DNA from: Actinomyces denticolens | Lineage (GTDB): Bacteria > Actinomycetota > Actinomycetes > Actinomycetales > Actinomycetaceae | Direction of reading: 5' to 3' | Length of the DNA: 64,000 bases | Assembly (NCBI RefSeq): GCF_002072185.1 | Contig: NZ_MVIW01000015.1 | Location: forward strand, 1 to 64,000 | Position numbers and translations under genes: made by a program | In this document: one piece after another, positions 1 to 64,000 of the stretch | Layout: every line of letters starts with the position of its first letter | Position numbering within the stretch: the stretch's first letter is position 1 | The notes under the pieces: model-generated | Told to the model about the DNA's origin: nothing | Seen by the model: only the letters and a program-made list of their open reading frames with translations | Databases searched by the model: none

Positions 1-534
1 GACAGCTGCAGGAACCTGGCTGACTGGCTGGAGCGTGAGGGCGAGGATGTCCGGCTGGACCACCTTGCTGTGACGCTGGCGCTGCACCGCTTCCACTTCG
101 CCCACCGAGCAGGCATCGTCATACCGCCGGGCAGCGGCGCCGTGGGGTGTCTGCGCCGCGCCGCCGCCGGAGAGCGGTCGCCTGACATCCTCCGCGGAGT
201 CGTTCCCGCTCAGCAGCGTCCCAACCCCGTCCTCGCCGAGACGGCGCAGCGCCTGTGGGACGAGTTGCGCGCGCAGACGCGAGTTCCCGGCGCCGACACC
301 GTGCAAGCCGTTGCCGAGCTCTACTGCCGCGGCTACGAGCCGACACGAGGGGCAGGGGATGCTCCATGCCTTGGCGGTGTGCCCCGCTACCCGTTCGCGA
401 GCGACAGCTACTGGCCCCAGCCGCCGGCTGCCAGGGAGGAGCTCCCACTCGGCGCGTCGGACGACGTCGAGGTGCCCGACCTGCGCTGGATCGATGTGGC
501 GACCAACGTCTCAGACAAGGAGATCGCGCGATGA
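1..534 (+). CDS. Trans-AT polyketide synthase, 3' end only (post-KS linker)
   Basis: The reading frame is open from base 1 and ends in TGA at 532-534, so only the last 177 codons of a larger gene are present. The peptide matches the flanking linker that follows each ketosynthase in the downstream genes: a segment like the 'ARTLAxGRxHLxHR' stretch, then 'AVAELYCRGY', then a YPF...YW block that normally closes the KS-linker region. No ACP, KR or DH follows before the stop, so the protein ends directly after a KS didomain and its module must continue on the next polypeptide. The next gene starts inside this stop codon (ATGA overlap), with AAGGAG about 5 nt upstream. A split-module junction is the simplest reading. 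The upstream content is unknown. Confidence 0.85.
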   Translation, partial: DSCRNLADWLEREGEDVRLDHLAVTLALHRFHFAHRAGIVIPPGSGAVGCLRRAAAGERSPDILRGVVPAQQRPNPVLAETAQRLWDELRAQTRVPGADTVQAVAELYCRGYEPTRGAGDAPCLGGVPRYPFASDSYWPQPPAAREELPLGASDDVEVPDLRWIDVATNVSDKEIAR

Positions 535-3500
535 CGCACGAGACCGACCCGACTGTCTCCCTGGACGCGCTGGCCCAGCTCGAGCTTGTGCGCTCCACCC
601 TGTGCCACGACGCCTCCCGTCCCTGCCAGCTGCTCGACGTCGAGTGGGGCGTGGCCGACGCCGTGGTGCGCGGTGGTGACGCTGTCCGCGTGGCGCTGGA
701 CGCGAAGGGGGCCCGGCGTAGGTGGACGCTGGTGCGCAGCGGCAGTACGGGGGACACCGCTCTGTGCAGCGGCCTCCTCGTAGTGCCTCCCGGAGAGGCC
801 ACGGACGAGGACGTGATGACGCTTGAGCGCGCTGCGCTCTTCTCCCGTGACGCTGTCGCCACTGCTGAGCTGCCCGCACCAGCGCGGTGGCAGCGTGTTG
901 CCCGGTACGAGGCGGTCGGGGCGCATGCCGAGGCCGCGGACCTCGACAGCAATGGTGTGCTGCTGCGGCACGAGGGATCCGGGTCGCCCGCTCGCCGACT
1001 GGTGGTGCTGGAGGCGCACGGCGCCGGCTCAGGCCATGCCCAGGCTCAACCGGGCTGGGCTGTTGAGGAGCGCCTGGTCGAGGAACTGCGGGAAGTGATC
1101 TCTGCCCTCCAGCACATCCCGCGCGACATGGTCGGGGAGGAGGAGCCCTTCTCCCACTTCGGTCTTGACTCGATCACACTGGGCGAGCTCTCGGAGCTCC
1201 TCTCGGAGAGGCTGGGGCTCAGCCTGACTCCCGATATCTTCTTCCGCTACGGGTCGTGCGTGGAGCTGGCCAGTGGGCTTGTCACCGGCCATGCCGCGTG
1301 GGCGGCGCAGCGCTACGAGACCGCGGACGCGCCTCGCCAGACCCGTGTGCTCCCTGTGCCCGCGCCCTCTGCCGTCTCGGCACGGGAGAGGCCTGCTGGC
1401 ACGACCTCCCACACGGGCGGCTTCGTATCGATCATCGGCCTCAGTGGCCGTTTCCCCGGTGCCCGTGACGTCGGCCAGTTGTGGAAGAACCTGCGCGCTG
1501 GTGACTGCGCGATCACTCAGCTGCCCGTTGACCGCCCTGGCTACCCCTCCAACTGGAGCGCCTCCGTGGCTGGGTGGCTGCCCGGTGTCGCTGAGTTCGA
1601 CCCGCGCTTCTTCGCCATCTCACCCAAAGAGGCGGAGCAGATGGATCCGCGCCAGCGCCTCCTGATGCAGGAGATGTGGCGAGCCCTGGAGGACGCGGGG
1701 GTCGGGGAGAGGACACTGCGCAGCCACCGCGTGGGCCTGTTCGTGGGGGTCGAGAACGGTGACTACGCCCACCACCTCGGTCACGACGAGGACCTCACGG
1801 GTGCCAACGACTCGGTGCTGGCCGCGCGCCTGGCCTATTTCCTGGATCTGCACGGGCCTGTCCTGGCGATCAACACAGCCTGTTCGTCAGGGCTCGTGGC
1901 GCTGCACGAGGCGCGTGCCAGCCTGGAGCGGGGGGAGTGCGACATCGCCGTGGTGGCAGCGGCGAACATCCTCACGCACCCGCGCACCATCGAAGCCATG
2001 AGTGCCGCGGGCATGCTGTCCACCACCGGCAGCTGCCGGGCTTTTGACAGGCGTGCCGACGGCATGGTCCCGGGCGAGGCCGTGGTCGCCCTCGTGCTGG
2101 AGGACGGGGACAAGGCACGTGGCGAGGGAAGGCGGGTGCGCGCCGACGTCCTGGGCTCCGGCGTCAACCACGACGGGCGCACCCAGGGGATCACTGCTCC
2201 TAACGGCGCCGCCCAGGCGGACCTGATCTCGTCGGTGATGGCGCAGTCGGGCGTCTCGCCCGCGCAGGTCGGGCTTGTCGTCGCCCACGGGACAGGCACG
2301 CCGCTGGGAGACCCGGTCGAGGTCAAGGCGCTCGCCGCGGTGATAGGCTCAGCCGAGCGCGACGCGCCTGCTCTGCTCATGTCGACCAAGCCCAGCATCG
2401 GTCACTGCCAGGCGGCCTCAGGCCTGGTCAGCACCGTCGTGGCGACGTGCGCCCTCACCAGCGGTGAGGTGCCTGTCAGTATCTGCTGCGAGGAGCCCAG
2501 CGACTACGTCGACTGGGACGCGACAGGCCTGAGGGTCTGCGCCCAGACCCAGCCGTGGCCACAGGCCGCGGAGCATCCTGTGGCCGCTGTCAGCGCCTTC
2601 GGCGTGAGCGGCACCAACGCGCACGTCCTGCTGCGCGCGCCTTCACCGGCCGACTCCACGAGCTGGCCGGAGGACTCGCAGATCCTGCTGGTCTCCGGTG
2701 CCACCGAGGAGTCGTTGCGGCGCCAGTGCGCTGACCTGGCGGTGGCGCTGCGCGACAGGCGGCTGTCCCTGGCCCCGGTCGCGCGCACGCTCGCCGAGGG
2801 ACGTCACCACCTCGCCTGCCGCGCAGCGGTCGTCGCCGCGACCAGTGGCGAGGCTGTCCACGCCCTCGAGGAGTTGGCGCAGGGCCATGCGGCCGTCTCC
2901 CGGGTACCTCGAGGATTTCGCCCTAATCGGGCTCAGGAGACCGCCCTGGAGGAGATGCTGCGTGGCGCGCACGGCGCCGACAAGGCGACCAGGGGCGAGG
3001 TGCTGCGCGCGGTTGCGGACAGCTACTCGCAGGGCTATGTCTCCGACCTGTCGCCCCTGTGGGGAGCGAGCCAGCCACCACTCGTCTCGCTGCCTGGCAC
3101 GGTTTTTGCCACGGACACCTACTGGGTGGGGGAGCAGCCGCGCGCCCAGTCGCCTGAGAACGCCGGTGGCCTGGCCGGCAGGAACGCCTCAACGGTTGGC
3201 GAGGGACTGCGCACGCGGACCCGCCTGCGCCCCGCGGATCCGCTGGTTGCTGATCATCGTCTTGACGGCGTGCCCACGCTGCCAACGGCAGGGCATCTCG
3301 CCGTGCTATGCGACGCGGCCCGGCTCCTGGACGGGCGCGTACCCGGACCGGGCGCGGGGTTGCGCTTGACCGGGTTCAGCATTCAGCGCCCCGTCGTCGT
3401 GACCGGCGAGACCGATCTCGTGGTACGTGCTGAGGAGATGGAGGACGGCTCGGTCCTGCTCACCCTCGGCTACGGTCCGAGCGGTGCCCCGCCGCAGGAC

Positions 3501-6500
3501 ACCAGCAGCGTCGTGCTGGAAGCACTGGCCGCACCGACGGCCGCGGATCCTGTGGAACCAGGCTCCGCCGGGATGCAGCCTGTCGACAGCGAGCAGCTGT
3601 ACCGCATGCTGGGCAGGGTGGGGCTGGACTATGGCACTGCATATCGCACGGTCACCGGCGTGCTCACCGCCGGTGAAGAGGCCAGTGTGACCGCTGGCGC
3701 CGCGGTGGCCACGTGGGACGCGGCAGTGGTGCGCCCTGATGTGCTGGACGGCGTCCTCCAGGCCATCGGGGTGGCCCAGCCCGGCTCCAGCGAGCCAGGC
3801 CTGCCGGTCGGCGCCGAGAGCATCACCGTGCACCGGGCGATGCCCGCGCGGGTCATTGCCCGCGTTCGCCACCTGGGACGCAGGGGGCGCCTCACACGGT
3901 TCGACATCGACGTCGCCGACACCGACGGCGCGCTGGTGCTGGAGATCAACGGTCTCACCACGGCACCGGCCGCCGACAGCCCGGCCGAGTCGGAAGTGAG
4001 CCTGCTCGCCCCCGACTGGGCGCCCCTGGCCTCCCAGGATTCCGGAGCCTCTGAGGCGTCCGCGGCCGAGTCGCGGGACCGGCACGTGGCTGTTGTCGGG
4101 GCTTGTGTCGCCCCGCAGGCTCTTGGCGCTGACACGGTGGTGCACCACATCCCCCTGACGGGGGCGGCCTCGTCTGATGACTATGAGGAGGCGGCACAGG
4201 GACTGCTGCGGCTGAGCCAGGAGCTGGTCGGCTTGAGACCGGCCCGCCCCGTCCTGCTGCAGGTGCTCGTCCCGGAGGGCCTTGCTGGCGGCCTCGTCGG
4301 CATGATCGCCACTATCAGCAAGGAGAGCCGACGGGTCATGGCCCAGCTCGTCGAGGTGGCGCCGCGGGCTGATGCCGAGGCGCTGGGGACGCTGTTACGG
4401 GCTCAGGCCTCCGCGACGCTCCCCGCTGCCCACCTGCACGTCGCCGGGGCGTCGGCCAGGCGCAGGACGTGGAGTCCCATGACGTGGCGGACGCACGCCT
4501 GGTCGCCTGGCTCCTATCTGGTCACTGGAGGCCTTGGAGGCCTCGGTCTCCTGGTGGCGCGGGATCTGCTGAAGCAGGAGGGAGTGCGCGTGATGCTGTC
4601 CGGGCGCTCGGTTCCGGGCGAGCGCACCCGCGCGCGACTCGCCGAGCTGGACGCTGGGGACCGTGCCCGTTACGTCCAGCTGGACCTAGCAGATCCCGCC
4701 GACGTGCGTCGTGTCGTCGACGAAGTGGAGAATCTGACCGGCGTCATCCACTGCGCGGGTGCCACTCGAGACGGCTCGCTGCGCACCAAGACTCCAGAGG
4801 ATCTCGCGTCGGTGCTGGTGCCGAAGGTGCGGGGGACGGTGAACCTCGACGCGGCCACCGCGCGCCTCCCGCTCGAGGTCTTCGCGCTCTTCGCCTCGAC
4901 CACAGGCGTGCTGGGCAACGCTGGCCAGATAGACTACGCCGCGGCCAACGGCTTCATGGATCGCTGGGCGCACGAGCGCAACCTACTGGTGCAGCAGGGT
5001 GAGCGCCACGGTCGCACGGTGAGTATCGACTGGTCGCTGTGGGCTGAGGGCGGCATGGCCATTCCTGAGGCGCTGCTGGAGAGGATGGCTCGGGAGCAGG
5101 GCTTCGCGCCCATCTCGTCCACGGCTGGCCTCACGGCGCTCCACGCGAGCATCGCCTCCGGCGAGTCCCAGACGCTGTGCCTCGCCTCCACGCCGGGACG
5201 TACCCCAGAAGTGCTGCGCGACCTGCTGGACGTTACGGAGGAGCCCGAGGAGACCGGGGGAGCGCCGGTTCCGTCGCGCCCGCAGCCGGGCACCACGGTG
5301 GTGGCCGCTACTCAGCCCCACCCTGTCACCCCCAGCGAGGCCGTGCTGGAACGAGTCGTGGAGTTGCTCCATGAGAGCCTCGAGATACCCCTTGACTGGC
5401 TGGACCCTGACGTGAATCTCGACCAGCTGGGGCTGGACTCCATCAGAATGATCGGCGTCATTGAGGATCTCGAGCGCGAGCTGGGCGAGTTGCCCAAGAC
5501 GCTCTTCTTCGAGTACGAGACCCTGAAGGAGCTGGCCGACGATCTCGCCTCCGAGCGCCCCGAGGCGGCTGCCGCCCTTGTATCCACTGCTCTCGCTGGT
5601 ACGCAGGCTCACGCACCGGTCCAGCAGAAGGCTGCCGTGAGGAGCGCGGTCAAAGACACAGCCGGCGCGGGCACCGCTGCCAGTAGGAAGGCTGCTTCCC
5701 CGCGTCGCAGCAGGCGTCAGCAGACATCGGAGAGGGGGACTCACGCAGCTCCCGGACAGCTGGACATTGCCATCGTCGGTCTGGCAGGGCGCTACCCCGA
5801 CGCCCAGGACGTGGACCAGCTGTGGCAGAACCTGCGATCTGGTCATGACGCAGTGAGCTCGGTCCCGGTCTCGCGCTGGGACACCGACACCCTGGCGTGG
5901 CGCGACCAGAGGGGGCCGGTTCCGGGCGCGGGAGGCTTCCTCGACGGCGTTGATCACTTCGACCCGTACTTCTTCGGAATCTCTCCGCGCGAGGCCGAGC
6001 ACATGGATCCGCAGGAGCGGCTGTTCCTGCGCTGCGCCTACGAGACCATCCAGGACGCGGGCTACCGGCCGTCGGACCTCAAGGCCGAGGGCAGGCAGTC
6101 CACCGGCGTGTTCGTCGGGCTGATGACCACCGAGTACCATCTCTTCGGCGTGGAGGCACAGATGGCGGGGATGCCGCTGGCTGTACCGGGCAACCTGGCC
6201 TCGGTCCCCAACCGTGTCTCCTATCATCTAGGCCTTAAGGGGCCAAGCCTTGCGGTTGACACCATGTGCTCATCGACGTTGTCCGCACTGGACACCGCCT
6301 GCCGAGCGATCCTCAGCGGCCAGTGCGCCCGGGCCATCGTGGGCGGGATCAACCTCACGCTGCATCCCAGCAAGCTCCTGCTGCTGGACAGCACCGGCTT
6401 CATGTCGAAGACGGGCCACTGCCACGCGTTCGGCGCCGACGCTGACGGCTACGTTCCCAGCGAGGGCGTGGGCGCCGTCCTGATCAAGCCGCTGCGCCAG

Positions 6501-9500
6501 GCTGAGCGGGACCGTGACCATATATACGCCGTCATCAAGGGGTCCTGTCTGAACCATGCTGGCAGGACCACTGGCTTCACCGTCCCCAGCCCCGTGGCGC
6601 AGGCCGAGGTCATCAGTCGTGCGCTGGAGGAGAGCGGCGTCGACCCCGCAACGGTGACGTACGTCGAGGCTCACGGAACGGGTACCAAGCTGGGTGACCC
6701 GATTGAGATCCGTGGCCTGGCGCAGGCACTGGGCGACGGGGCCGCCTGCGCCATCGGGTCGGTTAAGGCGAGCCTGGGTCACGGCGAGGGAGTCGCTGGC
6801 ATGGCGTCGCTGACCAAGGTCCTGCTTCAGATGAGGCACCGCACCCTGGTGCCATCGCTGCACAGCGAGCAGCTGAACCCCCTGCTGGGCATTGAGCAGA
6901 CCCGCATGGCGGTGCAGCATGACGTCGCACCGTGGGAGCCTGCCTACCCCGGTGGGCCGCTGCGCGCCTGTGTATCGTCCTTCGGGGCGGGCGGGTCCAA
7001 TGCCCATGTGGTGCTTGAGGACTACCAGGACGACGCCACTCGTCAGGCCGCCCGCCCTGGTCCAGTGCTCGTTGTTCTGTCTGCGCGTAGCGAGGACGCC
7101 CTGCGCCGCAGTGCCGAGCGGCTGGTCGCCGCGATTGATGCCGAGAAGATGGATGAGAACGACCTGGAGGCCATCGCCTACACCCTGCAGGTCGGTCGCG
7201 AGGCCTTCGCCTGGCGCGCGGGGGCTGTCGTGACTGACCTGACTGCCATGCGTGGCTTTGCGACCCGTGTGCGCGATGGCCAGGGCCTGCGGCATGTCAA
7301 CCTGCGTGCGGCGCAGCCGGTGCCCGTGGAGTCTCTCGTGACGTTGGACCATCAGCTTGAGGCCTGGCTTGCTGGCGGCCTATCCGACTGGGCGGGTGTC
7401 GCAGGATCAGGGCGTCGGGTGAGCCTGCCCGCATACCCGTTCGAGGAGGAGCGGTACTGGCTGTTCCCCAAGGCGGGTCCGGGAGCCAGCGCTGACGACG
7501 TCGGAGAGGAGCGCGCCGCCGAGCCGGAGCAGGCTGTGGCTGGGACGCCAGTGCCCGATCTCGTCATGGAGGCCTGCGCGACGGCCGTCCAGCAGGTCCT
7601 TAAGATCCCCCGAGACCGTCAGGATCCCGACGACTCCTTCCAGGACATCGGCTTTGACTCGGTGACCATCGTCGAGATAGCTGAGGCGCTTGGCGACGCG
7701 CTGGGGATCGACCTGGGACCGGACGTGCTGTTCAGCCATCCCACGCCTCGCCTCCTGGCCGAGCATCTGGCGAGCACCTATGCCGATGCCCTGGCCGGTG
7801 GGCACGGGACGGATCCCGAGCCGTCAGGGACCACCCGCTCGGCGCCAGCTCCTCTTGTTCCCGCTGCGGCCCCCAGGACGGTGGAGCACGACCCGGCGGT
7901 CGTCGTCGGCCGCTCAGTCCGGGCGGCGCAGTGCGACGACGTAAGGCAGCTGTGGGAGGCAGTGCGCAGCGGCGAGAGCCAGATCCTCGACCTCGCGGAG
8001 CGACGGCCAGGCTGGGAGGGCACGTCGCGTCGGGTTGCCGCACTGAGCGACATTGACGTCTTCGACCCGCTCTTCTTCGAGATCTCGCCACGTGAGGCTG
8101 TTGGCCTGGATCCGCGAGCCCGTCTGCTGCTAGAGGAGATGTGGCACGCGCTTGAGGACGCTGCGCTGGGGCGACGCGCGCTGGAGCGCTCGACAGTGGC
8201 CGTCTTCGTCGGTGTGGAGGACGGCGACTACCAGTTCCTCGACAACCCCGACAGACAGGTCGTCTCCAACCACACGGGTGCGCTGGCCGCGCGCCTGAGC
8301 TACATGCTGGACTTGCACGGGCCTGCTATGGCGATCAACACCGCCTGCTCCTCTGGCCTGGTCGCCATGCACCAGGCGGTACGCTGCCTGGAGTCGGGCG
8401 AGTGCGACGTGGCCGTCGTCGCGGCTGTCAACCTGCTGACCGACCCAGGCACCTTCGACACCATGGCCGAGGCCGGCATGCTCTCGCCCGGTGGTGTCTG
8501 CGCGGCGTTCAGCGAGGCCGCGGATGGCATGGTGCCAGGCGAGGCGGTTGCCGCCATTGTCCTGATGCGCGAGTCGGACGCGGTTCGTGACGGCCGTCAG
8601 CTCCATGGCGTCGTGCGCGGCAGCGGCGTCAACTACGACGGCAGGACGAACGGCCTGACCGCTCCTAACGGGGACGCCCAGAGGAGCCTGGAGGCAGCGG
8701 TCTACGCCGAGGCCGGCGTCCAGGCTGACGAGATCGGTCATGTCATCGCCCACGGCACCGGTACGGGCCTGGGCGACCCTATCGAGCTCAACGCGCTCGC
8801 AGCAGCCCACGAGTCCCTGGGCTCGGCGCCCGGAACCTGTGCCGTGACCTCCGTCAAGCCGGTCGTGGGACACAGTCAGGCCGCGTCAGGGCTGGTGAGC
8901 CTCATTGTTCTGCTGGAGTCCCTGCGCAGTGGAGTCATCCCGGCCAATCCTGCCTGCGCGCCCCTCAACCCACACATCCGCCTGGAGGGCCGCCCTGTGT
9001 CGATCCTCCCGCGGGAGCGCCCGTGGCCGGTTCGTCAGGGTCAGCCGCGTGTTGGCGCCGTGAGCGCCTTCGGTGTCAGCGGCACGAACGCCCATGTTGT
9101 GGTCAGCGAAGTCACGTCCCCGTCACCTAGCATTCTGGAGCCCGCGATGAGTGTAGTTCTTCCCCTACTGGTCTCTGCGAAGTCGCCTGAGGCGCTCGAC
9201 TCCATGCTGCTGGAGCTGTCGCGCTGGTGCGCCTCTCCGGAGGCTCCCGACCTGCGATCGGTGGCGCGCACACTGGCCGAGGGGCGGTACCACCATGAGT
9301 ACCGGTGCGCGGTGCTCGCTGCCTCCGTGATAGAGGCAGCGAGTGCGCTGCGCGGCGCCGTTGCCGATCCCGATGCCGATGGTGTGCGCTCGGTGGTGGC
9401 ACGCGGCCAGGTGGCTCAGGAGCCGTCCGCTCAGATGTGTGAACTGACGAGGCGTCTGGCCGACGACCCTGGTGGCGAGAGCGCCGCGCAGATCGCGGCG

Positions 9501-12500
9501 CTCTACCTCGCCGGCGATCTTCCCGCAGATCTGCTGGGAGAGTCGGGCGCCTCGCTGGTCTCGGCCCCCGGGTACGTGTTCTCCCGGGAGCGCTTCTGGC
9601 CCCAGGCGCCCCGGACCGGCCAGGTCCCGGCATCGGTCCCTGATGCGCCGGCCGTTGCCGAGGATCCTGAGGACAGGGCTGGGGCGGCGTGGGAGCCGCG
9701 CATGGTCGGGTGGCCTGTTGAGGAGCGCCTTCGTGCCGTGGTGAGTGATGAGGTCGGAGCGGTGCTGCGACTGGACCACTCACGCATCGACCCCACTGCG
9801 CGTCTGCAGAGCTACGGCTTTGACTCGATCACGTTCGTCGAGCTGGCAGGCGCCCTGACCGAGAAGCTGGGGGTGACCGTCCAGCCCTCGGACTTCTATC
9901 AGGAGTCCACGGTCAACGACGTCGTTGCCAGCCTGGTGTCGCGTCACGAGCAGCAGATCTCCGCGCTGCTGAGGGCGCCGGGGGCCGGTGCGGATGCCGA
10001 TCGCGCTGGGAAGGCGCCCGCTCCCGCCCCGGCGGGCGAGCACCCCCACGGTCCTGGTGCCCGGCCGGGCAGTGACCAGGCGCCAGCGAGGGACAGCCAG
10101 CCAGGCGAGGTGGTCGTTGTCGGAGCCAGCGGCCAGTTCCCGCAGGCCCGTGGAGTGGAGGAGCTGTGGGACCTGGTGGCCTCGGGTCGCTGCGCGATCG
10201 GTTCGGTGCCGCAGGAACGACGGGAGTGGCACGTCGACGACGTCGTCCGTCGCATGGGCTGCCTGGAGAGGGTCGCGGAGTTCGATGCCAGGTTCTTCGA
10301 CATCGCTCCCCGCGAGGCCTACCAGATGGATCCGCGACAGCGTCTGCTGCTGCAGGAGATGTGGCACGCGGTAGAGGATGCCGCGCTGACGGATGAGGAG
10401 CTGCACGGCGAGCGCGTGGGCGTCTACGTCGGTATCGAGGAAGGCGACTACTCGCGTCTCCTGGACCAGGCAAGCGTCACGTCCAACACCAACTCAGTGC
10501 TTGCGGCGCGGCTGAGCTACTTCCTTGACCTGTCCGGTCCCTGCATGGCCATCAATACCTCGTGCTCCTCTGGCCTGGTCGCGCTGCACCAGGCTCGGCT
10601 CGCGCTGCAGCAGGGCGACTGCGACACCGCGATCGTCGCGGCGGCCAACGTGCTGAGCGCCCCTCCCACCTTCGACGCGATGGCTGACGCTGAGATGCTC
10701 TCGCCCACTGGGAGGTGTCGTGCCTACGACTCCGGGGCCGACGGCATGGTGCCTGGTGAGGCGGTTGTCGCGCTGGTGCTTCAGCGCGAGGGCTCGGCGC
10801 GTCGGCGGGGTCGTCGGGTCAGCGCTCGGGTTCTTGCGACGGCCGTGAACTATGACGGTCGCAGCAACGGCATCACAGCTCCGAGCGGGTCCGCGCAGGA
10901 GGACGTCATCGCACGCGCCCTGGAGGCCGCTGGTGTCCAGCCGGCTACGTTGGGGCTGGTGGTTGGGCATGGGACGGGCACCCGTCTTGGGGACCCCGTC
11001 GAGGTGCGCGCCCTGGCGAGCGCCTACTCCTCCGCGCCCCCGCACAGCTGCGCGCTGATGTCGGTCAAGCCATCCATCGGTCACACGCAGGCGGCCGCCG
11101 GCCTGGTCAACGCGCTCGTCGCGATCAAGGCCATGGAGCACGAGGCCCTTCCACCGACAGCCTGCTGCGATCAGCCCAGCGATTACGTCGACTGGGACGA
11201 GGCAGCCCTGTACCTCAATCGTGAGGCCCGCGCCTGGCCCGAGGCCTCCCACCCTCGCCGTGCTGCGACCAGCGCCTTCGGGTTCAGCGGTACCAACGCG
11301 CACCTCATCCTGGAGCAGGGCGACGCCCTGCCTGACATGCGGCCATCAGCGGCTCCCGTCCTGCTCGCGGTGTCGGCGGTGGACGAGGAGGCTCTGGGAC
11401 GCCAGGTACGCGCGTTGCGCACGTGGCTGGAGGCCCACCCCCGAGTACCGCTGGACGCTGTCGCGCGCACGCTCGCTGTGGGCCGCCGCCACCTGTCGCA
11501 CCGGGTCGCCGTGGTCTGCGCGGACTGGGCCCAGGCGTGCGCCTCACTCGCCGAGGCTGCCGGGTCCCACACCGGGGCGCGTGTCTTCTCCGGTGCCTCG
11601 GGACATGACACCGCCTCCGTGGCTGGGCTGGCGGCCTTCATGGACCATCAGGCGGCCGTGGTGGCGGACGCGGTCGATCCCGTCGCCGTCGACGAGGCGC
11701 TTCGCGCCGTCGCGCAGCTGTACTGCCAGGGCTACTCGCTGCCCACCCGCCTGTTCGAGGGCGCTCCGCTGATCAGTCTTCGTGGTTATGAGTTCGAGCG
11801 CAGCGCTTACTGGGTGCGTCCGGACTCGACTCGTGCCACGGCCCCGGCACCAGGAAGGCTGTCACCAGCGACCTCGCAGGATCCGCTGGCACGCGAGTCT
11901 CTTCCCAGCCGCGCGCATGTGCCCAGCAGCCCGGCCGAGCCTCCTGAGCCGGAGGGGCTGGTCCACCTGATGCCGCTGGATGAGCCCGTGCCCGCAGAGA
12001 CGCCATGCGCGTCGTCGCAGCAGGTCACCCTTGATGAGCCTTCCTCTGAGCCGCCCGCCTCGCCCGAGGGGGAAGCCGTGGGCGCGGTGCGGGAGCAGCC
12101 AGCGGGTGAGGAGGCACCGCCCGCTTCCGACATGTCGGAGGTGAGGGACCGCCTGGTGGCGAGCCTGGCGCGGGAGCTGTTCGTGGAGCCCGAGGACGTG
12201 GATCTCGACCTGACATTCTCTGAGCAGGGGCTGGACTCGGTCGTCGGGGTGGAGTGGATTCGTGCGGTGAACAAGGAGTTCGGGCTGGCGTTGGCGACGG
12301 CCAGGCTGTACGAGTTCCCGACGGTGGAGAGATTCGCGACGATGGTGGCCGCAGAGGTGGCTGCCAGCGCGCCTCCGCAGGAGACCCGCGTGCTTGACGC
12401 GCCGGCTGGTGCCCAGGACGGCCTCGACGCCCTGCTGCACCAGGTCTACGACGGCGCGGTGCCTCCCACCCAGGCCGCAGAGCTGATGGCGCAGGAGGTG

Positions 12501-12509
12501 CCGGAATGA
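531..12509 (+). CDS. Trans-AT type I polyketide synthase: (DH-like)-ACP / KS-DH-KR-ACP / KS-ACP / KS-ACP / KS-ACP
   Basis: A 3992-residue AT-less PKS. Start chosen at 531 (ATGA overlap, AAGGAG upstream), not at the longer open frame from 255. Residues 1-160 resemble the first hotdog of a DH but lack HxxxGxxxxP. ACP1 has Ser214. KS1 (about 299-705, Cys451) is followed by DH1 (His909, Asp1073 of DxxxQ), KR1 (Ser1456, Tyr1469) and ACP2 (Ser1637). Then come three bare KS-ACP modules: KS2 Cys1913/ACP3 Ser2377, KS3 Cys2606/ACP4 Ser3099, KS4 Cys3345/ACP5 Ser3903. All four KSs keep Cys, HGTGT and the second His. KS1, KS3 and KS4 share an unusual NT(A/S)CSSG nucleophile motif. ACP5 has Trp3909 at +6 from Ser, the known flag for HMGS beta-branching. 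The last 30 residues look like a docking helix pair matching the next protein's N-terminus. No AT, MT or ER domain is seen. Confidence 0.93.
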   Translation: MTHETDPTVSLDALAQLELVRSTLCHDASRPCQLLDVEWGVADAVVRGGDAVRVALDAKGARRRWTLVRSGSTGDTALCSGLLVVPPGEATDEDVMTLERAALFSRDAVATAELPAPARWQRVARYEAVGAHAEAADLDSNGVLLRHEGSGSPARRLVVLEAHGAGSGHAQAQPGWAVEERLVEELREVISALQHIPRDMVGEEEPFSHFGLDSITLGELSELLSERLGLSLTPDIFFRYGSCVELASGLVTGHAAWAAQRYETADAPRQTRVLPVPAPSAVSARERPAGTTSHTGGFVSIIGLSGRFPGARDVGQLWKNLRAGDCAITQLPVDRPGYPSNWSASVAGWLPGVAEFDPRFFAISPKEAEQMDPRQRLLMQEMWRALEDAGVGERTLRSHRVGLFVGVENGDYAHHLGHDEDLTGANDSVLAARLAYFLDLHGPVLAINTACSSGLVALHEARASLERGECDIAVVAAANILTHPRTIEAMSAAGMLSTTGSCRAFDRRADGMVPGEAVVALVLEDGDKARGEGRRVRADVLGSGVNHDGRTQGITAPNGAAQADLISSVMAQSGVSPAQVGLVVAHGTGTPLGDPVEVKALAAVIGSAERDAPALLMSTKPSIGHCQAASGLVSTVVATCALTSGEVPVSICCEEPSDYVDWDATGLRVCAQTQPWPQAAEHPVAAVSAFGVSGTNAHVLLRAPSPADSTSWPEDSQILLVSGATEESLRRQCADLAVALRDRRLSLAPVARTLAEGRHHLACRAAVVAATSGEAVHALEELAQGHAAVSRVPRGFRPNRAQETALEEMLRGAHGADKATRGEVLRAVADSYSQGYVSDLSPLWGASQPPLVSLPGTVFATDTYWVGEQPRAQSPENAGGLAGRNASTVGEGLRTRTRLRPADPLVADHRLDGVPTLPTAGHLAVLCDAARLLDGRVPGPGAGLRLTGFSIQRPVVVTGETDLVVRAEEMEDGSVLLTLGYGPSGAPPQDTSSVVLEALAAPTAADPVEPGSAGMQPVDSEQLYRMLGRVGLDYGTAYRTVTGVLTAGEEASVTAGAAVATWDAAVVRPDVLDGVLQAIGVAQPGSSEPGLPVGAESITVHRAMPARVIARVRHLGRRGRLTRFDIDVADTDGALVLEINGLTTAPAADSPAESEVSLLAPDWAPLASQDSGASEASAAESRDRHVAVVGACVAPQALGADTVVHHIPLTGAASSDDYEEAAQGLLRLSQELVGLRPARPVLLQVLVPEGLAGGLVGMIATISKESRRVMAQLVEVAPRADAEALGTLLRAQASATLPAAHLHVAGASARRRTWSPMTWRTHAWSPGSYLVTGGLGGLGLLVARDLLKQEGVRVMLSGRSVPGERTRARLAELDAGDRARYVQLDLADPADVRRVVDEVENLTGVIHCAGATRDGSLRTKTPEDLASVLVPKVRGTVNLDAATARLPLEVFALFASTTGVLGNAGQIDYAAANGFMDRWAHERNLLVQQGERHGRTVSIDWSLWAEGGMAIPEALLERMAREQGFAPISSTAGLTALHASIASGESQTLCLASTPGRTPEVLRDLLDVTEEPEETGGAPVPSRPQPGTTVVAATQPHPVTPSEAVLERVVELLHESLEIPLDWLDPDVNLDQLGLDSIRMIGVIEDLERELGELPKTLFFEYETLKELADDLASERPEAAAALVSTALAGTQAHAPVQQKAAVRSAVKDTAGAGTAASRKAASPRRSRRQQTSERGTHAAPGQLDIAIVGLAGRYPDAQDVDQLWQNLRSGHDAVSSVPVSRWDTDTLAWRDQRGPVPGAGGFLDGVDHFDPYFFGISPREAEHMDPQERLFLRCAYETIQDAGYRPSDLKAEGRQSTGVFVGLMTTEYHLFGVEAQMAGMPLAVPGNLASVPNRVSYHLGLKGPSLAVDTMCSSTLSALDTACRAILSGQCARAIVGGINLTLHPSKLLLLDSTGFMSKTGHCHAFGADADGYVPSEGVGAVLIKPLRQAERDRDHIYAVIKGSCLNHAGRTTGFTVPSPVAQAEVISRALEESGVDPATVTYVEAHGTGTKLGDPIEIRGLAQALGDGAACAIGSVKASLGHGEGVAGMASLTKVLLQMRHRTLVPSLHSEQLNPLLGIEQTRMAVQHDVAPWEPAYPGGPLRACVSSFGAGGSNAHVVLEDYQDDATRQAARPGPVLVVLSARSEDALRRSAERLVAAIDAEKMDENDLEAIAYTLQVGREAFAWRAGAVVTDLTAMRGFATRVRDGQGLRHVNLRAAQPVPVESLVTLDHQLEAWLAGGLSDWAGVAGSGRRVSLPAYPFEEERYWLFPKAGPGASADDVGEERAAEPEQAVAGTPVPDLVMEACATAVQQVLKIPRDRQDPDDSFQDIGFDSVTIVEIAEALGDALGIDLGPDVLFSHPTPRLLAEHLASTYADALAGGHGTDPEPSGTTRSAPAPLVPAAAPRTVEHDPAVVVGRSVRAAQCDDVRQLWEAVRSGESQILDLAERRPGWEGTSRRVAALSDIDVFDPLFFEISPREAVGLDPRARLLLEEMWHALEDAALGRRALERSTVAVFVGVEDGDYQFLDNPDRQVVSNHTGALAARLSYMLDLHGPAMAINTACSSGLVAMHQAVRCLESGECDVAVVAAVNLLTDPGTFDTMAEAGMLSPGGVCAAFSEAADGMVPGEAVAAIVLMRESDAVRDGRQLHGVVRGSGVNYDGRTNGLTAPNGDAQRSLEAAVYAEAGVQADEIGHVIAHGTGTGLGDPIELNALAAAHESLGSAPGTCAVTSVKPVVGHSQAASGLVSLIVLLESLRSGVIPANPACAPLNPHIRLEGRPVSILPRERPWPVRQGQPRVGAVSAFGVSGTNAHVVVSEVTSPSPSILEPAMSVVLPLLVSAKSPEALDSMLLELSRWCASPEAPDLRSVARTLAEGRYHHEYRCAVLAASVIEAASALRGAVADPDADGVRSVVARGQVAQEPSAQMCELTRRLADDPGGESAAQIAALYLAGDLPADLLGESGASLVSAPGYVFSRERFWPQAPRTGQVPASVPDAPAVAEDPEDRAGAAWEPRMVGWPVEERLRAVVSDEVGAVLRLDHSRIDPTARLQSYGFDSITFVELAGALTEKLGVTVQPSDFYQESTVNDVVASLVSRHEQQISALLRAPGAGADADRAGKAPAPAPAGEHPHGPGARPGSDQAPARDSQPGEVVVVGASGQFPQARGVEELWDLVASGRCAIGSVPQERREWHVDDVVRRMGCLERVAEFDARFFDIAPREAYQMDPRQRLLLQEMWHAVEDAALTDEELHGERVGVYVGIEEGDYSRLLDQASVTSNTNSVLAARLSYFLDLSGPCMAINTSCSSGLVALHQARLALQQGDCDTAIVAAANVLSAPPTFDAMADAEMLSPTGRCRAYDSGADGMVPGEAVVALVLQREGSARRRGRRVSARVLATAVNYDGRSNGITAPSGSAQEDVIARALEAAGVQPATLGLVVGHGTGTRLGDPVEVRALASAYSSAPPHSCALMSVKPSIGHTQAAAGLVNALVAIKAMEHEALPPTACCDQPSDYVDWDEAALYLNREARAWPEASHPRRAATSAFGFSGTNAHLILEQGDALPDMRPSAAPVLLAVSAVDEEALGRQVRALRTWLEAHPRVPLDAVARTLAVGRRHLSHRVAVVCADWAQACASLAEAAGSHTGARVFSGASGHDTASVAGLAAFMDHQAAVVADAVDPVAVDEALRAVAQLYCQGYSLPTRLFEGAPLISLRGYEFERSAYWVRPDSTRATAPAPGRLSPATSQDPLARESLPSRAHVPSSPAEPPEPEGLVHLMPLDEPVPAETPCASSQQVTLDEPSSEPPASPEGEAVGAVREQPAGEEAPPASDMSEVRDRLVASLARELFVEPEDVDLDLTFSEQGLDSVVGVEWIRAVNKEFGLALATARLYEFPTVERFATMVAAEVAASAPPQETRVLDAPAGAQDGLDALLHQVYDGAVPPTQAAELMAQEVPE

Positions 12510-15500
12510 GCCAGGTGGATCGTGCCGCGGTCCTCGAGGCGCTTCGCACGCACCGCATCACTCCGGCGGAGGCGAAGCGTCTGCTCACGGTCGGCGCTGA
12601 CCAGGTAGCCGCCACCAGAGCCGAGGCGGAGCCCCCCGGCACCGGGCCCATCGCCATCGTGGGCATGTCCGGTCGTTATGCGGCGGCCGGGGACCTGGAT
12701 GCCTACTGGCGCATGCTCGCCGACGGTGCAGACGGGGTGCGCCCGCTACCGCCGCGGTTCGGCGGGGCCGACATGAGGGACATCGTCTCGCCGCGCATCG
12801 GTTACCTCGACGACGTTGAGATGTTCGACCCGACCTACTTCCAGATCCCCCACGCCGAGGCGCGGGCCATGGACCCGCAGCATCGGATGTTCCTGGAGGA
12901 GTGCGCCGCTGCGTTCCAGAGCGCGGGCTACGCCCGAGCCCGGCTGGCCGGCACTCGGTGCGGCGTCTACCTCGGCCTTGCCAACGGTGACTATCTGCTC
13001 CTGGGCGACCGCGCGGGGTCGCCCAGGGCCTCCGTGACCAGCTCCAGCAACGCGATCGCAGCTGGCCGTGTGTCCTACTTCTATGACCTGGCGGGTCCGG
13101 CGCTGACTATCGACACGGCGTGCTCGTCGTCCCTCGTGGCGGTGCACCTGGCGGTGACCGCGCTGCGCAGCGGCGAGATCGACATGGCGGTGGCTGGGGG
13201 AGCGGCCACTTACCTCTCGCCAGACGGTCTGGCGCAGATGGCCGACGCCGGGATGCTGTCCCCGACGGGTGCCTGTCACGCGCTGTCCGATGACGCCGAT
13301 GGCTTCGTGCCGGGTGAGGGCGCGGGCGCGGTGGTGCTCAAGCGGCTTGCTGACGCACTGCGCGACGGTGATCCTGTCCGCGCACTGATCATCGGCTCCG
13401 GCATCAACCAGGACGGGCGGACCAACGGCATCACCGCCCCCAGCCTGGCATCACAGCGCGCCCTGGCCGAGGAGGTGTACGAGCGGGAGTCGATCGATCC
13501 TCGGACGATCTCCTACGCTGAGTTGCACGGCACGGGCACGATCCTCGGCGACCCGGTCGAGCTGACTGCCCTTGCTGGCGCGTTCCGGCGCTGGACCTCC
13601 GACACCGGTTTCTGCGCCGTGGGCTCGGTGAAGTCCAACCTGGGCCACACCTCCGCCGCGGCCGGGGTCGCTGGGCTGCAGAAGATAGTGATGTGCCTGG
13701 AGCACCGGGAGCTGGTCCCGACCCTGCATTTCTCCGCCCCCAACCGGCACTTCGATCTCGCCGGCTCCCCGTTCACGGTCGGGACCGAGCACCGTCAGTG
13801 GAGGAGCGAGTCCGCGCGCCGCGCAGTGCTGAGCTCCTTCGGCTTCTCCGGCACCAACGCTCACCTGGTGGTGCAGGAGCACGTGGAGCAGCCGCGGCGA
13901 CCGGACGCGGGCGATACTCCCGTGGTGCTGGTCGTGTCGGCTCACTCGCCGGAGCAGCTGCGCTTGTGCGCCCAGCGGCTGGCCGCTGCTCTTGAGCGGG
14001 AGCCGGAACTGGCGGCGACTGATGTCGCGCTGACACTTCAACGCGGTCGTGACGCGTTGCCCGAGCGTGCAGCCGCCGTGGCTCGGGACAGGTCGGAGGC
14101 GCTCTCGTTGCTGCATCAGCTGGCCGCCTCCGGGCAGGGCTGGTGCCGCGGCCGTGCCCGGCCCACCCGTGATGCGGCTGTCACTGCGGCAGACGGCCTG
14201 GATGCCGTGGCGCAGGCGTGGGTCGGCGGGAACGAGGTCGACTGGGCGACGTTGCCACAGACGTCATCCGGCAGGTCCGTCGTCCTGCCGACGTACCCTT
14301 TCGAGCGTGTGCCGCTGTGGTTCGAGGGCTCTGGGCAGGCTCGTGGCGCGCGTCGGGGTGAGGAGCGCTCCCGCGTGTCGATCGACTCCAGGGACTGGCG
14401 GGTGGACCAGCACCGCATTGAGGGAGTACCGGTGCTGCCTGCCACAGCGTCCGCTGAGATCCTCCTGCGCCAGGCTGATGAGCGTCACGGCGACAGCGCC
14501 CCGGCCCTGGTCGACCTGCGCTGGGAGCACCCGCTGGAGGCGCGTGAGGAGCACCTGGAGCTGGACGTCCAGCGAGGTGATGACGGTCAGCTCAGCATTC
14601 TTTCCCATTCCCGGGTCTGCGTCGTCGCCCGGGAGGCGACGGCGGGCCCCTCGCGCTCGGTGGACCTGGCGTCCGTGTCAGCCCTGCCCGAGGTGACGGC
14701 GAGGACCGCTCCCGCGGCCATCACCTACGGTCCCCGCTACCAGGCACTGCGAGACCCTCGCGCCGAGGGCGGTCAGGCCACCGGCCTGCTGGTTCCTCCG
14801 GAGGACTCGGAGGACTCCGCCTGGGCGGGCGTCATGGACTCGGCGTGGCAGTGCGTCGGACCGCTCTTGCCCGCGGGCGGCACCTATCTTCCGCTCGCGG
14901 CGGAGCGCTTCGAGATCTGGGGAGAGGCCCAGCAGGCGCGCCACGTCGTCGCGACCCGGCGCGCAGGTGAGTCCTTGTGCTTCGATGTCGACATCACCGC
15001 TGCCGACGGCACCGTCCTGGCCTCGACGAGCGGATTGGTCCTCGCCCCCGTGGGCGGAACCGGTGTCGTTGCCGTGGCGCGCAGGTGGACGCCTGGCGCA
15101 GAGACCGGACCGCGGCCCGCCGCTCGCCCACGGGTGTGCCTCGCTGGTGACGCCGGGCGCCTCCAACCCGCGCTGGAGGGCGTGGCCGACCTCGTCTCTC
15201 GGGCGCAGGACAGCGACGCCGTCATCATCGTGCTGCCCACGACCTCCGCGGACGCGCAGGGGGTCCAGGATCTGTTCGAGTGCTGCCAGGAGGTGGTCAG
15301 GCCACTCCTGACCGACGGCGTCCGAGGGACGCGTGTGCTGCTAGTGGACCTTGCTGGCGGATCCAGCCCGGCGGCAGCCGCCATGGCCGGGTATGCGGCC
15401 ACACTGCGGCTGGAGTCCTCTCTCGTCGTCTCGCTGCTGCAGATCCGGGCGACGGAGGACCTGGCGCGTCATGTCCTGGAGGAGACTGCCCAGGCCGACC

Positions 15501-18500
15501 TGCTGGTCCGGGTCGCCAATGACCAGCGGCGCGTCGCTGTCATGGCCGAAGTGGAGCTCCCGGAGCACGTCGAGCCGCGAGCCGAGACGGCTCTCGTCGT
15601 CGGCGGCTCCTCGGGAGTCGGCGCGCTCGTCGCGCGGGCGGTGGTCGCAGCCGGTGGTCGTGCCGCTGTGCTGTCTCGTTCCGGGGCTCCCGACCCGCTT
15701 CCGGACTGGGCCGAGGCGGCAGGGGACAGCTTGTTGTACCTGGTTGCCGATGCCGCCGTCGAGCCTGACGTCGCTCGGGCCGTGGACCGCGTGCACCAGG
15801 TATGGGGAACCGTCGACGCGCTCTATCACGTCGCGGGCGTGCTTGACGACGCGCTGGTGCGCAGCACCACTGCCGACCAGGTGTCACGTGTTCTGGCTCC
15901 CAAGGCAGGCGGTTTTGACGTGGTCGACCAGGTGCTGCGCGAGGAGCCTCTTGAGCGTGTGGTGCTGTTCTCCTCGCTGTCGGCCTGGTTGGGCAACCCG
16001 GGGCAGGCGGCCTACTGCGTCGCCAACGCCTACCTCGACGAGGCCGCGGCCAGGCGCGAGCGCCAGCGGGAGGCGGGGGAGCGCCAGGGCCGGACAGTGA
16101 GCATTGGATGGCCCTACTGGGCCGAGGGCGGTATGACCATCAGCGACGACGCTGTCGAGGCCGCGCGTCGAGATCTGGGAATGGTGCCGCTGGACACGGC
16201 GGTGGCGCTGTCGCTGATCGACCGAGCAGTGGCCTCCTCCGAATCCGCGATCGCCTGCGGACAAGGATCTGTCCCGGCGATGCGTCGCGCCCTGCTCCAG
16301 CCACAGGAAGAGGCCGGGTCGCCGGAGCGCGCGGGCGCGGGATCTCGTGAGTTGGCGCTTGCTGCCGCTGGCCGAGTGCGGCAGGCCGTTTGCGAGGCGA
16401 CTGGTACGCCGCCGGAGCGTGTTCGCTTGGACGACACCTTCGAGGACCTCGGCATGGACTCCATCGTGATGATGACGGCGACCCGGGCGCTGGAGCGGGA
16501 CTTCGGGTCGCTACCCAAAACACTGTTCCTTGAGCACCGTTCCATCGACGAGGTGGCGCTCACGCTGGCCGGGACCCACGCGGACACATGCGCGGCCCTT
16601 GCCCGGGCGCAGGAGCCCGCTCCGACCCCCGAGGCCTCGGTGGACCACCCCGCGCGGCCTGGGACGGAGGGTGGGCCGGGCGTGGCGTCTCCCAGCGGAA
16701 GGACGAGCGCCCAGCATCACGGTGCCAGCTCCGGGAATCGAGACCTGGCGGTCATCGGTATGAGCGGGCGCTTCCCCGGGGCGCGCGACCTGCCCGAGCT
16801 CTGGACGCTGCTGCGCGAGGGGCGCGACTGCATCACTGAGGTGCCCTTGGACCGCTGGGACCACGCGGCCTACGTCAGTGGCGACGGCACTCCTGGCACC
16901 ACCTATGCCCGCTGGGGCGGTTTCCTCGAGGACGTCGACGCCTTTGACCCGCTCTTCTTCGGCATCTCGCCGGCCGAGGCCTCCTTCCTCGACCCCCAGG
17001 CCCGTCTGTTCCTGCAGGAGTGCTGGCACGCCGTGGAGGACGCGGGCTACAGCCGCGCTCAGCTGGCTGGCCGTGCGATCGGCGTCTTCGTCGGGATCAT
17101 GTACGGCCACTACGGCATGCTGCGCGGTGACATCGAGGGTCGCAGTGTCCCTGTCCCGTCGTCTTTCGCCGCCGTGGCGAACCGGGTGTCGCACTTCATG
17201 GATCTGCGCGGGCCCAGCATCGCGTTCGACACCATGTGCTCCTCCTCGCTCACGGCGCTGCATGCCGCAGCGGCCAGTATCCGCTCGGGAGAGGCCGAGA
17301 TGGCGTTGGTCGGGGGAGTCAACCTCACCATCCACCCGGACAAGCTGGTCCTGCTGTCCCAAGGCAAGTTCGCCGCGAGGGACGGGCGGTGCCGCGCGTT
17401 CGGTCAGGGAGGCACCGGCTACGTGCCGGGTGAGGCTGTCGCCGCCCTGCTGCTCAAGCCTGTCGACCGGGCGGTCGCCGACGGTGACCACATCTGGGGA
17501 GTGATCCGTGGCACGGCTGTGAACTCTGGTGGTCACGCTGGCGGCTTCACCGTGCCGAGCTCCCAGGCCCAGGCCGAGGTGATCACGGCGGCCCTGCACG
17601 ACGCCGAGGTCGACCCGGACTCGATCTCCTACATCGAGGCGCACGGCACCGGGACTGAGTTAGGAGACCCTATTGAGGTGCGGGCACTGGCCACGGTCCT
17701 GGGCGGCGGGCACCGCGACCAGCCGTGTCTTATCGGGTCGGTCAAGTCCAATATCGGGCACTGTGAGTCGGCGGCTGGTGTGGCGGGTCTGGCGAAGATT
17801 CTGCTACAGCTCCAGCACGGCCAAGTCGCGCCGTCGCTGCACGCTGACCCGCCCAATCCGCATATCGACTTCGCCGGGGCCGGTGTCGCCGTCGCGAAAA
17901 GCCTGGTCCCGTGGACGGCGGACCCGCCGCGCCGGGCAGGACTGAGCGCGTTCGGGGCCGGTGGCGCCAACGCTCACGTCGTCGTGGAAGAGGCGCCTGC
18001 CGTGGCTCGGTGTCCCGAGTCCCAGGGCCGTCACGTGCTGGTGTTCTCGGCGCGCGACGAGGACCGCCTACGCGCGGTCCTGCAGGAGTTCATCGCCTAT
18101 GTCACCCGCACGCCATTGCTGCGGCTCGATGACGTGGCACTGACCCTGCAGACCGGGCGAGAGGAGATGGCCCAGCGGGCTGCGGTGGTCGTGGGCTCGC
18201 TCGATGAGGCGGTTGAACAGATCCAGCATGTGCTCGATGGCCAGGGCTCCTCCGTGCTGCTGGGCCGAGCGCAGCACCACGGCTCCGTGCTGGAGCAGGA
18301 TCCCGATGACGAGCAGCGGGTCATGGGGCTCCTGCGAGCCGCACGGCTCGACGAGCTGGCTCGTGCCTGGGTGGCCGGACGCGCTGTGCCCTGGCAGGCT
18401 GGCTGGCAGGGGCGCGCAGCGCGCCGGGTCAGCCTGCCCGGCTACCCCTTCGCCAGGGAGCGTTGCTGGGCAGAGCCACCCGCGGATGCCGAGGAGCGGG

Positions 18501-21500
18501 CTGGGCGGTATCCGCACCCGCTGCTGCACGCCAACCGCTCGACCATGGACCAGGTGGTCTTCACGACGTCGTTCACCGGTGCGGAGTCATGGATCCGTGA
18601 TCATCACGTTGACGGCGGTCCTGTCCTACCGGCCGCGGCTATGGTGGAGATGCTTCGCGCGGCTGCCCAGATGGCGCTCAGGGCACCAGTTGTCCTCTCC
18701 CAGGTCACTTTTGTCCGAGCCTGCCGTGAACCGGCCAGCGCGCCCCTGGAGGTGCATGCTGAGCGGGAGGGCGACGGCGTTCACGTTCGGCTCGTGGGCA
18801 CCGATGAGGGCGCTGAGGTGGAGTACTGCGACGCCCTTGCCCAGATGGCGACCACTCCCGCGTCACAGGAGCGGGTGGCGCTCGCGGAGCTGCGGGCGGC
18901 CGCCCGCACCCGGGTTGAGGGGGCCGAGGTGTACTCGGCCCTCGCGGGTTCCGGTTTGGACTACGGACCTACGTACCGGGTGGTCCGAGACGTCATAGTC
19001 GGCACGGATGCGGCGGTCGCCATGCTGCGGCGCTCGGGGGCCGCGGTGACGGGCGCGCTTCTCGACCCCGCGCTGCTCGACGGCGCGTTCCAGAGCACGT
19101 GGGCCTTCCTCAACCAGGGTGATGATGCGGCCGCGGGCCAGATGCTTCCGTTCTCGATCGGGCGTGTCGAGGTTGGCAGTGGCGGCTGGCAGTCATGGGA
19201 CGAGGCAGCTGTAGTGACCACGCCTGCTGACACGGTTCACGGCGACGAGCGGTGCGTGCACGTGCGGATCTGCTCGCCCACTGGCGACGTGCTGGCCCGT
19301 ATCAGCGACCTGCGCTTCCGCGCCTCCTCAACCGGGCGCATGATCCAGGTTCCGCAGTGGCGTCCGGCACCGCTCGCCAGGGAGCGGCAGGACCTGCCCA
19401 CGACCTGGCGAGTCCTCACCGCTTTCGAGCGCCTGGGGACGTACATGCCGGCCCTGGCCGAGACGACACTCCTGCCCTCGGATGCTTCTTTCGAGCAGGA
19501 CTACATCCGGGCGGCGGAGACGACGTTGTCGATGCTGCAGCGCCTCCCGTCGGATCGCTGTGGCCGCACCGTGGTGCAACTGGTCCTCCCTGACGGCTCA
19601 CTGCTGGCGGGGCTGCTCGCGATGCTGCGCAGCGTCAGGGCGGAGGAGGAGGACATCGAGGTCCAGGCCCTGCTCTGCCCGGATGCCAGCGATCCTGCCG
19701 CGGTAGCGAGATGGGCGGGTGAGGAGGCAGGAGCGGCGGTCCTCCACGAGGCTGTCCGGCGAAGCCAGCACGAGCGTGAGACCGAGGCCCTGCGGGAGGA
19801 GCCGTGGCCCGGTACCGCGCCCCGGCATGCCGATGGTGTCTGGCTGATCAGCGGGGGCGCGGGTGGAGTTGGCCGCCTCGTCGCCGAGGACCTCGCGGAC
19901 CGGGCGCGGCGGAACGGCGACCCGCTCACGTTGGTGCTGCTTGGCCGCACGGAGCCTCAGGAGGAGATCCGCGCACTGACAGCGCGTCTTGGCGGGGACG
20001 GTGTCAGCTGCCGGTACATCCAGGTCGACATCTGTGACGAACCTGCCCTGCGACGTGCTGTCGCAGAGGTCGTCGCCGAGGCGGGTCCGGTCACCGACGT
20101 GATCCACGCCGCTGGCGTGCTGCGCGACGGGCTTGTGGCGACCAAGTCGGCTGAGGCCGTGCGCGAGGTCCTGAGGCCGAAGGTGACTGGCACGATGGCG
20201 CTGCACCGCGCGACCGCCGATCAGCCGCTGCGCAGCTTTGTGCTGTGCTCCTCGCTGGCAGGCACGGTTGGCAACGCGGGACAGAGCGATTACGCGGCTG
20301 CGAACGGTTTCCAGGACGAGTTCGCCGCCTGGCGCCGTGACCTGGTCCGTCGCGGCAAGGTCAGTGGCGCCACGGTGTCAATCGCCTGGCCACTGTGGCA
20401 GGACGGTGGTATGACGCTCAGCAGGCATGCGCTCGAGCGTATGGACGTCAGCACGGGGATGGTCCCGCTGCCGACACGCGACGCGCTGGAAGTCCTCCAC
20501 GCCGCTCGCCATGGGGACGAGACCCGCTTGGTCCCACTGGTGGGCAACCTGCCTGCTGTCCGCGGCTATCTGTCGCGCTGCCGCCGCAACGACTCACGTG
20601 AGCGGGGCGGTCCTCTGACCCGAGAAGCAGAGGCCGTGCCGCAGAGGCAATCGCGGAGACAACCACAGGCGCCGGGGATCGGCGGCGGCTCGGACACCGA
20701 GAAGGTGGCGGACCGGTTGCGCGAGATCCTGGCGTCCTTGACCAGGATCGACCGGGCGCGCCTGGACCTGGACGAGGAGATGGAGAGCTATGGCGTCGAC
20801 TCCATCATCGTCATGAGCTTCGCCGAGCGGCTGCGCCCGACGATGGGCCGGGTGCCCAAGAGCCTCTTCTTCGACAACCGCACGCTGCGGGAGCTGGCTG
20901 GCAGCCTGCTGGAGACGCGGCCGCAGGAGTGCGCCGTCCTGCTGGGTGCCGGAGAGGGGGGAGAGCCCGGGCGACAGGACGCGTCAGCGCGTGAGGCCGC
21001 CGCGCACGAGCGCCAGGCCGAGGAGGACCCGCCGGCCCACGAGCAGATCGCGGTCATAGGGCTGGCGGGCCGCTACCCGCACGCTGAGGGGCTGGCAGAG
21101 TTCTGGCAGAACCTGGTCGCCGGGCGCGACTGTGTCGACAGGCTCGACCGCGCGCGTTGGGAGGCGCTCGGCGCCCCCGTGTGGGACCAGGACCCGGCTA
21201 CGGGCTGGGCGGGGCTGCTCAAGGATGCCGACTGCTTCGACGACAGGTACTTCTCGATCGCGCCCGTCGAGGCCGAGGTGATGGATCCCCAGGAGCGGAT
21301 TCTGCTGGAGTGCGCCCACCACGCCCTTGAGGACTCCGGGTACGTTCCCCAGGATCTCGGAATGCCGCAGGAGGACCGCTCGATGAGCGTCGGCGTCTAT
21401 GTCGGTGCGATGTACTCGGAGTACCAGCTCTACGCGGCGCAGTCCCAGATGACGGGGACGGGCTACACGCTCAACGGTGCGCCAGCGTCCCTGGCCAACC

Positions 21501-23578
21501 GTATCTCCTACACATACGGCTTCGGCGGACCGAGCCTCACCATCGACAGCATGTGCTCGTCCTCGCTGACGGCGCTGCACCTGGCGTGCGAGTCGTTGGG
21601 AAGGGGCGAGTGCGAGGCCGCGCTGGTCGGCGGGGTGAACCTGTCGCCGCACCCGAACAAGTTCCGCCTCCTCCACTCCTCCGGCTTCGCTGCCTCCCAC
21701 GGGCGGTGCAAGGCCTTTGGGGCGGACGCAGACGGCTACGTCCCCTCCGAGGGGGTCGGTGTGGCTGTGCTGAAGCCGCTCTCCCGGGCGCTGGCCGACG
21801 GCGATCATGTGTACGGCGTGATCGCGGCGACGGCGGTGGGCCACGGCGGGCGCAGCAACGGGTTCACGGTGCCCCGGCCAGCGGCGCAGGCGAGGGTCGT
21901 CTCGCTCGCCTTGGACCGGGCGGGGGTGAAGGGATCCGATGTGGCCTACGTCGAGGCGCACGGGACTGGAACCAGGCTGGGCGACCCGCTCGAGATCGAG
22001 GCGCTGGGCATGGCGCTGGGCCCAGGCCGGCAGCGGGCCTGCCTTGTCGGGTCTGTCAAGTCCAACATCGGCCACTGCGAGAGCGCTGCTGGCATCGTGT
22101 CGCTGACCAAGGTCCTTCTCCAGATGCAGCACGGCACGCTGGTCCCCAGCATCCATGCCGACGAGCTCAACCCTGAGGTCGACTGGGACGGTGCTGGCCT
22201 GGAGCTGGTGACCAGCACCCGTCCGTGGCCCGATCCTGCGCACTGCACGGCCGGGATCTCGACCTTCGGCGCGGGTGGTACCAACGCCCATGTCATCGTG
22301 ACTTCTGCGCCTGAGCCAGAGCGGGAGCGCCCCGCCCCCGCCATGCCGGTGACGGTGGAGATACCGCTCTCCGCGTGCCGTCAGGGTGACCTGGGCGTGC
22401 TGGCGAGCCAGCTCCTCGAGTGGTCGCGGTCGCGCTCGCTGCAGCCCGAGGACCTCGTCGACATCGCTTTCACCCTCCAGGCGGGGCGCCTGGCTCAGGA
22501 TCACCGAGCCCTTGTCGTGGCCAGCAGCCAGGAGGAGCTGGAACGGGAGCTTGACGCGCTGGTGTCCAGGAAGACCGGGCGTCCTGCGCTCACGGACACC
22601 GGACGCGCCTGGCTGGCCGGGGAGAAGGTCGCGTGGCCACGTCCCCAGGGCAGCCGACGGATCTCGCTGCCGGGCTACCCCTTTGCCCGCCGTCGCCACT
22701 GGAGACCAACGGCTGTCACCGTCCCACCCGTTCCCCCCACCCACGGCGCCTCGCTCCCGGGCGCGCGGGAGACACTGTACCCACTGGTGCACCGCAACGA
22801 GTCAACCCTGTTCACCCAGCAGTTCGTGAGCAGCCTGGGCCCGGGGGTACCGCAGGCGGCTGACCACCGCGTCGCCGGTCAGCCGGTGCTGGCTGGCGCG
22901 GCATCGCTCGAGATGATGCGGACCGCCGCCTCCGCCAGCCTTGAGCATCCTGCGCACACCTTGACTGACATCGTGTGGCCCGCCATGGTTCCTCTCGATT
23001 CGCCCATTGACGTGCGCACTGTACTGACTCCAACGGCTGAGTCCCTGCGCGCCGAGGTCGTGGCGCAGGACCGCGCGGTGCCAGCGGCCAGCGCGACGGT
23101 GAGCCTGGAGCCGACTGCCCCGGTCGTGCCGGGGCTTGACCTTGACGCCCTGCGTGGGATCTGCGGCGAGCCCAGTGACGCCGCGCCTGTGCGCCGGCTG
23201 CTGGCCTCCTGCGGTCTCGATCATCTCGGCTGCTACCGCCAGCTGCGGGCGTGCAGCTCTCGCGGCGACCAGGTGCTTGCGCGCCTGGGTGCCCTGGAGA
23301 GCGAGAGCCCCTCCTTGCTGGCTCCCATGCTGAACGCGGCGTTCGAGTGCGCGGTCCTGCTCGGCTCCGAGCAAGGGCTGTACCTCCCATACGCGGCGGA
23401 GTCGGCGAGGTTCAGTGATGGCCCCCTGCCCATGCGGGCGTGGGCGCACCTCATCCGACGTTGTGGGCCAGCAGACCGGTTCGTCCTGGACCTGTCTGTG
23501 GCAGACGAGGCGGGACGCGTGATTGTCGAGATCGACGGCCTTGTCCTGCGTGAGCTGAAGGAGCCATATCATGCCTGA
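12506..23578 (+). CDS. Trans-AT type I polyketide synthase: KS-DH-KR-ACP / KS-DH-KR-ACP / KS-DH(inactive)
   Basis: A 3690-residue AT-less PKS whose ATG overlaps the previous stop (ATGA), with AGGAGG ahead. The N-terminal 30 residues form a helical docking-like element. KS5 (from about 48; Cys206) receives the chain from the Trp-flagged ACP. DH2 (His636 of HxxxGxxxxP; Asp778 of DxxxQ), KR2 (Tyr1170, LDD motif) and ACP6 (Ser1319) complete module 1. Module 2 has KS6 (Cys1578), DH3 (His2033, Asp2192), KR3 (Tyr2596) and ACP7 (Ser2766). Module 3 has KS7 (Cys3017) and a final DH-like domain. There His3454 remains, but the motif proline is Ala3463, and the DxxxQ pair is Asn3610/Glu3614, so dehydration is probably lost. 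The protein ends after this domain. The KR and ACP of the module lie on the next protein, giving a split module. Confidence 0.93.
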   Translation: MSQVDRAAVLEALRTHRITPAEAKRLLTVGADQVAATRAEAEPPGTGPIAIVGMSGRYAAAGDLDAYWRMLADGADGVRPLPPRFGGADMRDIVSPRIGYLDDVEMFDPTYFQIPHAEARAMDPQHRMFLEECAAAFQSAGYARARLAGTRCGVYLGLANGDYLLLGDRAGSPRASVTSSSNAIAAGRVSYFYDLAGPALTIDTACSSSLVAVHLAVTALRSGEIDMAVAGGAATYLSPDGLAQMADAGMLSPTGACHALSDDADGFVPGEGAGAVVLKRLADALRDGDPVRALIIGSGINQDGRTNGITAPSLASQRALAEEVYERESIDPRTISYAELHGTGTILGDPVELTALAGAFRRWTSDTGFCAVGSVKSNLGHTSAAAGVAGLQKIVMCLEHRELVPTLHFSAPNRHFDLAGSPFTVGTEHRQWRSESARRAVLSSFGFSGTNAHLVVQEHVEQPRRPDAGDTPVVLVVSAHSPEQLRLCAQRLAAALEREPELAATDVALTLQRGRDALPERAAAVARDRSEALSLLHQLAASGQGWCRGRARPTRDAAVTAADGLDAVAQAWVGGNEVDWATLPQTSSGRSVVLPTYPFERVPLWFEGSGQARGARRGEERSRVSIDSRDWRVDQHRIEGVPVLPATASAEILLRQADERHGDSAPALVDLRWEHPLEAREEHLELDVQRGDDGQLSILSHSRVCVVAREATAGPSRSVDLASVSALPEVTARTAPAAITYGPRYQALRDPRAEGGQATGLLVPPEDSEDSAWAGVMDSAWQCVGPLLPAGGTYLPLAAERFEIWGEAQQARHVVATRRAGESLCFDVDITAADGTVLASTSGLVLAPVGGTGVVAVARRWTPGAETGPRPAARPRVCLAGDAGRLQPALEGVADLVSRAQDSDAVIIVLPTTSADAQGVQDLFECCQEVVRPLLTDGVRGTRVLLVDLAGGSSPAAAAMAGYAATLRLESSLVVSLLQIRATEDLARHVLEETAQADLLVRVANDQRRVAVMAEVELPEHVEPRAETALVVGGSSGVGALVARAVVAAGGRAAVLSRSGAPDPLPDWAEAAGDSLLYLVADAAVEPDVARAVDRVHQVWGTVDALYHVAGVLDDALVRSTTADQVSRVLAPKAGGFDVVDQVLREEPLERVVLFSSLSAWLGNPGQAAYCVANAYLDEAAARRERQREAGERQGRTVSIGWPYWAEGGMTISDDAVEAARRDLGMVPLDTAVALSLIDRAVASSESAIACGQGSVPAMRRALLQPQEEAGSPERAGAGSRELALAAAGRVRQAVCEATGTPPERVRLDDTFEDLGMDSIVMMTATRALERDFGSLPKTLFLEHRSIDEVALTLAGTHADTCAALARAQEPAPTPEASVDHPARPGTEGGPGVASPSGRTSAQHHGASSGNRDLAVIGMSGRFPGARDLPELWTLLREGRDCITEVPLDRWDHAAYVSGDGTPGTTYARWGGFLEDVDAFDPLFFGISPAEASFLDPQARLFLQECWHAVEDAGYSRAQLAGRAIGVFVGIMYGHYGMLRGDIEGRSVPVPSSFAAVANRVSHFMDLRGPSIAFDTMCSSSLTALHAAAASIRSGEAEMALVGGVNLTIHPDKLVLLSQGKFAARDGRCRAFGQGGTGYVPGEAVAALLLKPVDRAVADGDHIWGVIRGTAVNSGGHAGGFTVPSSQAQAEVITAALHDAEVDPDSISYIEAHGTGTELGDPIEVRALATVLGGGHRDQPCLIGSVKSNIGHCESAAGVAGLAKILLQLQHGQVAPSLHADPPNPHIDFAGAGVAVAKSLVPWTADPPRRAGLSAFGAGGANAHVVVEEAPAVARCPESQGRHVLVFSARDEDRLRAVLQEFIAYVTRTPLLRLDDVALTLQTGREEMAQRAAVVVGSLDEAVEQIQHVLDGQGSSVLLGRAQHHGSVLEQDPDDEQRVMGLLRAARLDELARAWVAGRAVPWQAGWQGRAARRVSLPGYPFARERCWAEPPADAEERAGRYPHPLLHANRSTMDQVVFTTSFTGAESWIRDHHVDGGPVLPAAAMVEMLRAAAQMALRAPVVLSQVTFVRACREPASAPLEVHAEREGDGVHVRLVGTDEGAEVEYCDALAQMATTPASQERVALAELRAAARTRVEGAEVYSALAGSGLDYGPTYRVVRDVIVGTDAAVAMLRRSGAAVTGALLDPALLDGAFQSTWAFLNQGDDAAAGQMLPFSIGRVEVGSGGWQSWDEAAVVTTPADTVHGDERCVHVRICSPTGDVLARISDLRFRASSTGRMIQVPQWRPAPLARERQDLPTTWRVLTAFERLGTYMPALAETTLLPSDASFEQDYIRAAETTLSMLQRLPSDRCGRTVVQLVLPDGSLLAGLLAMLRSVRAEEEDIEVQALLCPDASDPAAVARWAGEEAGAAVLHEAVRRSQHERETEALREEPWPGTAPRHADGVWLISGGAGGVGRLVAEDLADRARRNGDPLTLVLLGRTEPQEEIRALTARLGGDGVSCRYIQVDICDEPALRRAVAEVVAEAGPVTDVIHAAGVLRDGLVATKSAEAVREVLRPKVTGTMALHRATADQPLRSFVLCSSLAGTVGNAGQSDYAAANGFQDEFAAWRRDLVRRGKVSGATVSIAWPLWQDGGMTLSRHALERMDVSTGMVPLPTRDALEVLHAARHGDETRLVPLVGNLPAVRGYLSRCRRNDSRERGGPLTREAEAVPQRQSRRQPQAPGIGGGSDTEKVADRLREILASLTRIDRARLDLDEEMESYGVDSIIVMSFAERLRPTMGRVPKSLFFDNRTLRELAGSLLETRPQECAVLLGAGEGGEPGRQDASAREAAAHERQAEEDPPAHEQIAVIGLAGRYPHAEGLAEFWQNLVAGRDCVDRLDRARWEALGAPVWDQDPATGWAGLLKDADCFDDRYFSIAPVEAEVMDPQERILLECAHHALEDSGYVPQDLGMPQEDRSMSVGVYVGAMYSEYQLYAAQSQMTGTGYTLNGAPASLANRISYTYGFGGPSLTIDSMCSSSLTALHLACESLGRGECEAALVGGVNLSPHPNKFRLLHSSGFAASHGRCKAFGADADGYVPSEGVGVAVLKPLSRALADGDHVYGVIAATAVGHGGRSNGFTVPRPAAQARVVSLALDRAGVKGSDVAYVEAHGTGTRLGDPLEIEALGMALGPGRQRACLVGSVKSNIGHCESAAGIVSLTKVLLQMQHGTLVPSIHADELNPEVDWDGAGLELVTSTRPWPDPAHCTAGISTFGAGGTNAHVIVTSAPEPERERPAPAMPVTVEIPLSACRQGDLGVLASQLLEWSRSRSLQPEDLVDIAFTLQAGRLAQDHRALVVASSQEELERELDALVSRKTGRPALTDTGRAWLAGEKVAWPRPQGSRRISLPGYPFARRRHWRPTAVTVPPVPPTHGASLPGARETLYPLVHRNESTLFTQQFVSSLGPGVPQAADHRVAGQPVLAGAASLEMMRTAASASLEHPAHTLTDIVWPAMVPLDSPIDVRTVLTPTAESLRAEVVAQDRAVPAASATVSLEPTAPVVPGLDLDALRGICGEPSDAAPVRRLLASCGLDHLGCYRQLRACSSRGDQVLARLGALESESPSLLAPMLNAAFECAVLLGSEQGLYLPYAAESARFSDGPLPMRAWAHLIRRCGPADRFVLDLSVADEAGRVIVEIDGLVLRELKEPYHA

Positions 23579-26500
23579 ACAGGAGCTCAGCTACTTACGT
23601 GTTGCAGCGACGCGGGCGTCGACGGGGCCTCGGGCGGTGGACGGCGATATCCGCGACGTCATCGCCGTCGATCCACCTGGTGGCCAGTGGCCTGGGACCG
23701 GGATCCGCGACTGCCTCGCTCAGGCGGGCGTGGCTGTCAACAGGGTCGGGGAGTGGAGCGCTGTGGCACCTGCGCTCAGGGACATGGACCGGCAGGGCCG
23801 TCCTCCTGCCGCCGTCCTGGTTCCCGGATCGTGCGCCGATCCTGTCGCGTGGCTCGAGGTGCTGCTGGAGCTGGTTCACAGCGTGATGGCTCTCCGGCGT
23901 GACAGGGCTGTGGACGTGATCGTCGTGCACGACGCGGCATCCGGTCCCGCCCAGGCGCTGCCGTGGGCCGAGGCGGCAATGGGCCGGGTGGTCACGCTGG
24001 AGGATCCGCTGGTGCGGCTGCGTTCAATGGTTGTGGCCGGCCCTGTGACGGCTGACCTGGCTCAGCGCCTATGCGCTGAGCTGCGCGGGCACGACGACTG
24101 GGTGCGTGTCTTCACGCAGGGCCGGGAGGTGCTCCAGGTCGTGCCTGCTCCAGCAGTTGGCCACGAGCCAGTGCCCCAGTGGCCGGCGATGTCGACTGAG
24201 GAGATCGTGCTGGTTACTGGCGGCACCGGTGACGTCGGCAGAGTCCTGGCACGCAGCATCGGTGCCGAGAGCGGTTGCACCCTTGCTCTGGTGGGCCGCA
24301 GCCCGCAGGATGCCCCTGGACCGGCCCGGGTGCTCGCGGACCTGAGGGCGGCTGGTGTCGCCGTGCGTTACGAGCGGTGCGACGTGACCGACCGCGTCGC
24401 GGTTGCGGACATGACCGCGCGCCTGCGCGCCGATGGCGTCTTGCGGGGTGTTGTCCACGCCGCTGGCGCGGTTGACGACGCCTTTGTCAGGATGAAGACC
24501 GCCGCGTCCGCGCGGGCGGTGGCCGCTCCCAAGGTCCTTGGGGCCACCTGCATCGACGAGATGACGCGCGATGACCCGCTCGCGTTCTTCCTGCTCTGCT
24601 CCTCCCTCGCGGGGACCTTGGCCAATGTGGGCCAGGCCGACTACGCCTTTGCCAACGGTTTTCTCGACGGTTTCGCTGTACGGCGGGAGGCTCAGCGGCT
24701 CCGGGGCGAGCGGCATGGCGCGACGTGCTCAGTGGTTTTGCCCGCCGTGCGCGGCACCGCGATGGTGGACAGCCTGCCGGAGACGGCAAGTACCGCGGTG
24801 AGCCTGTCCACTGAGCAGGCTGTCAGCGCCTGCCAGCACGCGGTGTCGGCGGGGGTGCCGGTCCTGGTGCCAGTGAGCGAGGGCGCCCAGTCCGTGATGA
24901 CCGCCTTGGCGCGGGGCGGCGAGTCAGCGGCTCCGGACGCGCGCATCGCTGGGGACCGTGTTGAGGAGATCGTGCTACAGGTTGTTCGGGAGGTCACCGG
25001 ACTGGACGCTGAGGAGGTGACGCCTGTCACCAGTTTTCGGAGGATGGGCGTGGAGTCCATCCTGGCGCTGTCCCTGACTGCGGCCCTGGAGAAGCACTTC
25101 GGCCAGCTCCCCAAGACCTTGTTCTTCGAGCACGACAACCCTCGTGAGCTCGCCGCGCGTCTGGCTGCCCAGCACCAGGCCGCTCCGGATACCGGTCCCG
25201 GTGCCAGCGAGCCCTCCGAGCGCCCCAGCGGCGGGCCCGCTGGCGTCGCGGTGCCGCCTCCGCCGACGAGCCCGCTGCCTGGCAAGTGGGACCTGCTCGC
25301 GGCCCGGGCACGTGCTGGGGCGGGCGCGAGCGCCTCAGGACCAGCAGGCAGCGCTGAGTCGTCCGGATCGCTCCGTCGTGATTTCGCGATCATCGGTATC
25401 GCCGGACGCTACCCGCAGGCTCCCGACCTTGACAGCTTCTGGCACAACCTGCGCGAAGGTGTGGACGCGGTGACGGAGGTGCCGGGCTCACGCTGGGACC
25501 ACGAGAGGATCTTCGACCCAGAGGGGCGCCGCCCCGGCAGCACGGTCAGTCGCTGGGGAGGCTTCCTCGACGGTATCGAATGCTTTGACCCGCTCTTCTT
25601 CGGCATCTCGCCGGCCGAGGCCGCCTATATCGACCCGCAGGAACGGCTGTTCCTGCAGACAGCCTGGCACGCGCTGGAGGAGGCGGGGTATGCGCCTGAC
25701 CAGCTGGACGGGCGCGAGATCGGCGTCTTCGCTGGAGCCATGTTCAGCCACTACCAGCTGCTTGCTGATGCGGCCGGCGTGCGCGGAGGGGGCTCCTTCT
25801 CCTCCATCGTCAACCGAGTGAGCTGGACCCTTGGGCTGCGTGGCCCCAGCGTCGCGGTCGACACCATGTGCTCGTCATCCCTGACAGCCCTCCACCTGGC
25901 GTGCAGGAGCCTGGCGACGGGTGAGTGCGAGGCCGCGATCGTCGGTGGTGTCAACATCATGCCCCACCCGGCGAAGTATGTGACCCTGTCGCAGGCGGGG
26001 TTCCTCTCCACCGACGGACGCTGCCGCTCCTTCGGTGCCGGTGGTGACGGTTACGTCCCGGCAGAGGGCGTGGGCGCGGTCGTGCTCAAACCGCTGCGGA
26101 GGGCACTGGCTGACGGGGATCACGTCCATGCTGTCCTGCGGGGCAGCGCGCTGAACGCCGCCGGCAGGACCAACGGGTACACGGTGCCCAGCCCCGTCGC
26201 CGAGGGCGATGTGATCGGCGCGGCCCTGAGCGCTGCTGGTGTCGACCCGGCGACGGTGAGCTGCGTCGAGGCGCATGGCACTGGGACTGCGCTGGGGGAT
26301 CCCATCGAGCTGGTCGGCCTGACCCACGCGCTTGGTGACGCCAGTGACCACCCCCAGGTCTGGCTAGGCTCGGTGAAGTCCTCCATCGGCCACGCGGAGT
26401 CTGCTGCGGGTGTGGCGGCGCTGACCAAGGTGGTCCTCCAGCTGCGGCACCGTACGGTCGTCCCGTCGCTGCACTCAGCGCCGCCCAACCCGAACCTGGA

Positions 26501-29500
26501 CCTGGTGTCGGCAGGCTTCCGGGTTCCCCAGCGCGCCGCCACCTGGGCCCCGCTACGTGCTGATGAGCCCCTGCGAGCCGTTGTGAGCGCGTTCGGAGCA
26601 GGAGGGGCCAACGCGAACATCGTGGTGGAGGAGGCTCCTGCCCAGCCAGATCCGCACGCTGGTGACGACGGTCCGCAGCTGGTGGTGCTGTCCGCTCCCG
26701 ACGCTGAGCGCCTTGATGCCGTGGTGGACTCCTGGCGTCGTTGGCTGCGCCCGCGGCCTGTGGGCTCCGGCGCGCCCCTGACCGCGGCGCTGGAGGAGGT
26801 TCTTGCCCTGCCCACCGGCAGCGTGGATGAGGACGACTGCCTTGAGGATCTGGGACTGGACGCTGTCACCTGGGGCCGGGTGCTGGAGCGGGCCGGACTT
26901 GACGTGATGTCGCCGGGAGCGCGGCGCGTGAGCGAGATCCAGGCCCTCGACGCTCCGGCAGGTCCTGCGGCCGCGCCACTACCGACCCTTGCCCAGATCG
27001 CCGCCACGTCCCAGCTGGGCCGTGTCGCGCACCCCCACCGGGTAGCGGTGCTGGCCAGCTCCACTCAGGAGCTGAGCGAGGCCCTGGAGGCACTGGTGCG
27101 GGGAAGGGAGCATGATGCCCTGCTGACCGCGCCATCCAGCCAGCCTGCCGGTCTGACTGACGTGCTGGGCACGCAGTTCACGCAGGGGTTCGTCGCCGAC
27201 GCCGTTCGGCAGCGCCGTTGGGCCGACGCCGCGCGTATGTGGGTCCTGGGGGTGCCCGTCGACTGGGCCCCGGCGTGGCAGGGGCGCCGACCACGTCGTG
27301 TGTCTCTGCCGCTGTACCCCTTCCGTGAGGACGTGTGCTGGCTGACACCGACTGGCGCGGGCCGGCCCCTGGCACCCGCGACCGCCGCGGGCGAGCCAGC
27401 ACCAGAGCTGCCGGACCATGCCCCGCACAGGACCGGCTCCGTCGAGGACTTCGTCCTGAGCACCTTCTCTCGGGTCCTGGGTATCCCGCGGGACCGACTG
27501 GACGTCGGCAGCCCGCTGGAGGCGTACGGGACGGACTCCATCCGCATCCGTCAGCTCCTCTCCGCGCTCGAGACGCGGTTGCCGAAGCTGCCAGCCTCCC
27601 TGATGTTCCAGGCGAGGACGGTGGGTGACGTTGTCGACGCCATTGTCACCCGTTGCGCTGACAGCAGGGATGCCGATGACCTGGCCGAGGCGGTGCCGGT
27701 GCCGGTGGTGTCTCAAGCGAGTCCAGCGGATCACGCGGGTACCGGGGAGGATGACGATATCGCCATTGTCGGTGTCGCTGGGCGCTTCCCGGGCGCTCCG
27801 GACACCGGTGCGCTGGCCGCACGGCTGCGGGCGGGCGAGGACTTGGTGAGCGAGGCGCCGCCGCACCGGTGGGACTGGCGCCGCTACGAAGAGCTCCGGC
27901 TGCGCTGGGGCGGCTTCATTGACGAGGAGCGGTGCTTCGACGCCGAGTTCTTCGGCATCGCTCCTTCCACGGCTGCCTATATGGATCCGCAGGAGCGGAT
28001 CCTCCTGGAGTGCGTCTGGCAGTGCGTGGCCGACGCCGGATACGTGCCGCCCTCCCACGCTGCTACCGGTCAGCGGGTCCTGACCACACGCACCGGCGTC
28101 TACGCCGGTGTGTCATTCAAGGATTACGCCCTGCTCGGCGCGCAGGAGCTGGCACGCGGACGACTGGTGCCGGTGGACTCCCAGCACTATTCCGCGGCCA
28201 ATCGTGTCTCTTACCACCTGGACCTGCAGGGCCCCAGTATCGCCGTGGACACCGCGTGCTCCTCCTCGCTCACCGCGCTGCACACGGCGTGCGCCGACCT
28301 GCGCGCCGGTCGCGCGGATGCCGCAGTGGCCGGGGGCGTCAACCTTCTCCTCCATCCCGCCAAGATGGCGACTCTGTCCATGCTCGGGTTCGTCGCGCAG
28401 GACGGCCGCTGCCACAGCTTTGGCGACGGAGGCAGCGGATACGTCCCATCCGACGGGGTCGGTGCGGTCCTCCTCAAGCGTCTGAGCGACGCTCGTGCGG
28501 ATGGAGACCACGTCTACGCTGTGGTCAGGGGATCCGCGGTGAACCATGGTGGTCGAGTGCACGGCTACACCGTCCCCAGCCCGGCTGCCCAGACGGCGCT
28601 GGTGCGTGAGGCCTTGGCCTCAGCACGGGTCGATGCCCGCACAGTGACGCGTCTGGAGGCGCACGGAACGGGTACCGACCTCGGTGACCCTATCGAGGTT
28701 GAGGCGCTGACGGCGGCCTACGAGGGCGCGGAGCAGGGCAGCGTGGTGATCTCCTCGGTCAAGGCGAACATGGGTCATGCCGAGGCCGCTGCCGGGATCG
28801 CGCAGGTGATCAAGGTAGTGCTTGAGATGAGCAGGGGCGAGTGCTTTCCTCATCGCACCAACTCGGCGACGGTCAATCCCCGCCTTGCGCTGGAGCGCAC
28901 GCCGTTCCGGCTGCCGACCAAGGGCGAGCCGTGGCAGCGCAAAGTCGTTGACGGCGCCGAGGTCCCGCTACGAGCGGGCATCAGTTCCTTCGGCGCAGGA
29001 GGGGCCAACGCGCACCTTGTTCTTGAAGAGGCGCCTGCTCGGGTCCAGCTCGCAGAGGGTCGTGAGCCGGAGCTCGTCGTCGTCTCCGGCACGGACGGGG
29101 ACTCGCTTGGTCGTCAGGTCCGGGCTCTCCTCACCGCGCTTGATGGCGGCGACGCTGGCCAGCCGTCGCTGGCAGCGGTGGCCACGACACTGCGGCTCGC
29201 ACGGCCCGCGCTGTCCCACCGGCTCGCGCTGGTTGCCTCCACCGTGGGCGAAGTGCGCTCCGCGCTGCGCTCCTATCTTGACGGCGACGAAGGACCCGTC
29301 GTCCTGGGCACGGCCGAGCCAGACGCGGATGCTGAGCCGGCGCGCGTGACAGCGCGCCCCGGTCCTGGGCAGCTTCTTGACGCTGGCCGGGCCTGGACCC
29401 GGGGGCGGCTGCTGTGGGGCGAGGGATGGCGAACGGGCTCGGTCGTGCCCCTGCCGGGCTACTCCTTTGCCCGAACGGAGCACTGGCTCTACAACGATGC

Positions 29501-31475
29501 GCCTGTGCTACCGGCCCAGGAGGGGGCCGGTGAGGGTGAGAGCGAGGCCGCTGCGGCCGCCGAGGACAGCACTGTCGAGCCATCGCTTGCCGTGGTTCTG
29601 AGCGGTGCGACGCCCGCCGAACGCGAGGCCGCTGTTGAGGCCGAGGTAAGACGGCTCGTGGCGGCCACTCTCGGGTACAAGGATCCTGGGGCGCTGGAGG
29701 CGTCCAGAGGCTTCTTTGACATGGGCATGGACTCCATCAGCTCCACTGATCTGTCGAACGCGATCGAGGAGCGTGTGGGCAGGGCGCTGGACATGCAGAT
29801 GGTCTTCACCTATCCGACGATCGAGAAGCTGACCGGCTACCTGCTGGAAGAGCTGGAACAGGACTATGGGCAGGACCATGAGGCACTGGCTGCGCCGCCC
29901 GCGGCACCGGACTACCCGGTCACCCTGCTGGCACCGACCTGGATCCCTGTTCCGCCCGAGGACGGCGACGAGAAGGCTCCGGATGTCCTGCTTCTGCTGG
30001 CTGACACTCCTGACCTGTATGACGCGCTGGTGGCGCTGCCGCCCGGAGCTCGTCCGCGTCGCATCGTCCTTGTTCGCCCGGGCGCGTCTCGGCAGCGCGT
30101 CGGCGCGGACAGCTTCTGCGTCCGCACGAGCAGCAGACCTGACCTGGACTGGCTTCTCGAACAGGTCGGCGAGACCATCTCCCACGTCCTGGTGTGGTGG
30201 AGCAGAGACGATGAGGCGCTGTCCGAGCAGTTGGATGCCGGCTACTGCACGGTGATGGCTCTGTGCCAGGCCCTGCGAGCGTCTACCGAGGAACCCACCA
30301 GGGTGCTGGTGGGATACGGCCGTGCCGATGACGGGTTCGCGCCATCGGCCGCGGCTGGTATCGGCGGCTTCGCCCGTGCGGTCCGGATAGAGGTGCCGGG
30401 CCTGGATGTGCGTACCCTTGAGGTGGCGGTGCCTTCGCTGCCGTGCGCGAAGGTGGCCGAGAGCGCGCTCCGGGTACTGAGCGCCGATAGCGCGGCGGTT
30501 GAGTCCCGTCTTGCCCCGGACCTGGAGAGACGTGGTTTCACCGGATTACCCGGCGTCTCGGCGCCTTTGCCCTTCCGGGAGCGCGGTGTCTACCTGGTGA
30601 CCGGCGGGCGCGGCGGGCTCGGTTCCCTGTTCGCCCGTGAGCTTGCGAGCCGGTACGGGGCAACTGTGGTGCTCGCGGGACGCCGTCGGCCAGACGAGGA
30701 GTCCGACGAGGTGGTTGCCGAGATTCGCGCCGCTGGTGGCAGTGCTGAGTACATCAGCATGGACCTTGGCGACGGCGGTGCGGTCCGTGAGCGCGTTGAC
30801 GACATCCTCGCTCGTCACGGGAGCCTGAACGGCGTGATCCACGCGGCTGGTCTCGTCCGTGACGGAGCCATGCTGGGCAAGTCCCCTGAGGACGCGGCGG
30901 CCGTCCTGGCCCCCAAGGTCGCTGGTACCGCAGCTCTTGAGGAGGCTGTTGCCGGTCTCGACCTGGACGTCTTCGTCGCCTTTAGCTCGGTGGCGGGCGT
31001 GCTTGGAAACTACGGCCAGAGCGACTACTGCTTCGCCAACGCGTCGCTGGACCAGTCCATGGTCCGACGCGAAGCCTTGTGCCCTGGGCGCTCCGTGTCG
31101 ATCAGTTGGTCGTTCTGGGGAGGGGTGGGCGGCATGCCCGCCACTGAGGCGGTCCGTAAGCAGATGCGCAGGCACATGGGTGTCGAGCCGCTGGAGGCAG
31201 AGGACGCGTGGAGATGCCTCACCTGGGCCTTGGCCAGCGGCAGGCCTCACGTCATTGTGACCAAGGGCGATCTGGAGAGGCTGTCCACGGTATTTGATAC
31301 CGAGGCGGTGGCTGCTGGTGAGATGGACGGCTTCGGCGCGGGCCAGGACGCGGTCGCATTCTCAACGTCGCCCCTGCCGGACGATCTGGACAACTTGGAC
31401 GAGGAAGCGCTGGCCGAGCTGCTCAGGGCAGAGATCGAGATGTCAACTATGGAATTGGGAAACCATGGCAACTAG
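23571..31475 (+). CDS. Trans-AT type I polyketide synthase: KR-ACP / KS-ACP / KS-ACP-KR
   Basis: A 2634-residue protein starting 8 bp inside the preceding gene, with AAGGAG upstream. Residues 1-205 are the structural half of a KR. Catalytic KR4 (TGGTGDVG at about 213, Tyr358) and ACP8 (GVES, Ser496) finish the split module. KS8 (Cys767, HGTGT, GHAESAAG) is followed by a linker containing an ACP-like helix bundle in which the DSL-type serine is Ala1098, then by a true ACP9 (Ser1323). KS9 (Cys1563) is followed by ACP10 (MGMDS, Ser2055) and then KR5 with its own structural subdomain (Tyr2486), so the usual KR-ACP order is reversed. The acidic C-terminal tail (LDEEALAELLRAEI) looks like a cis-AT-style C-terminal docking motif, matching the coiled-coil start of the next protein. 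Confidence 0.92.
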   Translation: MPEQELSYLRVAATRASTGPRAVDGDIRDVIAVDPPGGQWPGTGIRDCLAQAGVAVNRVGEWSAVAPALRDMDRQGRPPAAVLVPGSCADPVAWLEVLLELVHSVMALRRDRAVDVIVVHDAASGPAQALPWAEAAMGRVVTLEDPLVRLRSMVVAGPVTADLAQRLCAELRGHDDWVRVFTQGREVLQVVPAPAVGHEPVPQWPAMSTEEIVLVTGGTGDVGRVLARSIGAESGCTLALVGRSPQDAPGPARVLADLRAAGVAVRYERCDVTDRVAVADMTARLRADGVLRGVVHAAGAVDDAFVRMKTAASARAVAAPKVLGATCIDEMTRDDPLAFFLLCSSLAGTLANVGQADYAFANGFLDGFAVRREAQRLRGERHGATCSVVLPAVRGTAMVDSLPETASTAVSLSTEQAVSACQHAVSAGVPVLVPVSEGAQSVMTALARGGESAAPDARIAGDRVEEIVLQVVREVTGLDAEEVTPVTSFRRMGVESILALSLTAALEKHFGQLPKTLFFEHDNPRELAARLAAQHQAAPDTGPGASEPSERPSGGPAGVAVPPPPTSPLPGKWDLLAARARAGAGASASGPAGSAESSGSLRRDFAIIGIAGRYPQAPDLDSFWHNLREGVDAVTEVPGSRWDHERIFDPEGRRPGSTVSRWGGFLDGIECFDPLFFGISPAEAAYIDPQERLFLQTAWHALEEAGYAPDQLDGREIGVFAGAMFSHYQLLADAAGVRGGGSFSSIVNRVSWTLGLRGPSVAVDTMCSSSLTALHLACRSLATGECEAAIVGGVNIMPHPAKYVTLSQAGFLSTDGRCRSFGAGGDGYVPAEGVGAVVLKPLRRALADGDHVHAVLRGSALNAAGRTNGYTVPSPVAEGDVIGAALSAAGVDPATVSCVEAHGTGTALGDPIELVGLTHALGDASDHPQVWLGSVKSSIGHAESAAGVAALTKVVLQLRHRTVVPSLHSAPPNPNLDLVSAGFRVPQRAATWAPLRADEPLRAVVSAFGAGGANANIVVEEAPAQPDPHAGDDGPQLVVLSAPDAERLDAVVDSWRRWLRPRPVGSGAPLTAALEEVLALPTGSVDEDDCLEDLGLDAVTWGRVLERAGLDVMSPGARRVSEIQALDAPAGPAAAPLPTLAQIAATSQLGRVAHPHRVAVLASSTQELSEALEALVRGREHDALLTAPSSQPAGLTDVLGTQFTQGFVADAVRQRRWADAARMWVLGVPVDWAPAWQGRRPRRVSLPLYPFREDVCWLTPTGAGRPLAPATAAGEPAPELPDHAPHRTGSVEDFVLSTFSRVLGIPRDRLDVGSPLEAYGTDSIRIRQLLSALETRLPKLPASLMFQARTVGDVVDAIVTRCADSRDADDLAEAVPVPVVSQASPADHAGTGEDDDIAIVGVAGRFPGAPDTGALAARLRAGEDLVSEAPPHRWDWRRYEELRLRWGGFIDEERCFDAEFFGIAPSTAAYMDPQERILLECVWQCVADAGYVPPSHAATGQRVLTTRTGVYAGVSFKDYALLGAQELARGRLVPVDSQHYSAANRVSYHLDLQGPSIAVDTACSSSLTALHTACADLRAGRADAAVAGGVNLLLHPAKMATLSMLGFVAQDGRCHSFGDGGSGYVPSDGVGAVLLKRLSDARADGDHVYAVVRGSAVNHGGRVHGYTVPSPAAQTALVREALASARVDARTVTRLEAHGTGTDLGDPIEVEALTAAYEGAEQGSVVISSVKANMGHAEAAAGIAQVIKVVLEMSRGECFPHRTNSATVNPRLALERTPFRLPTKGEPWQRKVVDGAEVPLRAGISSFGAGGANAHLVLEEAPARVQLAEGREPELVVVSGTDGDSLGRQVRALLTALDGGDAGQPSLAAVATTLRLARPALSHRLALVASTVGEVRSALRSYLDGDEGPVVLGTAEPDADAEPARVTARPGPGQLLDAGRAWTRGRLLWGEGWRTGSVVPLPGYSFARTEHWLYNDAPVLPAQEGAGEGESEAAAAAEDSTVEPSLAVVLSGATPAEREAAVEAEVRRLVAATLGYKDPGALEASRGFFDMGMDSISSTDLSNAIEERVGRALDMQMVFTYPTIEKLTGYLLEELEQDYGQDHEALAAPPAAPDYPVTLLAPTWIPVPPEDGDEKAPDVLLLLADTPDLYDALVALPPGARPRRIVLVRPGASRQRVGADSFCVRTSSRPDLDWLLEQVGETISHVLVWWSRDDEALSEQLDAGYCTVMALCQALRASTEEPTRVLVGYGRADDGFAPSAAAGIGGFARAVRIEVPGLDVRTLEVAVPSLPCAKVAESALRVLSADSAAVESRLAPDLERRGFTGLPGVSAPLPFRERGVYLVTGGRGGLGSLFARELASRYGATVVLAGRRRPDEESDEVVAEIRAAGGSAEYISMDLGDGGAVRERVDDILARHGSLNGVIHAAGLVRDGAMLGKSPEDAAAVLAPKVAGTAALEEAVAGLDLDVFVAFSSVAGVLGNYGQSDYCFANASLDQSMVRREALCPGRSVSISWSFWGGVGGMPATEAVRKQMRRHMGVEPLEAEDAWRCLTWALASGRPHVIVTKGDLERLSTVFDTEAVAAGEMDGFGAGQDAVAFSTSPLPDDLDNLDEEALAELLRAEIEMSTMELGNHGN

Positions 31476-34400
31476 TACCGTCGGCTTACTGAAGCAGTCA
31501 ATCTCCACCATCCGCGAGTTGCGGGCGGACCTTGAGGCGGTGCGACGACGCAGCCACCCGGAGCCGATCGCCATCGTCGGCATGGCCTGCCGGTTTCCGG
31601 GTGCTGCAAGGAGCCCCGAGGACTACTGGCGCGTTGTGCGGGACGGTGTCACGACCGTCGTACCGGTCCCGGAGCAGCGGTGGGACGCGGACGCCTTCTA
31701 CAGTCCCGCCCCGGCCAGGCCTGGCCGGTCCTACGTGCGCAGTGCCCACTTCTTGGAGGACGACGTCGCGGGCTTCGACGCCAGGTTCTTCAAGATGGCG
31801 CCGGTCGAGTGCCGCTCGGTGGATCCGCAGCAGCGGCTGCTGCTCGAGATCGTGTGGGAGTCCCTTGAGGACGCTGGAATCGACCCTCTGAGTCTGGCTG
31901 GCAGCCAGACCGGGGTGTACCTGGGTATCTCGGGCAACTCCGAGTACGGCAACCTGATCGGCTCGGTGTCAGATGTAGATCAGTACGTGTCCACGGGAGT
32001 CGTCTCCAGCGTGGCCGCTGGGCGCGTCTGCTACACCCTTGGCCTCAACGGTCCTGCGGTGTCCGTCGACACGGCTTGTTCGTCGTCGCTGGTCGCCGTC
32101 AAGCTCGCGATGGACGCGCTGCGCCAGGAGGACTGCGACGTCGCCCTGGCGGCGGGCTGCAGCCTGATGCTGGCACCGTCTGTGATGTCCAGTCTGTGCG
32201 CCATGAACGCTCTTGCTCCGGACGGCCGCAGTAAGCCCTTCTCCGCCGACGCTGACGGCTACGGCCGCGGCGAGGGGTGCGGTGTCGTCGTGCTCAAGCG
32301 GCTTGGAGCCGCGATAGACGCTGGTGACCGTGTCTGGGCGGTGCTGCGCGGCGCCGCCATCAACAACGACGGCGAGAGCAGCGGACTCACGGTGCCCAGC
32401 GCGCATGCCCAGCGTGATGTCCTCGCCCGGGCGCTCAAGGTCGCCGAGGTCAGCCCTGATGAGATCGACATGCTTGAGACCCACGGCACTGGAACCCTGC
32501 TCGGGGACCCGATCGAGACCGACGCGATTCGCAGCGTCTACGGGGACCGGCAGGAGCCGCTGCGGCTAGGGGCGGCGAAGGGCAACATCGGCCACCTGGA
32601 GTGCGCCTCCGGCATGGCCGGGCTGATCAAGGCTGTGCTCCAGGTGTACCACGGTGAGTTCGTCCCGGTCGCTGGCCTCACCGAGGTGAATCCCCGCGTC
32701 GGCGAGGGCCGTGGTATCGCTTTCCCGCGAGAACGCGAGCAGTGGCCGCGTCCGGAGGGGCGACCGCGTCGTGCCGCGGTGAGCGCGTTCGGCTTCAGCG
32801 GGACCAACGCCCACGTCGTGCTCGAGGAGGCTCCGACTCCGCCGGCGGCCGCGCCCTCTGCTAGTGATCCGGTGCTGACGTTGTCAGCGAGGACCTCGGA
32901 GTCCCTGCTCGAGCAGGTACGGCGGTACGCGGACTTCTTCCGTGCCCACCCCGACGTCGACCTGGACGCGGTGTGCCAGCAGACCAACCTGGGCCGGGCG
33001 CTGTTCGAGCACCGGCTGCTGGTTCTTCCGCGCTCGGTCTCCGAGGCCGTCCAGGTGCTTGACGAGATGAGTCGATGGGCGGAGGGCAGGGAGGATCTTT
33101 ACGCTGACGCCGTTGAGATTCTCGGAACCAGCCACGGCCGGGACCGCTACGCTGCCCGTCGGCGTCTGTTCCTGACCTTGAGCGACGGTCGTGCGCTGCT
33201 GGCGCACACCGATGACCAGATCCCACCCAAGTTCGTTCTCGCTCTTGGGTCGGACAAGACTGATGCTGACCAGCAGGAGCTGTGGGCGAGGTGGCCGGGC
33301 TACGCCGAGGCCCGCGCGGTCGCGGCTGCCGCCGCACAGGGCGCTGGCGACCTGGCAGATGTCTTCTCCCATGCCTACGCGCTGGGAACGATGCTTCGAC
33401 AGCTGGGCGTGGAGCCGAGCCTGGTCACTGGCTGTGGAGGCGGGGCGATGGCTGCCGCCGTGCTGGCTGGCCTGGTCGACCTGGACTCTGCGGCCGGGGC
33501 CTTGTGCCAGATAGCGCGGGGGGAGAGGCCCGGGGCTCCCCGGCTGCGCAGTCCCCGTGTGCGCTACTGCTCCTGGGAGGCGGGCGCCGTGGAGCGGGAC
33601 ACTCGTGCTGCCTGGGAGATGGCCTGCGCTGATGCGGCCTCTGGGGCGTCCTCGTCGTCCCCGCTGCCCGGCATCGAGAGGATGGGCTACCGCTTCGTGC
33701 TCCTGGGAGGGGTCGGACACCTGCAGAGCGCGCGCGACGACGTTGTCCTGCTGCGCACCGGCGACGCTGACGGCAAACCCGAGATCTCGAGGGTTCTGGC
33801 TCAGACAACTGCTCTGGGAGGGTCAGTGCGGTGGCCCAGGGGAGGGCCTCTCTTGGAGCGAGGAGTACAGCTTCCCACCTACCCGTTCCAGCATGTGCGC
33901 TACTGGCTGGAGGCGGATGAGCCAGGACCGCGCACGCTGCTCGACGCTCACAGGTTCGCCCTCGACGGGGCGCGACTGGACCTTCCCGGGACTGACCCCA
34001 ACATCCTGCATGTCTTCTCCGCTGAGAGCTTCAGTGAGGCGGCGGACAACTCTGGAATCGTCCATATCGGCTACTACATGGAGCTCCTTTCGCGCGCGGC
34101 CAGCCCCGTCCTGGACGAAGGGCACCTCGTTGTCGAGTGGATGGAGCTGCTGCAGGCTCTGGTCGTCCCGCCGGATACTCCGGTCGAGGTGCTGCTGAGC
34201 TTCAGCGAGGACTTTCCTGCCGGGACGTTCAAGATCTACACCCGGGAGGCTGGGGGCGCGTCGTGGGCGTCAATCGCGCGTGGCGCGTTGTCGGTGACGC
34301 ACGACCCGTGCCCCGATGCGCCGTTCGCTGACGACGAGGAGGCTGTCCCATTCTCGCAGGAGGAGTTCTATGGTCCGCTGGAGAACGACAAGGGCTTCTA

Positions 34401-36018
34401 CTTCGGCCCCTCCGTGCGGGCCGTCGTCTCTGGCCGTCGACATGGCACCTGCGGGATCGTGGAGCTGAGCAGAGCCGATGGCACCCCCCGTCGGGGCCAG
34501 TACGCGCTTGGCTTCCACCCTGGTTTCGTCGATGCCTGCGCGCAGGCGTTCAACCGGTTCTCTCACGAGCGGACACCGGCTGGCCAGAAGTACATGGTGC
34601 AGAGGGTGGAGCGGGTGCGGCTGTGGGGCTCCACCGCGCCCGACGACGTGGAAGGTCCGCGGTGGGGTCGTGTGACCGTTGACGATATCGACGTCGACTC
34701 GGGCACCCTCAGTGGTTCCTTGTCTGTGTCCAGCGATGCTGGTGCTGTACAGCTTGACATGGGTCGTGTTGTCCTCAAGGCCTTTGATGAGGAGAGGATC
34801 GCCCTGATGACGGCCGCTCAGTCCTCCCAGCGGGGAGTGGACGAGGCTCTGCTCGCGCGCTTCCAGCGTTCTTCGCAGGAGGGAAAGGTCGCTCTTGTGC
34901 TCGAGATGCTCCAGGATCTGGTCAGTGAGGTCCTTGGGATGGAGCGGGCAGAGGTATCAGCGGCGCTAGCGATGCAGGACCTCGGGCTGGACTCGATGAC
35001 GGGTATGGAGCTCTACACCAAGGTGTCTGAGCGCACTGGCACGACGCTCACCCTCACCGACCTTCTGGACGCGGACAACCTGGCCGGGCTCGCGCAGGAC
35101 ATCGCCGCGGCGATGCAGCGGCACCGGCAGGACCGGCGTGGGGATGATGCCGTGGACACCTCCCTGTCGCACTGGCTGCGCGGCACTGAGAAACTCTCGA
35201 GGCCCGCGAGGGTGAGGCTGCTGTGCTTCCCGAACGGGTACCGAAGCGCGGACATGTTCGACGGGTGGCAAGAGGTCCTGGGGCCCGAGATCCAGGTCCT
35301 GGCAGTCCAGCTACCGGGAATGGACGCGTCACGCCTGCGCGAGGCGCCCCCGGTCTACGTCGACAGGTTCTGCGAAACGCTGGAGAGCATTGTCGGAGAG
35401 GCCCTCTCAGATCTGCCCGTCGCCACCTTCGGGCACAGTTGGGGATCGCTTTTCTCTTTCCGTCTGGCTCACCGCCTGCGCACCAGCGGGGCGCTTAACG
35501 TGGTCCGCGCCTTTGTCTCGGGGTTCACCGCCCCTAATCGTCCCAACGGAGGCACCGAGAAAGTGCTGCGTGAGTTGCAGCGCGAGGGATTCGACCGGAT
35601 TCCCCAGTTCGATGAGGTCGAGGGAGACGAGCATCGCCTCAATGCGGTAGTGGCTGCCTACGTGAAGGCGTGGAAGTACTCTGAGGCGGAGACACGCGCT
35701 ACTCTTCCGCAACTGCTTGCGGCCTGCTGCCTGATCGACCGATACAAACACGCGGAAGGTGAGAAGCTGGACGTGCCTATGACGGTGCTCCACGGCGTTG
35801 ACGACTACGGGGTCTCTCTGGCAGAATCGCGTGCGTGGGAGGACCTGGGAGCGCGAGAGGTCAACCTTCACGTCCTCGCGGGGGATCATCAGTTCATCAA
35901 CGTAGAGCAGTCAGAGGCGCAAGTACTGGAAATTGTGCGCGCCGAGCTTCTTGCCAGCCTGCCTAAGGCGCGCCCCTCGAGCGAAAGCCGGGACGAAGAC
36001 GAAAGGGTCCAGAGATGA
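31465..36018 (+). CDS. Terminal polyketide synthase module: KS-AT(dead)-DH-like-ACP-TE
   Basis: A 1517-residue protein. Start ATG 31465 overlaps the previous stop by 11 bp. Residues 1-30 are a coiled coil (LLKQSISTIRELRADLEAVR), typical of PKS N-terminal docking. KS10 (Cys205, THGTGT, NIGHLECASG) resembles cis-AT KSs rather than the other KSs here. Residues about 585-745 keep AT-like features, such as a YALGTMLRQLGVEPSLVTG stretch, but the GHSxG elbow reads GCGGG (Gly658 for Ser), so loading activity should be absent. A double-hotdog DH-like region follows; its DxxxQ half is intact (Asp1023, Gln1027) but its first half reads HIGYYMELL instead of HxxxGxxxxP. ACP11 is at Ser1177. The C-terminal thioesterase (GHSWG Ser1325, Asp1446, His1475) should release the product by hydrolysis or cyclisation. 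Confidence 0.92.
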   Translation: MATSTVGLLKQSISTIRELRADLEAVRRRSHPEPIAIVGMACRFPGAARSPEDYWRVVRDGVTTVVPVPEQRWDADAFYSPAPARPGRSYVRSAHFLEDDVAGFDARFFKMAPVECRSVDPQQRLLLEIVWESLEDAGIDPLSLAGSQTGVYLGISGNSEYGNLIGSVSDVDQYVSTGVVSSVAAGRVCYTLGLNGPAVSVDTACSSSLVAVKLAMDALRQEDCDVALAAGCSLMLAPSVMSSLCAMNALAPDGRSKPFSADADGYGRGEGCGVVVLKRLGAAIDAGDRVWAVLRGAAINNDGESSGLTVPSAHAQRDVLARALKVAEVSPDEIDMLETHGTGTLLGDPIETDAIRSVYGDRQEPLRLGAAKGNIGHLECASGMAGLIKAVLQVYHGEFVPVAGLTEVNPRVGEGRGIAFPREREQWPRPEGRPRRAAVSAFGFSGTNAHVVLEEAPTPPAAAPSASDPVLTLSARTSESLLEQVRRYADFFRAHPDVDLDAVCQQTNLGRALFEHRLLVLPRSVSEAVQVLDEMSRWAEGREDLYADAVEILGTSHGRDRYAARRRLFLTLSDGRALLAHTDDQIPPKFVLALGSDKTDADQQELWARWPGYAEARAVAAAAAQGAGDLADVFSHAYALGTMLRQLGVEPSLVTGCGGGAMAAAVLAGLVDLDSAAGALCQIARGERPGAPRLRSPRVRYCSWEAGAVERDTRAAWEMACADAASGASSSSPLPGIERMGYRFVLLGGVGHLQSARDDVVLLRTGDADGKPEISRVLAQTTALGGSVRWPRGGPLLERGVQLPTYPFQHVRYWLEADEPGPRTLLDAHRFALDGARLDLPGTDPNILHVFSAESFSEAADNSGIVHIGYYMELLSRAASPVLDEGHLVVEWMELLQALVVPPDTPVEVLLSFSEDFPAGTFKIYTREAGGASWASIARGALSVTHDPCPDAPFADDEEAVPFSQEEFYGPLENDKGFYFGPSVRAVVSGRRHGTCGIVELSRADGTPRRGQYALGFHPGFVDACAQAFNRFSHERTPAGQKYMVQRVERVRLWGSTAPDDVEGPRWGRVTVDDIDVDSGTLSGSLSVSSDAGAVQLDMGRVVLKAFDEERIALMTAAQSSQRGVDEALLARFQRSSQEGKVALVLEMLQDLVSEVLGMERAEVSAALAMQDLGLDSMTGMELYTKVSERTGTTLTLTDLLDADNLAGLAQDIAAAMQRHRQDRRGDDAVDTSLSHWLRGTEKLSRPARVRLLCFPNGYRSADMFDGWQEVLGPEIQVLAVQLPGMDASRLREAPPVYVDRFCETLESIVGEALSDLPVATFGHSWGSLFSFRLAHRLRTSGALNVVRAFVSGFTAPNRPNGGTEKVLRELQREGFDRIPQFDEVEGDEHRLNAVVAAYVKAWKYSEAETRATLPQLLAACCLIDRYKHAEGEKLDVPMTVLHGVDDYGVSLAESRAWEDLGAREVNLHVLAGDHQFINVEQSEAQVLEIVRAELLASLPKARPSSESRDEDERVQR

Positions 36019-37265
36019 GCCGGCTGTCAGGAATTGAGGCCATCAACTTCTATGGAGGAAGCGCGTACCTGGATGTCGAGGAGCTGGCGCGCCACCGCCA
36101 GTTGGATAATAGCCGCTTTGAGAACCTGCTGATGTCGCAGCGCTCTGTCCCGCTTCCCTATGAGGATCCGGTGTCCTATGGCGTCAACGCGGCCGAGCCG
36201 ATCGTCTCCGCCATGTCCCCGCGAGAGCGCGACAGCATCGAGATGGTTATCACCTGCACCGAGTCCGGCATTGACTTCGGGAAGTCAATGAGTACCTACA
36301 TCCACGAGATGCTGGGGCTGTCACGCCGGTGCCGGCTGTTCGAGGTCAAGAACGCCTGCTTCTCGGGTACCGCTGGTCTGATGATGGCAGCCTCCTACGC
36401 GCTCTCCTCGGGAGCCAAGGCGCTCGTCGTCGCCACCGACCTGGCCCGTTTCACTGCCGCTGACGCCGGTGAGGCCCTGCAGTCGGACTGGTCCTTCGCT
36501 GAGCCAAGTGGGGGAGCGGGGGCGATCGCCATGCTCGTGAGTCAGCAGCCGCATGTGCTCCGACTGGATCCGGGGGCCTACGGGCTCTACAGCTACGAGG
36601 TGATGGACACCTGCCGACCGGTCCCGGACAGCGAGGCAGGTGACGCGGACCTGTCACTGCTGTCCTACCTGGACTGCTGCGAGAACGCCTACCGCGACTA
36701 CGCCTCGCGCGTGGCCGGTGTGGACTACCAGAGGACCTTTGACTACTTGAGCTTCCACACGCCTTTCGGGGGAATGGTCAAGGGGGCGCACCGCACGATG
36801 ATGCGTCGCGTCGCCAAGGTGCGCAAGCAGGAGGAGATTGACCGCGACTTTGATTCCCGTGTGCGTCCCGGTATCGAGTTCTGTCGCAGAGTCGGAAACG
36901 TCATGGGGGCGACGGTGTACCTTAATATCCTCAGTACCATCCACCACGCCGAGGTGTCGCGTTCCTGCAGACTGGGAGTATTCTCCTACGGCTCGGGCTG
37001 TTCCTCGGAGTTCTACAGCGGCGTCTTCGACCGGGACAGCCAGGAGCTGGTGGCTAAACGCCGCATCGCCGACCACCTGGACAGCCGGTACCGGCTCAGC
37101 ATCCCCGAGTACGAGATGCTGCTGCGCACGAACGGGGCCGTGGCCTTCGGCACCCGTAACGTCGACCTTGACCTGGATCTTATTCCGGGTGCTCGCGCGC
37201 GGGGTGGGCGACGGCTAGTCCTGTCACGTATCCGTGAGTACCACCGCGAGTACGAGTGGGTGTGA
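36015..37265 (+). CDS. HMG-CoA synthase-like beta-branching enzyme (HCS, PksG/MupH family)
   Basis: A 416-residue member of the 3-hydroxy-3-methylglutaryl-ACP synthase family. These enzymes condense acetyl-donor ACP with a beta-keto group on the PKS ACP. Family residues are visible: Glu83 in TCTESGIDFGKS, nucleophile Cys115 in NACFSGTAG and His248 in SFHTPFGGMVKGAH. Length matches PksG-type proteins. The ATG overlaps the TE-module gene stop (ATGA), so it belongs to the PKS operon. It is followed by an ECH2-like decarboxylase and an AcpK-like ACP, the usual partners. The recipient is inferred to be the Trp-flagged ACP5 ending at 12509. A primary-metabolism HMG-CoA synthase is unlikely given this context. 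Confidence 0.95.
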   Translation: MSRLSGIEAINFYGGSAYLDVEELARHRQLDNSRFENLLMSQRSVPLPYEDPVSYGVNAAEPIVSAMSPRERDSIEMVITCTESGIDFGKSMSTYIHEMLGLSRRCRLFEVKNACFSGTAGLMMAASYALSSGAKALVVATDLARFTAADAGEALQSDWSFAEPSGGAGAIAMLVSQQPHVLRLDPGAYGLYSYEVMDTCRPVPDSEAGDADLSLLSYLDCCENAYRDYASRVAGVDYQRTFDYLSFHTPFGGMVKGAHRTMMRRVAKVRKQEEIDRDFDSRVRPGIEFCRRVGNVMGATVYLNILSTIHHAEVSRSCRLGVFSYGSGCSSEFYSGVFDRDSQELVAKRRIADHLDSRYRLSIPEYEMLLRTNGAVAFGTRNVDLDLDLIPGARARGGRRLVLSRIREYHREYEWV

Positions 37266-37266
37266 G

Positions 37267-38028
37267 ATGAGCGGGGACGTCGTCACACTGAATCATCCAT
37301 ATGACGGGATCGCCCTCATCCAGATGTGCGACCAGGAGGGCGGGAACACATTCACGGCCAGTCTTCTGCGACAGTTGCAGGAGCGTTTCGCGGCCGTGGA
37401 GGAGGATGAGTCGGTGCGCGCGGTCGTGCTGACGGGGGTGGGCCCCTACTTCTGCTGCGGAGGAACCCGGGAATCGCTGATTGACCTGCATGCCGGTCGT
37501 TCCACTTTTTTGGGTGAGAACTCCGGGGCGGCGGTGTACTCGCTCCCGTTGTCCTGCCCGGTGCCTGTGATCGCGGCGATGCAGGGCCACGCTATCGGCG
37601 GGGGACTGTCGCTGGGACTGTTCGCGGACTCTGCCGTCCTGGCGGCCGAGGGCGTCTATGGGGCGACTTTCATGAAGTACGGCTTCACCCCAGGGTTCGG
37701 CTCCACGTTGGTCTTTCCAGCCCGGCTGGGGCAGGTACTGGGCAATGAGATGCTGCTCAGCGCCAAGACCTACCGTGGTGTCGAGCTCGGGCGGCGCGGT
37801 GTTCCGTACCCTGTGGTGACACGGCGCGACGTGGTGGATGAGGCGCTGCAACTGGCGCGTGTGTACGCCGAGCGCCCCCGTCACTCGCTGATCATCCTGA
37901 AGGATGCCCTCGTCGCCGACCTGCGGGCGCGGCTCGCCTCGCAGATTGAGATCGAGCTCGTTATGCACGAGCGCACCATTCACCGGCCTGAGGTCGCTGA
38001 GCGCCTAGCGACCCTGTATGACGGCTGA
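37267..38028 (+). CDS. Enoyl-CoA hydratase/isomerase family decarboxylase of beta-branching (ECH2, PksI-like)
   Basis: A 253-residue crotonase-fold protein starting two bases after the HCS stop; an upstream GTG at 37234 would overlap HCS and is less likely. The oxyanion-hole segment (YFCCGG) and the block MKYGFTPGFGSTLVFP are typical of the ECH2 subgroup (PksI, MupK, CurF-ECH2), which decarboxylates the 3-methylglutaconyl-ACP to leave a methyl branch. The ECH1 dehydratase (PksH type) usually paired with it does not appear in this window, so it may be encoded upstream or elsewhere. Assignment to ECH2 rather than ECH1 rests on motif memory, not an alignment. Confidence 0.87.
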   Translation: MSGDVVTLNHPYDGIALIQMCDQEGGNTFTASLLRQLQERFAAVEEDESVRAVVLTGVGPYFCCGGTRESLIDLHAGRSTFLGENSGAAVYSLPLSCPVPVIAAMQGHAIGGGLSLGLFADSAVLAAEGVYGATFMKYGFTPGFGSTLVFPARLGQVLGNEMLLSAKTYRGVELGRRGVPYPVVTRRDVVDEALQLARVYAERPRHSLIILKDALVADLRARLASQIEIELVMHERTIHRPEVAERLATLYDG

Positions 38029-38063
38029 TCCCCAGGAACACTTCTCGAGAGAAAGGAAGAACA

Positions 38064-38312
38064 ATGACCACGGATACCGCCTTCGAGGCTCTCGTCGCCT
38101 CTGCCCGGGAGATTCTCGGGCTGCCTGAGGACCAGGTTGTGACTCAGGCCGATAGCCTCAGAGACCTGGGAGCCAACTCTGTTGATCGTGCCGACATCAT
38201 CACCGATGCCATGGAGGAGCTGGGTGTGTGGACCGCGTTGGTCAGCTTTGCTGACGCCCAGAACCTCGGGGAGCTGGCTGACGTCCTCGAGCAGAAGGCG
38301 GGCCAGGAATGA
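38064..38312 (+). CDS. Standalone donor acyl carrier protein of the beta-branching cassette (AcpK-like)
   Basis: An 82-residue discrete ACP preceded by a good AAGGAAG ribosome-binding site. The phosphopantetheine site is LGANSVDRADI with Ser39. The LGA(N/D)S(V/M)(D/E)RAEI pattern and the ending '..NLGELADVL' are typical of AcpK/MacpC/PksE-cassette donor ACPs, which carry the acetyl unit used by HCS, and differ from the DSI-type ACPs inside the PKS proteins. A donor ACP normally needs a malonyl-loading AT and a decarboxylating KS; neither is seen here. Confidence 0.92.
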   Translation: MTTDTAFEALVASAREILGLPEDQVVTQADSLRDLGANSVDRADIITDAMEELGVWTALVSFADAQNLGELADVLEQKAGQE

Positions 38313-39034
38313 GGCCGGTGGCTGTTGTGACCGGAGGCTCGCGCGGTATCGGTCGCGCCGTGGTCGAGCGCCTGGGGCGGGACGGCCACGATGTCGCGGT
38401 GCTGTGCTCCTCGGCAGTGTCGACCACCGATGACGCCTGTGCCGCGGTCCGGGCGGCTGGCGGCCGGGCAGTCGGCTATCAGTGCGATGTGAGTGACTCC
38501 TCCCAGGTCCGCACCACGGTCAAGGAGATTATCGACGAGCTGGGCTACCCCCAGGTCCTGGTGAACAACGCTGGTGTCATCCGGGACAACGTAACGGCCA
38601 TGATCAGCGATGAGGACTTCGACCGGGTCGTGGCTGTCAGCCTCCGTGGAGCCTTCCTCCTGACGCGCGAGTGCTACTTCGGCTTCCTGCGCCAGCGTCA
38701 CGGCTCCATTATCAACGTGGCGTCTGTGTCAGGGCTGACTGGTACGGTGGGCCAGTCCAACTACGCTGCGGCCAAGTCCGGGATGATCGGCCTGACCAAG
38801 TCGGTGGCCAGGGAGCTCGCAGAGCGAGGCGTGCGCTGCAACGCTGTTGCGCCTGGCCTGGTCCGCACGGAGATGGCGCACGACTCGATCTCTGACGACG
38901 CTCTGTCTCAGATCCCCATGCGCAGGGCGGCGCTGCCTGAAGAGGTTGCCAGCGTCGTCGCGTTTCTGGCTGGTCCTGACAGTACTTACGTCACTGGGAC
39001 GGTGATTCGTGTGGATGGTGGGCTGGCGGCCTGA
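38309..39034 (+). CDS. FabG-like 3-oxoacyl-ACP reductase (SDR family)
   Basis: A 241-residue short-chain dehydrogenase starting inside the ACP stop (ATGA overlap). The NADPH site is TGGSRGIG, NNAG follows, and the catalytic set is Ser139, Tyr152 and Lys156 (YAAAK). The sequence is closest to FabG-type reductases acting on acyl-ACP substrates. A discrete FabG is not a standard part of the HCS cassette. It could reduce a beta-keto left by the bare KS-ACP modules, act on the donor ACP, or be a stand-alone tailoring enzyme. It is the last gene of the coupled operon; 64 bases separate it from the next gene, and no terminator was recognised. Confidence 0.9.
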   Translation: MRPVAVVTGGSRGIGRAVVERLGRDGHDVAVLCSSAVSTTDDACAAVRAAGGRAVGYQCDVSDSSQVRTTVKEIIDELGYPQVLVNNAGVIRDNVTAMISDEDFDRVVAVSLRGAFLLTRECYFGFLRQRHGSIINVASVSGLTGTVGQSNYAAAKSGMIGLTKSVARELAERGVRCNAVAPGLVRTEMAHDSISDDALSQIPMRRAALPEEVASVVAFLAGPDSTYVTGTVIRVDGGLAA

Positions 39035-39098
39035 GGCTGTGATGGGCGGACGATCCTATGCTACTGTGCGGGTGGGTGTTCTGGGTGAGGACTTGTTT

Positions 39099-39944
39099 AT
39101 GTCGTGCGTCTCGTGTCTGCATCCTCATGTGCTTGCGTTGAGTGACCTGCATGTGCATTATGAGGCTAATCAGGAGGTTGTGGCGTCATTGGTGCCGGAG
39201 CATCCGGAGGACTGGCTTGTGGTGCCTGGGGATGTTGGTGAACGTGTTGACGAGGTCGTCTCGGTGCTGGAGGCGCTGGCGGCCAGGTTTGTGCGGGTGG
39301 TGTGGGTGCCCGGTAACCATGAACTGTGGGCTCGTCCGGGAGATGGGGGCGGTCTGCGGGGGCAGGCTAAGTATGAGGAGCTGGTCAGGTGCTGTCGGGA
39401 GGTTGGTGTCCTGACGCCGGAGGATCCGTTTCCTATCTGGAGGGGTCCGCGGGGGCGTGTAAGTCGTGTGGTGCCTACTTTTCTGTTGTATGACTATTCG
39501 TTCCACCCGTCGTGGTTGTCGTCTCAGGAGGCCTATGAGCGTGCTGTCGCGGCTGGGCACATGCTGACCGACGAGGTGGTGCTGCATCCTGACCCTTATG
39601 CGAGTCGGGCTGAGTGGTGCCGGGAGCGGGTGCGGGTGACTGAGGGCCGTCTGGCGGCGCTGCCGCGTGGTGAGCCAATTATGGTGGTCAACCACTATCC
39701 TTTGAGGGCTGAGCCTACTGCTCATATGTTCTCGCCTCATATCCCGTTGTGGTGCGGTACACGGCTGACTGAGCGATGGCACCTGCGCTACCCGATTGAT
39801 ACTGTGGTCTATGGGCACCTGCACATGCCGAGTTCCAGTGTGGTCGACGGGGTGCGTTATGAGGAGGTTTCGTTGGGTTATCCTCGGGAGTGGAGTGGGC
39901 GTTCCCGGACGCCGGGGCTGCGGCGCGTCAGGTGCGGCTCGTGA
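39099..39944 (+). CDS. Calcineurin-like metallophosphoesterase
   Basis: A 281-residue protein from ATG 39099; alternative in-frame starts are GTG 39072 and an ATG at 39009 that would overlap fabG. All metal-binding blocks of the metallophosphoesterase fold are present: SDLHVH, PGDVGE, PGNHELW, NHYPL and YGHLHMP. The 3' end overlaps the phosphopantetheinyl transferase gene by four bases, and this pairing recurs in actinobacteria. The substrate cannot be told from sequence. Codons here are richer in T at third positions than in the PKS genes, suggesting a different history. A TACTGT box at 39062-39067 could be a promoter -10. Confidence 0.87.
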   Translation: MSCVSCLHPHVLALSDLHVHYEANQEVVASLVPEHPEDWLVVPGDVGERVDEVVSVLEALAARFVRVVWVPGNHELWARPGDGGGLRGQAKYEELVRCCREVGVLTPEDPFPIWRGPRGRVSRVVPTFLLYDYSFHPSWLSSQEAYERAVAAGHMLTDEVVLHPDPYASRAEWCRERVRVTEGRLAALPRGEPIMVVNHYPLRAEPTAHMFSPHIPLWCGTRLTERWHLRYPIDTVVYGHLHMPSSSVVDGVRYEEVSLGYPREWSGRSRTPGLRRVRCGS

Positions 39945-40645
39945 GTGGTGTGTCCTTGAGGGAGTTGGTACCGGGGTGTGTCCGGGTTAGTGAGCGTCGT
40001 CATGATGATGATCCTGAGCCGTTGTATCCTGAGGAAGTTGCTCACATCTCTCGGGCGGTGCCGAAACGGCGGCGTGAGTTCACTACGGTTCGGCGCTGTG
40101 CGCGCGAGGCGCTGGGAGAACTGGGGTTCGGTCGGCCCCCTATGGTCCCGGGTGAGGCGGGCTCACCGACCTGGCCAGATGGGGTGGTGGGAAGCATGAC
40201 CCACTGCGTCGGCTACCGGGCCGCGGCTGTCGCGCTGGCTGGTGAAGTGTGCACGGTAGGTATCGACGCCGAGCCCAACGAGAGGCTGCCTGCGGGGGTG
40301 CTGAGGGCTGTCGCCTCAGAGGATGAGGCCGAGCGGCTCCGGCTGCTCCTGGCCTGCCGTCCTGACACCGCCTGGGACAGGCTCCTGTTCAGTGTCAAAG
40401 AGAGCGTGTACAAGGCGTGGTTCCCTCTGGCGCGCCAGTGGCTCGGCTTCGAGGAGGCCGACGTCGTCATCGACCCCTCGGGAGGCTTCTGCGCGGCCCT
40501 GGCCAGGCCTCTCGCCCTGGGCGCGGGGAGGGAGACCTGGGAGCTGTCAGGAAGATGGAACTGCGACGCTGGCCACCTGCTGACCTCGATCGTGATCTTC
40601 GCGGCTGAGGACACTGGGGCATTTGATAGCTCCGGGACTACCTAG
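39941..40645 (+). CDS. Sfp/Npt-type 4'-phosphopantetheinyl transferase
   Basis: A 234-residue PPTase that transfers phosphopantetheine from CoA to carrier-protein serines. Motifs seen: RREFTTVRRCAREAL, GSMTHC, the metal-binding GIDAEP, and FSVKESVYKAW. GTG 39941 is chosen because it overlaps the previous stop (GTGA) and gives the family-typical short N-terminus ahead of 'ELVPGCVRV'; an ATG at 39890 would add 17 residues. Adjacent to a cluster with at least twelve ACPs, it is the obvious candidate activator, though such genes also serve the whole genome in actinobacteria. Confidence 0.9.
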   Translation: MSGVSLRELVPGCVRVSERRHDDDPEPLYPEEVAHISRAVPKRRREFTTVRRCAREALGELGFGRPPMVPGEAGSPTWPDGVVGSMTHCVGYRAAAVALAGEVCTVGIDAEPNERLPAGVLRAVASEDEAERLRLLLACRPDTAWDRLLFSVKESVYKAWFPLARQWLGFEEADVVIDPSGGFCAALARPLALGAGRETWELSGRWNCDAGHLLTSIVIFAAEDTGAFDSSGTT

Positions 40646-40789
40646 ATTCTGTGGGCACGAGGGAAGTGCCGTGGGGTTCTGTGGTGCGTGCACTGGAGTA
40701 AGTCGTGTTATTCGGACACCGGGAGATTTTGTTCTCCCCTGATCCGATAGGATGGAGTGCGATGTTTCAGAATTTGGGTGACAGTTCTG
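40646..40789. other. Intergenic stretch after the PPTase with a small hairpin
   Basis: No gene is visible. A perfect 6-bp inverted repeat with a 6-nt T-rich loop (GGGAGA, loop, TCTCCC) lies at 40721-40738. It has no following T-run, so it is a weak terminator candidate and may equally be part of the end of the adjoining IS remnant. Confidence 0.4.
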
Positions 40790-41300
40790 CCTCAGGACAT
40801 CGGTGACGATTGGGGGCTCTTGCGGGATCTGCCGCCGAGCCTGGTCTGGTCTTCGACGAGGTGGCCCTTGGAGTGCCTGTCGCCTGTCCTTGGCGGGCTT
40901 GCCGGTGTTCTTGGCCCGTTTCCTTGACCCGTTGGTGGGCTCGTTTGTCCTCGATGTCGCAGATCGCCAGCCATAGGAGCTTGACGGCGGCGGCGACCTT
41001 CTTGCGGTCCCGGTCCCCGTAGGCTCGCGTTGCGCATCGAGGAGCGGATCAGGTGGACCATGCAGGTCTGCACCACCGAGTCGGGCCAGGTCGCCTCGAT
41101 GGCCTCGGGAAGTCCCAGCAGGCCTTCGCATTCCTCCGCGGCGCTTCGCTCTCAAGCGGGAGATGCCCCCACTACGATCAGCACGTCGGAGATGCTGCGG
41201 TTCGGTTGGCCAGGTCGGCGCACACATGGCCCAATAATGAGGCGCCCTCGGCGGCCTGCTCGGCCGTGTCGTCGACCTCGCCGACACCTGACTCCTGACA
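40790..41300 (-). pseudogene. Decayed IS256-family transposase remnant
   Basis: Reading the minus strand in changing frames recovers landmark IS256/MULE-type transposase pieces in order: an EGA-like segment near 41255, then NRSISDVLIVV, then [12 protein letters not shown] plus [15 protein letters not shown]. After an internal deletion of roughly 100 codons, [24 protein letters not shown] follows. The C-terminal part shifts frame again. No single frame is intact, so the element cannot transpose. It marks past IS activity at the boundary between the PKS island and the core. Confidence 0.8.
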
Positions 41301-41394
41301 CTTGGAATGGGATCTTGGATAGTCCCGGGTTTTGTAAAGAGGTTGTTGTCACGTGACGGCCGGTTGATCATCGCGGTGAGTGTCATAGTAGATC

Positions 41395-41640
41395 TCGGCG
41401 ACGGCCGGGGCACGACAGGGGGACTCCACCAGGAGCGCACCTGACCATGGTCATGGCCTCCCTGGTCGTCGTCCGCCACCTCCGGGACGCCACCGGCATG
41501 GCCATCAAGAAGATCATCCAGCAGACCCGCCGCCGCACCCAGGACGATCCACCCCCAACCGGCGGGACGGGTAGAGTGTGGGCCATCGTTGAGGTCCTCG
41601 ACATCATGGTGAGTCTTGAGCAACCTCATGATCACCCAGG
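41395..41640 (+). pseudogene. Possible transposase C-terminal fragment (IS1634/IS4-like)
   Basis: The plus strand encodes AHLTMVMASLVVVRHLRDAT followed by GMAIKKIIQQTRR, which resembles the conserved C-terminal segment of IS1634-type DDE transposases (pattern HLTICF..L...R.L...TG.SIKKI). Nothing upstream or downstream continues it, and the open frame carries on into unrelated sequence. The family assignment is tentative. Together with the IS256 remnant it makes a GC-rich scar ending near 41740. Confidence 0.45.
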
Positions 41641-41682
41641 GCCTCGATCCCGTCCCACCCGTGACGCGCCTCCTCACCCCGG

Positions 41683-43341
41683 CTACCCCCTCAAACCGGG
41701 AGAGCCAGAAGGGCAACCGAAGCCCTTCGGCGGACTAGTGAGTTCAAATAGACCGTGGCTGGTAAGCTCAATCCAACGATTGACTGATATATTGTAAAGG
41801 AACTCAATATCGTGGCTTATTACCAAAATAGCGCCAGAAAACTGAGTCAGCATTTCCTCGACAGCTCTCAAACTGTCGATGTCTAAACTATTTGTCGGTT
41901 CGTCTAAGACAATTAACTGCTTTGAATGTTTAGACAAAAGGATTTTAGAAAGAGCTATCCTAAATCTTTCGCCGCCAGATAAGTCTCGCACCAATTCGTT
42001 CGAACGACTCGCGCCGAATGATAACCGAGCGAGAACGGAGAATATCTCTTGATCGTCGTAGTGGTCGAGTGAAGATACGAGCTCCTCTCTGATTGAATTG
42101 TCATCATTTAAATGTGAAGAATTCTGAGTGAGGACGGCCACCCGGGATGAATTCGTTCCGACGATCTCGCCCCAAGCGCGAACGTGAAGGCAGGGACTTT
42201 CGTCGATGATGCTACGTACTAGCGTAGATTTTCCTATCCCATTATCCCCAAGCAGGGCAACTCGATCTTGACCTCCTATATAAGTACTCCAACCTTTAAC
42301 GTCCGAAAGACGCAGAATTTTATCAGACTGCAGATCAGGGCTGTCGAGAAGTCCTTGTAAACGGATTTGTGGCAACTCGATCATTTCTGATGCTGCAATA
42401 TTGCGTTCTGTTTCCGCTCTTTGTTTTCGGTTTAGAAGCCGAGCTCTCTCTCGTCCCGATGAGGCTTCAGAGCGGCTTTTGAGCCCGTTCATCGACATCT
42501 TAGAACTTCGCTTATTCGATGCTGCGGAGCGATCTTTTTTACTCCTCGATGCCTGACGTCTTTCAAGAGCACGGACTTCTCTATTTACTCTACTCACTTC
42601 TTTGGAGGCGTTAGAAATCCTCTGCTCGCGCTGACTGCGCCTCGACTCGTTCATCGCCAAATAATCGGCATACGTCCCCCGGACAACCGTGAGTTGGCTT
42701 TCTCTTAACTCCCATATCACGTCAACATATCGGAGGAGTCTGCGGTCATGCGTCGCAATAATGACGGTATATTTGTAGTTGGTGAGAAAACTGATCAAAA
42801 GTTGTCTTCGGGCAATATCCAAGTTATTCGAAGGCTCATCGAGAAGGACTATTTTTGGCTGATGAAGTTCTAGATATGCAAAGGTAAGTGAAGCATATTC
42901 GCCGCCAGAAATATTCGAAATGGGTCGATCTAACGGGATCGAAGGAAACCATATAGAACGAATCTTGTCCAAACGATCGATTAAATCCCACCGTCCCTCG
43001 AGGAGCGTCAAATCATTCGATAGAACATCTCCTTTCATTATCCTGTTATATGCCAGAAGATAATTCTCGACCTCGAGGAACTGCGCGACTGTGCGCATAT
43101 CGTTGGGTGCCACGGCCTGTGCCATGTAATACGGCTGCGAATTCGTAACGATTTTCCCAACCGTAGGACGAATTTCGCCGGCAATGATTTTGAGAAGAGT
43201 ACTCTTGCCAGCGCCATTAGATCCAATCAGGCCGATGATCTCCGAGTCTGCTGCGAATGATATCGACTTAATGACTTGAACGTCCGAACCAAAATCGTGC
43301 GAGATGTTAGTCCCTTTGAGCGCGGAAGGTGGAGCGGCCAT
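41683..43341 (-). CDS. ABC-F family ATPase, probable ribosome-protection antibiotic resistance protein
   Basis: 552 residues with two ABC cassettes and no membrane segments. Cassette 1: Walker A GSNGAGKST, signature SGGEYAS, Walker B VLLDEPSNNLD. Cassette 2: GDNGIGKST, SGGERFRIA, VLDEPTNSLD. A long basic inter-domain linker (about 245-335) lies between them, as in ABC-F proteins that displace antibiotics from the ribosome. The gene is strikingly AT-rich and uses codons quite unlike its neighbours, so it was acquired horizontally. The last 17 or so residues (from about SPPKGF) are read from GC-rich IS-scar DNA, so the native C-terminus was probably replaced at a junction near 41740. SD AGAGGAA precedes the ATG, just after a leader ORF. 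It could be self-resistance or an unrelated acquired gene. Confidence 0.9.
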   Translation of the reverse strand: MAAPPSALKGTNISHDFGSDVQVIKSISFAADSEIIGLIGSNGAGKSTLLKIIAGEIRPTVGKIVTNSQPYYMAQAVAPNDMRTVAQFLEVENYLLAYNRIMKGDVLSNDLTLLEGRWDLIDRLDKIRSIWFPSIPLDRPISNISGGEYASLTFAYLELHQPKIVLLDEPSNNLDIARRQLLISFLTNYKYTVIIATHDRRLLRYVDVIWELRESQLTVVRGTYADYLAMNESRRSQREQRISNASKEVSRVNREVRALERRQASRSKKDRSAASNKRSSKMSMNGLKSRSEASSGRERARLLNRKQRAETERNIAASEMIELPQIRLQGLLDSPDLQSDKILRLSDVKGWSTYIGGQDRVALLGDNGIGKSTLVRSIIDESPCLHVRAWGEIVGTNSSRVAVLTQNSSHLNDDNSIREELVSSLDHYDDQEIFSVLARLSFGASRSNELVRDLSGGERFRIALSKILLSKHSKQLIVLDEPTNSLDIDSLRAVEEMLTQFSGAILVISHDIEFLYNISVNRWIELTSHGLFELTSPPKGFGCPSGSPGLRG

Positions 43342-43353
43342 AATAGTTCCTCT

Positions 43354-43431
43354 TCAACTAGCAGCGAAAGTGAATCGACGACGAGAAGATCCGACTAATT
43401 TGTATTGCGTATAGCCGGCTGCTCGGAGCAT
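43354..43431 (-). CDS. 25-residue leader peptide upstream of the ABC-F gene
   Basis: A short ORF beginning MLRAAGYTQYKLV and ending FTFAAS, preceded by AGGAAG about 8 nt upstream of its ATG (at 43431 on the minus strand). Its TGA (43356-43354) directly abuts the AAGAGGAA ribosome-binding site of the ABC-F gene, whose ATG is 12 nt further. This is the layout of leader peptides that control resistance genes by drug-induced ribosome stalling or by translational coupling. The peptide itself has no recognised family; the role is inferred from position. Confidence 0.6.
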   Translation of the reverse strand: MLRAAGYTQYKLVGSSRRRFTFAAS

Positions 43432-43783
43432 GAGTTCGACTTCCTGCTGGCTCCGAATTCTTCCCGAAACTGCGCATGCGAGGGTTAATTTTCCGACAAT
43501 GTCGGCACGATCGGATGGCGATCGTCAACCGCGTTGTCGACTGGTTTATGGTATCACAAAGCAGTTCGTCGTGGGCGGTTTCGATTTGGGAGCGTAGCGG
43601 GTGCTGTGCACACGAGGCTTGACGTTGCGGACACCGGGAAGGGCGGGAGGGGCGGCTGGGCCGGGCCGGGCTGTCAGGATTGGTGGTGCTTGAGTCATCC
43701 AGTTCGTCCAGGGGCGGGCTCGCCTCCCCACACCGTCCCCAACCGTCCGCGCCCCGTCGACGGCGCCGGGCTAGGCTGATCGC
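43432..43783. promoter_or_regulatory. Divergent intergenic region between the ABC-F leader and the NmrA-like gene
   Basis: About 350 bases without a gene. The left part is AT-rich and belongs with the ABC-F segment; from about 43600 composition turns GC-rich. It contains a 13-nt palindrome (CCGACA-N-TGTCGG, 43493-43505) and, on the minus strand, TTGACG a little upstream of it (43521-43526), a possible -35. At the right end a TAGGCT box (43772-43777) sits 6 nt before the NmrA-like ATG, a leaderless-type -10. Confidence 0.5.
43493..43505. promoter_or_regulatory. Palindromic candidate operator upstream of ABC-F leader
   Basis: Perfect inverted repeat CCGACA / TGTCGG with a one-base centre. It lies about 60 nt upstream of the leader-peptide ATG, just downstream of a TTGACG on the same strand. 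It could be a repressor site or a chance palindrome. Confidence 0.3.
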
Positions 43784-44641
43784 ATGAGCACCCGCATCGC
43801 TGTCACCGGCGCGACCGGCCACGTCGGCGGCATGGCCGCCGACATCCTCCACACCGGGGGCGTGCCCGCTCGTCTCCTCGTGAGGGACCCCTCCCGCGCC
43901 CCGTCGTGGGCCGACGATGTCGTGGTGGCGCCCTACGGCGATCAGGAGGCCTGCAGGGCCGCCCTGGAGGGGATCGACGTCCTCCTCATGGTCTCGGCGC
44001 ACGAGGCCCAGGACCGGCTCGAGCAGCATCTGTCCCTCATCGGGGCCGCGCGCGAGGCCGGCGTGGGGCACGTCGTCTACACCTCGTTCCTGTCGGCCGC
44101 CCCCGACGCCGTCTTCACCTACGCGCGCACCCACTGGTCCACCGAGCGGGCCCTGGAGGCCTCCGGCATGGGATGGACCTTCCTTCAGGACTCCTTCTAC
44201 GCCGACGACTTCCCCGAGTTCGCCGTGAACGGCGTCATCGCGGGACCGGCGGGGGACGGGCGCGTGGGCGCCGTCGCCAGGGCGGACGTCGGCCGCTGCG
44301 CCGGCGCGGTCCTCCTGGACCTCGCAGGCTCAGGGCGGCGCCCGGCATCGGCGCACGACGGCGCCACCTACCGGCTCACCGGCCCGGCGTCCCTCAGCCT
44401 GGCAGAGATCGCCCAGGTGCTCACCGAGCACGGCAGCCCCACCGTCTACCGCGCCGAGACGATCGAGGAGGCCTACGCCAGCCGCGAGCCGTACGGGGCA
44501 CCGGACTGGGAACTGGACGGCTGGGTGAGCACCTACACCGCCATCGCCTCCGGGGCCCTCGACGTCGTCACCGACGACGTGCGAGCCCTCACCGGTCGGG
44601 AGCCGATGCCCTTCGCCGACCTGCTCGCCGCGCGGGGGTGA
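43784..44641 (+). CDS. NmrA/QorB-like NAD(P)H-dependent oxidoreductase (atypical SDR)
   Basis: A 285-residue Rossmann-fold protein with an N-terminal GATGHVGG dinucleotide site and an NmrA/quinone-oxidoreductase-2-like body (VVYTSFLSA, THWSTERALEASGM, WTFLQDSFYADDFPEF). The substrate is unknown; relatives reduce quinones or sense NAD(P)H redox state. High-GC codon use matches the core genome, and it is the first core gene after the scar. The ATG is preceded by TAGGCT at a 6-nt gap and lacks a clear SD, suggesting a leaderless mRNA. Confidence 0.85.
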   Translation: MSTRIAVTGATGHVGGMAADILHTGGVPARLLVRDPSRAPSWADDVVVAPYGDQEACRAALEGIDVLLMVSAHEAQDRLEQHLSLIGAAREAGVGHVVYTSFLSAAPDAVFTYARTHWSTERALEASGMGWTFLQDSFYADDFPEFAVNGVIAGPAGDGRVGAVARADVGRCAGAVLLDLAGSGRRPASAHDGATYRLTGPASLSLAEIAQVLTEHGSPTVYRAETIEEAYASREPYGAPDWELDGWVSTYTAIASGALDVVTDDVRALTGREPMPFADLLAARG

Positions 44642-44755
44642 GCGCCCCTCCGCCCGATCCCGGAAGGCTCGAGGCACGCCTGCTGTCGCGCGTCACGTGG
44701 CCGGCATCACAGGCCCATGATGCGGTCGCGCCCGGCCGGGCGACCCGCCACGCGC

Positions 44756-44761
44756 TAACCT
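44756..44761 (+). promoter_or_regulatory. Candidate -10 box of the pyr operon
   Basis: TAACCT fits the actinobacterial TANNNT -10 pattern. Transcription starting about 7 nt downstream would give a leader of about 50 nt containing the PyrR-binding hairpin. No good -35 is visible. Confidence 0.4.
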
Positions 44762-44776
44762 CAACCCGCCAGACAT

Positions 44777-46449
<1,673 letters not shown>

Positions 46450-46453
<4 letters not shown>

Positions 46454-47754
46454 CCGCCCACCTCATCACCGGTGCCCGCCCCTACGGCGAGGACACCGCC
46501 GACATCCTCATCATCGGCGGCGCGATCGCCGCGATCGGCCCCGACGCCGCCGCCCAGGCGCCCGCCGACGCCGCCCGCCACGACGCCACCGGCCTCATCG
46601 CCCTCCCGGGCCTCGTCGACATCCACACCCACCTGCGCGAGCCCGGCGGCGAGGACGCCGAGACCGTCTTCACCGGCACCCGGGCCGCCGCCGTCGGCGG
46701 ATACACGGCCGTGTTCGCCATGGCCAACACCAACCCCGTCCAGGACAACGCCGGCGTCGTCGAACAGGTCCTGCGGCTCGGCCGCGAGGCCGGCTGGGTC
46801 GACGTCCACCCCGTGGGCGCCGTCTCGGCGGGCCTGAAGGGCGAGCACCTGTCCGAGATGGGCGCGATGGCGGCCTCCGAGGCCCGGGTGCGCGTCTTCT
46901 CCGACGACGGCAAGTGCGTCTCCGACCCCGTGCTCATGCGCCGTGCCCTGGAGTACGTCAAGGCCTTCGACGGCGTCATCGCCCAGCACTCCCAGGACCC
47001 CCGCCTCACCGAGGGATCCCAGATGCACGAGGGGGCCCTGTCCGCCGAGCTCGGCCTGCGCGGCTGGCCCGCCGTCGCCGAGGAGTCGATCATCGCCCGC
47101 GACGTGCTCCTGGCCGAGCACGTGGGCTCGCGCCTGCACGTGTGCCACCTGTCCACCGCCGGCAGCGTCGACATCATCCGCTGGGCCAAGGCCCGGGGTA
47201 TCAACGTCACCGCCGAGGTCACCCCGCACCACCTCCTGCTCACCGATGAGAAGGCGCGCACCTACTCACCGCTGTACAAGGTCAACCCGCCGCTGCGCAC
47301 TGCCGAGGACGTCGAGGCCGTCCGCAAGGCCCTCGCCGACGGCACCATCGACGTCGTCGGCACCGACCACGCCCCCCACCCCGTGGAGGACAAGGACTGC
47401 GAGTGGGCCGCCGGGGCCTTCGGCATGACCGGCCTGGAGACGGCCCTGCCGATCATCATCGCCACGATGGTCGAGACCGGCCGCATGACCTGGCGCGATG
47501 TCGCCCGCGTCTTGTCCACCACGCCCGCCCTCATCGGGCGCGCCGAGGATCAGGGCCAGGGGCTCGACGCCGGGGCGCCCGCGAACCTCTGCCTCGTCGA
47601 CCCGGCGGTCAAGCGGGTCGTCGACCCCGCTGCCCAGTGGACGCGCTCGGCGAACAGCCCCTACGCGGGCATGGAGCTGCCCGGCCGGGTCATGGCCACC
47701 TTCCTCCACGGCCGCCCCACGGTCCTGGACGGCAGGCCCGTCGAGGCCGCCTGA
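46450..47754 (+). CDS. pyrC: Dihydroorotase
   Basis: 434 residues. The GTG start at 46450 overlaps the pyrB stop and begins [13 protein letters not shown]; a longer open frame from 45109 is only a shadow. It cyclises carbamoyl aspartate to dihydroorotate. Metal ligands are visible in [10 protein letters not shown], and the GTDHAPH motif carries the catalytic Asp. Type I (long) dihydroorotase. A GC-rich hairpin follows 13 nt after the stop, before carA. Confidence 0.96.
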
Positions 47755-47767
47755 TCCAGCGCCCCCT

Positions 47768-47800
47768 CCGGCGGGCGGCGCCCCTCGCGCCGCCCGCCGG
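47768..47800 (+). terminator. Strong GC hairpin between pyrC and carA
   Basis: Perfect 14-bp inverted repeat (47768-47781 and 47787-47800) with a 5-nt loop, starting 13 nt after the pyrC stop. There is no T-run, so it may be a partial terminator, a pause, or an mRNA-stabilising structure that sets the pyrC/carA ratio. The pyr genes continue downstream in the same direction. Confidence 0.55.
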
Positions 47801-47897
47801 TCCGGCGCGCCCCTGCCCATCCCTCCCCGACCCCGGACGCTCCCTGGGCCCAGGGCCCCTCCCACCCGCCCCACCACTCACCCCTCAGGAGCCGCAT

Positions 47898-49214
47898 ATG
47901 GCAAGCAATGGAAGCGCCGGGGCCGCCACGGCCCCCGGCCCGACGGGCACCGCCGCCAGGCCCCCCGCGATCCTCGTGCTGGAGGACGGCTACGTCCTGC
48001 GCGGGCGCGCCTACGGCGCCCAGGGCCGCACACTCGGCGAGATCGTCTTCAACACCGGCATGACCGGCTACCAGGAGACCCTCACCGACCCCTCCTACCA
48101 CCGCCAGATCATCGCGATGACCGCGCCGCACATCGGCAACACCGGCATCAACGACGAGGACTCCGAGTCCGCGCGCATCTGGGCCGCCGGCTTCATCGTC
48201 CGCGACCCGGCCAGGCGGGCCTCGAACTGGCGCTCTCGCGGCGAGCTGGAGGACGCGCTCATCGGCTCCGGCGTCGTCGGCCTATGCCACGTGGACACCC
48301 GGGCGCTCACCCGCCACCTGCGCGAGCGCGGCGCCATGCGTGCCGGCATCTTCTCCGGCGACGCCCTGCCCATCGGCGCCGCCCATGAGGGGCCGGGTTC
48401 GGCCGCCGCCATCGACATCTGCCTGGACATCGTCCGCAGGAGCCCCACCATGGCAGGCCGGGCCCTCGCCGGGGAGGTCACCACGTCGGCCGGCTACGTC
48501 GTCGAGCCCGACGGCGCCTTCGCCGGGCGCGAGCCCGTCGCGGTCGTGGCCGCCATCGACCTGGGGATCAAGAACCGCACTCCCGCCCAGCTCGCCGAGC
48601 GCGGCGCGCGCGTCCACGTCCTGCCGCAATCCACCACCCTTGCCGAGATCCTCGCCCTGGACCCTGACGGCGTCTTCTTCTCCAACGGCCCCGGCGATCC
48701 CGCCACCGCCACCGCCGAGGTCGAGCTCCTGCGCGGCGTCCTGGACGCCGGCATCCCCTTCTTCGGGATCTGCCTGGGCAACCAGTTGCTCGGCCGGGCC
48801 CTGGGCTACGGCACCTACAAGCTCGACTACGGGCACCGCGGCATCAACCAGCCCGTCCTCGACCGCACCACCGGGAGGGTGGAGATCACCTCCCACAACC
48901 ACGGGTTCGCCGTCGACGCCCCCATGGGCGCCCCCACGACGGCGCCCTTCGACTCCGGGCGCTACGGGCGTGTCGAGGTCAGCCACGTCGGGCTCAACGA
49001 CGGCGTCGTCGAGGGTCTGCGGGCCCTCGACATCCCCGCTTTCTCCGTCCAGTACCATCCCGAGGCCGCCGCCGGCCCCCATGACGGCGAGCACCTCTTC
49101 GACCGGTTCATCAGCCTCATGCGCGCCCGCCGCAGCGCCGCGGGCGCCCCGGGCGCAGGCGGCGCGGTCCCCGCCCATCCCGATACCCCCATCAAGCCCG
49201 CCAAGGAGGCCTGA
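47898..49214 (+). CDS. carA: Carbamoyl-phosphate synthase small subunit
   Basis: 438 residues from ATG 47898, with TCAGGAG 7 nt upstream; the start leaves a short poorly conserved Ala/Gly/Pro-rich N-terminus. The glutamine amidotransferase domain has Cys292 in [10 protein letters not shown] and YHPE near the end. The N-terminal half holds the small-subunit signature ([10 protein letters not shown]). It supplies ammonia to CarB. The 143-base gap from pyrC contains the hairpin described separately. Confidence 0.96.
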
Positions 49215-49215
49215 G

Positions 49216-52560
<3,345 letters not shown>

Positions 52561-52569
52561 GGAGACACG

Positions 52570-53520
52570 ATGAGCCACGAGCCCAGCGCCGGTACCACTG
52601 CCGTCGGCATCCCCGCCCGGTCGGCGGGAGCCCCCCGGGATGCCGAGGAGACCGGTTCTCCCGGCATCCTCCCCTTCGGCGCCCGGCTGGCCGCCGCCAT
52701 GGACGACCACGGCCCGCTATGCGTGGGCATCGACCCGCACGCCGCGCTCCTGGCGGCCTGGGGCCTGACCGACGATGCCGCGGGTCTGCGCGAGTTCAGC
52801 CTGCGCGTCGTCGAGGCCATCGGCGCCCGGGTGGCCGCCGTCAAGCCGCAGTCCGCCTTCTTCGAGAGGCACGGCAGCGCCGGCATCGCGGTCCTGGAGG
52901 AGACCCTGGAGGCGCTGAGGGACGTGGGAGCCCTGTCGATCCTCGACGTCAAGCGCGGGGACATCGGCTCGACCATGGGCGGCTACGCCCAGGCCTACCT
53001 CGTCGACGCCGCCCCCCTGGCCGCCGACGCGATCACCGTGTCCCCCTACCTCGGCTACGGCTCGCTCGCCCCCGCGCTCGAGGCCGCCGGCGCCACCGGG
53101 CGCGGCCTGTTCGTGCTGGGACTGACCTCCAACCCGGAGGGCGCCGCCGTGCAGCACGCCACGGCCTCCTCGGGCCGGGCCGTCGCCGCGATGATCGCCG
53201 ACGGCGCCACCGCCTCCAACGCGGCGGCGCGCGCCGCGGGCACCCTGGGGAGCATCGGCCTCGTCGTCGGCGCCACCATCGGCGACGCCGCGCGCGACCT
53301 GGGGATCGACCTCGCGGCGACCAACGCGCCGCTGCTCGCCCCGGGGGTCGGCGCGCAGGGGGCCGGGGAGGCGGAGCTCGCGAGAGTCTTCGGGGCGGCG
53401 CGCGCCCAGGTGCTCGCCTCGACGTCGAGGGGCGTGCTCGGCGCCGGTCCGGATCCGGAGGCCCTCCACGGGGCGGCCGGACGTGCGGCATTGGAGGCCG
53501 GAAGGGCTCTGAGGAGGTAA
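52570..53520 (+). CDS. pyrF: Orotidine 5'-phosphate decarboxylase (type 2)
   Basis: 316 residues, the long actinobacterial/mycobacterial subtype. It converts OMP to UMP. The catalytic motif DVKRGDIGST is present, with KPQSAFFERHG before it and GLTSNPEG later. The first 35 residues are a variable extension; a GAGGAG site precedes ATG 52570, nine bases after carB. Last gene of the pyr operon; pyrD and pyrE are not in the window. Confidence 0.95.
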   Translation: MSHEPSAGTTAVGIPARSAGAPRDAEETGSPGILPFGARLAAAMDDHGPLCVGIDPHAALLAAWGLTDDAAGLREFSLRVVEAIGARVAAVKPQSAFFERHGSAGIAVLEETLEALRDVGALSILDVKRGDIGSTMGGYAQAYLVDAAPLAADAITVSPYLGYGSLAPALEAAGATGRGLFVLGLTSNPEGAAVQHATASSGRAVAAMIADGATASNAAARAAGTLGSIGLVVGATIGDAARDLGIDLAATNAPLLAPGVGAQGAGEAELARVFGAARAQVLASTSRGVLGAGPDPEALHGAAGRAALEAGRALRR

Positions 53521-53728
53521 AACGACACGCCAGCGTTCTGTGTCGCTCATCACTTGCATGAGGGCGTTGTGCGGCTGTAATGCCCCTGACCTGCGCGGGT
53601 AGCCGGAGCGTTACGGTGTCCGGAACGATACCTCGTAACGTCTTCGCAAAACTGCCCGTAATGGACGGTTTCGGGTCATAACCTTTCATCACCGCACAAA
53701 GTGACCGATATGAAGGAGATTACAGGTC
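53521..53728 (+). promoter_or_regulatory. mihF upstream region with candidate promoter
   Basis: 208 bases with no gene. TTGCAT (53554-53559) and TGTAAT (53576-53581) with a 16-nt spacer form a plausible vegetative promoter. Further down, GTTACG and CGTAAC arms flank a GGAACGATACC segment (about 53610-53640), a possible operator. A strong AAGGAG site precedes the mihF ATG. Confidence 0.5.
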
Positions 53729-54040
53729 ATGGCGCTTCCCACACTCACCCCCGAGCAGCGGGCCGAGGCCCTCGCTAAGGCAGCCGTCGCGCGCACCCGC
53801 CGCGCGGAGGTGAAGATCGCACTCAAGCGTGGTGCGATGAGCCTGTCAGAGCTCTTCGACCTCGCTGCGACCGACGAGGCGATCGGCAAGATGAAGGTCC
53901 TCGACCTTCTCCAGTCGCTCCCTCGTGTTGGCTCGACGACGGCTCACGCCCTCATCGAGGAGATCGGGATCTCCGAGTCCCGTCGTGTCCGCGGCCTGGG
54001 GGCGCAGCAGCGCGCTGCCCTCCTGCGCCGCTTCCACTGA
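53729..54040 (+). CDS. mihF: Integration host factor, actinobacterial type (mIHF)
   Basis: 103 residues, matching the actinobacterial nucleoid protein mIHF and unrelated to the enterobacterial IhfA/B. The conserved core (LTPEQRAEALAKAA, then VLDLLQSLPRVG) includes the helix-two-turn-helix DNA-binding region. An AAGGAG site lies 9 nt before the ATG. It sits between pyrF and gmk, the classic actinobacterial arrangement, with its own promoter candidate and its own terminator. Confidence 0.96.
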   Translation: MALPTLTPEQRAEALAKAAVARTRRAEVKIALKRGAMSLSELFDLAATDEAIGKMKVLDLLQSLPRVGSTTAHALIEEIGISESRRVRGLGAQQRAALLRRFH

Positions 54041-54081
54041 GCTTCCCCGGGTTCCCTCCCTGACGAACTCAGCACCCTGAA

Positions 54082-54117
54082 GGCTCCCCGCGATCGCCAT
54101 CGGCGACGCGGGGAGCC
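54082..54117 (+). terminator. Rho-independent terminator of mihF
   Basis: Perfect 11-bp stem (GGCTCCCCGCG at 54082-54092 and its complement at 54107-54117), 14-nt loop, followed by a short pyrimidine/T stretch (CTCTTCT). It lies 42 nt after the mihF stop. Confidence 0.85.
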
Positions 54118-54154
54118 CTCTTCTGCGCGCTGGTCTCGCAGCGACAATGTGGAT

Positions 54155-54272
54155 GCGCCTCGGGGTTGCGGACGTGTTCGGGGTTTGCGGACGCGCGGCG
54201 GGGTTGCCGACGCGTCCCCGGGGCGCGTCTGCAACCCCGCCGCGCGGTGACAACCCCGCCGCGCGTCCACAA
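54155..54272. repeat. Intergenic GGGGTTGC-type repeat with a 23-bp hairpin
   Basis: The unit GGGGTTGC (or GGGGTTTGC) followed by GACG occurs three times on the plus strand (54162, 54180, 54200) and its complement (CAACCCC) twice (54233, 54251). Arms 54192-54214 and 54224-54246 pair over 23 bp with one mismatch around a 9-nt loop. No gene is present. The open frame running through it toward gmk is probably fortuitous. It may be a dispersed REP-like element. Confidence 0.65.
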
Positions 54273-54339
54273 GCGCAGCCAGCCTCCTGAGCCCCGCAGG
54301 GTTTTCCGGCGACGGCGCCGGATGCCCCATGATGGGGCC

Positions 54340-54975
54340 ATGACGCCCGCGACGCCCGCGACCCCCGCAGCATCCCCCGTGACTCCGCCAGCGCAGCCGA
54401 CGGTGCGGCCGACGGCCAGACTCTCCGTGATCGCCGGGCCGACCGCTGTCGGCAAGGGGACGATCGTCGCCGAACTGCGCGACCGCCACCCCGAGCTCTT
54501 CGTCTCCGTGTCCTGCACCACCCGCCCGCCGCGCCCGGGCGAGCGCGACGGCGTCCACTACCGCTTCATCGACGACGCCGAGTTCGACGCACTGGTCGAG
54601 CGCGGAGACATGCTCGAGTGGGCGCTCGTCCACGGCGCCCACCGCTACGGCACCCCCCGGGGCCCGGTGGCCGAGGCCCTCGCCCAGGGGCGCCCCGCCC
54701 TCCTCGAGATCGACCTCGCCGGGGCGCGGCAGGTGCGCGAGTCCATGCCCGACGCCCTGTTCGTCTTCGTCGCCCCGCCCAGCTGGGAGGCGCTCGTCGA
54801 GCGGCTCGTGGGCAGGGGCACCGAGGGCGCCGCCGAGCGGGAGCGCCGCCTGGCGACCGCCCGCACCGAGATGGCGGCGGCGGATGAGTTCGACGTCGTC
54901 GTGGTCAATGACACGGTGGAGCGCGCCGCCGCCGAGCTCGAGCGCCTCCTCGGACTGGCCCCCGCCCTCTCCTAG
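54340..54975 (+). CDS. gmk: Guanylate kinase
   Basis: 211 residues from ATG 54340; ATG 54322 would add six residues. It phosphorylates GMP/dGMP to GDP/dGDP. Features are P-loop [12 protein letters not shown]-binding [19 protein letters not shown], and the lid. The first 30 residues are an Ala/Pro/Thr-rich extension. No convincing SD was found. The TAG stop forms the first half of a TAGGAT box ahead of the next gene. Confidence 0.95.
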
Positions 54976-54978
54976 GAT
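54973..54978 (+). promoter_or_regulatory. TAGGAT -10 box overlapping the gmk stop codon
   Basis: TAGGAT includes the TAG stop of gmk and ends 6 nt before the ATG of the rhodanese gene, which lacks an SD. This is the spacing expected for a leaderless transcript. Confidence 0.5.
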
Positions 54979-54984
54979 CGGGCC

Positions 54985-55479
54985 ATGGCTCTCCCCACGC
55001 TCCTCACACTCCCCGCGCTCCCGGCGACGGCCGCGGCCGGGAGCGGCGCCGATGCCCATCGGAGCAGGCGCCGCGTCCTCCGTCTCATTCCCGCCGCGGC
55101 GGTGGCGGGCCTGCTCGCCGCCTGCTCCTCCGAGGACGGCCCCTCCCGGGCCTCGGCGGCGACGGCCGACCGGCCCGCCTCCCCCCAGCCGTCGGCGAGC
55201 CTCCCGCCGGGCGGCACGATCATCGACGTGCGCACCCCCGAGGAGTACGCGCAGGGCCACCTCGAGGGCGCGATCAACATCGATGCCGGCTCCGCCGACT
55301 TCGACGCCGCCATCGACGCCCTCGACCGCGGCGCCGACTACGCCGTCTACTGCCGGTCGGGCAACCGCTCGGCCGCAGCGGCGCGGGCCATGAGGGACAA
55401 GGGCTTCACAAGCGTGCTGGACCTCGGCGGCTTCCAGCAGGCCTCGCTGGCCCTCGGCGTCCCCATCGTCACAGGCTGA
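54985..55479 (+). CDS. Rhodanese-like domain lipoprotein
   Basis: 164 residues. An Arg-rich stretch (RSRRR) and hydrophobic run lead to a lipobox LLAAC, so the protein is probably exported and lipidated at that Cys (about residue 46). A Ser/Ala/Pro linker leads to a compact rhodanese domain (IIDVRTPEEYAQGHLEGAIN) with active-site loop CRSGNRS carrying the persulfide-forming Cys. Likely a surface sulfurtransferase or thiol-redox protein; the substrate is unknown. The long N-terminus before RSRRR suggests the true start could be internal, but the leaderless box supports ATG 54985. Confidence 0.88.
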   Translation: MALPTLLTLPALPATAAAGSGADAHRSRRRVLRLIPAAAVAGLLAACSSEDGPSRASAATADRPASPQPSASLPPGGTIIDVRTPEEYAQGHLEGAINIDAGSADFDAAIDALDRGADYAVYCRSGNRSAAAARAMRDKGFTSVLDLGGFQQASLALGVPIVTG

Positions 55480-55682
55480 GACGGGCACCACGGCGCCCCG
55501 GCGCGGAGCGGGTGGTGAATCCCCGCTCCCCGAGGCGCTAGGATGTTCTGGCCCGGCCCATCGGCCGGAACCGGCCAGCACCGGCTAGAACCGCGGGTGC
55601 ACCCCGGCGCTCACCACCCCCCGCTCGCCGCGGCGGGGGCCGGTCGGCCCGTCGACACCCGATCGATCCGAAAGAGGAGCTC
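55480..55682 (+). promoter_or_regulatory. rpoZ upstream leader
   Basis: 203 bases without a convincing gene. A TAGGAT box (55539-55544) could start an mRNA with a roughly 130-nt leader ahead of rpoZ. An AAGAGGAG ribosome-binding site lies before ATG 55683. Confidence 0.4.
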
Positions 55683-56084
55683 ATGCTCGGAACCTCCCCC
55701 CAGCCCGAGGGCATCACGAACCCGCCGATCGACGACCTCCTGGAGAAGGTCGACTCGAAGTACGGGCTCGTGGTGGAGGCCGCCAAGCGCGCCCGTCAGA
55801 TCAACACCTACACCCAGCAGCTGGAGTCCAATCAGTTCGAGTACTTCGGCCCGCTCGTCGAGGTGGCCCCGGAGGAGAAGCCCCTGGGCATCGCCCTGCG
55901 CGAGATCGCCGAGGACAAGCTCCAGGTCATCAGCGGCGAGGAGGCCCGCGCCCGCCGCGCCGAGGCCGATGCCGCCCGCCGCGCCGCCGAGGAGGACATG
56001 TTCTCCGACATCTCGCTGGACACGGCCGTCACCTTCGACGAGACCGAGAACACCGGCTCCGGCGTCGACAGCATCGAGTTCTGA
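55683..56084 (+). CDS. rpoZ: DNA-directed RNA polymerase subunit omega
   Basis: 133 residues. The conserved omega core is clear: [28 protein letters not shown] and later [14 protein letters not shown]. An acidic, Ala/Glu-rich C-terminal tail of about 45 residues is typical of actinobacterial omega. It promotes assembly of RNA polymerase by binding beta-prime. A strong AAGAGGAG SD precedes it. It lies between gmk and coaBC as in other actinobacteria. Confidence 0.96.
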
Positions 56085-56097
56085 CGCGAGCCCGCCC

Positions 56098-57492
56098 GTG
56101 CCGCAGCGCAACGAGGGAGCGCACCGCGCCGCGACCCCCACGGGGCCGCGGCGCGTCGTCGTCGGCGTGTCCGGCTCCATCGCCGCCTACAAGGCGCCCA
56201 CCATCATCCGGCTCCTGCGCGCCCAGGGGCACGAGACGCGCGCCGTGGCGACCGAGGCGGCCCTGCGCTTCATCGGCGCACCCGCCCTGGCGGCCGTCAG
56301 CGGCGGGCCGGTGGGCACCGGCGTCTTCGACGACCCGGCGGCCGTCGAGCACGTCGGACTGGGAGAGTGGGCCGAGCTCGTTATCGTCGCCCCCGCCTCG
56401 GCCGACCTGCTCGCCCGCATTGCGGCCGGCCGCGCTGACGACCTCCTCACCGCGACGATCCTGACCACCACCGCGCCCGTCGTCCTCGCCCCCGCCATGC
56501 ACACGCAGATGTGGGCCAACGCCGCGACGGTCGAGAACGTCGCCACGCTGCGGCGTCGCGGCCTCATCATCATTGAGCCGGACATCGGTCCCCTGACCAG
56601 TGGGGACTCCGGCGCGGGGCGCCTGCCCGACCCCGAGAGGATCGTCGCCGGGGCGCTGGGCGCCCTGGCCGGGGCCGCCGGCGCCGCCCACCCCGGTCCC
56701 GCCGACACGGAACCGCGAGCCTGCCGGGGCCCGCTCACGGGGCGCCGCATCGTCGTCTCCGCCGGCGGTACCCATGAGCCCATCGACCCCGTGCGCTTCA
56801 TCGGCAATCGGTCCACGGGTCGCCAGGGCGTGGCCATCGCGAGCGCCGCCGCGGCGCGGGGGGCCGACGTCGTCCTCGTCGCCGCCAATATCTCGCCCGA
56901 GGTCCTCGCCCCACTGGGCGGGGCGACGGCGGCGCCGGGGGCCGGGACCGCCCGGACCGTCGGGGCCCCCACCGCCCTGGACATGGAGGCCACCGTCCGC
57001 TCGGAGGCCTCCAGCGCGGACGCCGTCGTCATGGCGGCCGCTGTGGCCGATTTCCGGCCGGCCCATCCCGGCGGCGCCAAGATCAAGAAGCACCGCCTGG
57101 CCAGTGGCGCGCGGCCGGCCGGGGGCCGGGCGGAGGAGCCCGCTGATCCCGGCGCGGGGATCCCGGCGCCCATCGAGTTGGTGACCAACCCCGACATCCT
57201 GGCCGGGCTCGTCGCCGACCCGCCCCGGCCCGGTCAGCTCATCGTCGGCTTCGCCGCGGAGACCGGGGACGAGGAGGGCGACGCCCTCGAGCACGGCGCG
57301 GCCAAGGCCCGCCGCAAGGGCGCGCACCTGCTCGCCGTCAACGCCGTCGGCGATGGCAAGGGGTTCGGGGACGTGCCCAACGCCGTCGTCGTCCTGGACC
57401 CCCAGGGCGCTGAGGTGGCCCGGGGCGAGGGCACGAAGGCGGAGATCGCCGAGCTGCTCCTCGACCTCATCGCCGAGCGACTTCCCCGCTGA
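56098..57492 (+). CDS. coaBC: Bifunctional phosphopantothenoylcysteine decarboxylase / phosphopantothenate-cysteine ligase
   Basis: 464 residues from GTG 56098. The N-terminal CoaC flavoprotein half has GVSGSIAAYKAP and PAMHTQMW (the loop with the catalytic Asn-equivalent region). The C-terminal CoaB half has GGTHEPIDPVRFIGNRSTGR and KIKK with a nucleotide-binding site. It makes 4'-phosphopantetheine, the CoA precursor and ultimately the source of the ACP prosthetic group. A variable, Gly/Ala-rich insertion lies near residue 365. Confidence 0.95.
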   Translation: MPQRNEGAHRAATPTGPRRVVVGVSGSIAAYKAPTIIRLLRAQGHETRAVATEAALRFIGAPALAAVSGGPVGTGVFDDPAAVEHVGLGEWAELVIVAPASADLLARIAAGRADDLLTATILTTTAPVVLAPAMHTQMWANAATVENVATLRRRGLIIIEPDIGPLTSGDSGAGRLPDPERIVAGALGALAGAAGAAHPGPADTEPRACRGPLTGRRIVVSAGGTHEPIDPVRFIGNRSTGRQGVAIASAAAARGADVVLVAANISPEVLAPLGGATAAPGAGTARTVGAPTALDMEATVRSEASSADAVVMAAAVADFRPAHPGGAKIKKHRLASGARPAGGRAEEPADPGAGIPAPIELVTNPDILAGLVADPPRPGQLIVGFAAETGDEEGDALEHGAAKARRKGAHLLAVNAVGDGKGFGDVPNAVVVLDPQGAEVARGEGTKAEIAELLLDLIAERLPR

Positions 57493-57572
57493 CCGGCACC
57501 GGCCCGGACGGGCGCCGAGGGCACTGCGGGAGGCGCGATGAGGAGGCGGTCATTCATGTCGGGGGCCGTGGT

Positions 57573-57578
57573 TAAGAT
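57573..57578 (+). promoter_or_regulatory. TAAGAT -10 box of metK
   Basis: TAAGAT ends 6 nt before the metK GTG start, and no SD is present between them, consistent with leaderless transcription. Confidence 0.5.
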
Positions 57579-57584
57579 GCGGCT

Positions 57585-58787
<1,203 letters not shown>

Positions 58788-58840
58788 GCCCGGCAGGTAC
58801 CGCGCGATGGGCGAGCCGATGACGGGCTGATGACAGGCCG

Positions 58841-60898
58841 ATGACAGAAACTGCCCGGCAGGGCGAGCTCATCGCCGCCCCCGCGCGCCCCGAGCGCCTC
58901 GTCGCCCCGTCCGACGGCGTCGTCGACCCGGTGGCCAGGGTGCTCCTCGACACCCCCGTAGCACACCTCGACCGGCTCTTCGACTACCGTGTTCCCGCCG
59001 CGATCGACGCCGACGCCCAGGTGGGCACGCGCGTGGCCGTGCGTTTCGGCGGCCAGGAGGCGCACGGGTGGATCTGGGAGCGAAGCTCGACCACCACCCA
59101 TCCGGGCGCGCTCACGCCCGTGCGCAGAGTCGTCTCCGACCTGCCCGTTCTCACTCCCGCCACCATGCGCCTGGCCGAGGCCGTGGCCGAGCGGAGCGCG
59201 GGGTCCCGCCCCGATGTGCTGCGCGTGGCCATCCCGCCGCGCCACGCCCGCGCCGAGGCCTCCGCGAGAGAGGCCCCCGCCGCCGCGCTGCCCGACTGGC
59301 CGACCCCCGAGGCCAGTGGATGGGCGGTGTACGACGGCGGTGAGGACATGCTGCGATCCCTCGCCGACGGCGGCTCCCCCCGGAGCGCGGTCACCGTGCT
59401 CCCGGGGAGGGAAGGCGTCACTGCGCCCTGGCCCCAGCTCCTGGCCGACGCCGCCCGTGCCGCGCTCAGTGCCGGGCGGGGCGTGCTCGTCCTCGTCGCC
59501 ACCGTCGAGATGGCCGAGGATCTCGCGAGAGCTCTTACGGCGCTCCTGCCGGGGGAGCCCGTGGCCGTCCTGGCGGCGGACCACGGTCCGGCGCGCCGCT
59601 ACCGCGCGTTCACCCGCCTGCTCCTGGGCCGCGCCCGTGTCGTGGTGGGCACGCGCAGCGCCGCCTTCGCGCCCGTGGCGGACCTCGGCCTGGCCGTCAT
59701 CTGGGACGACGGCGATGACCGCCTCGACGAGCGCCACGCCCCCTACACGCACGCCCGCACCGTGCTCGCCCTGCGCTCGAGCCTGGAGGGCTGCGGCCTG
59801 CTCATCGCCTCCCATGCGCGCAGTGTCGAGGCCCAGGCCTATGTGGAGCGCGGGTGGGCCGCGAGCCTCGCCGCCCCCAGGAGCGTCGTGCGCGCCGCGG
59901 CCCCGCGCGTGGAGGTCCCGGGCGTGGAGCTGGAGGCGGAGGGGGCCTCCGGCGCCGCCCGCTTCCCCTCCTTCGCCCACCGGGCGGTGCGCGCGGCCGT
60001 CGAGGCCGGGCCCGTCCTCATCCAGGTGCCGCGCGGGGGCTACGCCCCGCTCGTGGCCTGTGATCGCTGCCGGGCACCGGCGCGCTGCGCCACCTGCGGC
60101 GGGCCGATGACCATGGAGCGCGGGGGAGCGATGTCCTGCCGGTGGTGCGGGCGGGCCCCCCACGGATGGCACTGCGAGAACTGCGGGTCCGACCGCCTGC
60201 GGATGCGCTCCGTCGGCTCGGCGCGCACGGGGGAGGAGCTGGGCAGGGCCTTCCCCGGCGTCGGTGTGGTCGTCTCCGGGGCGAGGGAGGACCACGGCGT
60301 CATCGCGGAGGTCGATGACTCCCCGCGGCTCGTCGTCGCCACCCCGGGGGCCGAGCCCATCGCCCAGGGGGGCTACCGGGCGGTCATCCTCATGGATGCT
60401 GGAGCCCTGTCCTCACGGGTGGATATGGGCGCCACCGTGGAGGCGGTTCGCCGCTGGACGAACGCGGCCGCGCTGGCGGCGCCCGGCGCGCGGGTCATCG
60501 TGCTGGGGGGCCCGGAGCCCGTGGCCGCGCAGCACTTCCTGCGCTGGGACCACGAGGGCTTCGCCCGGCGGGAGCTGGCCGAGCGCGAGGAGCTGCACCT
60601 GCCGCCGGCATGGCGCACCGCCCGCCTCGACGGGCCTCGCCGCGCCGTCGAGGACCTGCTCATGGCGGGGCAGGCCGAGGGCTATGAGGCACTGGGGCCC
60701 GTGGAGGCGCCGCGCGCGGGAGCCGGGCGGGTCAAGGACTCCGTACAGGCCTCCCAGGCGACCCACCGGGGAGTGCTGCGCGCGCCGGTGCACCGGGGGC
60801 GCGAGCTCGCCGTCTGGCTGCGTCACCGCCTGCGGGACCGCTCCGCCCACCGGGAGGACCCCATCCGCGTCGAGCTCGATCCCACCCGCCTTTGGTGA
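58841..60898 (+). CDS. priA: PriA-like primosome protein, helicase-motif-deficient actinobacterial type
   Basis: 685 residues. The 3'-DNA-binding N-terminal domain (VARVLLDTPVAHLDRLFDYRVP) and four CxxC zinc ligands (CDRC, CATC, CRWC, CENC) identify PriA. Unlike enterobacterial PriA, no GxGKT/S Walker A is found and the DEAH box reads WDDGDD, so ATPase and helicase activity is probably lost, as known for actinobacterial PriA. It probably still recognises stalled forks and aids primosome loading. It lies directly downstream of metK. Confidence 0.93.
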   Translation: MTETARQGELIAAPARPERLVAPSDGVVDPVARVLLDTPVAHLDRLFDYRVPAAIDADAQVGTRVAVRFGGQEAHGWIWERSSTTTHPGALTPVRRVVSDLPVLTPATMRLAEAVAERSAGSRPDVLRVAIPPRHARAEASAREAPAAALPDWPTPEASGWAVYDGGEDMLRSLADGGSPRSAVTVLPGREGVTAPWPQLLADAARAALSAGRGVLVLVATVEMAEDLARALTALLPGEPVAVLAADHGPARRYRAFTRLLLGRARVVVGTRSAAFAPVADLGLAVIWDDGDDRLDERHAPYTHARTVLALRSSLEGCGLLIASHARSVEAQAYVERGWAASLAAPRSVVRAAAPRVEVPGVELEAEGASGAARFPSFAHRAVRAAVEAGPVLIQVPRGGYAPLVACDRCRAPARCATCGGPMTMERGGAMSCRWCGRAPHGWHCENCGSDRLRMRSVGSARTGEELGRAFPGVGVVVSGAREDHGVIAEVDDSPRLVVATPGAEPIAQGGYRAVILMDAGALSSRVDMGATVEAVRRWTNAAALAAPGARVIVLGGPEPVAAQHFLRWDHEGFARRELAEREELHLPPAWRTARLDGPRRAVEDLLMAGQAEGYEALGPVEAPRAGAGRVKDSVQASQATHRGVLRAPVHRGRELAVWLRHRLRDRSAHREDPIRVELDPTRLW

Positions 60899-61041
60899 CG
60901 ATTCAGTGACACTGGCGGATCAGCAGGATTCCGGTGCTACTTTCTCCAATGATGGGTATCCCACCCTCCCCAGAGTGATGTCCCTGTCCCGAGCGGCGCT
61001 CATGCCGCGAGATTCCCTTCTCATTCCCCCAGGAGCCATCC

Positions 61042-61617
61042 ATGCTGCCCCTCCGCCGTTCCCTCGCTATCGCTGCCTGCGCAGCGCTCGCCCTTCCCCT
61101 GCTCGCCGGATGCGATACCGACGCAGCCTCGTCGACAAAGCCAACCCCGAAAGCTGTCGTGGCCTCTGATGCCAGCACTGCGGAGGCCGAGGCGAGCCGC
61201 GCTGCGGCTGAGGCTGAGGCGTCCCGGCAGGCCGAGGCCACCAGACAGGCGGAAGTGAGAGCCTCCCAGGACGCCGCTGCGACGCGGAAGGCAGAGGCCG
61301 AAGCGAGTCAGGCGGCCGCCGAGGCGAGTCGAGCGGCCAAGGAAGAGGCCGACCGTGTGGCTGCCGAGGCGGAGGCATCCCGCCAGGCAGAAGCCTCTCA
61401 GCAGGTGGAGCAGGAGTCGCCCTCCAGCCAAGGCCACCAGCAGATCGCCCCGTTCGCCGGTGGTGGCGGCTCATCATCCTCCGAACAGGGCGGCTCCGCC
61501 TACTACTCCAGCTGCAAGGAGGCCAAGGCGGCCGGCGCTGCGCCGCTCTACCGGGGAGAGCCCGGATACCGCCCCAAGCTCGATCGAGACGGCGACGGCA
61601 TAGCCTGCGAGAAGTGA
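61042..61617 (+). CDS. Excalibur-domain lipoprotein with Ala/Glu-rich coiled stalk
   Basis: 191 residues. A signal peptide (LRRSLAIAACAALALPLLAGC) with lipobox LLAGC puts the mature N-terminus at Cys24. About 90 residues of Ala/Glu/Ser/Arg repeats (units such as AEAEASRQAEA) form a likely helical stalk; a Gly/Ser linker follows. The C-terminal Excalibur domain has YYSSCKEAKAAGAAPLYRGE and ends DRDGDGIACEK, a calcium-binding DxDxDG loop with two conserved cysteines. Cell-surface role inferred; the partner is unknown. Confidence 0.92.
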   Translation: MLPLRRSLAIAACAALALPLLAGCDTDAASSTKPTPKAVVASDASTAEAEASRAAAEAEASRQAEATRQAEVRASQDAAATRKAEAEASQAAAEASRAAKEEADRVAAEAEASRQAEASQQVEQESPSSQGHQQIAPFAGGGGSSSSEQGGSAYYSSCKEAKAAGAAPLYRGEPGYRPKLDRDGDGIACEK

Positions 61618-61678
61618 CGAGCGCGCCTCACACTCTCTCGTGAACTTCCTGCCTCACTGTTGCGGCCCCGGCCTGCAG

Positions 61679-61769
61679 ATACCGTCTCACCCCGCTCTTG
61701 CGCCCTCATACTGCGAGGATGAGACGGTATGTGCGGGCCGAGGGCGCAGGACGGGGCCGAGGGCGCAAG
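61679..61769. repeat. Interleaved inverted repeats upstream of the HAD gene
   Basis: Arm A (ATACCGTCTCA, 61679-61689) pairs with 61720-61730. Arm B (CTTGCGCCCTC, 61697-61707) pairs with 61759-61769, and more weakly with a second copy of GAGGGCGCA at 61740-61748. The order A-B-A'-B' is that of a pseudoknot rather than two hairpins. No gene occupies it. It may be transcribed from the upstream side or act as DNA binding sites. Confidence 0.55.
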
Positions 61770-61789
61770 ACGCACCGGGCGACGCTCGC

Positions 61790-61795
61790 TACAGT
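61790..61795 (+). promoter_or_regulatory. TACAGT -10 box of the HAD gene
   Basis: TACAGT ends 6 nt before GTG 61802, a leaderless-type arrangement that also supports this start. Confidence 0.45.
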
Positions 61796-61801
61796 CCTGG
61801 C

Positions 61802-62587
61802 GTGAGCACTGTAAGCAACCATGAGCACGTGAGCACCGGTCGTGCCTCTCAGGCGCGCCCCGTTAGCCCTGCGAGCGCTGATCCCGCGCAGTCGCAGCGC
61901 CTGCCGCCCCGGCGGTCCGCGGGGCAGGCCCGTGTGAGTGCCGCCGGCATCGCAGGCGGGGTGGACGCGATCATCCTCGACCTGGGCAACGTGCTCTACA
62001 CCTGGGAGGCCGTCGCCGCCGTTGCCGGGCGCGTGAGCCGAGCCGACTGGGACGAGTTCTGCGACGGCGCGGACTTCGCGTCCCTCAACCGCCGCTCCGA
62101 CCTCGGGGAGGACTTCGAGGCCGTCGCCGCCGGCCTCACCGTCGCCCATCCCGAGCGGCCCGACTGGGCGGACATCCTGCGCCTTTACCGCGCCTGCTTC
62201 CGCGACTCCCTCACCGGCCCCGTGCCCGGAATGGTGGGCCTGGTCGACGAGCTCCTCGCCACCGGCATCCCCCTCTACTGCCTGACCAACTACAACGGCC
62301 CCGCCTTCGACGACACCCGCGACCTCTTCCCGCAGCTCGACCGCTTCGCCGGGATCGTCGTCTCCGGCAAGGAGCACCTCATCAAGCCAGACCCGACGAT
62401 CTTCCGGCTCACCCTGGAGCGCTTCGGCCTCGAGCCCTCCCGCACTCTCTTCATCGACGACTCCCCGGCCAACACCGCCAGCGCCGTCGGCATGGGCATC
62501 CTCACCCATACCTTCACAGGCGCCGGTGCCCTGCGCGCCGAGCTCGTCGAGCGCGGCATCCTGCCTGCCCGCGCCGCCCGCCCCTAG
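61802..62587 (+). CDS. HAD-superfamily phosphatase
   Basis: 261 residues from GTG 61802 (the open frame runs back to 61640; GTG 61829 is another option). HAD motifs: I, DLGNVLYTW (nucleophile position Asp, second acid replaced by Asn); II, CLTNYNG; III, Lys in EHLIKPDP; IV, IDDSPAN. The pattern is of the haloacid dehalogenase/epoxide-hydrolase-like HAD-IA subgroup, where the DxGNVL form is common. The substrate is unknown. The first 45-50 residues are a variable tail. Its TAG stop is inside the -10 box of fmt. Confidence 0.86.
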   Translation: MSTVSNHEHVSTGRASQARPVSPASADPAQSQRLPPRRSAGQARVSAAGIAGGVDAIILDLGNVLYTWEAVAAVAGRVSRADWDEFCDGADFASLNRRSDLGEDFEAVAAGLTVAHPERPDWADILRLYRACFRDSLTGPVPGMVGLVDELLATGIPLYCLTNYNGPAFDDTRDLFPQLDRFAGIVVSGKEHLIKPDPTIFRLTLERFGLEPSRTLFIDDSPANTASAVGMGILTHTFTGAGALRAELVERGILPARAARP

Positions 62588-62590
62588 ACT
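62585..62590 (+). promoter_or_regulatory. TAGACT -10 box overlapping the HAD gene stop
   Basis: TAGACT contains the TAG stop of the HAD gene and ends 7 nt before the fmt ATG. Confidence 0.5.
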
Positions 62591-62597
62591 GGCGCTC

Positions 62598-63593
62598 ATG
62601 CGCATCCTCTTCGCCGGGACCCCCGAGCCGGCGCTCCCCGTGCTGCGGGCACTCATGGATTCACCCGAGCACGAGATCGCCGGAGTCCTCACCCGGGCCG
62701 ACGCCCGCTCCGGCCGCGGCCGGGCCCTGCGCCCCTCGCCCGTGGCAGCCGTCGCCCGCGAGTCCGGCATCGACACGCGCACCCCCGCCACCCTCAAGAC
62801 CCCCGAGATCCAGGACTGGGTGCGCTCCCTGGGCGCCGACGCGGCCGTCGTCGTCGCCTACGGCCGGCTCGTTCCTCCCGCCCTCCTGGACGTCCCCGCC
62901 CATGGCTGGCTCAATCTCCACTTCTCCCTCCTGCCCGCCTGGCGCGGCGCCGCCCCCGTCCAGCACGCGATCATCCACGGTGACGACGTCACCGGTGCCT
63001 GCGTCTTCCGCCTCGAGGCCGGGCTGGACACCGGGCCCGTCCTCGCGCGCCTGACCGAGCCCATCGGCCCCGCCGACACCGCCGGGGACCTCCTGGCCCG
63101 CCTGGCCGACGCGGGCGCGACCCTCGTCCTGGACGCCCTGGCCAGCCTCGCCGCCGGCACCGCGCGCCCCACCCCCCAGCCCGACGACGGCGTGAGCCTG
63201 GCCCCCATGCTCACCCCCGACGACGGGCGCATCGACTGGGCGCGGCCCGCCGCCGAGATCGACCGCCGGATCCGCGGCGTCACCCCCGCGCCCGGCGCGC
63301 ACACCACCTATGGGGGCGCCCGCCTCCGCCTCGGGCCCGCCACCCCCGTTCCCGGGGCCACCGGTGCGGGCGACGACGCCGGCACCGGAGCCCTCGCACC
63401 CGGAGAGCTGCGCGCCACCAAGCGGGAGGTCCTCGTGGGCACCGGCTCCGGCACGCTGCGCCTGGGCCAGGTGGCGCCGGCCGGCAAGAACTGGATGGAT
63501 GCGGCCGCCTGGGCCCGCGGCGCGAGGCCCGCTCCCGGCGCCCGCCTCGGCGAGCGGACCGCCTCGACGGCGATGACGGGAGGCGAGCGCTGA
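62598..63593 (+). CDS. fmt: Methionyl-tRNA formyltransferase
   Basis: 331 residues from ATG 62598; the frame opens earlier at 62526 but that part overlaps the HAD gene. It formylates initiator Met-tRNA using 10-formyl-THF. The catalytic block is LNLHFSLLPAWRGAAPVQ with Asn/His, and MRILFAGTPEPALPVLRAL forms the N-terminus. The C-terminal OB-like domain is present. The stop overlaps the next start (TGATG), so fmt and rsmB are coupled. Confidence 0.97.
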   Translation: MRILFAGTPEPALPVLRALMDSPEHEIAGVLTRADARSGRGRALRPSPVAAVARESGIDTRTPATLKTPEIQDWVRSLGADAAVVVAYGRLVPPALLDVPAHGWLNLHFSLLPAWRGAAPVQHAIIHGDDVTGACVFRLEAGLDTGPVLARLTEPIGPADTAGDLLARLADAGATLVLDALASLAAGTARPTPQPDDGVSLAPMLTPDDGRIDWARPAAEIDRRIRGVTPAPGAHTTYGGARLRLGPATPVPGATGAGDDAGTGALAPGELRATKREVLVGTGSGTLRLGQVAPAGKNWMDAAAWARGARPAPGARLGERTASTAMTGGER

Positions 63594-64000
63594 TGGCCGG
63601 GCGGGCAGGCGGCAGCGGCCGGGATGGCAGGGGCGGCGGCCGTAACCATCAGCGGGGCCATGCCGCCTCCCAGCGGCGCGGCCAGGGCCGCGAGCGCGGA
63701 CACGGCAACGAGGGCGGTCGCCACAACCCGGCGCGCCAGGGCTCCCAGCTGGGGCGCGGCCCGCAGGGCGACGGCGACTCCCGGCGCTCGCGCCCCAGCC
63801 CCGACGCCGCGCGCCGGGCGGCCCTCGAGGCCCTGACGAGGGTCCGCGAGGACGGCGCCTACGCCAACCTGGTGCTCCCGCCGATCCTGGACGCCGCGCA
63901 CCTCGACCGCCGGGACGCCGGCTTCGCCACCGCCCTGACCTATGGGGCCCTGCGCCTGGCGGGCCGCTACGACGCGATCCTCGCCCTCTGCGTCGACCGC
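63593..64000 (+). CDS. rsmB: 16S rRNA m5C967 methyltransferase RsmB, N-terminal part (cut by window end)
   Basis: The 136 codons to the window edge start with ATG overlapping the fmt stop. The first 70 residues are a Gly/Arg/His/Gln-rich low-complexity extension, then comes an NusB-like RNA-binding domain (ARRAALEALTRVREDGAYANL, then DRRDAGFATALTYGALR), the hallmark of RsmB. The SAM-binding methyltransferase domain lies beyond the window. The fmt-rsmB pair is conserved in bacteria. Confidence 0.9.
   Translation, partial: MAGRAGGSGRDGRGGGRNHQRGHAASQRRGQGRERGHGNEGGRHNPARQGSQLGRGPQGDGDSRRSRPSPDAARRAALEALTRVREDGAYANLVLPPILDAAHLDRRDAGFATALTYGALRLAGRYDAILALCVDR

Follow-up and report, generated by a model that had tools for sequence, protein, structure and literature searches.

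What kind of polyketide line is encoded by a multi-gene cluster in Actinomyces, a genus with well-known human-mouth inhabitants, and does it have a characterized counterpart? The question arises from the window analyzed here, i.e., 64,000 nucleotides of an Actinomyces denticolens contig (NZ_MVIW01000015.1). The original prediction had described a trans-AT assembly line whose domain string matched no product that it recognized.

Architecture of the assembly line

Pfam and local HMMs confirmed the predicted inventory: the window holds ten complete KSs (four in protein C, three in D, two in E, and one in F), all with Cys-His-His, and twelve ACPs, i.e., eleven in the PKS proteins (5 + 2 + 3 + 1) and one free, and a further KS is represented by its tail only, with a weak Pfam match (Table 1). 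Within the window no functional AT is encoded, as predicted, the sole AT trace being the truncated remnant after KS12. The PKS junctions overlap as predicted, with ATGA overlaps at B/C, C/D, F/HCS, and ACP/SDR, an 8-base overlap at D/E, and an 11-base overlap at E/F if the candidate ATG at 31465 is the start of F. The run of close-set genes extends to the end of the PPTase gene at 40645 with a single 35-base gap, before the free ACP, which fits an operon of at least nine genes. This operon does start 5′ of the window, which begins at a contig end: the 5′ remainder of the PKS lies on contig C21, with the rest within the contig gap. Pieced together from the window, contig C21, and a second genome (G042), the whole line comprises 13 KSs; the sequences of KS1 and KS2 are only partial in the source genome, and the joined gene of G042 has a run of Ns in each.

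Table 1 Features of the cluster, in positions of the window unless stated otherwise
Feature	Position	Strand	Remark
Protein B, C-terminal end: KS2 C-terminal linker and tail	1..534	+	Weak CurL-like PKS_C match below the Pfam cut-off; joined gene in G042
Protein B, remainder: AL-KR-ACP-KS1-X-ACP-KS2	contig C21 and contig gap		Joined gene in G042
Protein C: X (degenerate DH)-ACP, KS3-DH-KR-ACP, KS4-ACP, KS5-ACP, KS6-ACP (beta-branch)	531..12509	+	
DH of the KS3 module	3168..3974	+	HxxxGxxxxP and LDG intact
ACP after KS6, stretch VEWIRAVN (W flag)	12171..12350	+	Proposed acceptor of HCS beta-branching
Protein D: KS7-DH-KR-ACP, KS8-DH-KR-ACP, KS9-DH (triene section)	12506..23578	+	
Protein E: KR-ACP, KS10-(Ser-less ACP)-ACP, KS11-ACP-KR	23571..31475	+	
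Ser-less ACP-like insert after KS10, GLDAVTW	about 26778-26945	+	Ala replaces the phosphopantetheine Ser
Protein F: KS12-dead AT-DH-like-ACP-thioesterase (RifR-like)	31465..36018	+	Start codon is a candidate
Fossil AT, truncated	33211..33783, edges approximate	+	GCGGG replaces GHSxG
HMG-CoA synthase homologue (HCS, MarJ-type), beta-branching	36015..37265	+	67.8% identity to Streptomyces sp. 7-21 HCS
Enoyl-CoA hydratase/isomerase (ECH), beta-branch cassette	37234..38028	+	55.5% ECH identity to Streptomyces sp. 7-21
Free donor-type ACP, HCS cassette	38064..38312	+	LGANSVDRADI
Free SDR ketoreductase, SiaM-like	38309..39034	+	IRD motif kept; proposed trans-acting KR for KR-less modules
Metallophosphoesterase	39009..39944	+	Overlaps SDR gene; counterpart not found in Streptomyces sp. 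7-21 region
Sfp/PptT-type phosphopantetheinyl transferase (PPTase)	39890..40645	+	Would activate the ACPs; counterpart not found in Streptomyces sp. 7-21 region
42-base repeat of the nusB 3′ end, 95%	41247..41288	+	Proposed right edge of the island

The search left of base 1 that the original prediction had called for yielded, on contig C21, both an AT-ER (ending at C21:31196; motif GHSLGE) and a second free AT (C21:26830-27771) whose motif is GSSLGE and whose role may be that of an acyl hydrolase rather than a loader. Because a discrete AT and an AT-ER accompany AT-less modules, the assignment as a trans-AT type I PKS is supported. The HMGS cassette, suited to one beta-methyl, consists of HCS, two ECHs, the donor-type ACP, a free KS (Ser aligned to Cys), and one W-flagged ACP. 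The AL domain is FAAL-like. For the free SDR, the best solved relative is SiaM (3woh; 276.9 bits vs 210.6 for the next), and we propose that it is a trans-acting SiaM-type ketoreductase.

KS_A retains Cys-His-His. In an alignment of the protein A DH, Arg replaces Gly in HxxxGxxxxP; because Asp stands at the catalytic place nonetheless, this DH may work, in which case the product would carry one more alkene. In the A/B-module KR, Arg replaces Lys, and in the DH after KS9, Asn replaces Asp and the motif Pro is missing; the Streptomyces sp. 7-21 counterpart of the latter shares the Asn but retains the Pro. The extra segment that follows KS1 and the one that opens protein C look like degenerate DHs: in hhalign comparisons of two-sequence profiles, both align to the DH profile (Prob 98.7 and 97.4, against 0.1 for KR and ACP controls). 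A RhiE-like branching domain was accordingly rejected for both.

A collinear line in Streptomyces and the predicted product

Streptomyces sp. 7-21 (XESTO7-21; NZ_JAERRL010000003.1) carries 13 KSs whose order and protein splits match those of the Actinomyces line. Eight of the 13 pair by position, KS A, 4, 7, 8, 9, 10, 11, and 12 being reciprocal best hits at the matching place, and the other five (KS1, 2, 3, 5, and 6) form a single paralogue group together with the 7-21 KSs of the five corresponding positions, a group in which only the best hit of KS6 follows position and the KS1 and KS2 sequences are partial. The KS tree pairs A, 4, 7, and 8 with 7-21 at 100 UFBoot, and KS11 and KS12 group with their counterparts (99 and 100), a grouping that also takes in a KS of genome G238; values for KS10 and KS9 are 93/73 and 92/46. 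Common to both lines are the W flag, the Ser-less ACP (GLDAYAL in 7-21), the ACP-before-KR order, the dead AT in the last module, the HCS cassette, the SiaM-like KR (385.5 bits to SiaM vs 235 for the next in 7-21), the TE, and the salicylate-type terminal block, with protein identities of roughly 32-68% by gene. The Actinomyces cluster is very probably a trans-AT line of the SIA7248/marinomycin kind, encoded mostly within the window and for the remainder on contig C21.

The dead AT, the Ser-less ACP, the weak DH and KR motifs, and the remains of a transposase at the right edge could instead be signs of a decayed, non-functional cluster. We consider this very unlikely, since G000 and G042 both have open frames for PKS C-F, HCS, and AT-ER, 7-21 likewise has the dead AT and the Ser-less ACP, and the remaining defects are local. 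A more serious alternative, to which we give a tentative minority weight, is that the SIA7248/marinomycin backbone is retained but leads to a clearly different compound, e.g., with another starter and without dimerization. It draws on the A/B-module KR with its substituted Lys and on two departures from 7-21: the AL domain is divergent (32% identity) and sits on a protein with KR-ACP rather than on one protein as AL-ACP-KS-DH, and a single ACP serves the beta-branch module where 7-21 has three. The triple ACPs at the matching position of 7-21 carry VEWIRAVN three times; the PKS proteins here contain a single copy. The 13-KS order, the salicylate-type terminal block, the TE, the HCS cassette, and the free KR, however, are all kept.

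Under the SIA7248/marinomycin reading, the AL domain would load a short acid onto the protein A ACP, to be followed by 13 condensations. The SiaM-like KR would reduce the modules without a working KR (A/B module, KS1, KS2, KS4, and KS5) to hydroxyls, KS3-DH-KR would install one alkene (predicted as a C20-C21 double bond from the KS3-module DH), HCS would add a methyl at the KS6 module via the W-flagged ACP, and KS7-KS9 with DH-KR would extend a conjugated tetraene. A salicylate ring would then arise from the last three modules (unreduced, reduced, and terminal DH-like), in the manner of 6-methylsalicylate biosynthesis, and the TE would join two chains into a macrodiolide. We thus infer a salicylate-polyene-polyol macrodiolide, whose formula would be C58H76O14 provided that acetate serves as starter and the first DH does not act. 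The [M-H]- calculated for this formula is 995.516; the five marinomycin peaks given in PMC10813093 range from 995.442 to 995.513.

Proposed genomic island and distribution

The cluster is flanked by nusB and pyrR. A second copy of the nusB end lies nearby, and this 42-base copy scores 67.9 bits against 28.2 for the best of 200 control queries. In G000, 2.45 kb of other DNA separates it from the resumed flank, and in G042 there is a 22-base match only. The nusB-pyrR gap measures 1088 and 1096 bases in two genomes with an empty site (G015 and G007) vs 65254 in G042. No integrase was found among the frames put to Pfam, a part of all frames. The cluster is about 99% identical in the second Actinomyces species (G042), while the flanks are 87-93% identical, which suggests a recent exchange of the cluster between the two species.

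The Actinomyces setting of the original prediction is supported, G012 being of the same genus, as is its claim of rarity, with AT-ER at E 1e-60 in 4 of 213 family genomes. Of 49 genus genomes, 2 have a near-identical HCS, and the terminal module is matched at E 1e-60 in 2 of 394 sampled class genomes (its own and G238, at 36%). Weaker HCS matches (31-34%) were seen in G026, G036, G025, and G010. Such rarity could point to an orphan trans-AT cluster without a characterized counterpart, yet the collinearity with Streptomyces sp. 7-21 and the published marinomycin/SIA7248 description contradict this, and we hold it to be very unlikely.

We give even chances to a fuller reading: the product would be a dimeric polyene antibiotic of the marinomycin class, built on its own starter by a host-associated Actinomyces, and the 63-kb island at the nusB 3′ end that encodes the pathway would have been transferred recently between two species of the genus. 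New here are the nusB-pyrR location, the near-identical copy in a second species, and the presence in 2 of 49 genus genomes. Actinomyces holds a full collinear counterpart to an antibiotic class described from Streptomyces and ‘Marinispora’, which predicts a concrete compound and mass; this diverged copy of a rare pathway allows comparison of what each domain must keep, and the nusB-pyrR location offers a mapped site at which a whole 60-kb pathway has seemingly been exchanged between species.

Comparison with known clusters

Within the genus, the trans-AT cluster of Actinomyces israelii DSM 43320 shares AT-AT-ER and the terminal KS-ACP / KS-ACP-KR / KS-deadAT-DHlike-ACP-TE block. We rejected it as the same line: its 14 KSs follow another order, with best KS identities of 36.8-52.8%, and no HCS, ECH, or donor ACP matches were found in 80 kb of the cluster region. 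In 80 kb of the 7-21 cluster region, likewise, no PPTase or metallophosphoesterase matches were found. A search covering part of the literature found no title tying Actinomyces to this cluster. In the portion of the main text of Helfrich et al. 2021 (PMC7930024) consulted, SIA7248 is named once and ‘Actinomyces’ is absent, and the portion consulted of Aleti et al. 2019 (PMC6469967) gives bacillaene/pristinamycin homologues in two genomes, one being Actinomyces timonensis DSM 23838. The cluster kind and a human-mouth example are already in print, the SIA7248 cluster being stated as found in the human oral cavity (PMC10813093).

The mar (OL688631) and sia clusters were compared by description, not sequence, the link being the text of PMC10813093, SiaM, and Streptomyces sp. 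7-21. Through this link, the reading of the domain string as unknown is not supported, and, to the extent that the descriptions show it, a characterized cluster does have the same domain order, which the original prediction had named as grounds for its refutation. The mar line of ‘Marinispora’ CNQ-140 is, like the one here, a trans-AT line of 14 modules with an HMGS (MarJ) methyl at C15, a UN domain in module 3, a DH in module 5, an inactive first ACP in module 12, and repeats between PKS genes; the text of PMC10813093 gives the C15 methyl and these UN, DH, and ACP features. In our numbering, protein C corresponds to marinomycin modules 4 (part) to 8, and the Ser-less ACP after KS10 resembles the inactive first module-12 ACP. 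That paper calls the module-2 KS, DH, and KR inactive and mentions a KS in module 1, where our numbering has none; with an inactive module-2 KS, C29 from acetate would not fit, and KS_A here keeps its catalytic residues. The organization of sia equals that of mar (PMC10813093). SIA7248 uses lactate and lacks the C20-C21 alkene (PMC10813093), whereas the DH of the corresponding Actinomyces module looks intact, and the solved structure closest to the Actinomyces SDR is that of SiaM, the iterative trans-acting KR of the sia cluster of Streptomyces sp. A7248.

The PKS line across two contigs

Domain order in the window was called with Pfam, NCBIfam and local HMMs, bearing out the counts of the original prediction (10 complete KSs, 11 ACPs in PKS proteins and one free ACP). 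The window covers C7:1-64000, so its base 1 is a contig end, and a KS search of the same genome (Actinomyces denticolens, G000) found 17 places: 10 on the window contig, 3 on contig C21, whose 40,151 bases end inside a KS, and 4 elsewhere. A KS and an AT share one open frame on each of two short contigs (G000:C62 and G000:C64), so this genome may hold cis-AT PKS genes too.

The same DNA is bridged in G042, a second Actinomyces species, where the C21 end and the window start fall at 39325 and 44081 of its stretch, and KS1-X-ACP-KS2 (X, a segment resembling a degenerate DH) fills the interval, with one N run per KS. Identical tracts of 362, 92 and 323 bases common to KS1 and KS2 of G042 probably account for the broken assembly; tracts of up to 362 bases also point to gene conversion inside the line. 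Overall, C21, the G042 interval and the window give a full line of 13 KSs (KS_A and KS1–KS12), free KS excluded. Cys-His-His is kept in all 10 window KSs and in KS_A on C21; in the free KS, Ser is aligned to the catalytic Cys. The AT-ER combines an AT motif GHSLGE with a PfaD-type ER, whereas the free AT reads GSSLGE and may be a proofreading acyl hydrolase. The TE of protein F is RifR-like.

Features of the PKS line and its right edge (proteins A–F in order; C21, other contig of the same genome)
Feature	Location	Content
Histidine kinase, another ABC ATPase	C21	further left
Response regulator, free AT, free KS, AT-ER, ECH	C21	free AT at 26830-27771
Protein A	C21	ACP-KS-DH
ABC ATPase, membrane protein	C21	
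Protein B, start	C21	AL-KR-ACP; C21 ends inside a KS
KS1 and KS2 with identical tracts	G042 stretch 39207-40870 and 42156-44199	
Protein B, end	window 1-534	
Protein C	window	X-ACP / KS3-DH-KR-ACP / KS4-ACP / KS5-ACP / KS6-ACP
Protein D	window	KS7-DH-KR-ACP / KS8-DH-KR-ACP / KS9-DH
Protein E	window	KR-ACP / KS10-(ACP-like)-ACP / KS11-ACP-KR
Protein F	window	KS12-dead AT-DH-like-ACP-TE
HCS	window 36015-37265	HMG-CoA synthase homologue
ECH, free ACP	window	
SDR	window 38309-39034	free SiaM-like ketoreductase
Metallophosphoesterase, PPTase	window 39009-40645	
Transposase remnant	window 40795-41151 (-)	Mutator family
nusB-end copy	window 41247-41288	42 bases
ABC-F type gene	window 41683-43353 (-)	
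Right flank restarts (alignment to G007)	window 43742	

Distribution and the nusB-pyrR site

Across the cluster, G000 and G042 are 98.9% (18,165 columns) and 99.0% (40,662) identical; their flanks are 88.3% (16,802), 92.9% (9,474) and 87.1% (4,420) identical in three long alignments and 91.0% (1,433) in a short fourth. Identity rises at ~C21:22,100, directly after nusB, dips at C21:26.0-26.7 kb, and falls at ~39,000 of the window, at the SDR end. The simplest reading of these alignments would be a recent exchange between the two species, via recombination or renewed integration. The metallophosphoesterase and PPTase genes are ~94% identical to G042, versus 99% for the block on their left, and had no match in the Streptomyces sp. 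7-21 region.

Of the 49 genus genomes, 43 carry nusB and pyrR on a single contig in the same orientation, with gaps of ≤5 kb in 38 (1096 bases in G007, 1088 in G015), 6.8-24.3 kb in 4 and 65,254 bases in G042. Given the long intervals in G004 (24.3 kb), G009 (9.4), G023 (9.9) and G024 (6.8), this may be a recurrent insertion site. Aligned to G007, the left flank extends 4 bases beyond the stop codon of nusB; the right flank picks up again 14 bases further along the G007 sequence. The nusB-end copy scores 67.9 bits, against 28.2 for the best among 200 control queries, and is separated from the resumed flank by 2.45 kb of other DNA with the ABC-F gene; the right edge of G042 has only a 22-base match to the nusB end. 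No integrase was met among the frames put to Pfam. The transposase remnant lies just inside the nusB-end repeat. The ABC-F gene, in a GC-poor stretch and closest among solved proteins to PoxtA and other ABC-F proteins, is absent from the G042 stretch read and thus outside the shared cluster.

The AT-ER occurs in 4 of 213 family genomes, all Actinomyces: two have the same cluster, and the others (47-48%) are A. israelii (G012) and G029, whose trans-AT line is known from its AT-ER alone. HCS matches 6 of 49 genus genomes, two at 100% (own included) and four at 31-34%, and a terminal-module search of 394 sampled class genomes returned the own genome and one other at 36%. A. israelii DSM 43320 (L135-L138, G214:C3) holds a second Actinomyces trans-AT line, with 14 KSs, the same end block (KS-ACP / KS-ACP-KR / KS-deadAT-DHlike-ACP-TE) and no HCS match within the 80 kb read. 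The same terminal salicylate-type block is found in one genome from another family of the class (G238:C31, L146), where 20 kb of the contig was read and held 4 KSs.

A matching line in Streptomyces sp. 7-21

Streptomyces sp. 7-21 and A. israelii were among the best AT-ER matches listed in a contig scan (best 80 loci), and 80 kb of each region was read with the same HMMs as the window. The 7-21 order is AT / KS / AT-ER / (ECH) / AL-ACP-KS-DH / KR-ACP-KS-x-ACP-KS, then x-ACP-KS-DH-KR-ACP-KS-x-ACP-KS-ACP-KS-ACP-ACP-ACP / KS-DH-KR-ACP-KS-DH-KR-ACP-KS-DH, and finally KR-ACP-KS-(ACP-like)-ACP-KS-ACP-KR / KS-dead AT-ACP-TE, followed by HCS, ECH, ACP and SDR. This matches the Actinomyces order apart from two clear differences: the Actinomyces line carries AL on its KR-ACP protein, 7-21 on its ACP-KS-DH protein, and the beta-branch ACP of the Actinomyces line is single rather than ACP-ACP-ACP.

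For 8 of 13 KSs (A, 4, 7, 8, 9, 10, 11 and 12), best hits were reciprocal and agreed in position. The other five (1, 2, 3, 5 and 6) form one paralogue group with the five 7-21 KSs that occupy those positions, within which only the KS6 best hit matches position (KS1 and KS2 compared in part only). In a tree of 42 KSs, leaving out KS1 and KS2, pairs A, 4, 7 and 8 had 100 UFBoot, and the KS10 and KS9 pairs 93/73 and 92/46; for KS11 and KS12, the 7-21 KS was nearer a G238 KS than the Actinomyces KS (trios at 99/96 and 100/99). Actinomyces W3, W5 and W6 (91/76) stood beside 7-21 S2, S3, S4, S6 and S7 (99/96), the arrangement that gene conversion inside each line would produce.

Predicted product and relation to SIA7248 and marinomycin

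SIA7248 and marinomycin are salicylate-polyene-polyol dimers. In the product, starter and dimerisation that we infer for the Actinomyces line, acetate or another short acid would be loaded via AL onto the ACP of protein A, and 13 malonyl extensions plus one HCS methyl would give C29 from acetate. The methyl would be positioned by the ACP after KS6, which carries the W flag, the mark of a branching ACP, and the SiaM-like KR would supply hydroxyls at modules without a working KR. The last three modules would leave one keto, reduce one and then present a DH-like domain, i.e., the 6-methylsalicylate pattern. DHs after KS7 and KS8 appear intact. In the DH after KS9, Asn replaces Asp and the motif Pro is missing (7-21 shares the Asn but keeps the Pro); in that of protein A, Arg replaces the motif Gly, with Asp in place (7-21: first motif intact, Thr for Asp); and in the KR next to AL, Arg replaces a Lys retained in 7-21. 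With acetate and an idle first DH, the predicted dimer is C58H76O14 (calculated 995.516 [M-H]-); excerpts of PMC10813093 report five marinomycin peaks at m/z 995.442 to 995.513. C60H84O18, given for SIA7248 in an excerpt of PMC9720112, is consistent with lactate and a single hydration of each chain.

The best solved relative of the SDR is SiaM (3woh; 276.9 bits versus 210.6 for the next), and the IRD motif is present; the 7-21 SDR scores 385.5 bits against SiaM. Excerpts of PMC4046962 describe SiaM as reducing intermediates of several SIA7248 modules and as having IRD instead of LDD. Those of PMC10813093 give 72 kb for the marinomycin cluster, the same organisation with 78% identity for the SIA7248 cluster, and the human oral cavity as a later source of the latter (citing Donia 2014). 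The original prediction recognised no known product in the domain string; judged by published descriptions, by SiaM and by the order in 7-21, the line is very probably of the SIA7248/marinomycin kind.

With the loading step as module 1 and KS_A as module 2, marinomycin module n equals KS(n-2) here, although an excerpt of PMC10813093 mentions a KS in module 1 (marD_KS1). Chain logic agrees with this mapping: beta carbons from KS_A on are C27, 25, 23, 21, 19, 17 and 15, which assigns C20-C21 to KS3 and the C15 methyl to KS6. Both catalytic motifs are present in the KS3 DH, so a C20-C21 alkene is predicted. In the same excerpts, marinomycin production requires the HMGS MarJ, with the methyl at C15, and C20-C21 comes from an active DH in module 5. 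They describe KS, DH and KR of module 2 as inactive, whereas KS_A retains its catalytic residues; the carbon count calls for either a working module-2 KS or a longer starter. Of the remaining features described there, the UN domain in module 3 corresponds to X after KS1, and module 12, with its inactive first ACP, to KS10 with a Ser-less ACP; module 5 corresponds to KS3-DH-KR and module 14 to KS12.
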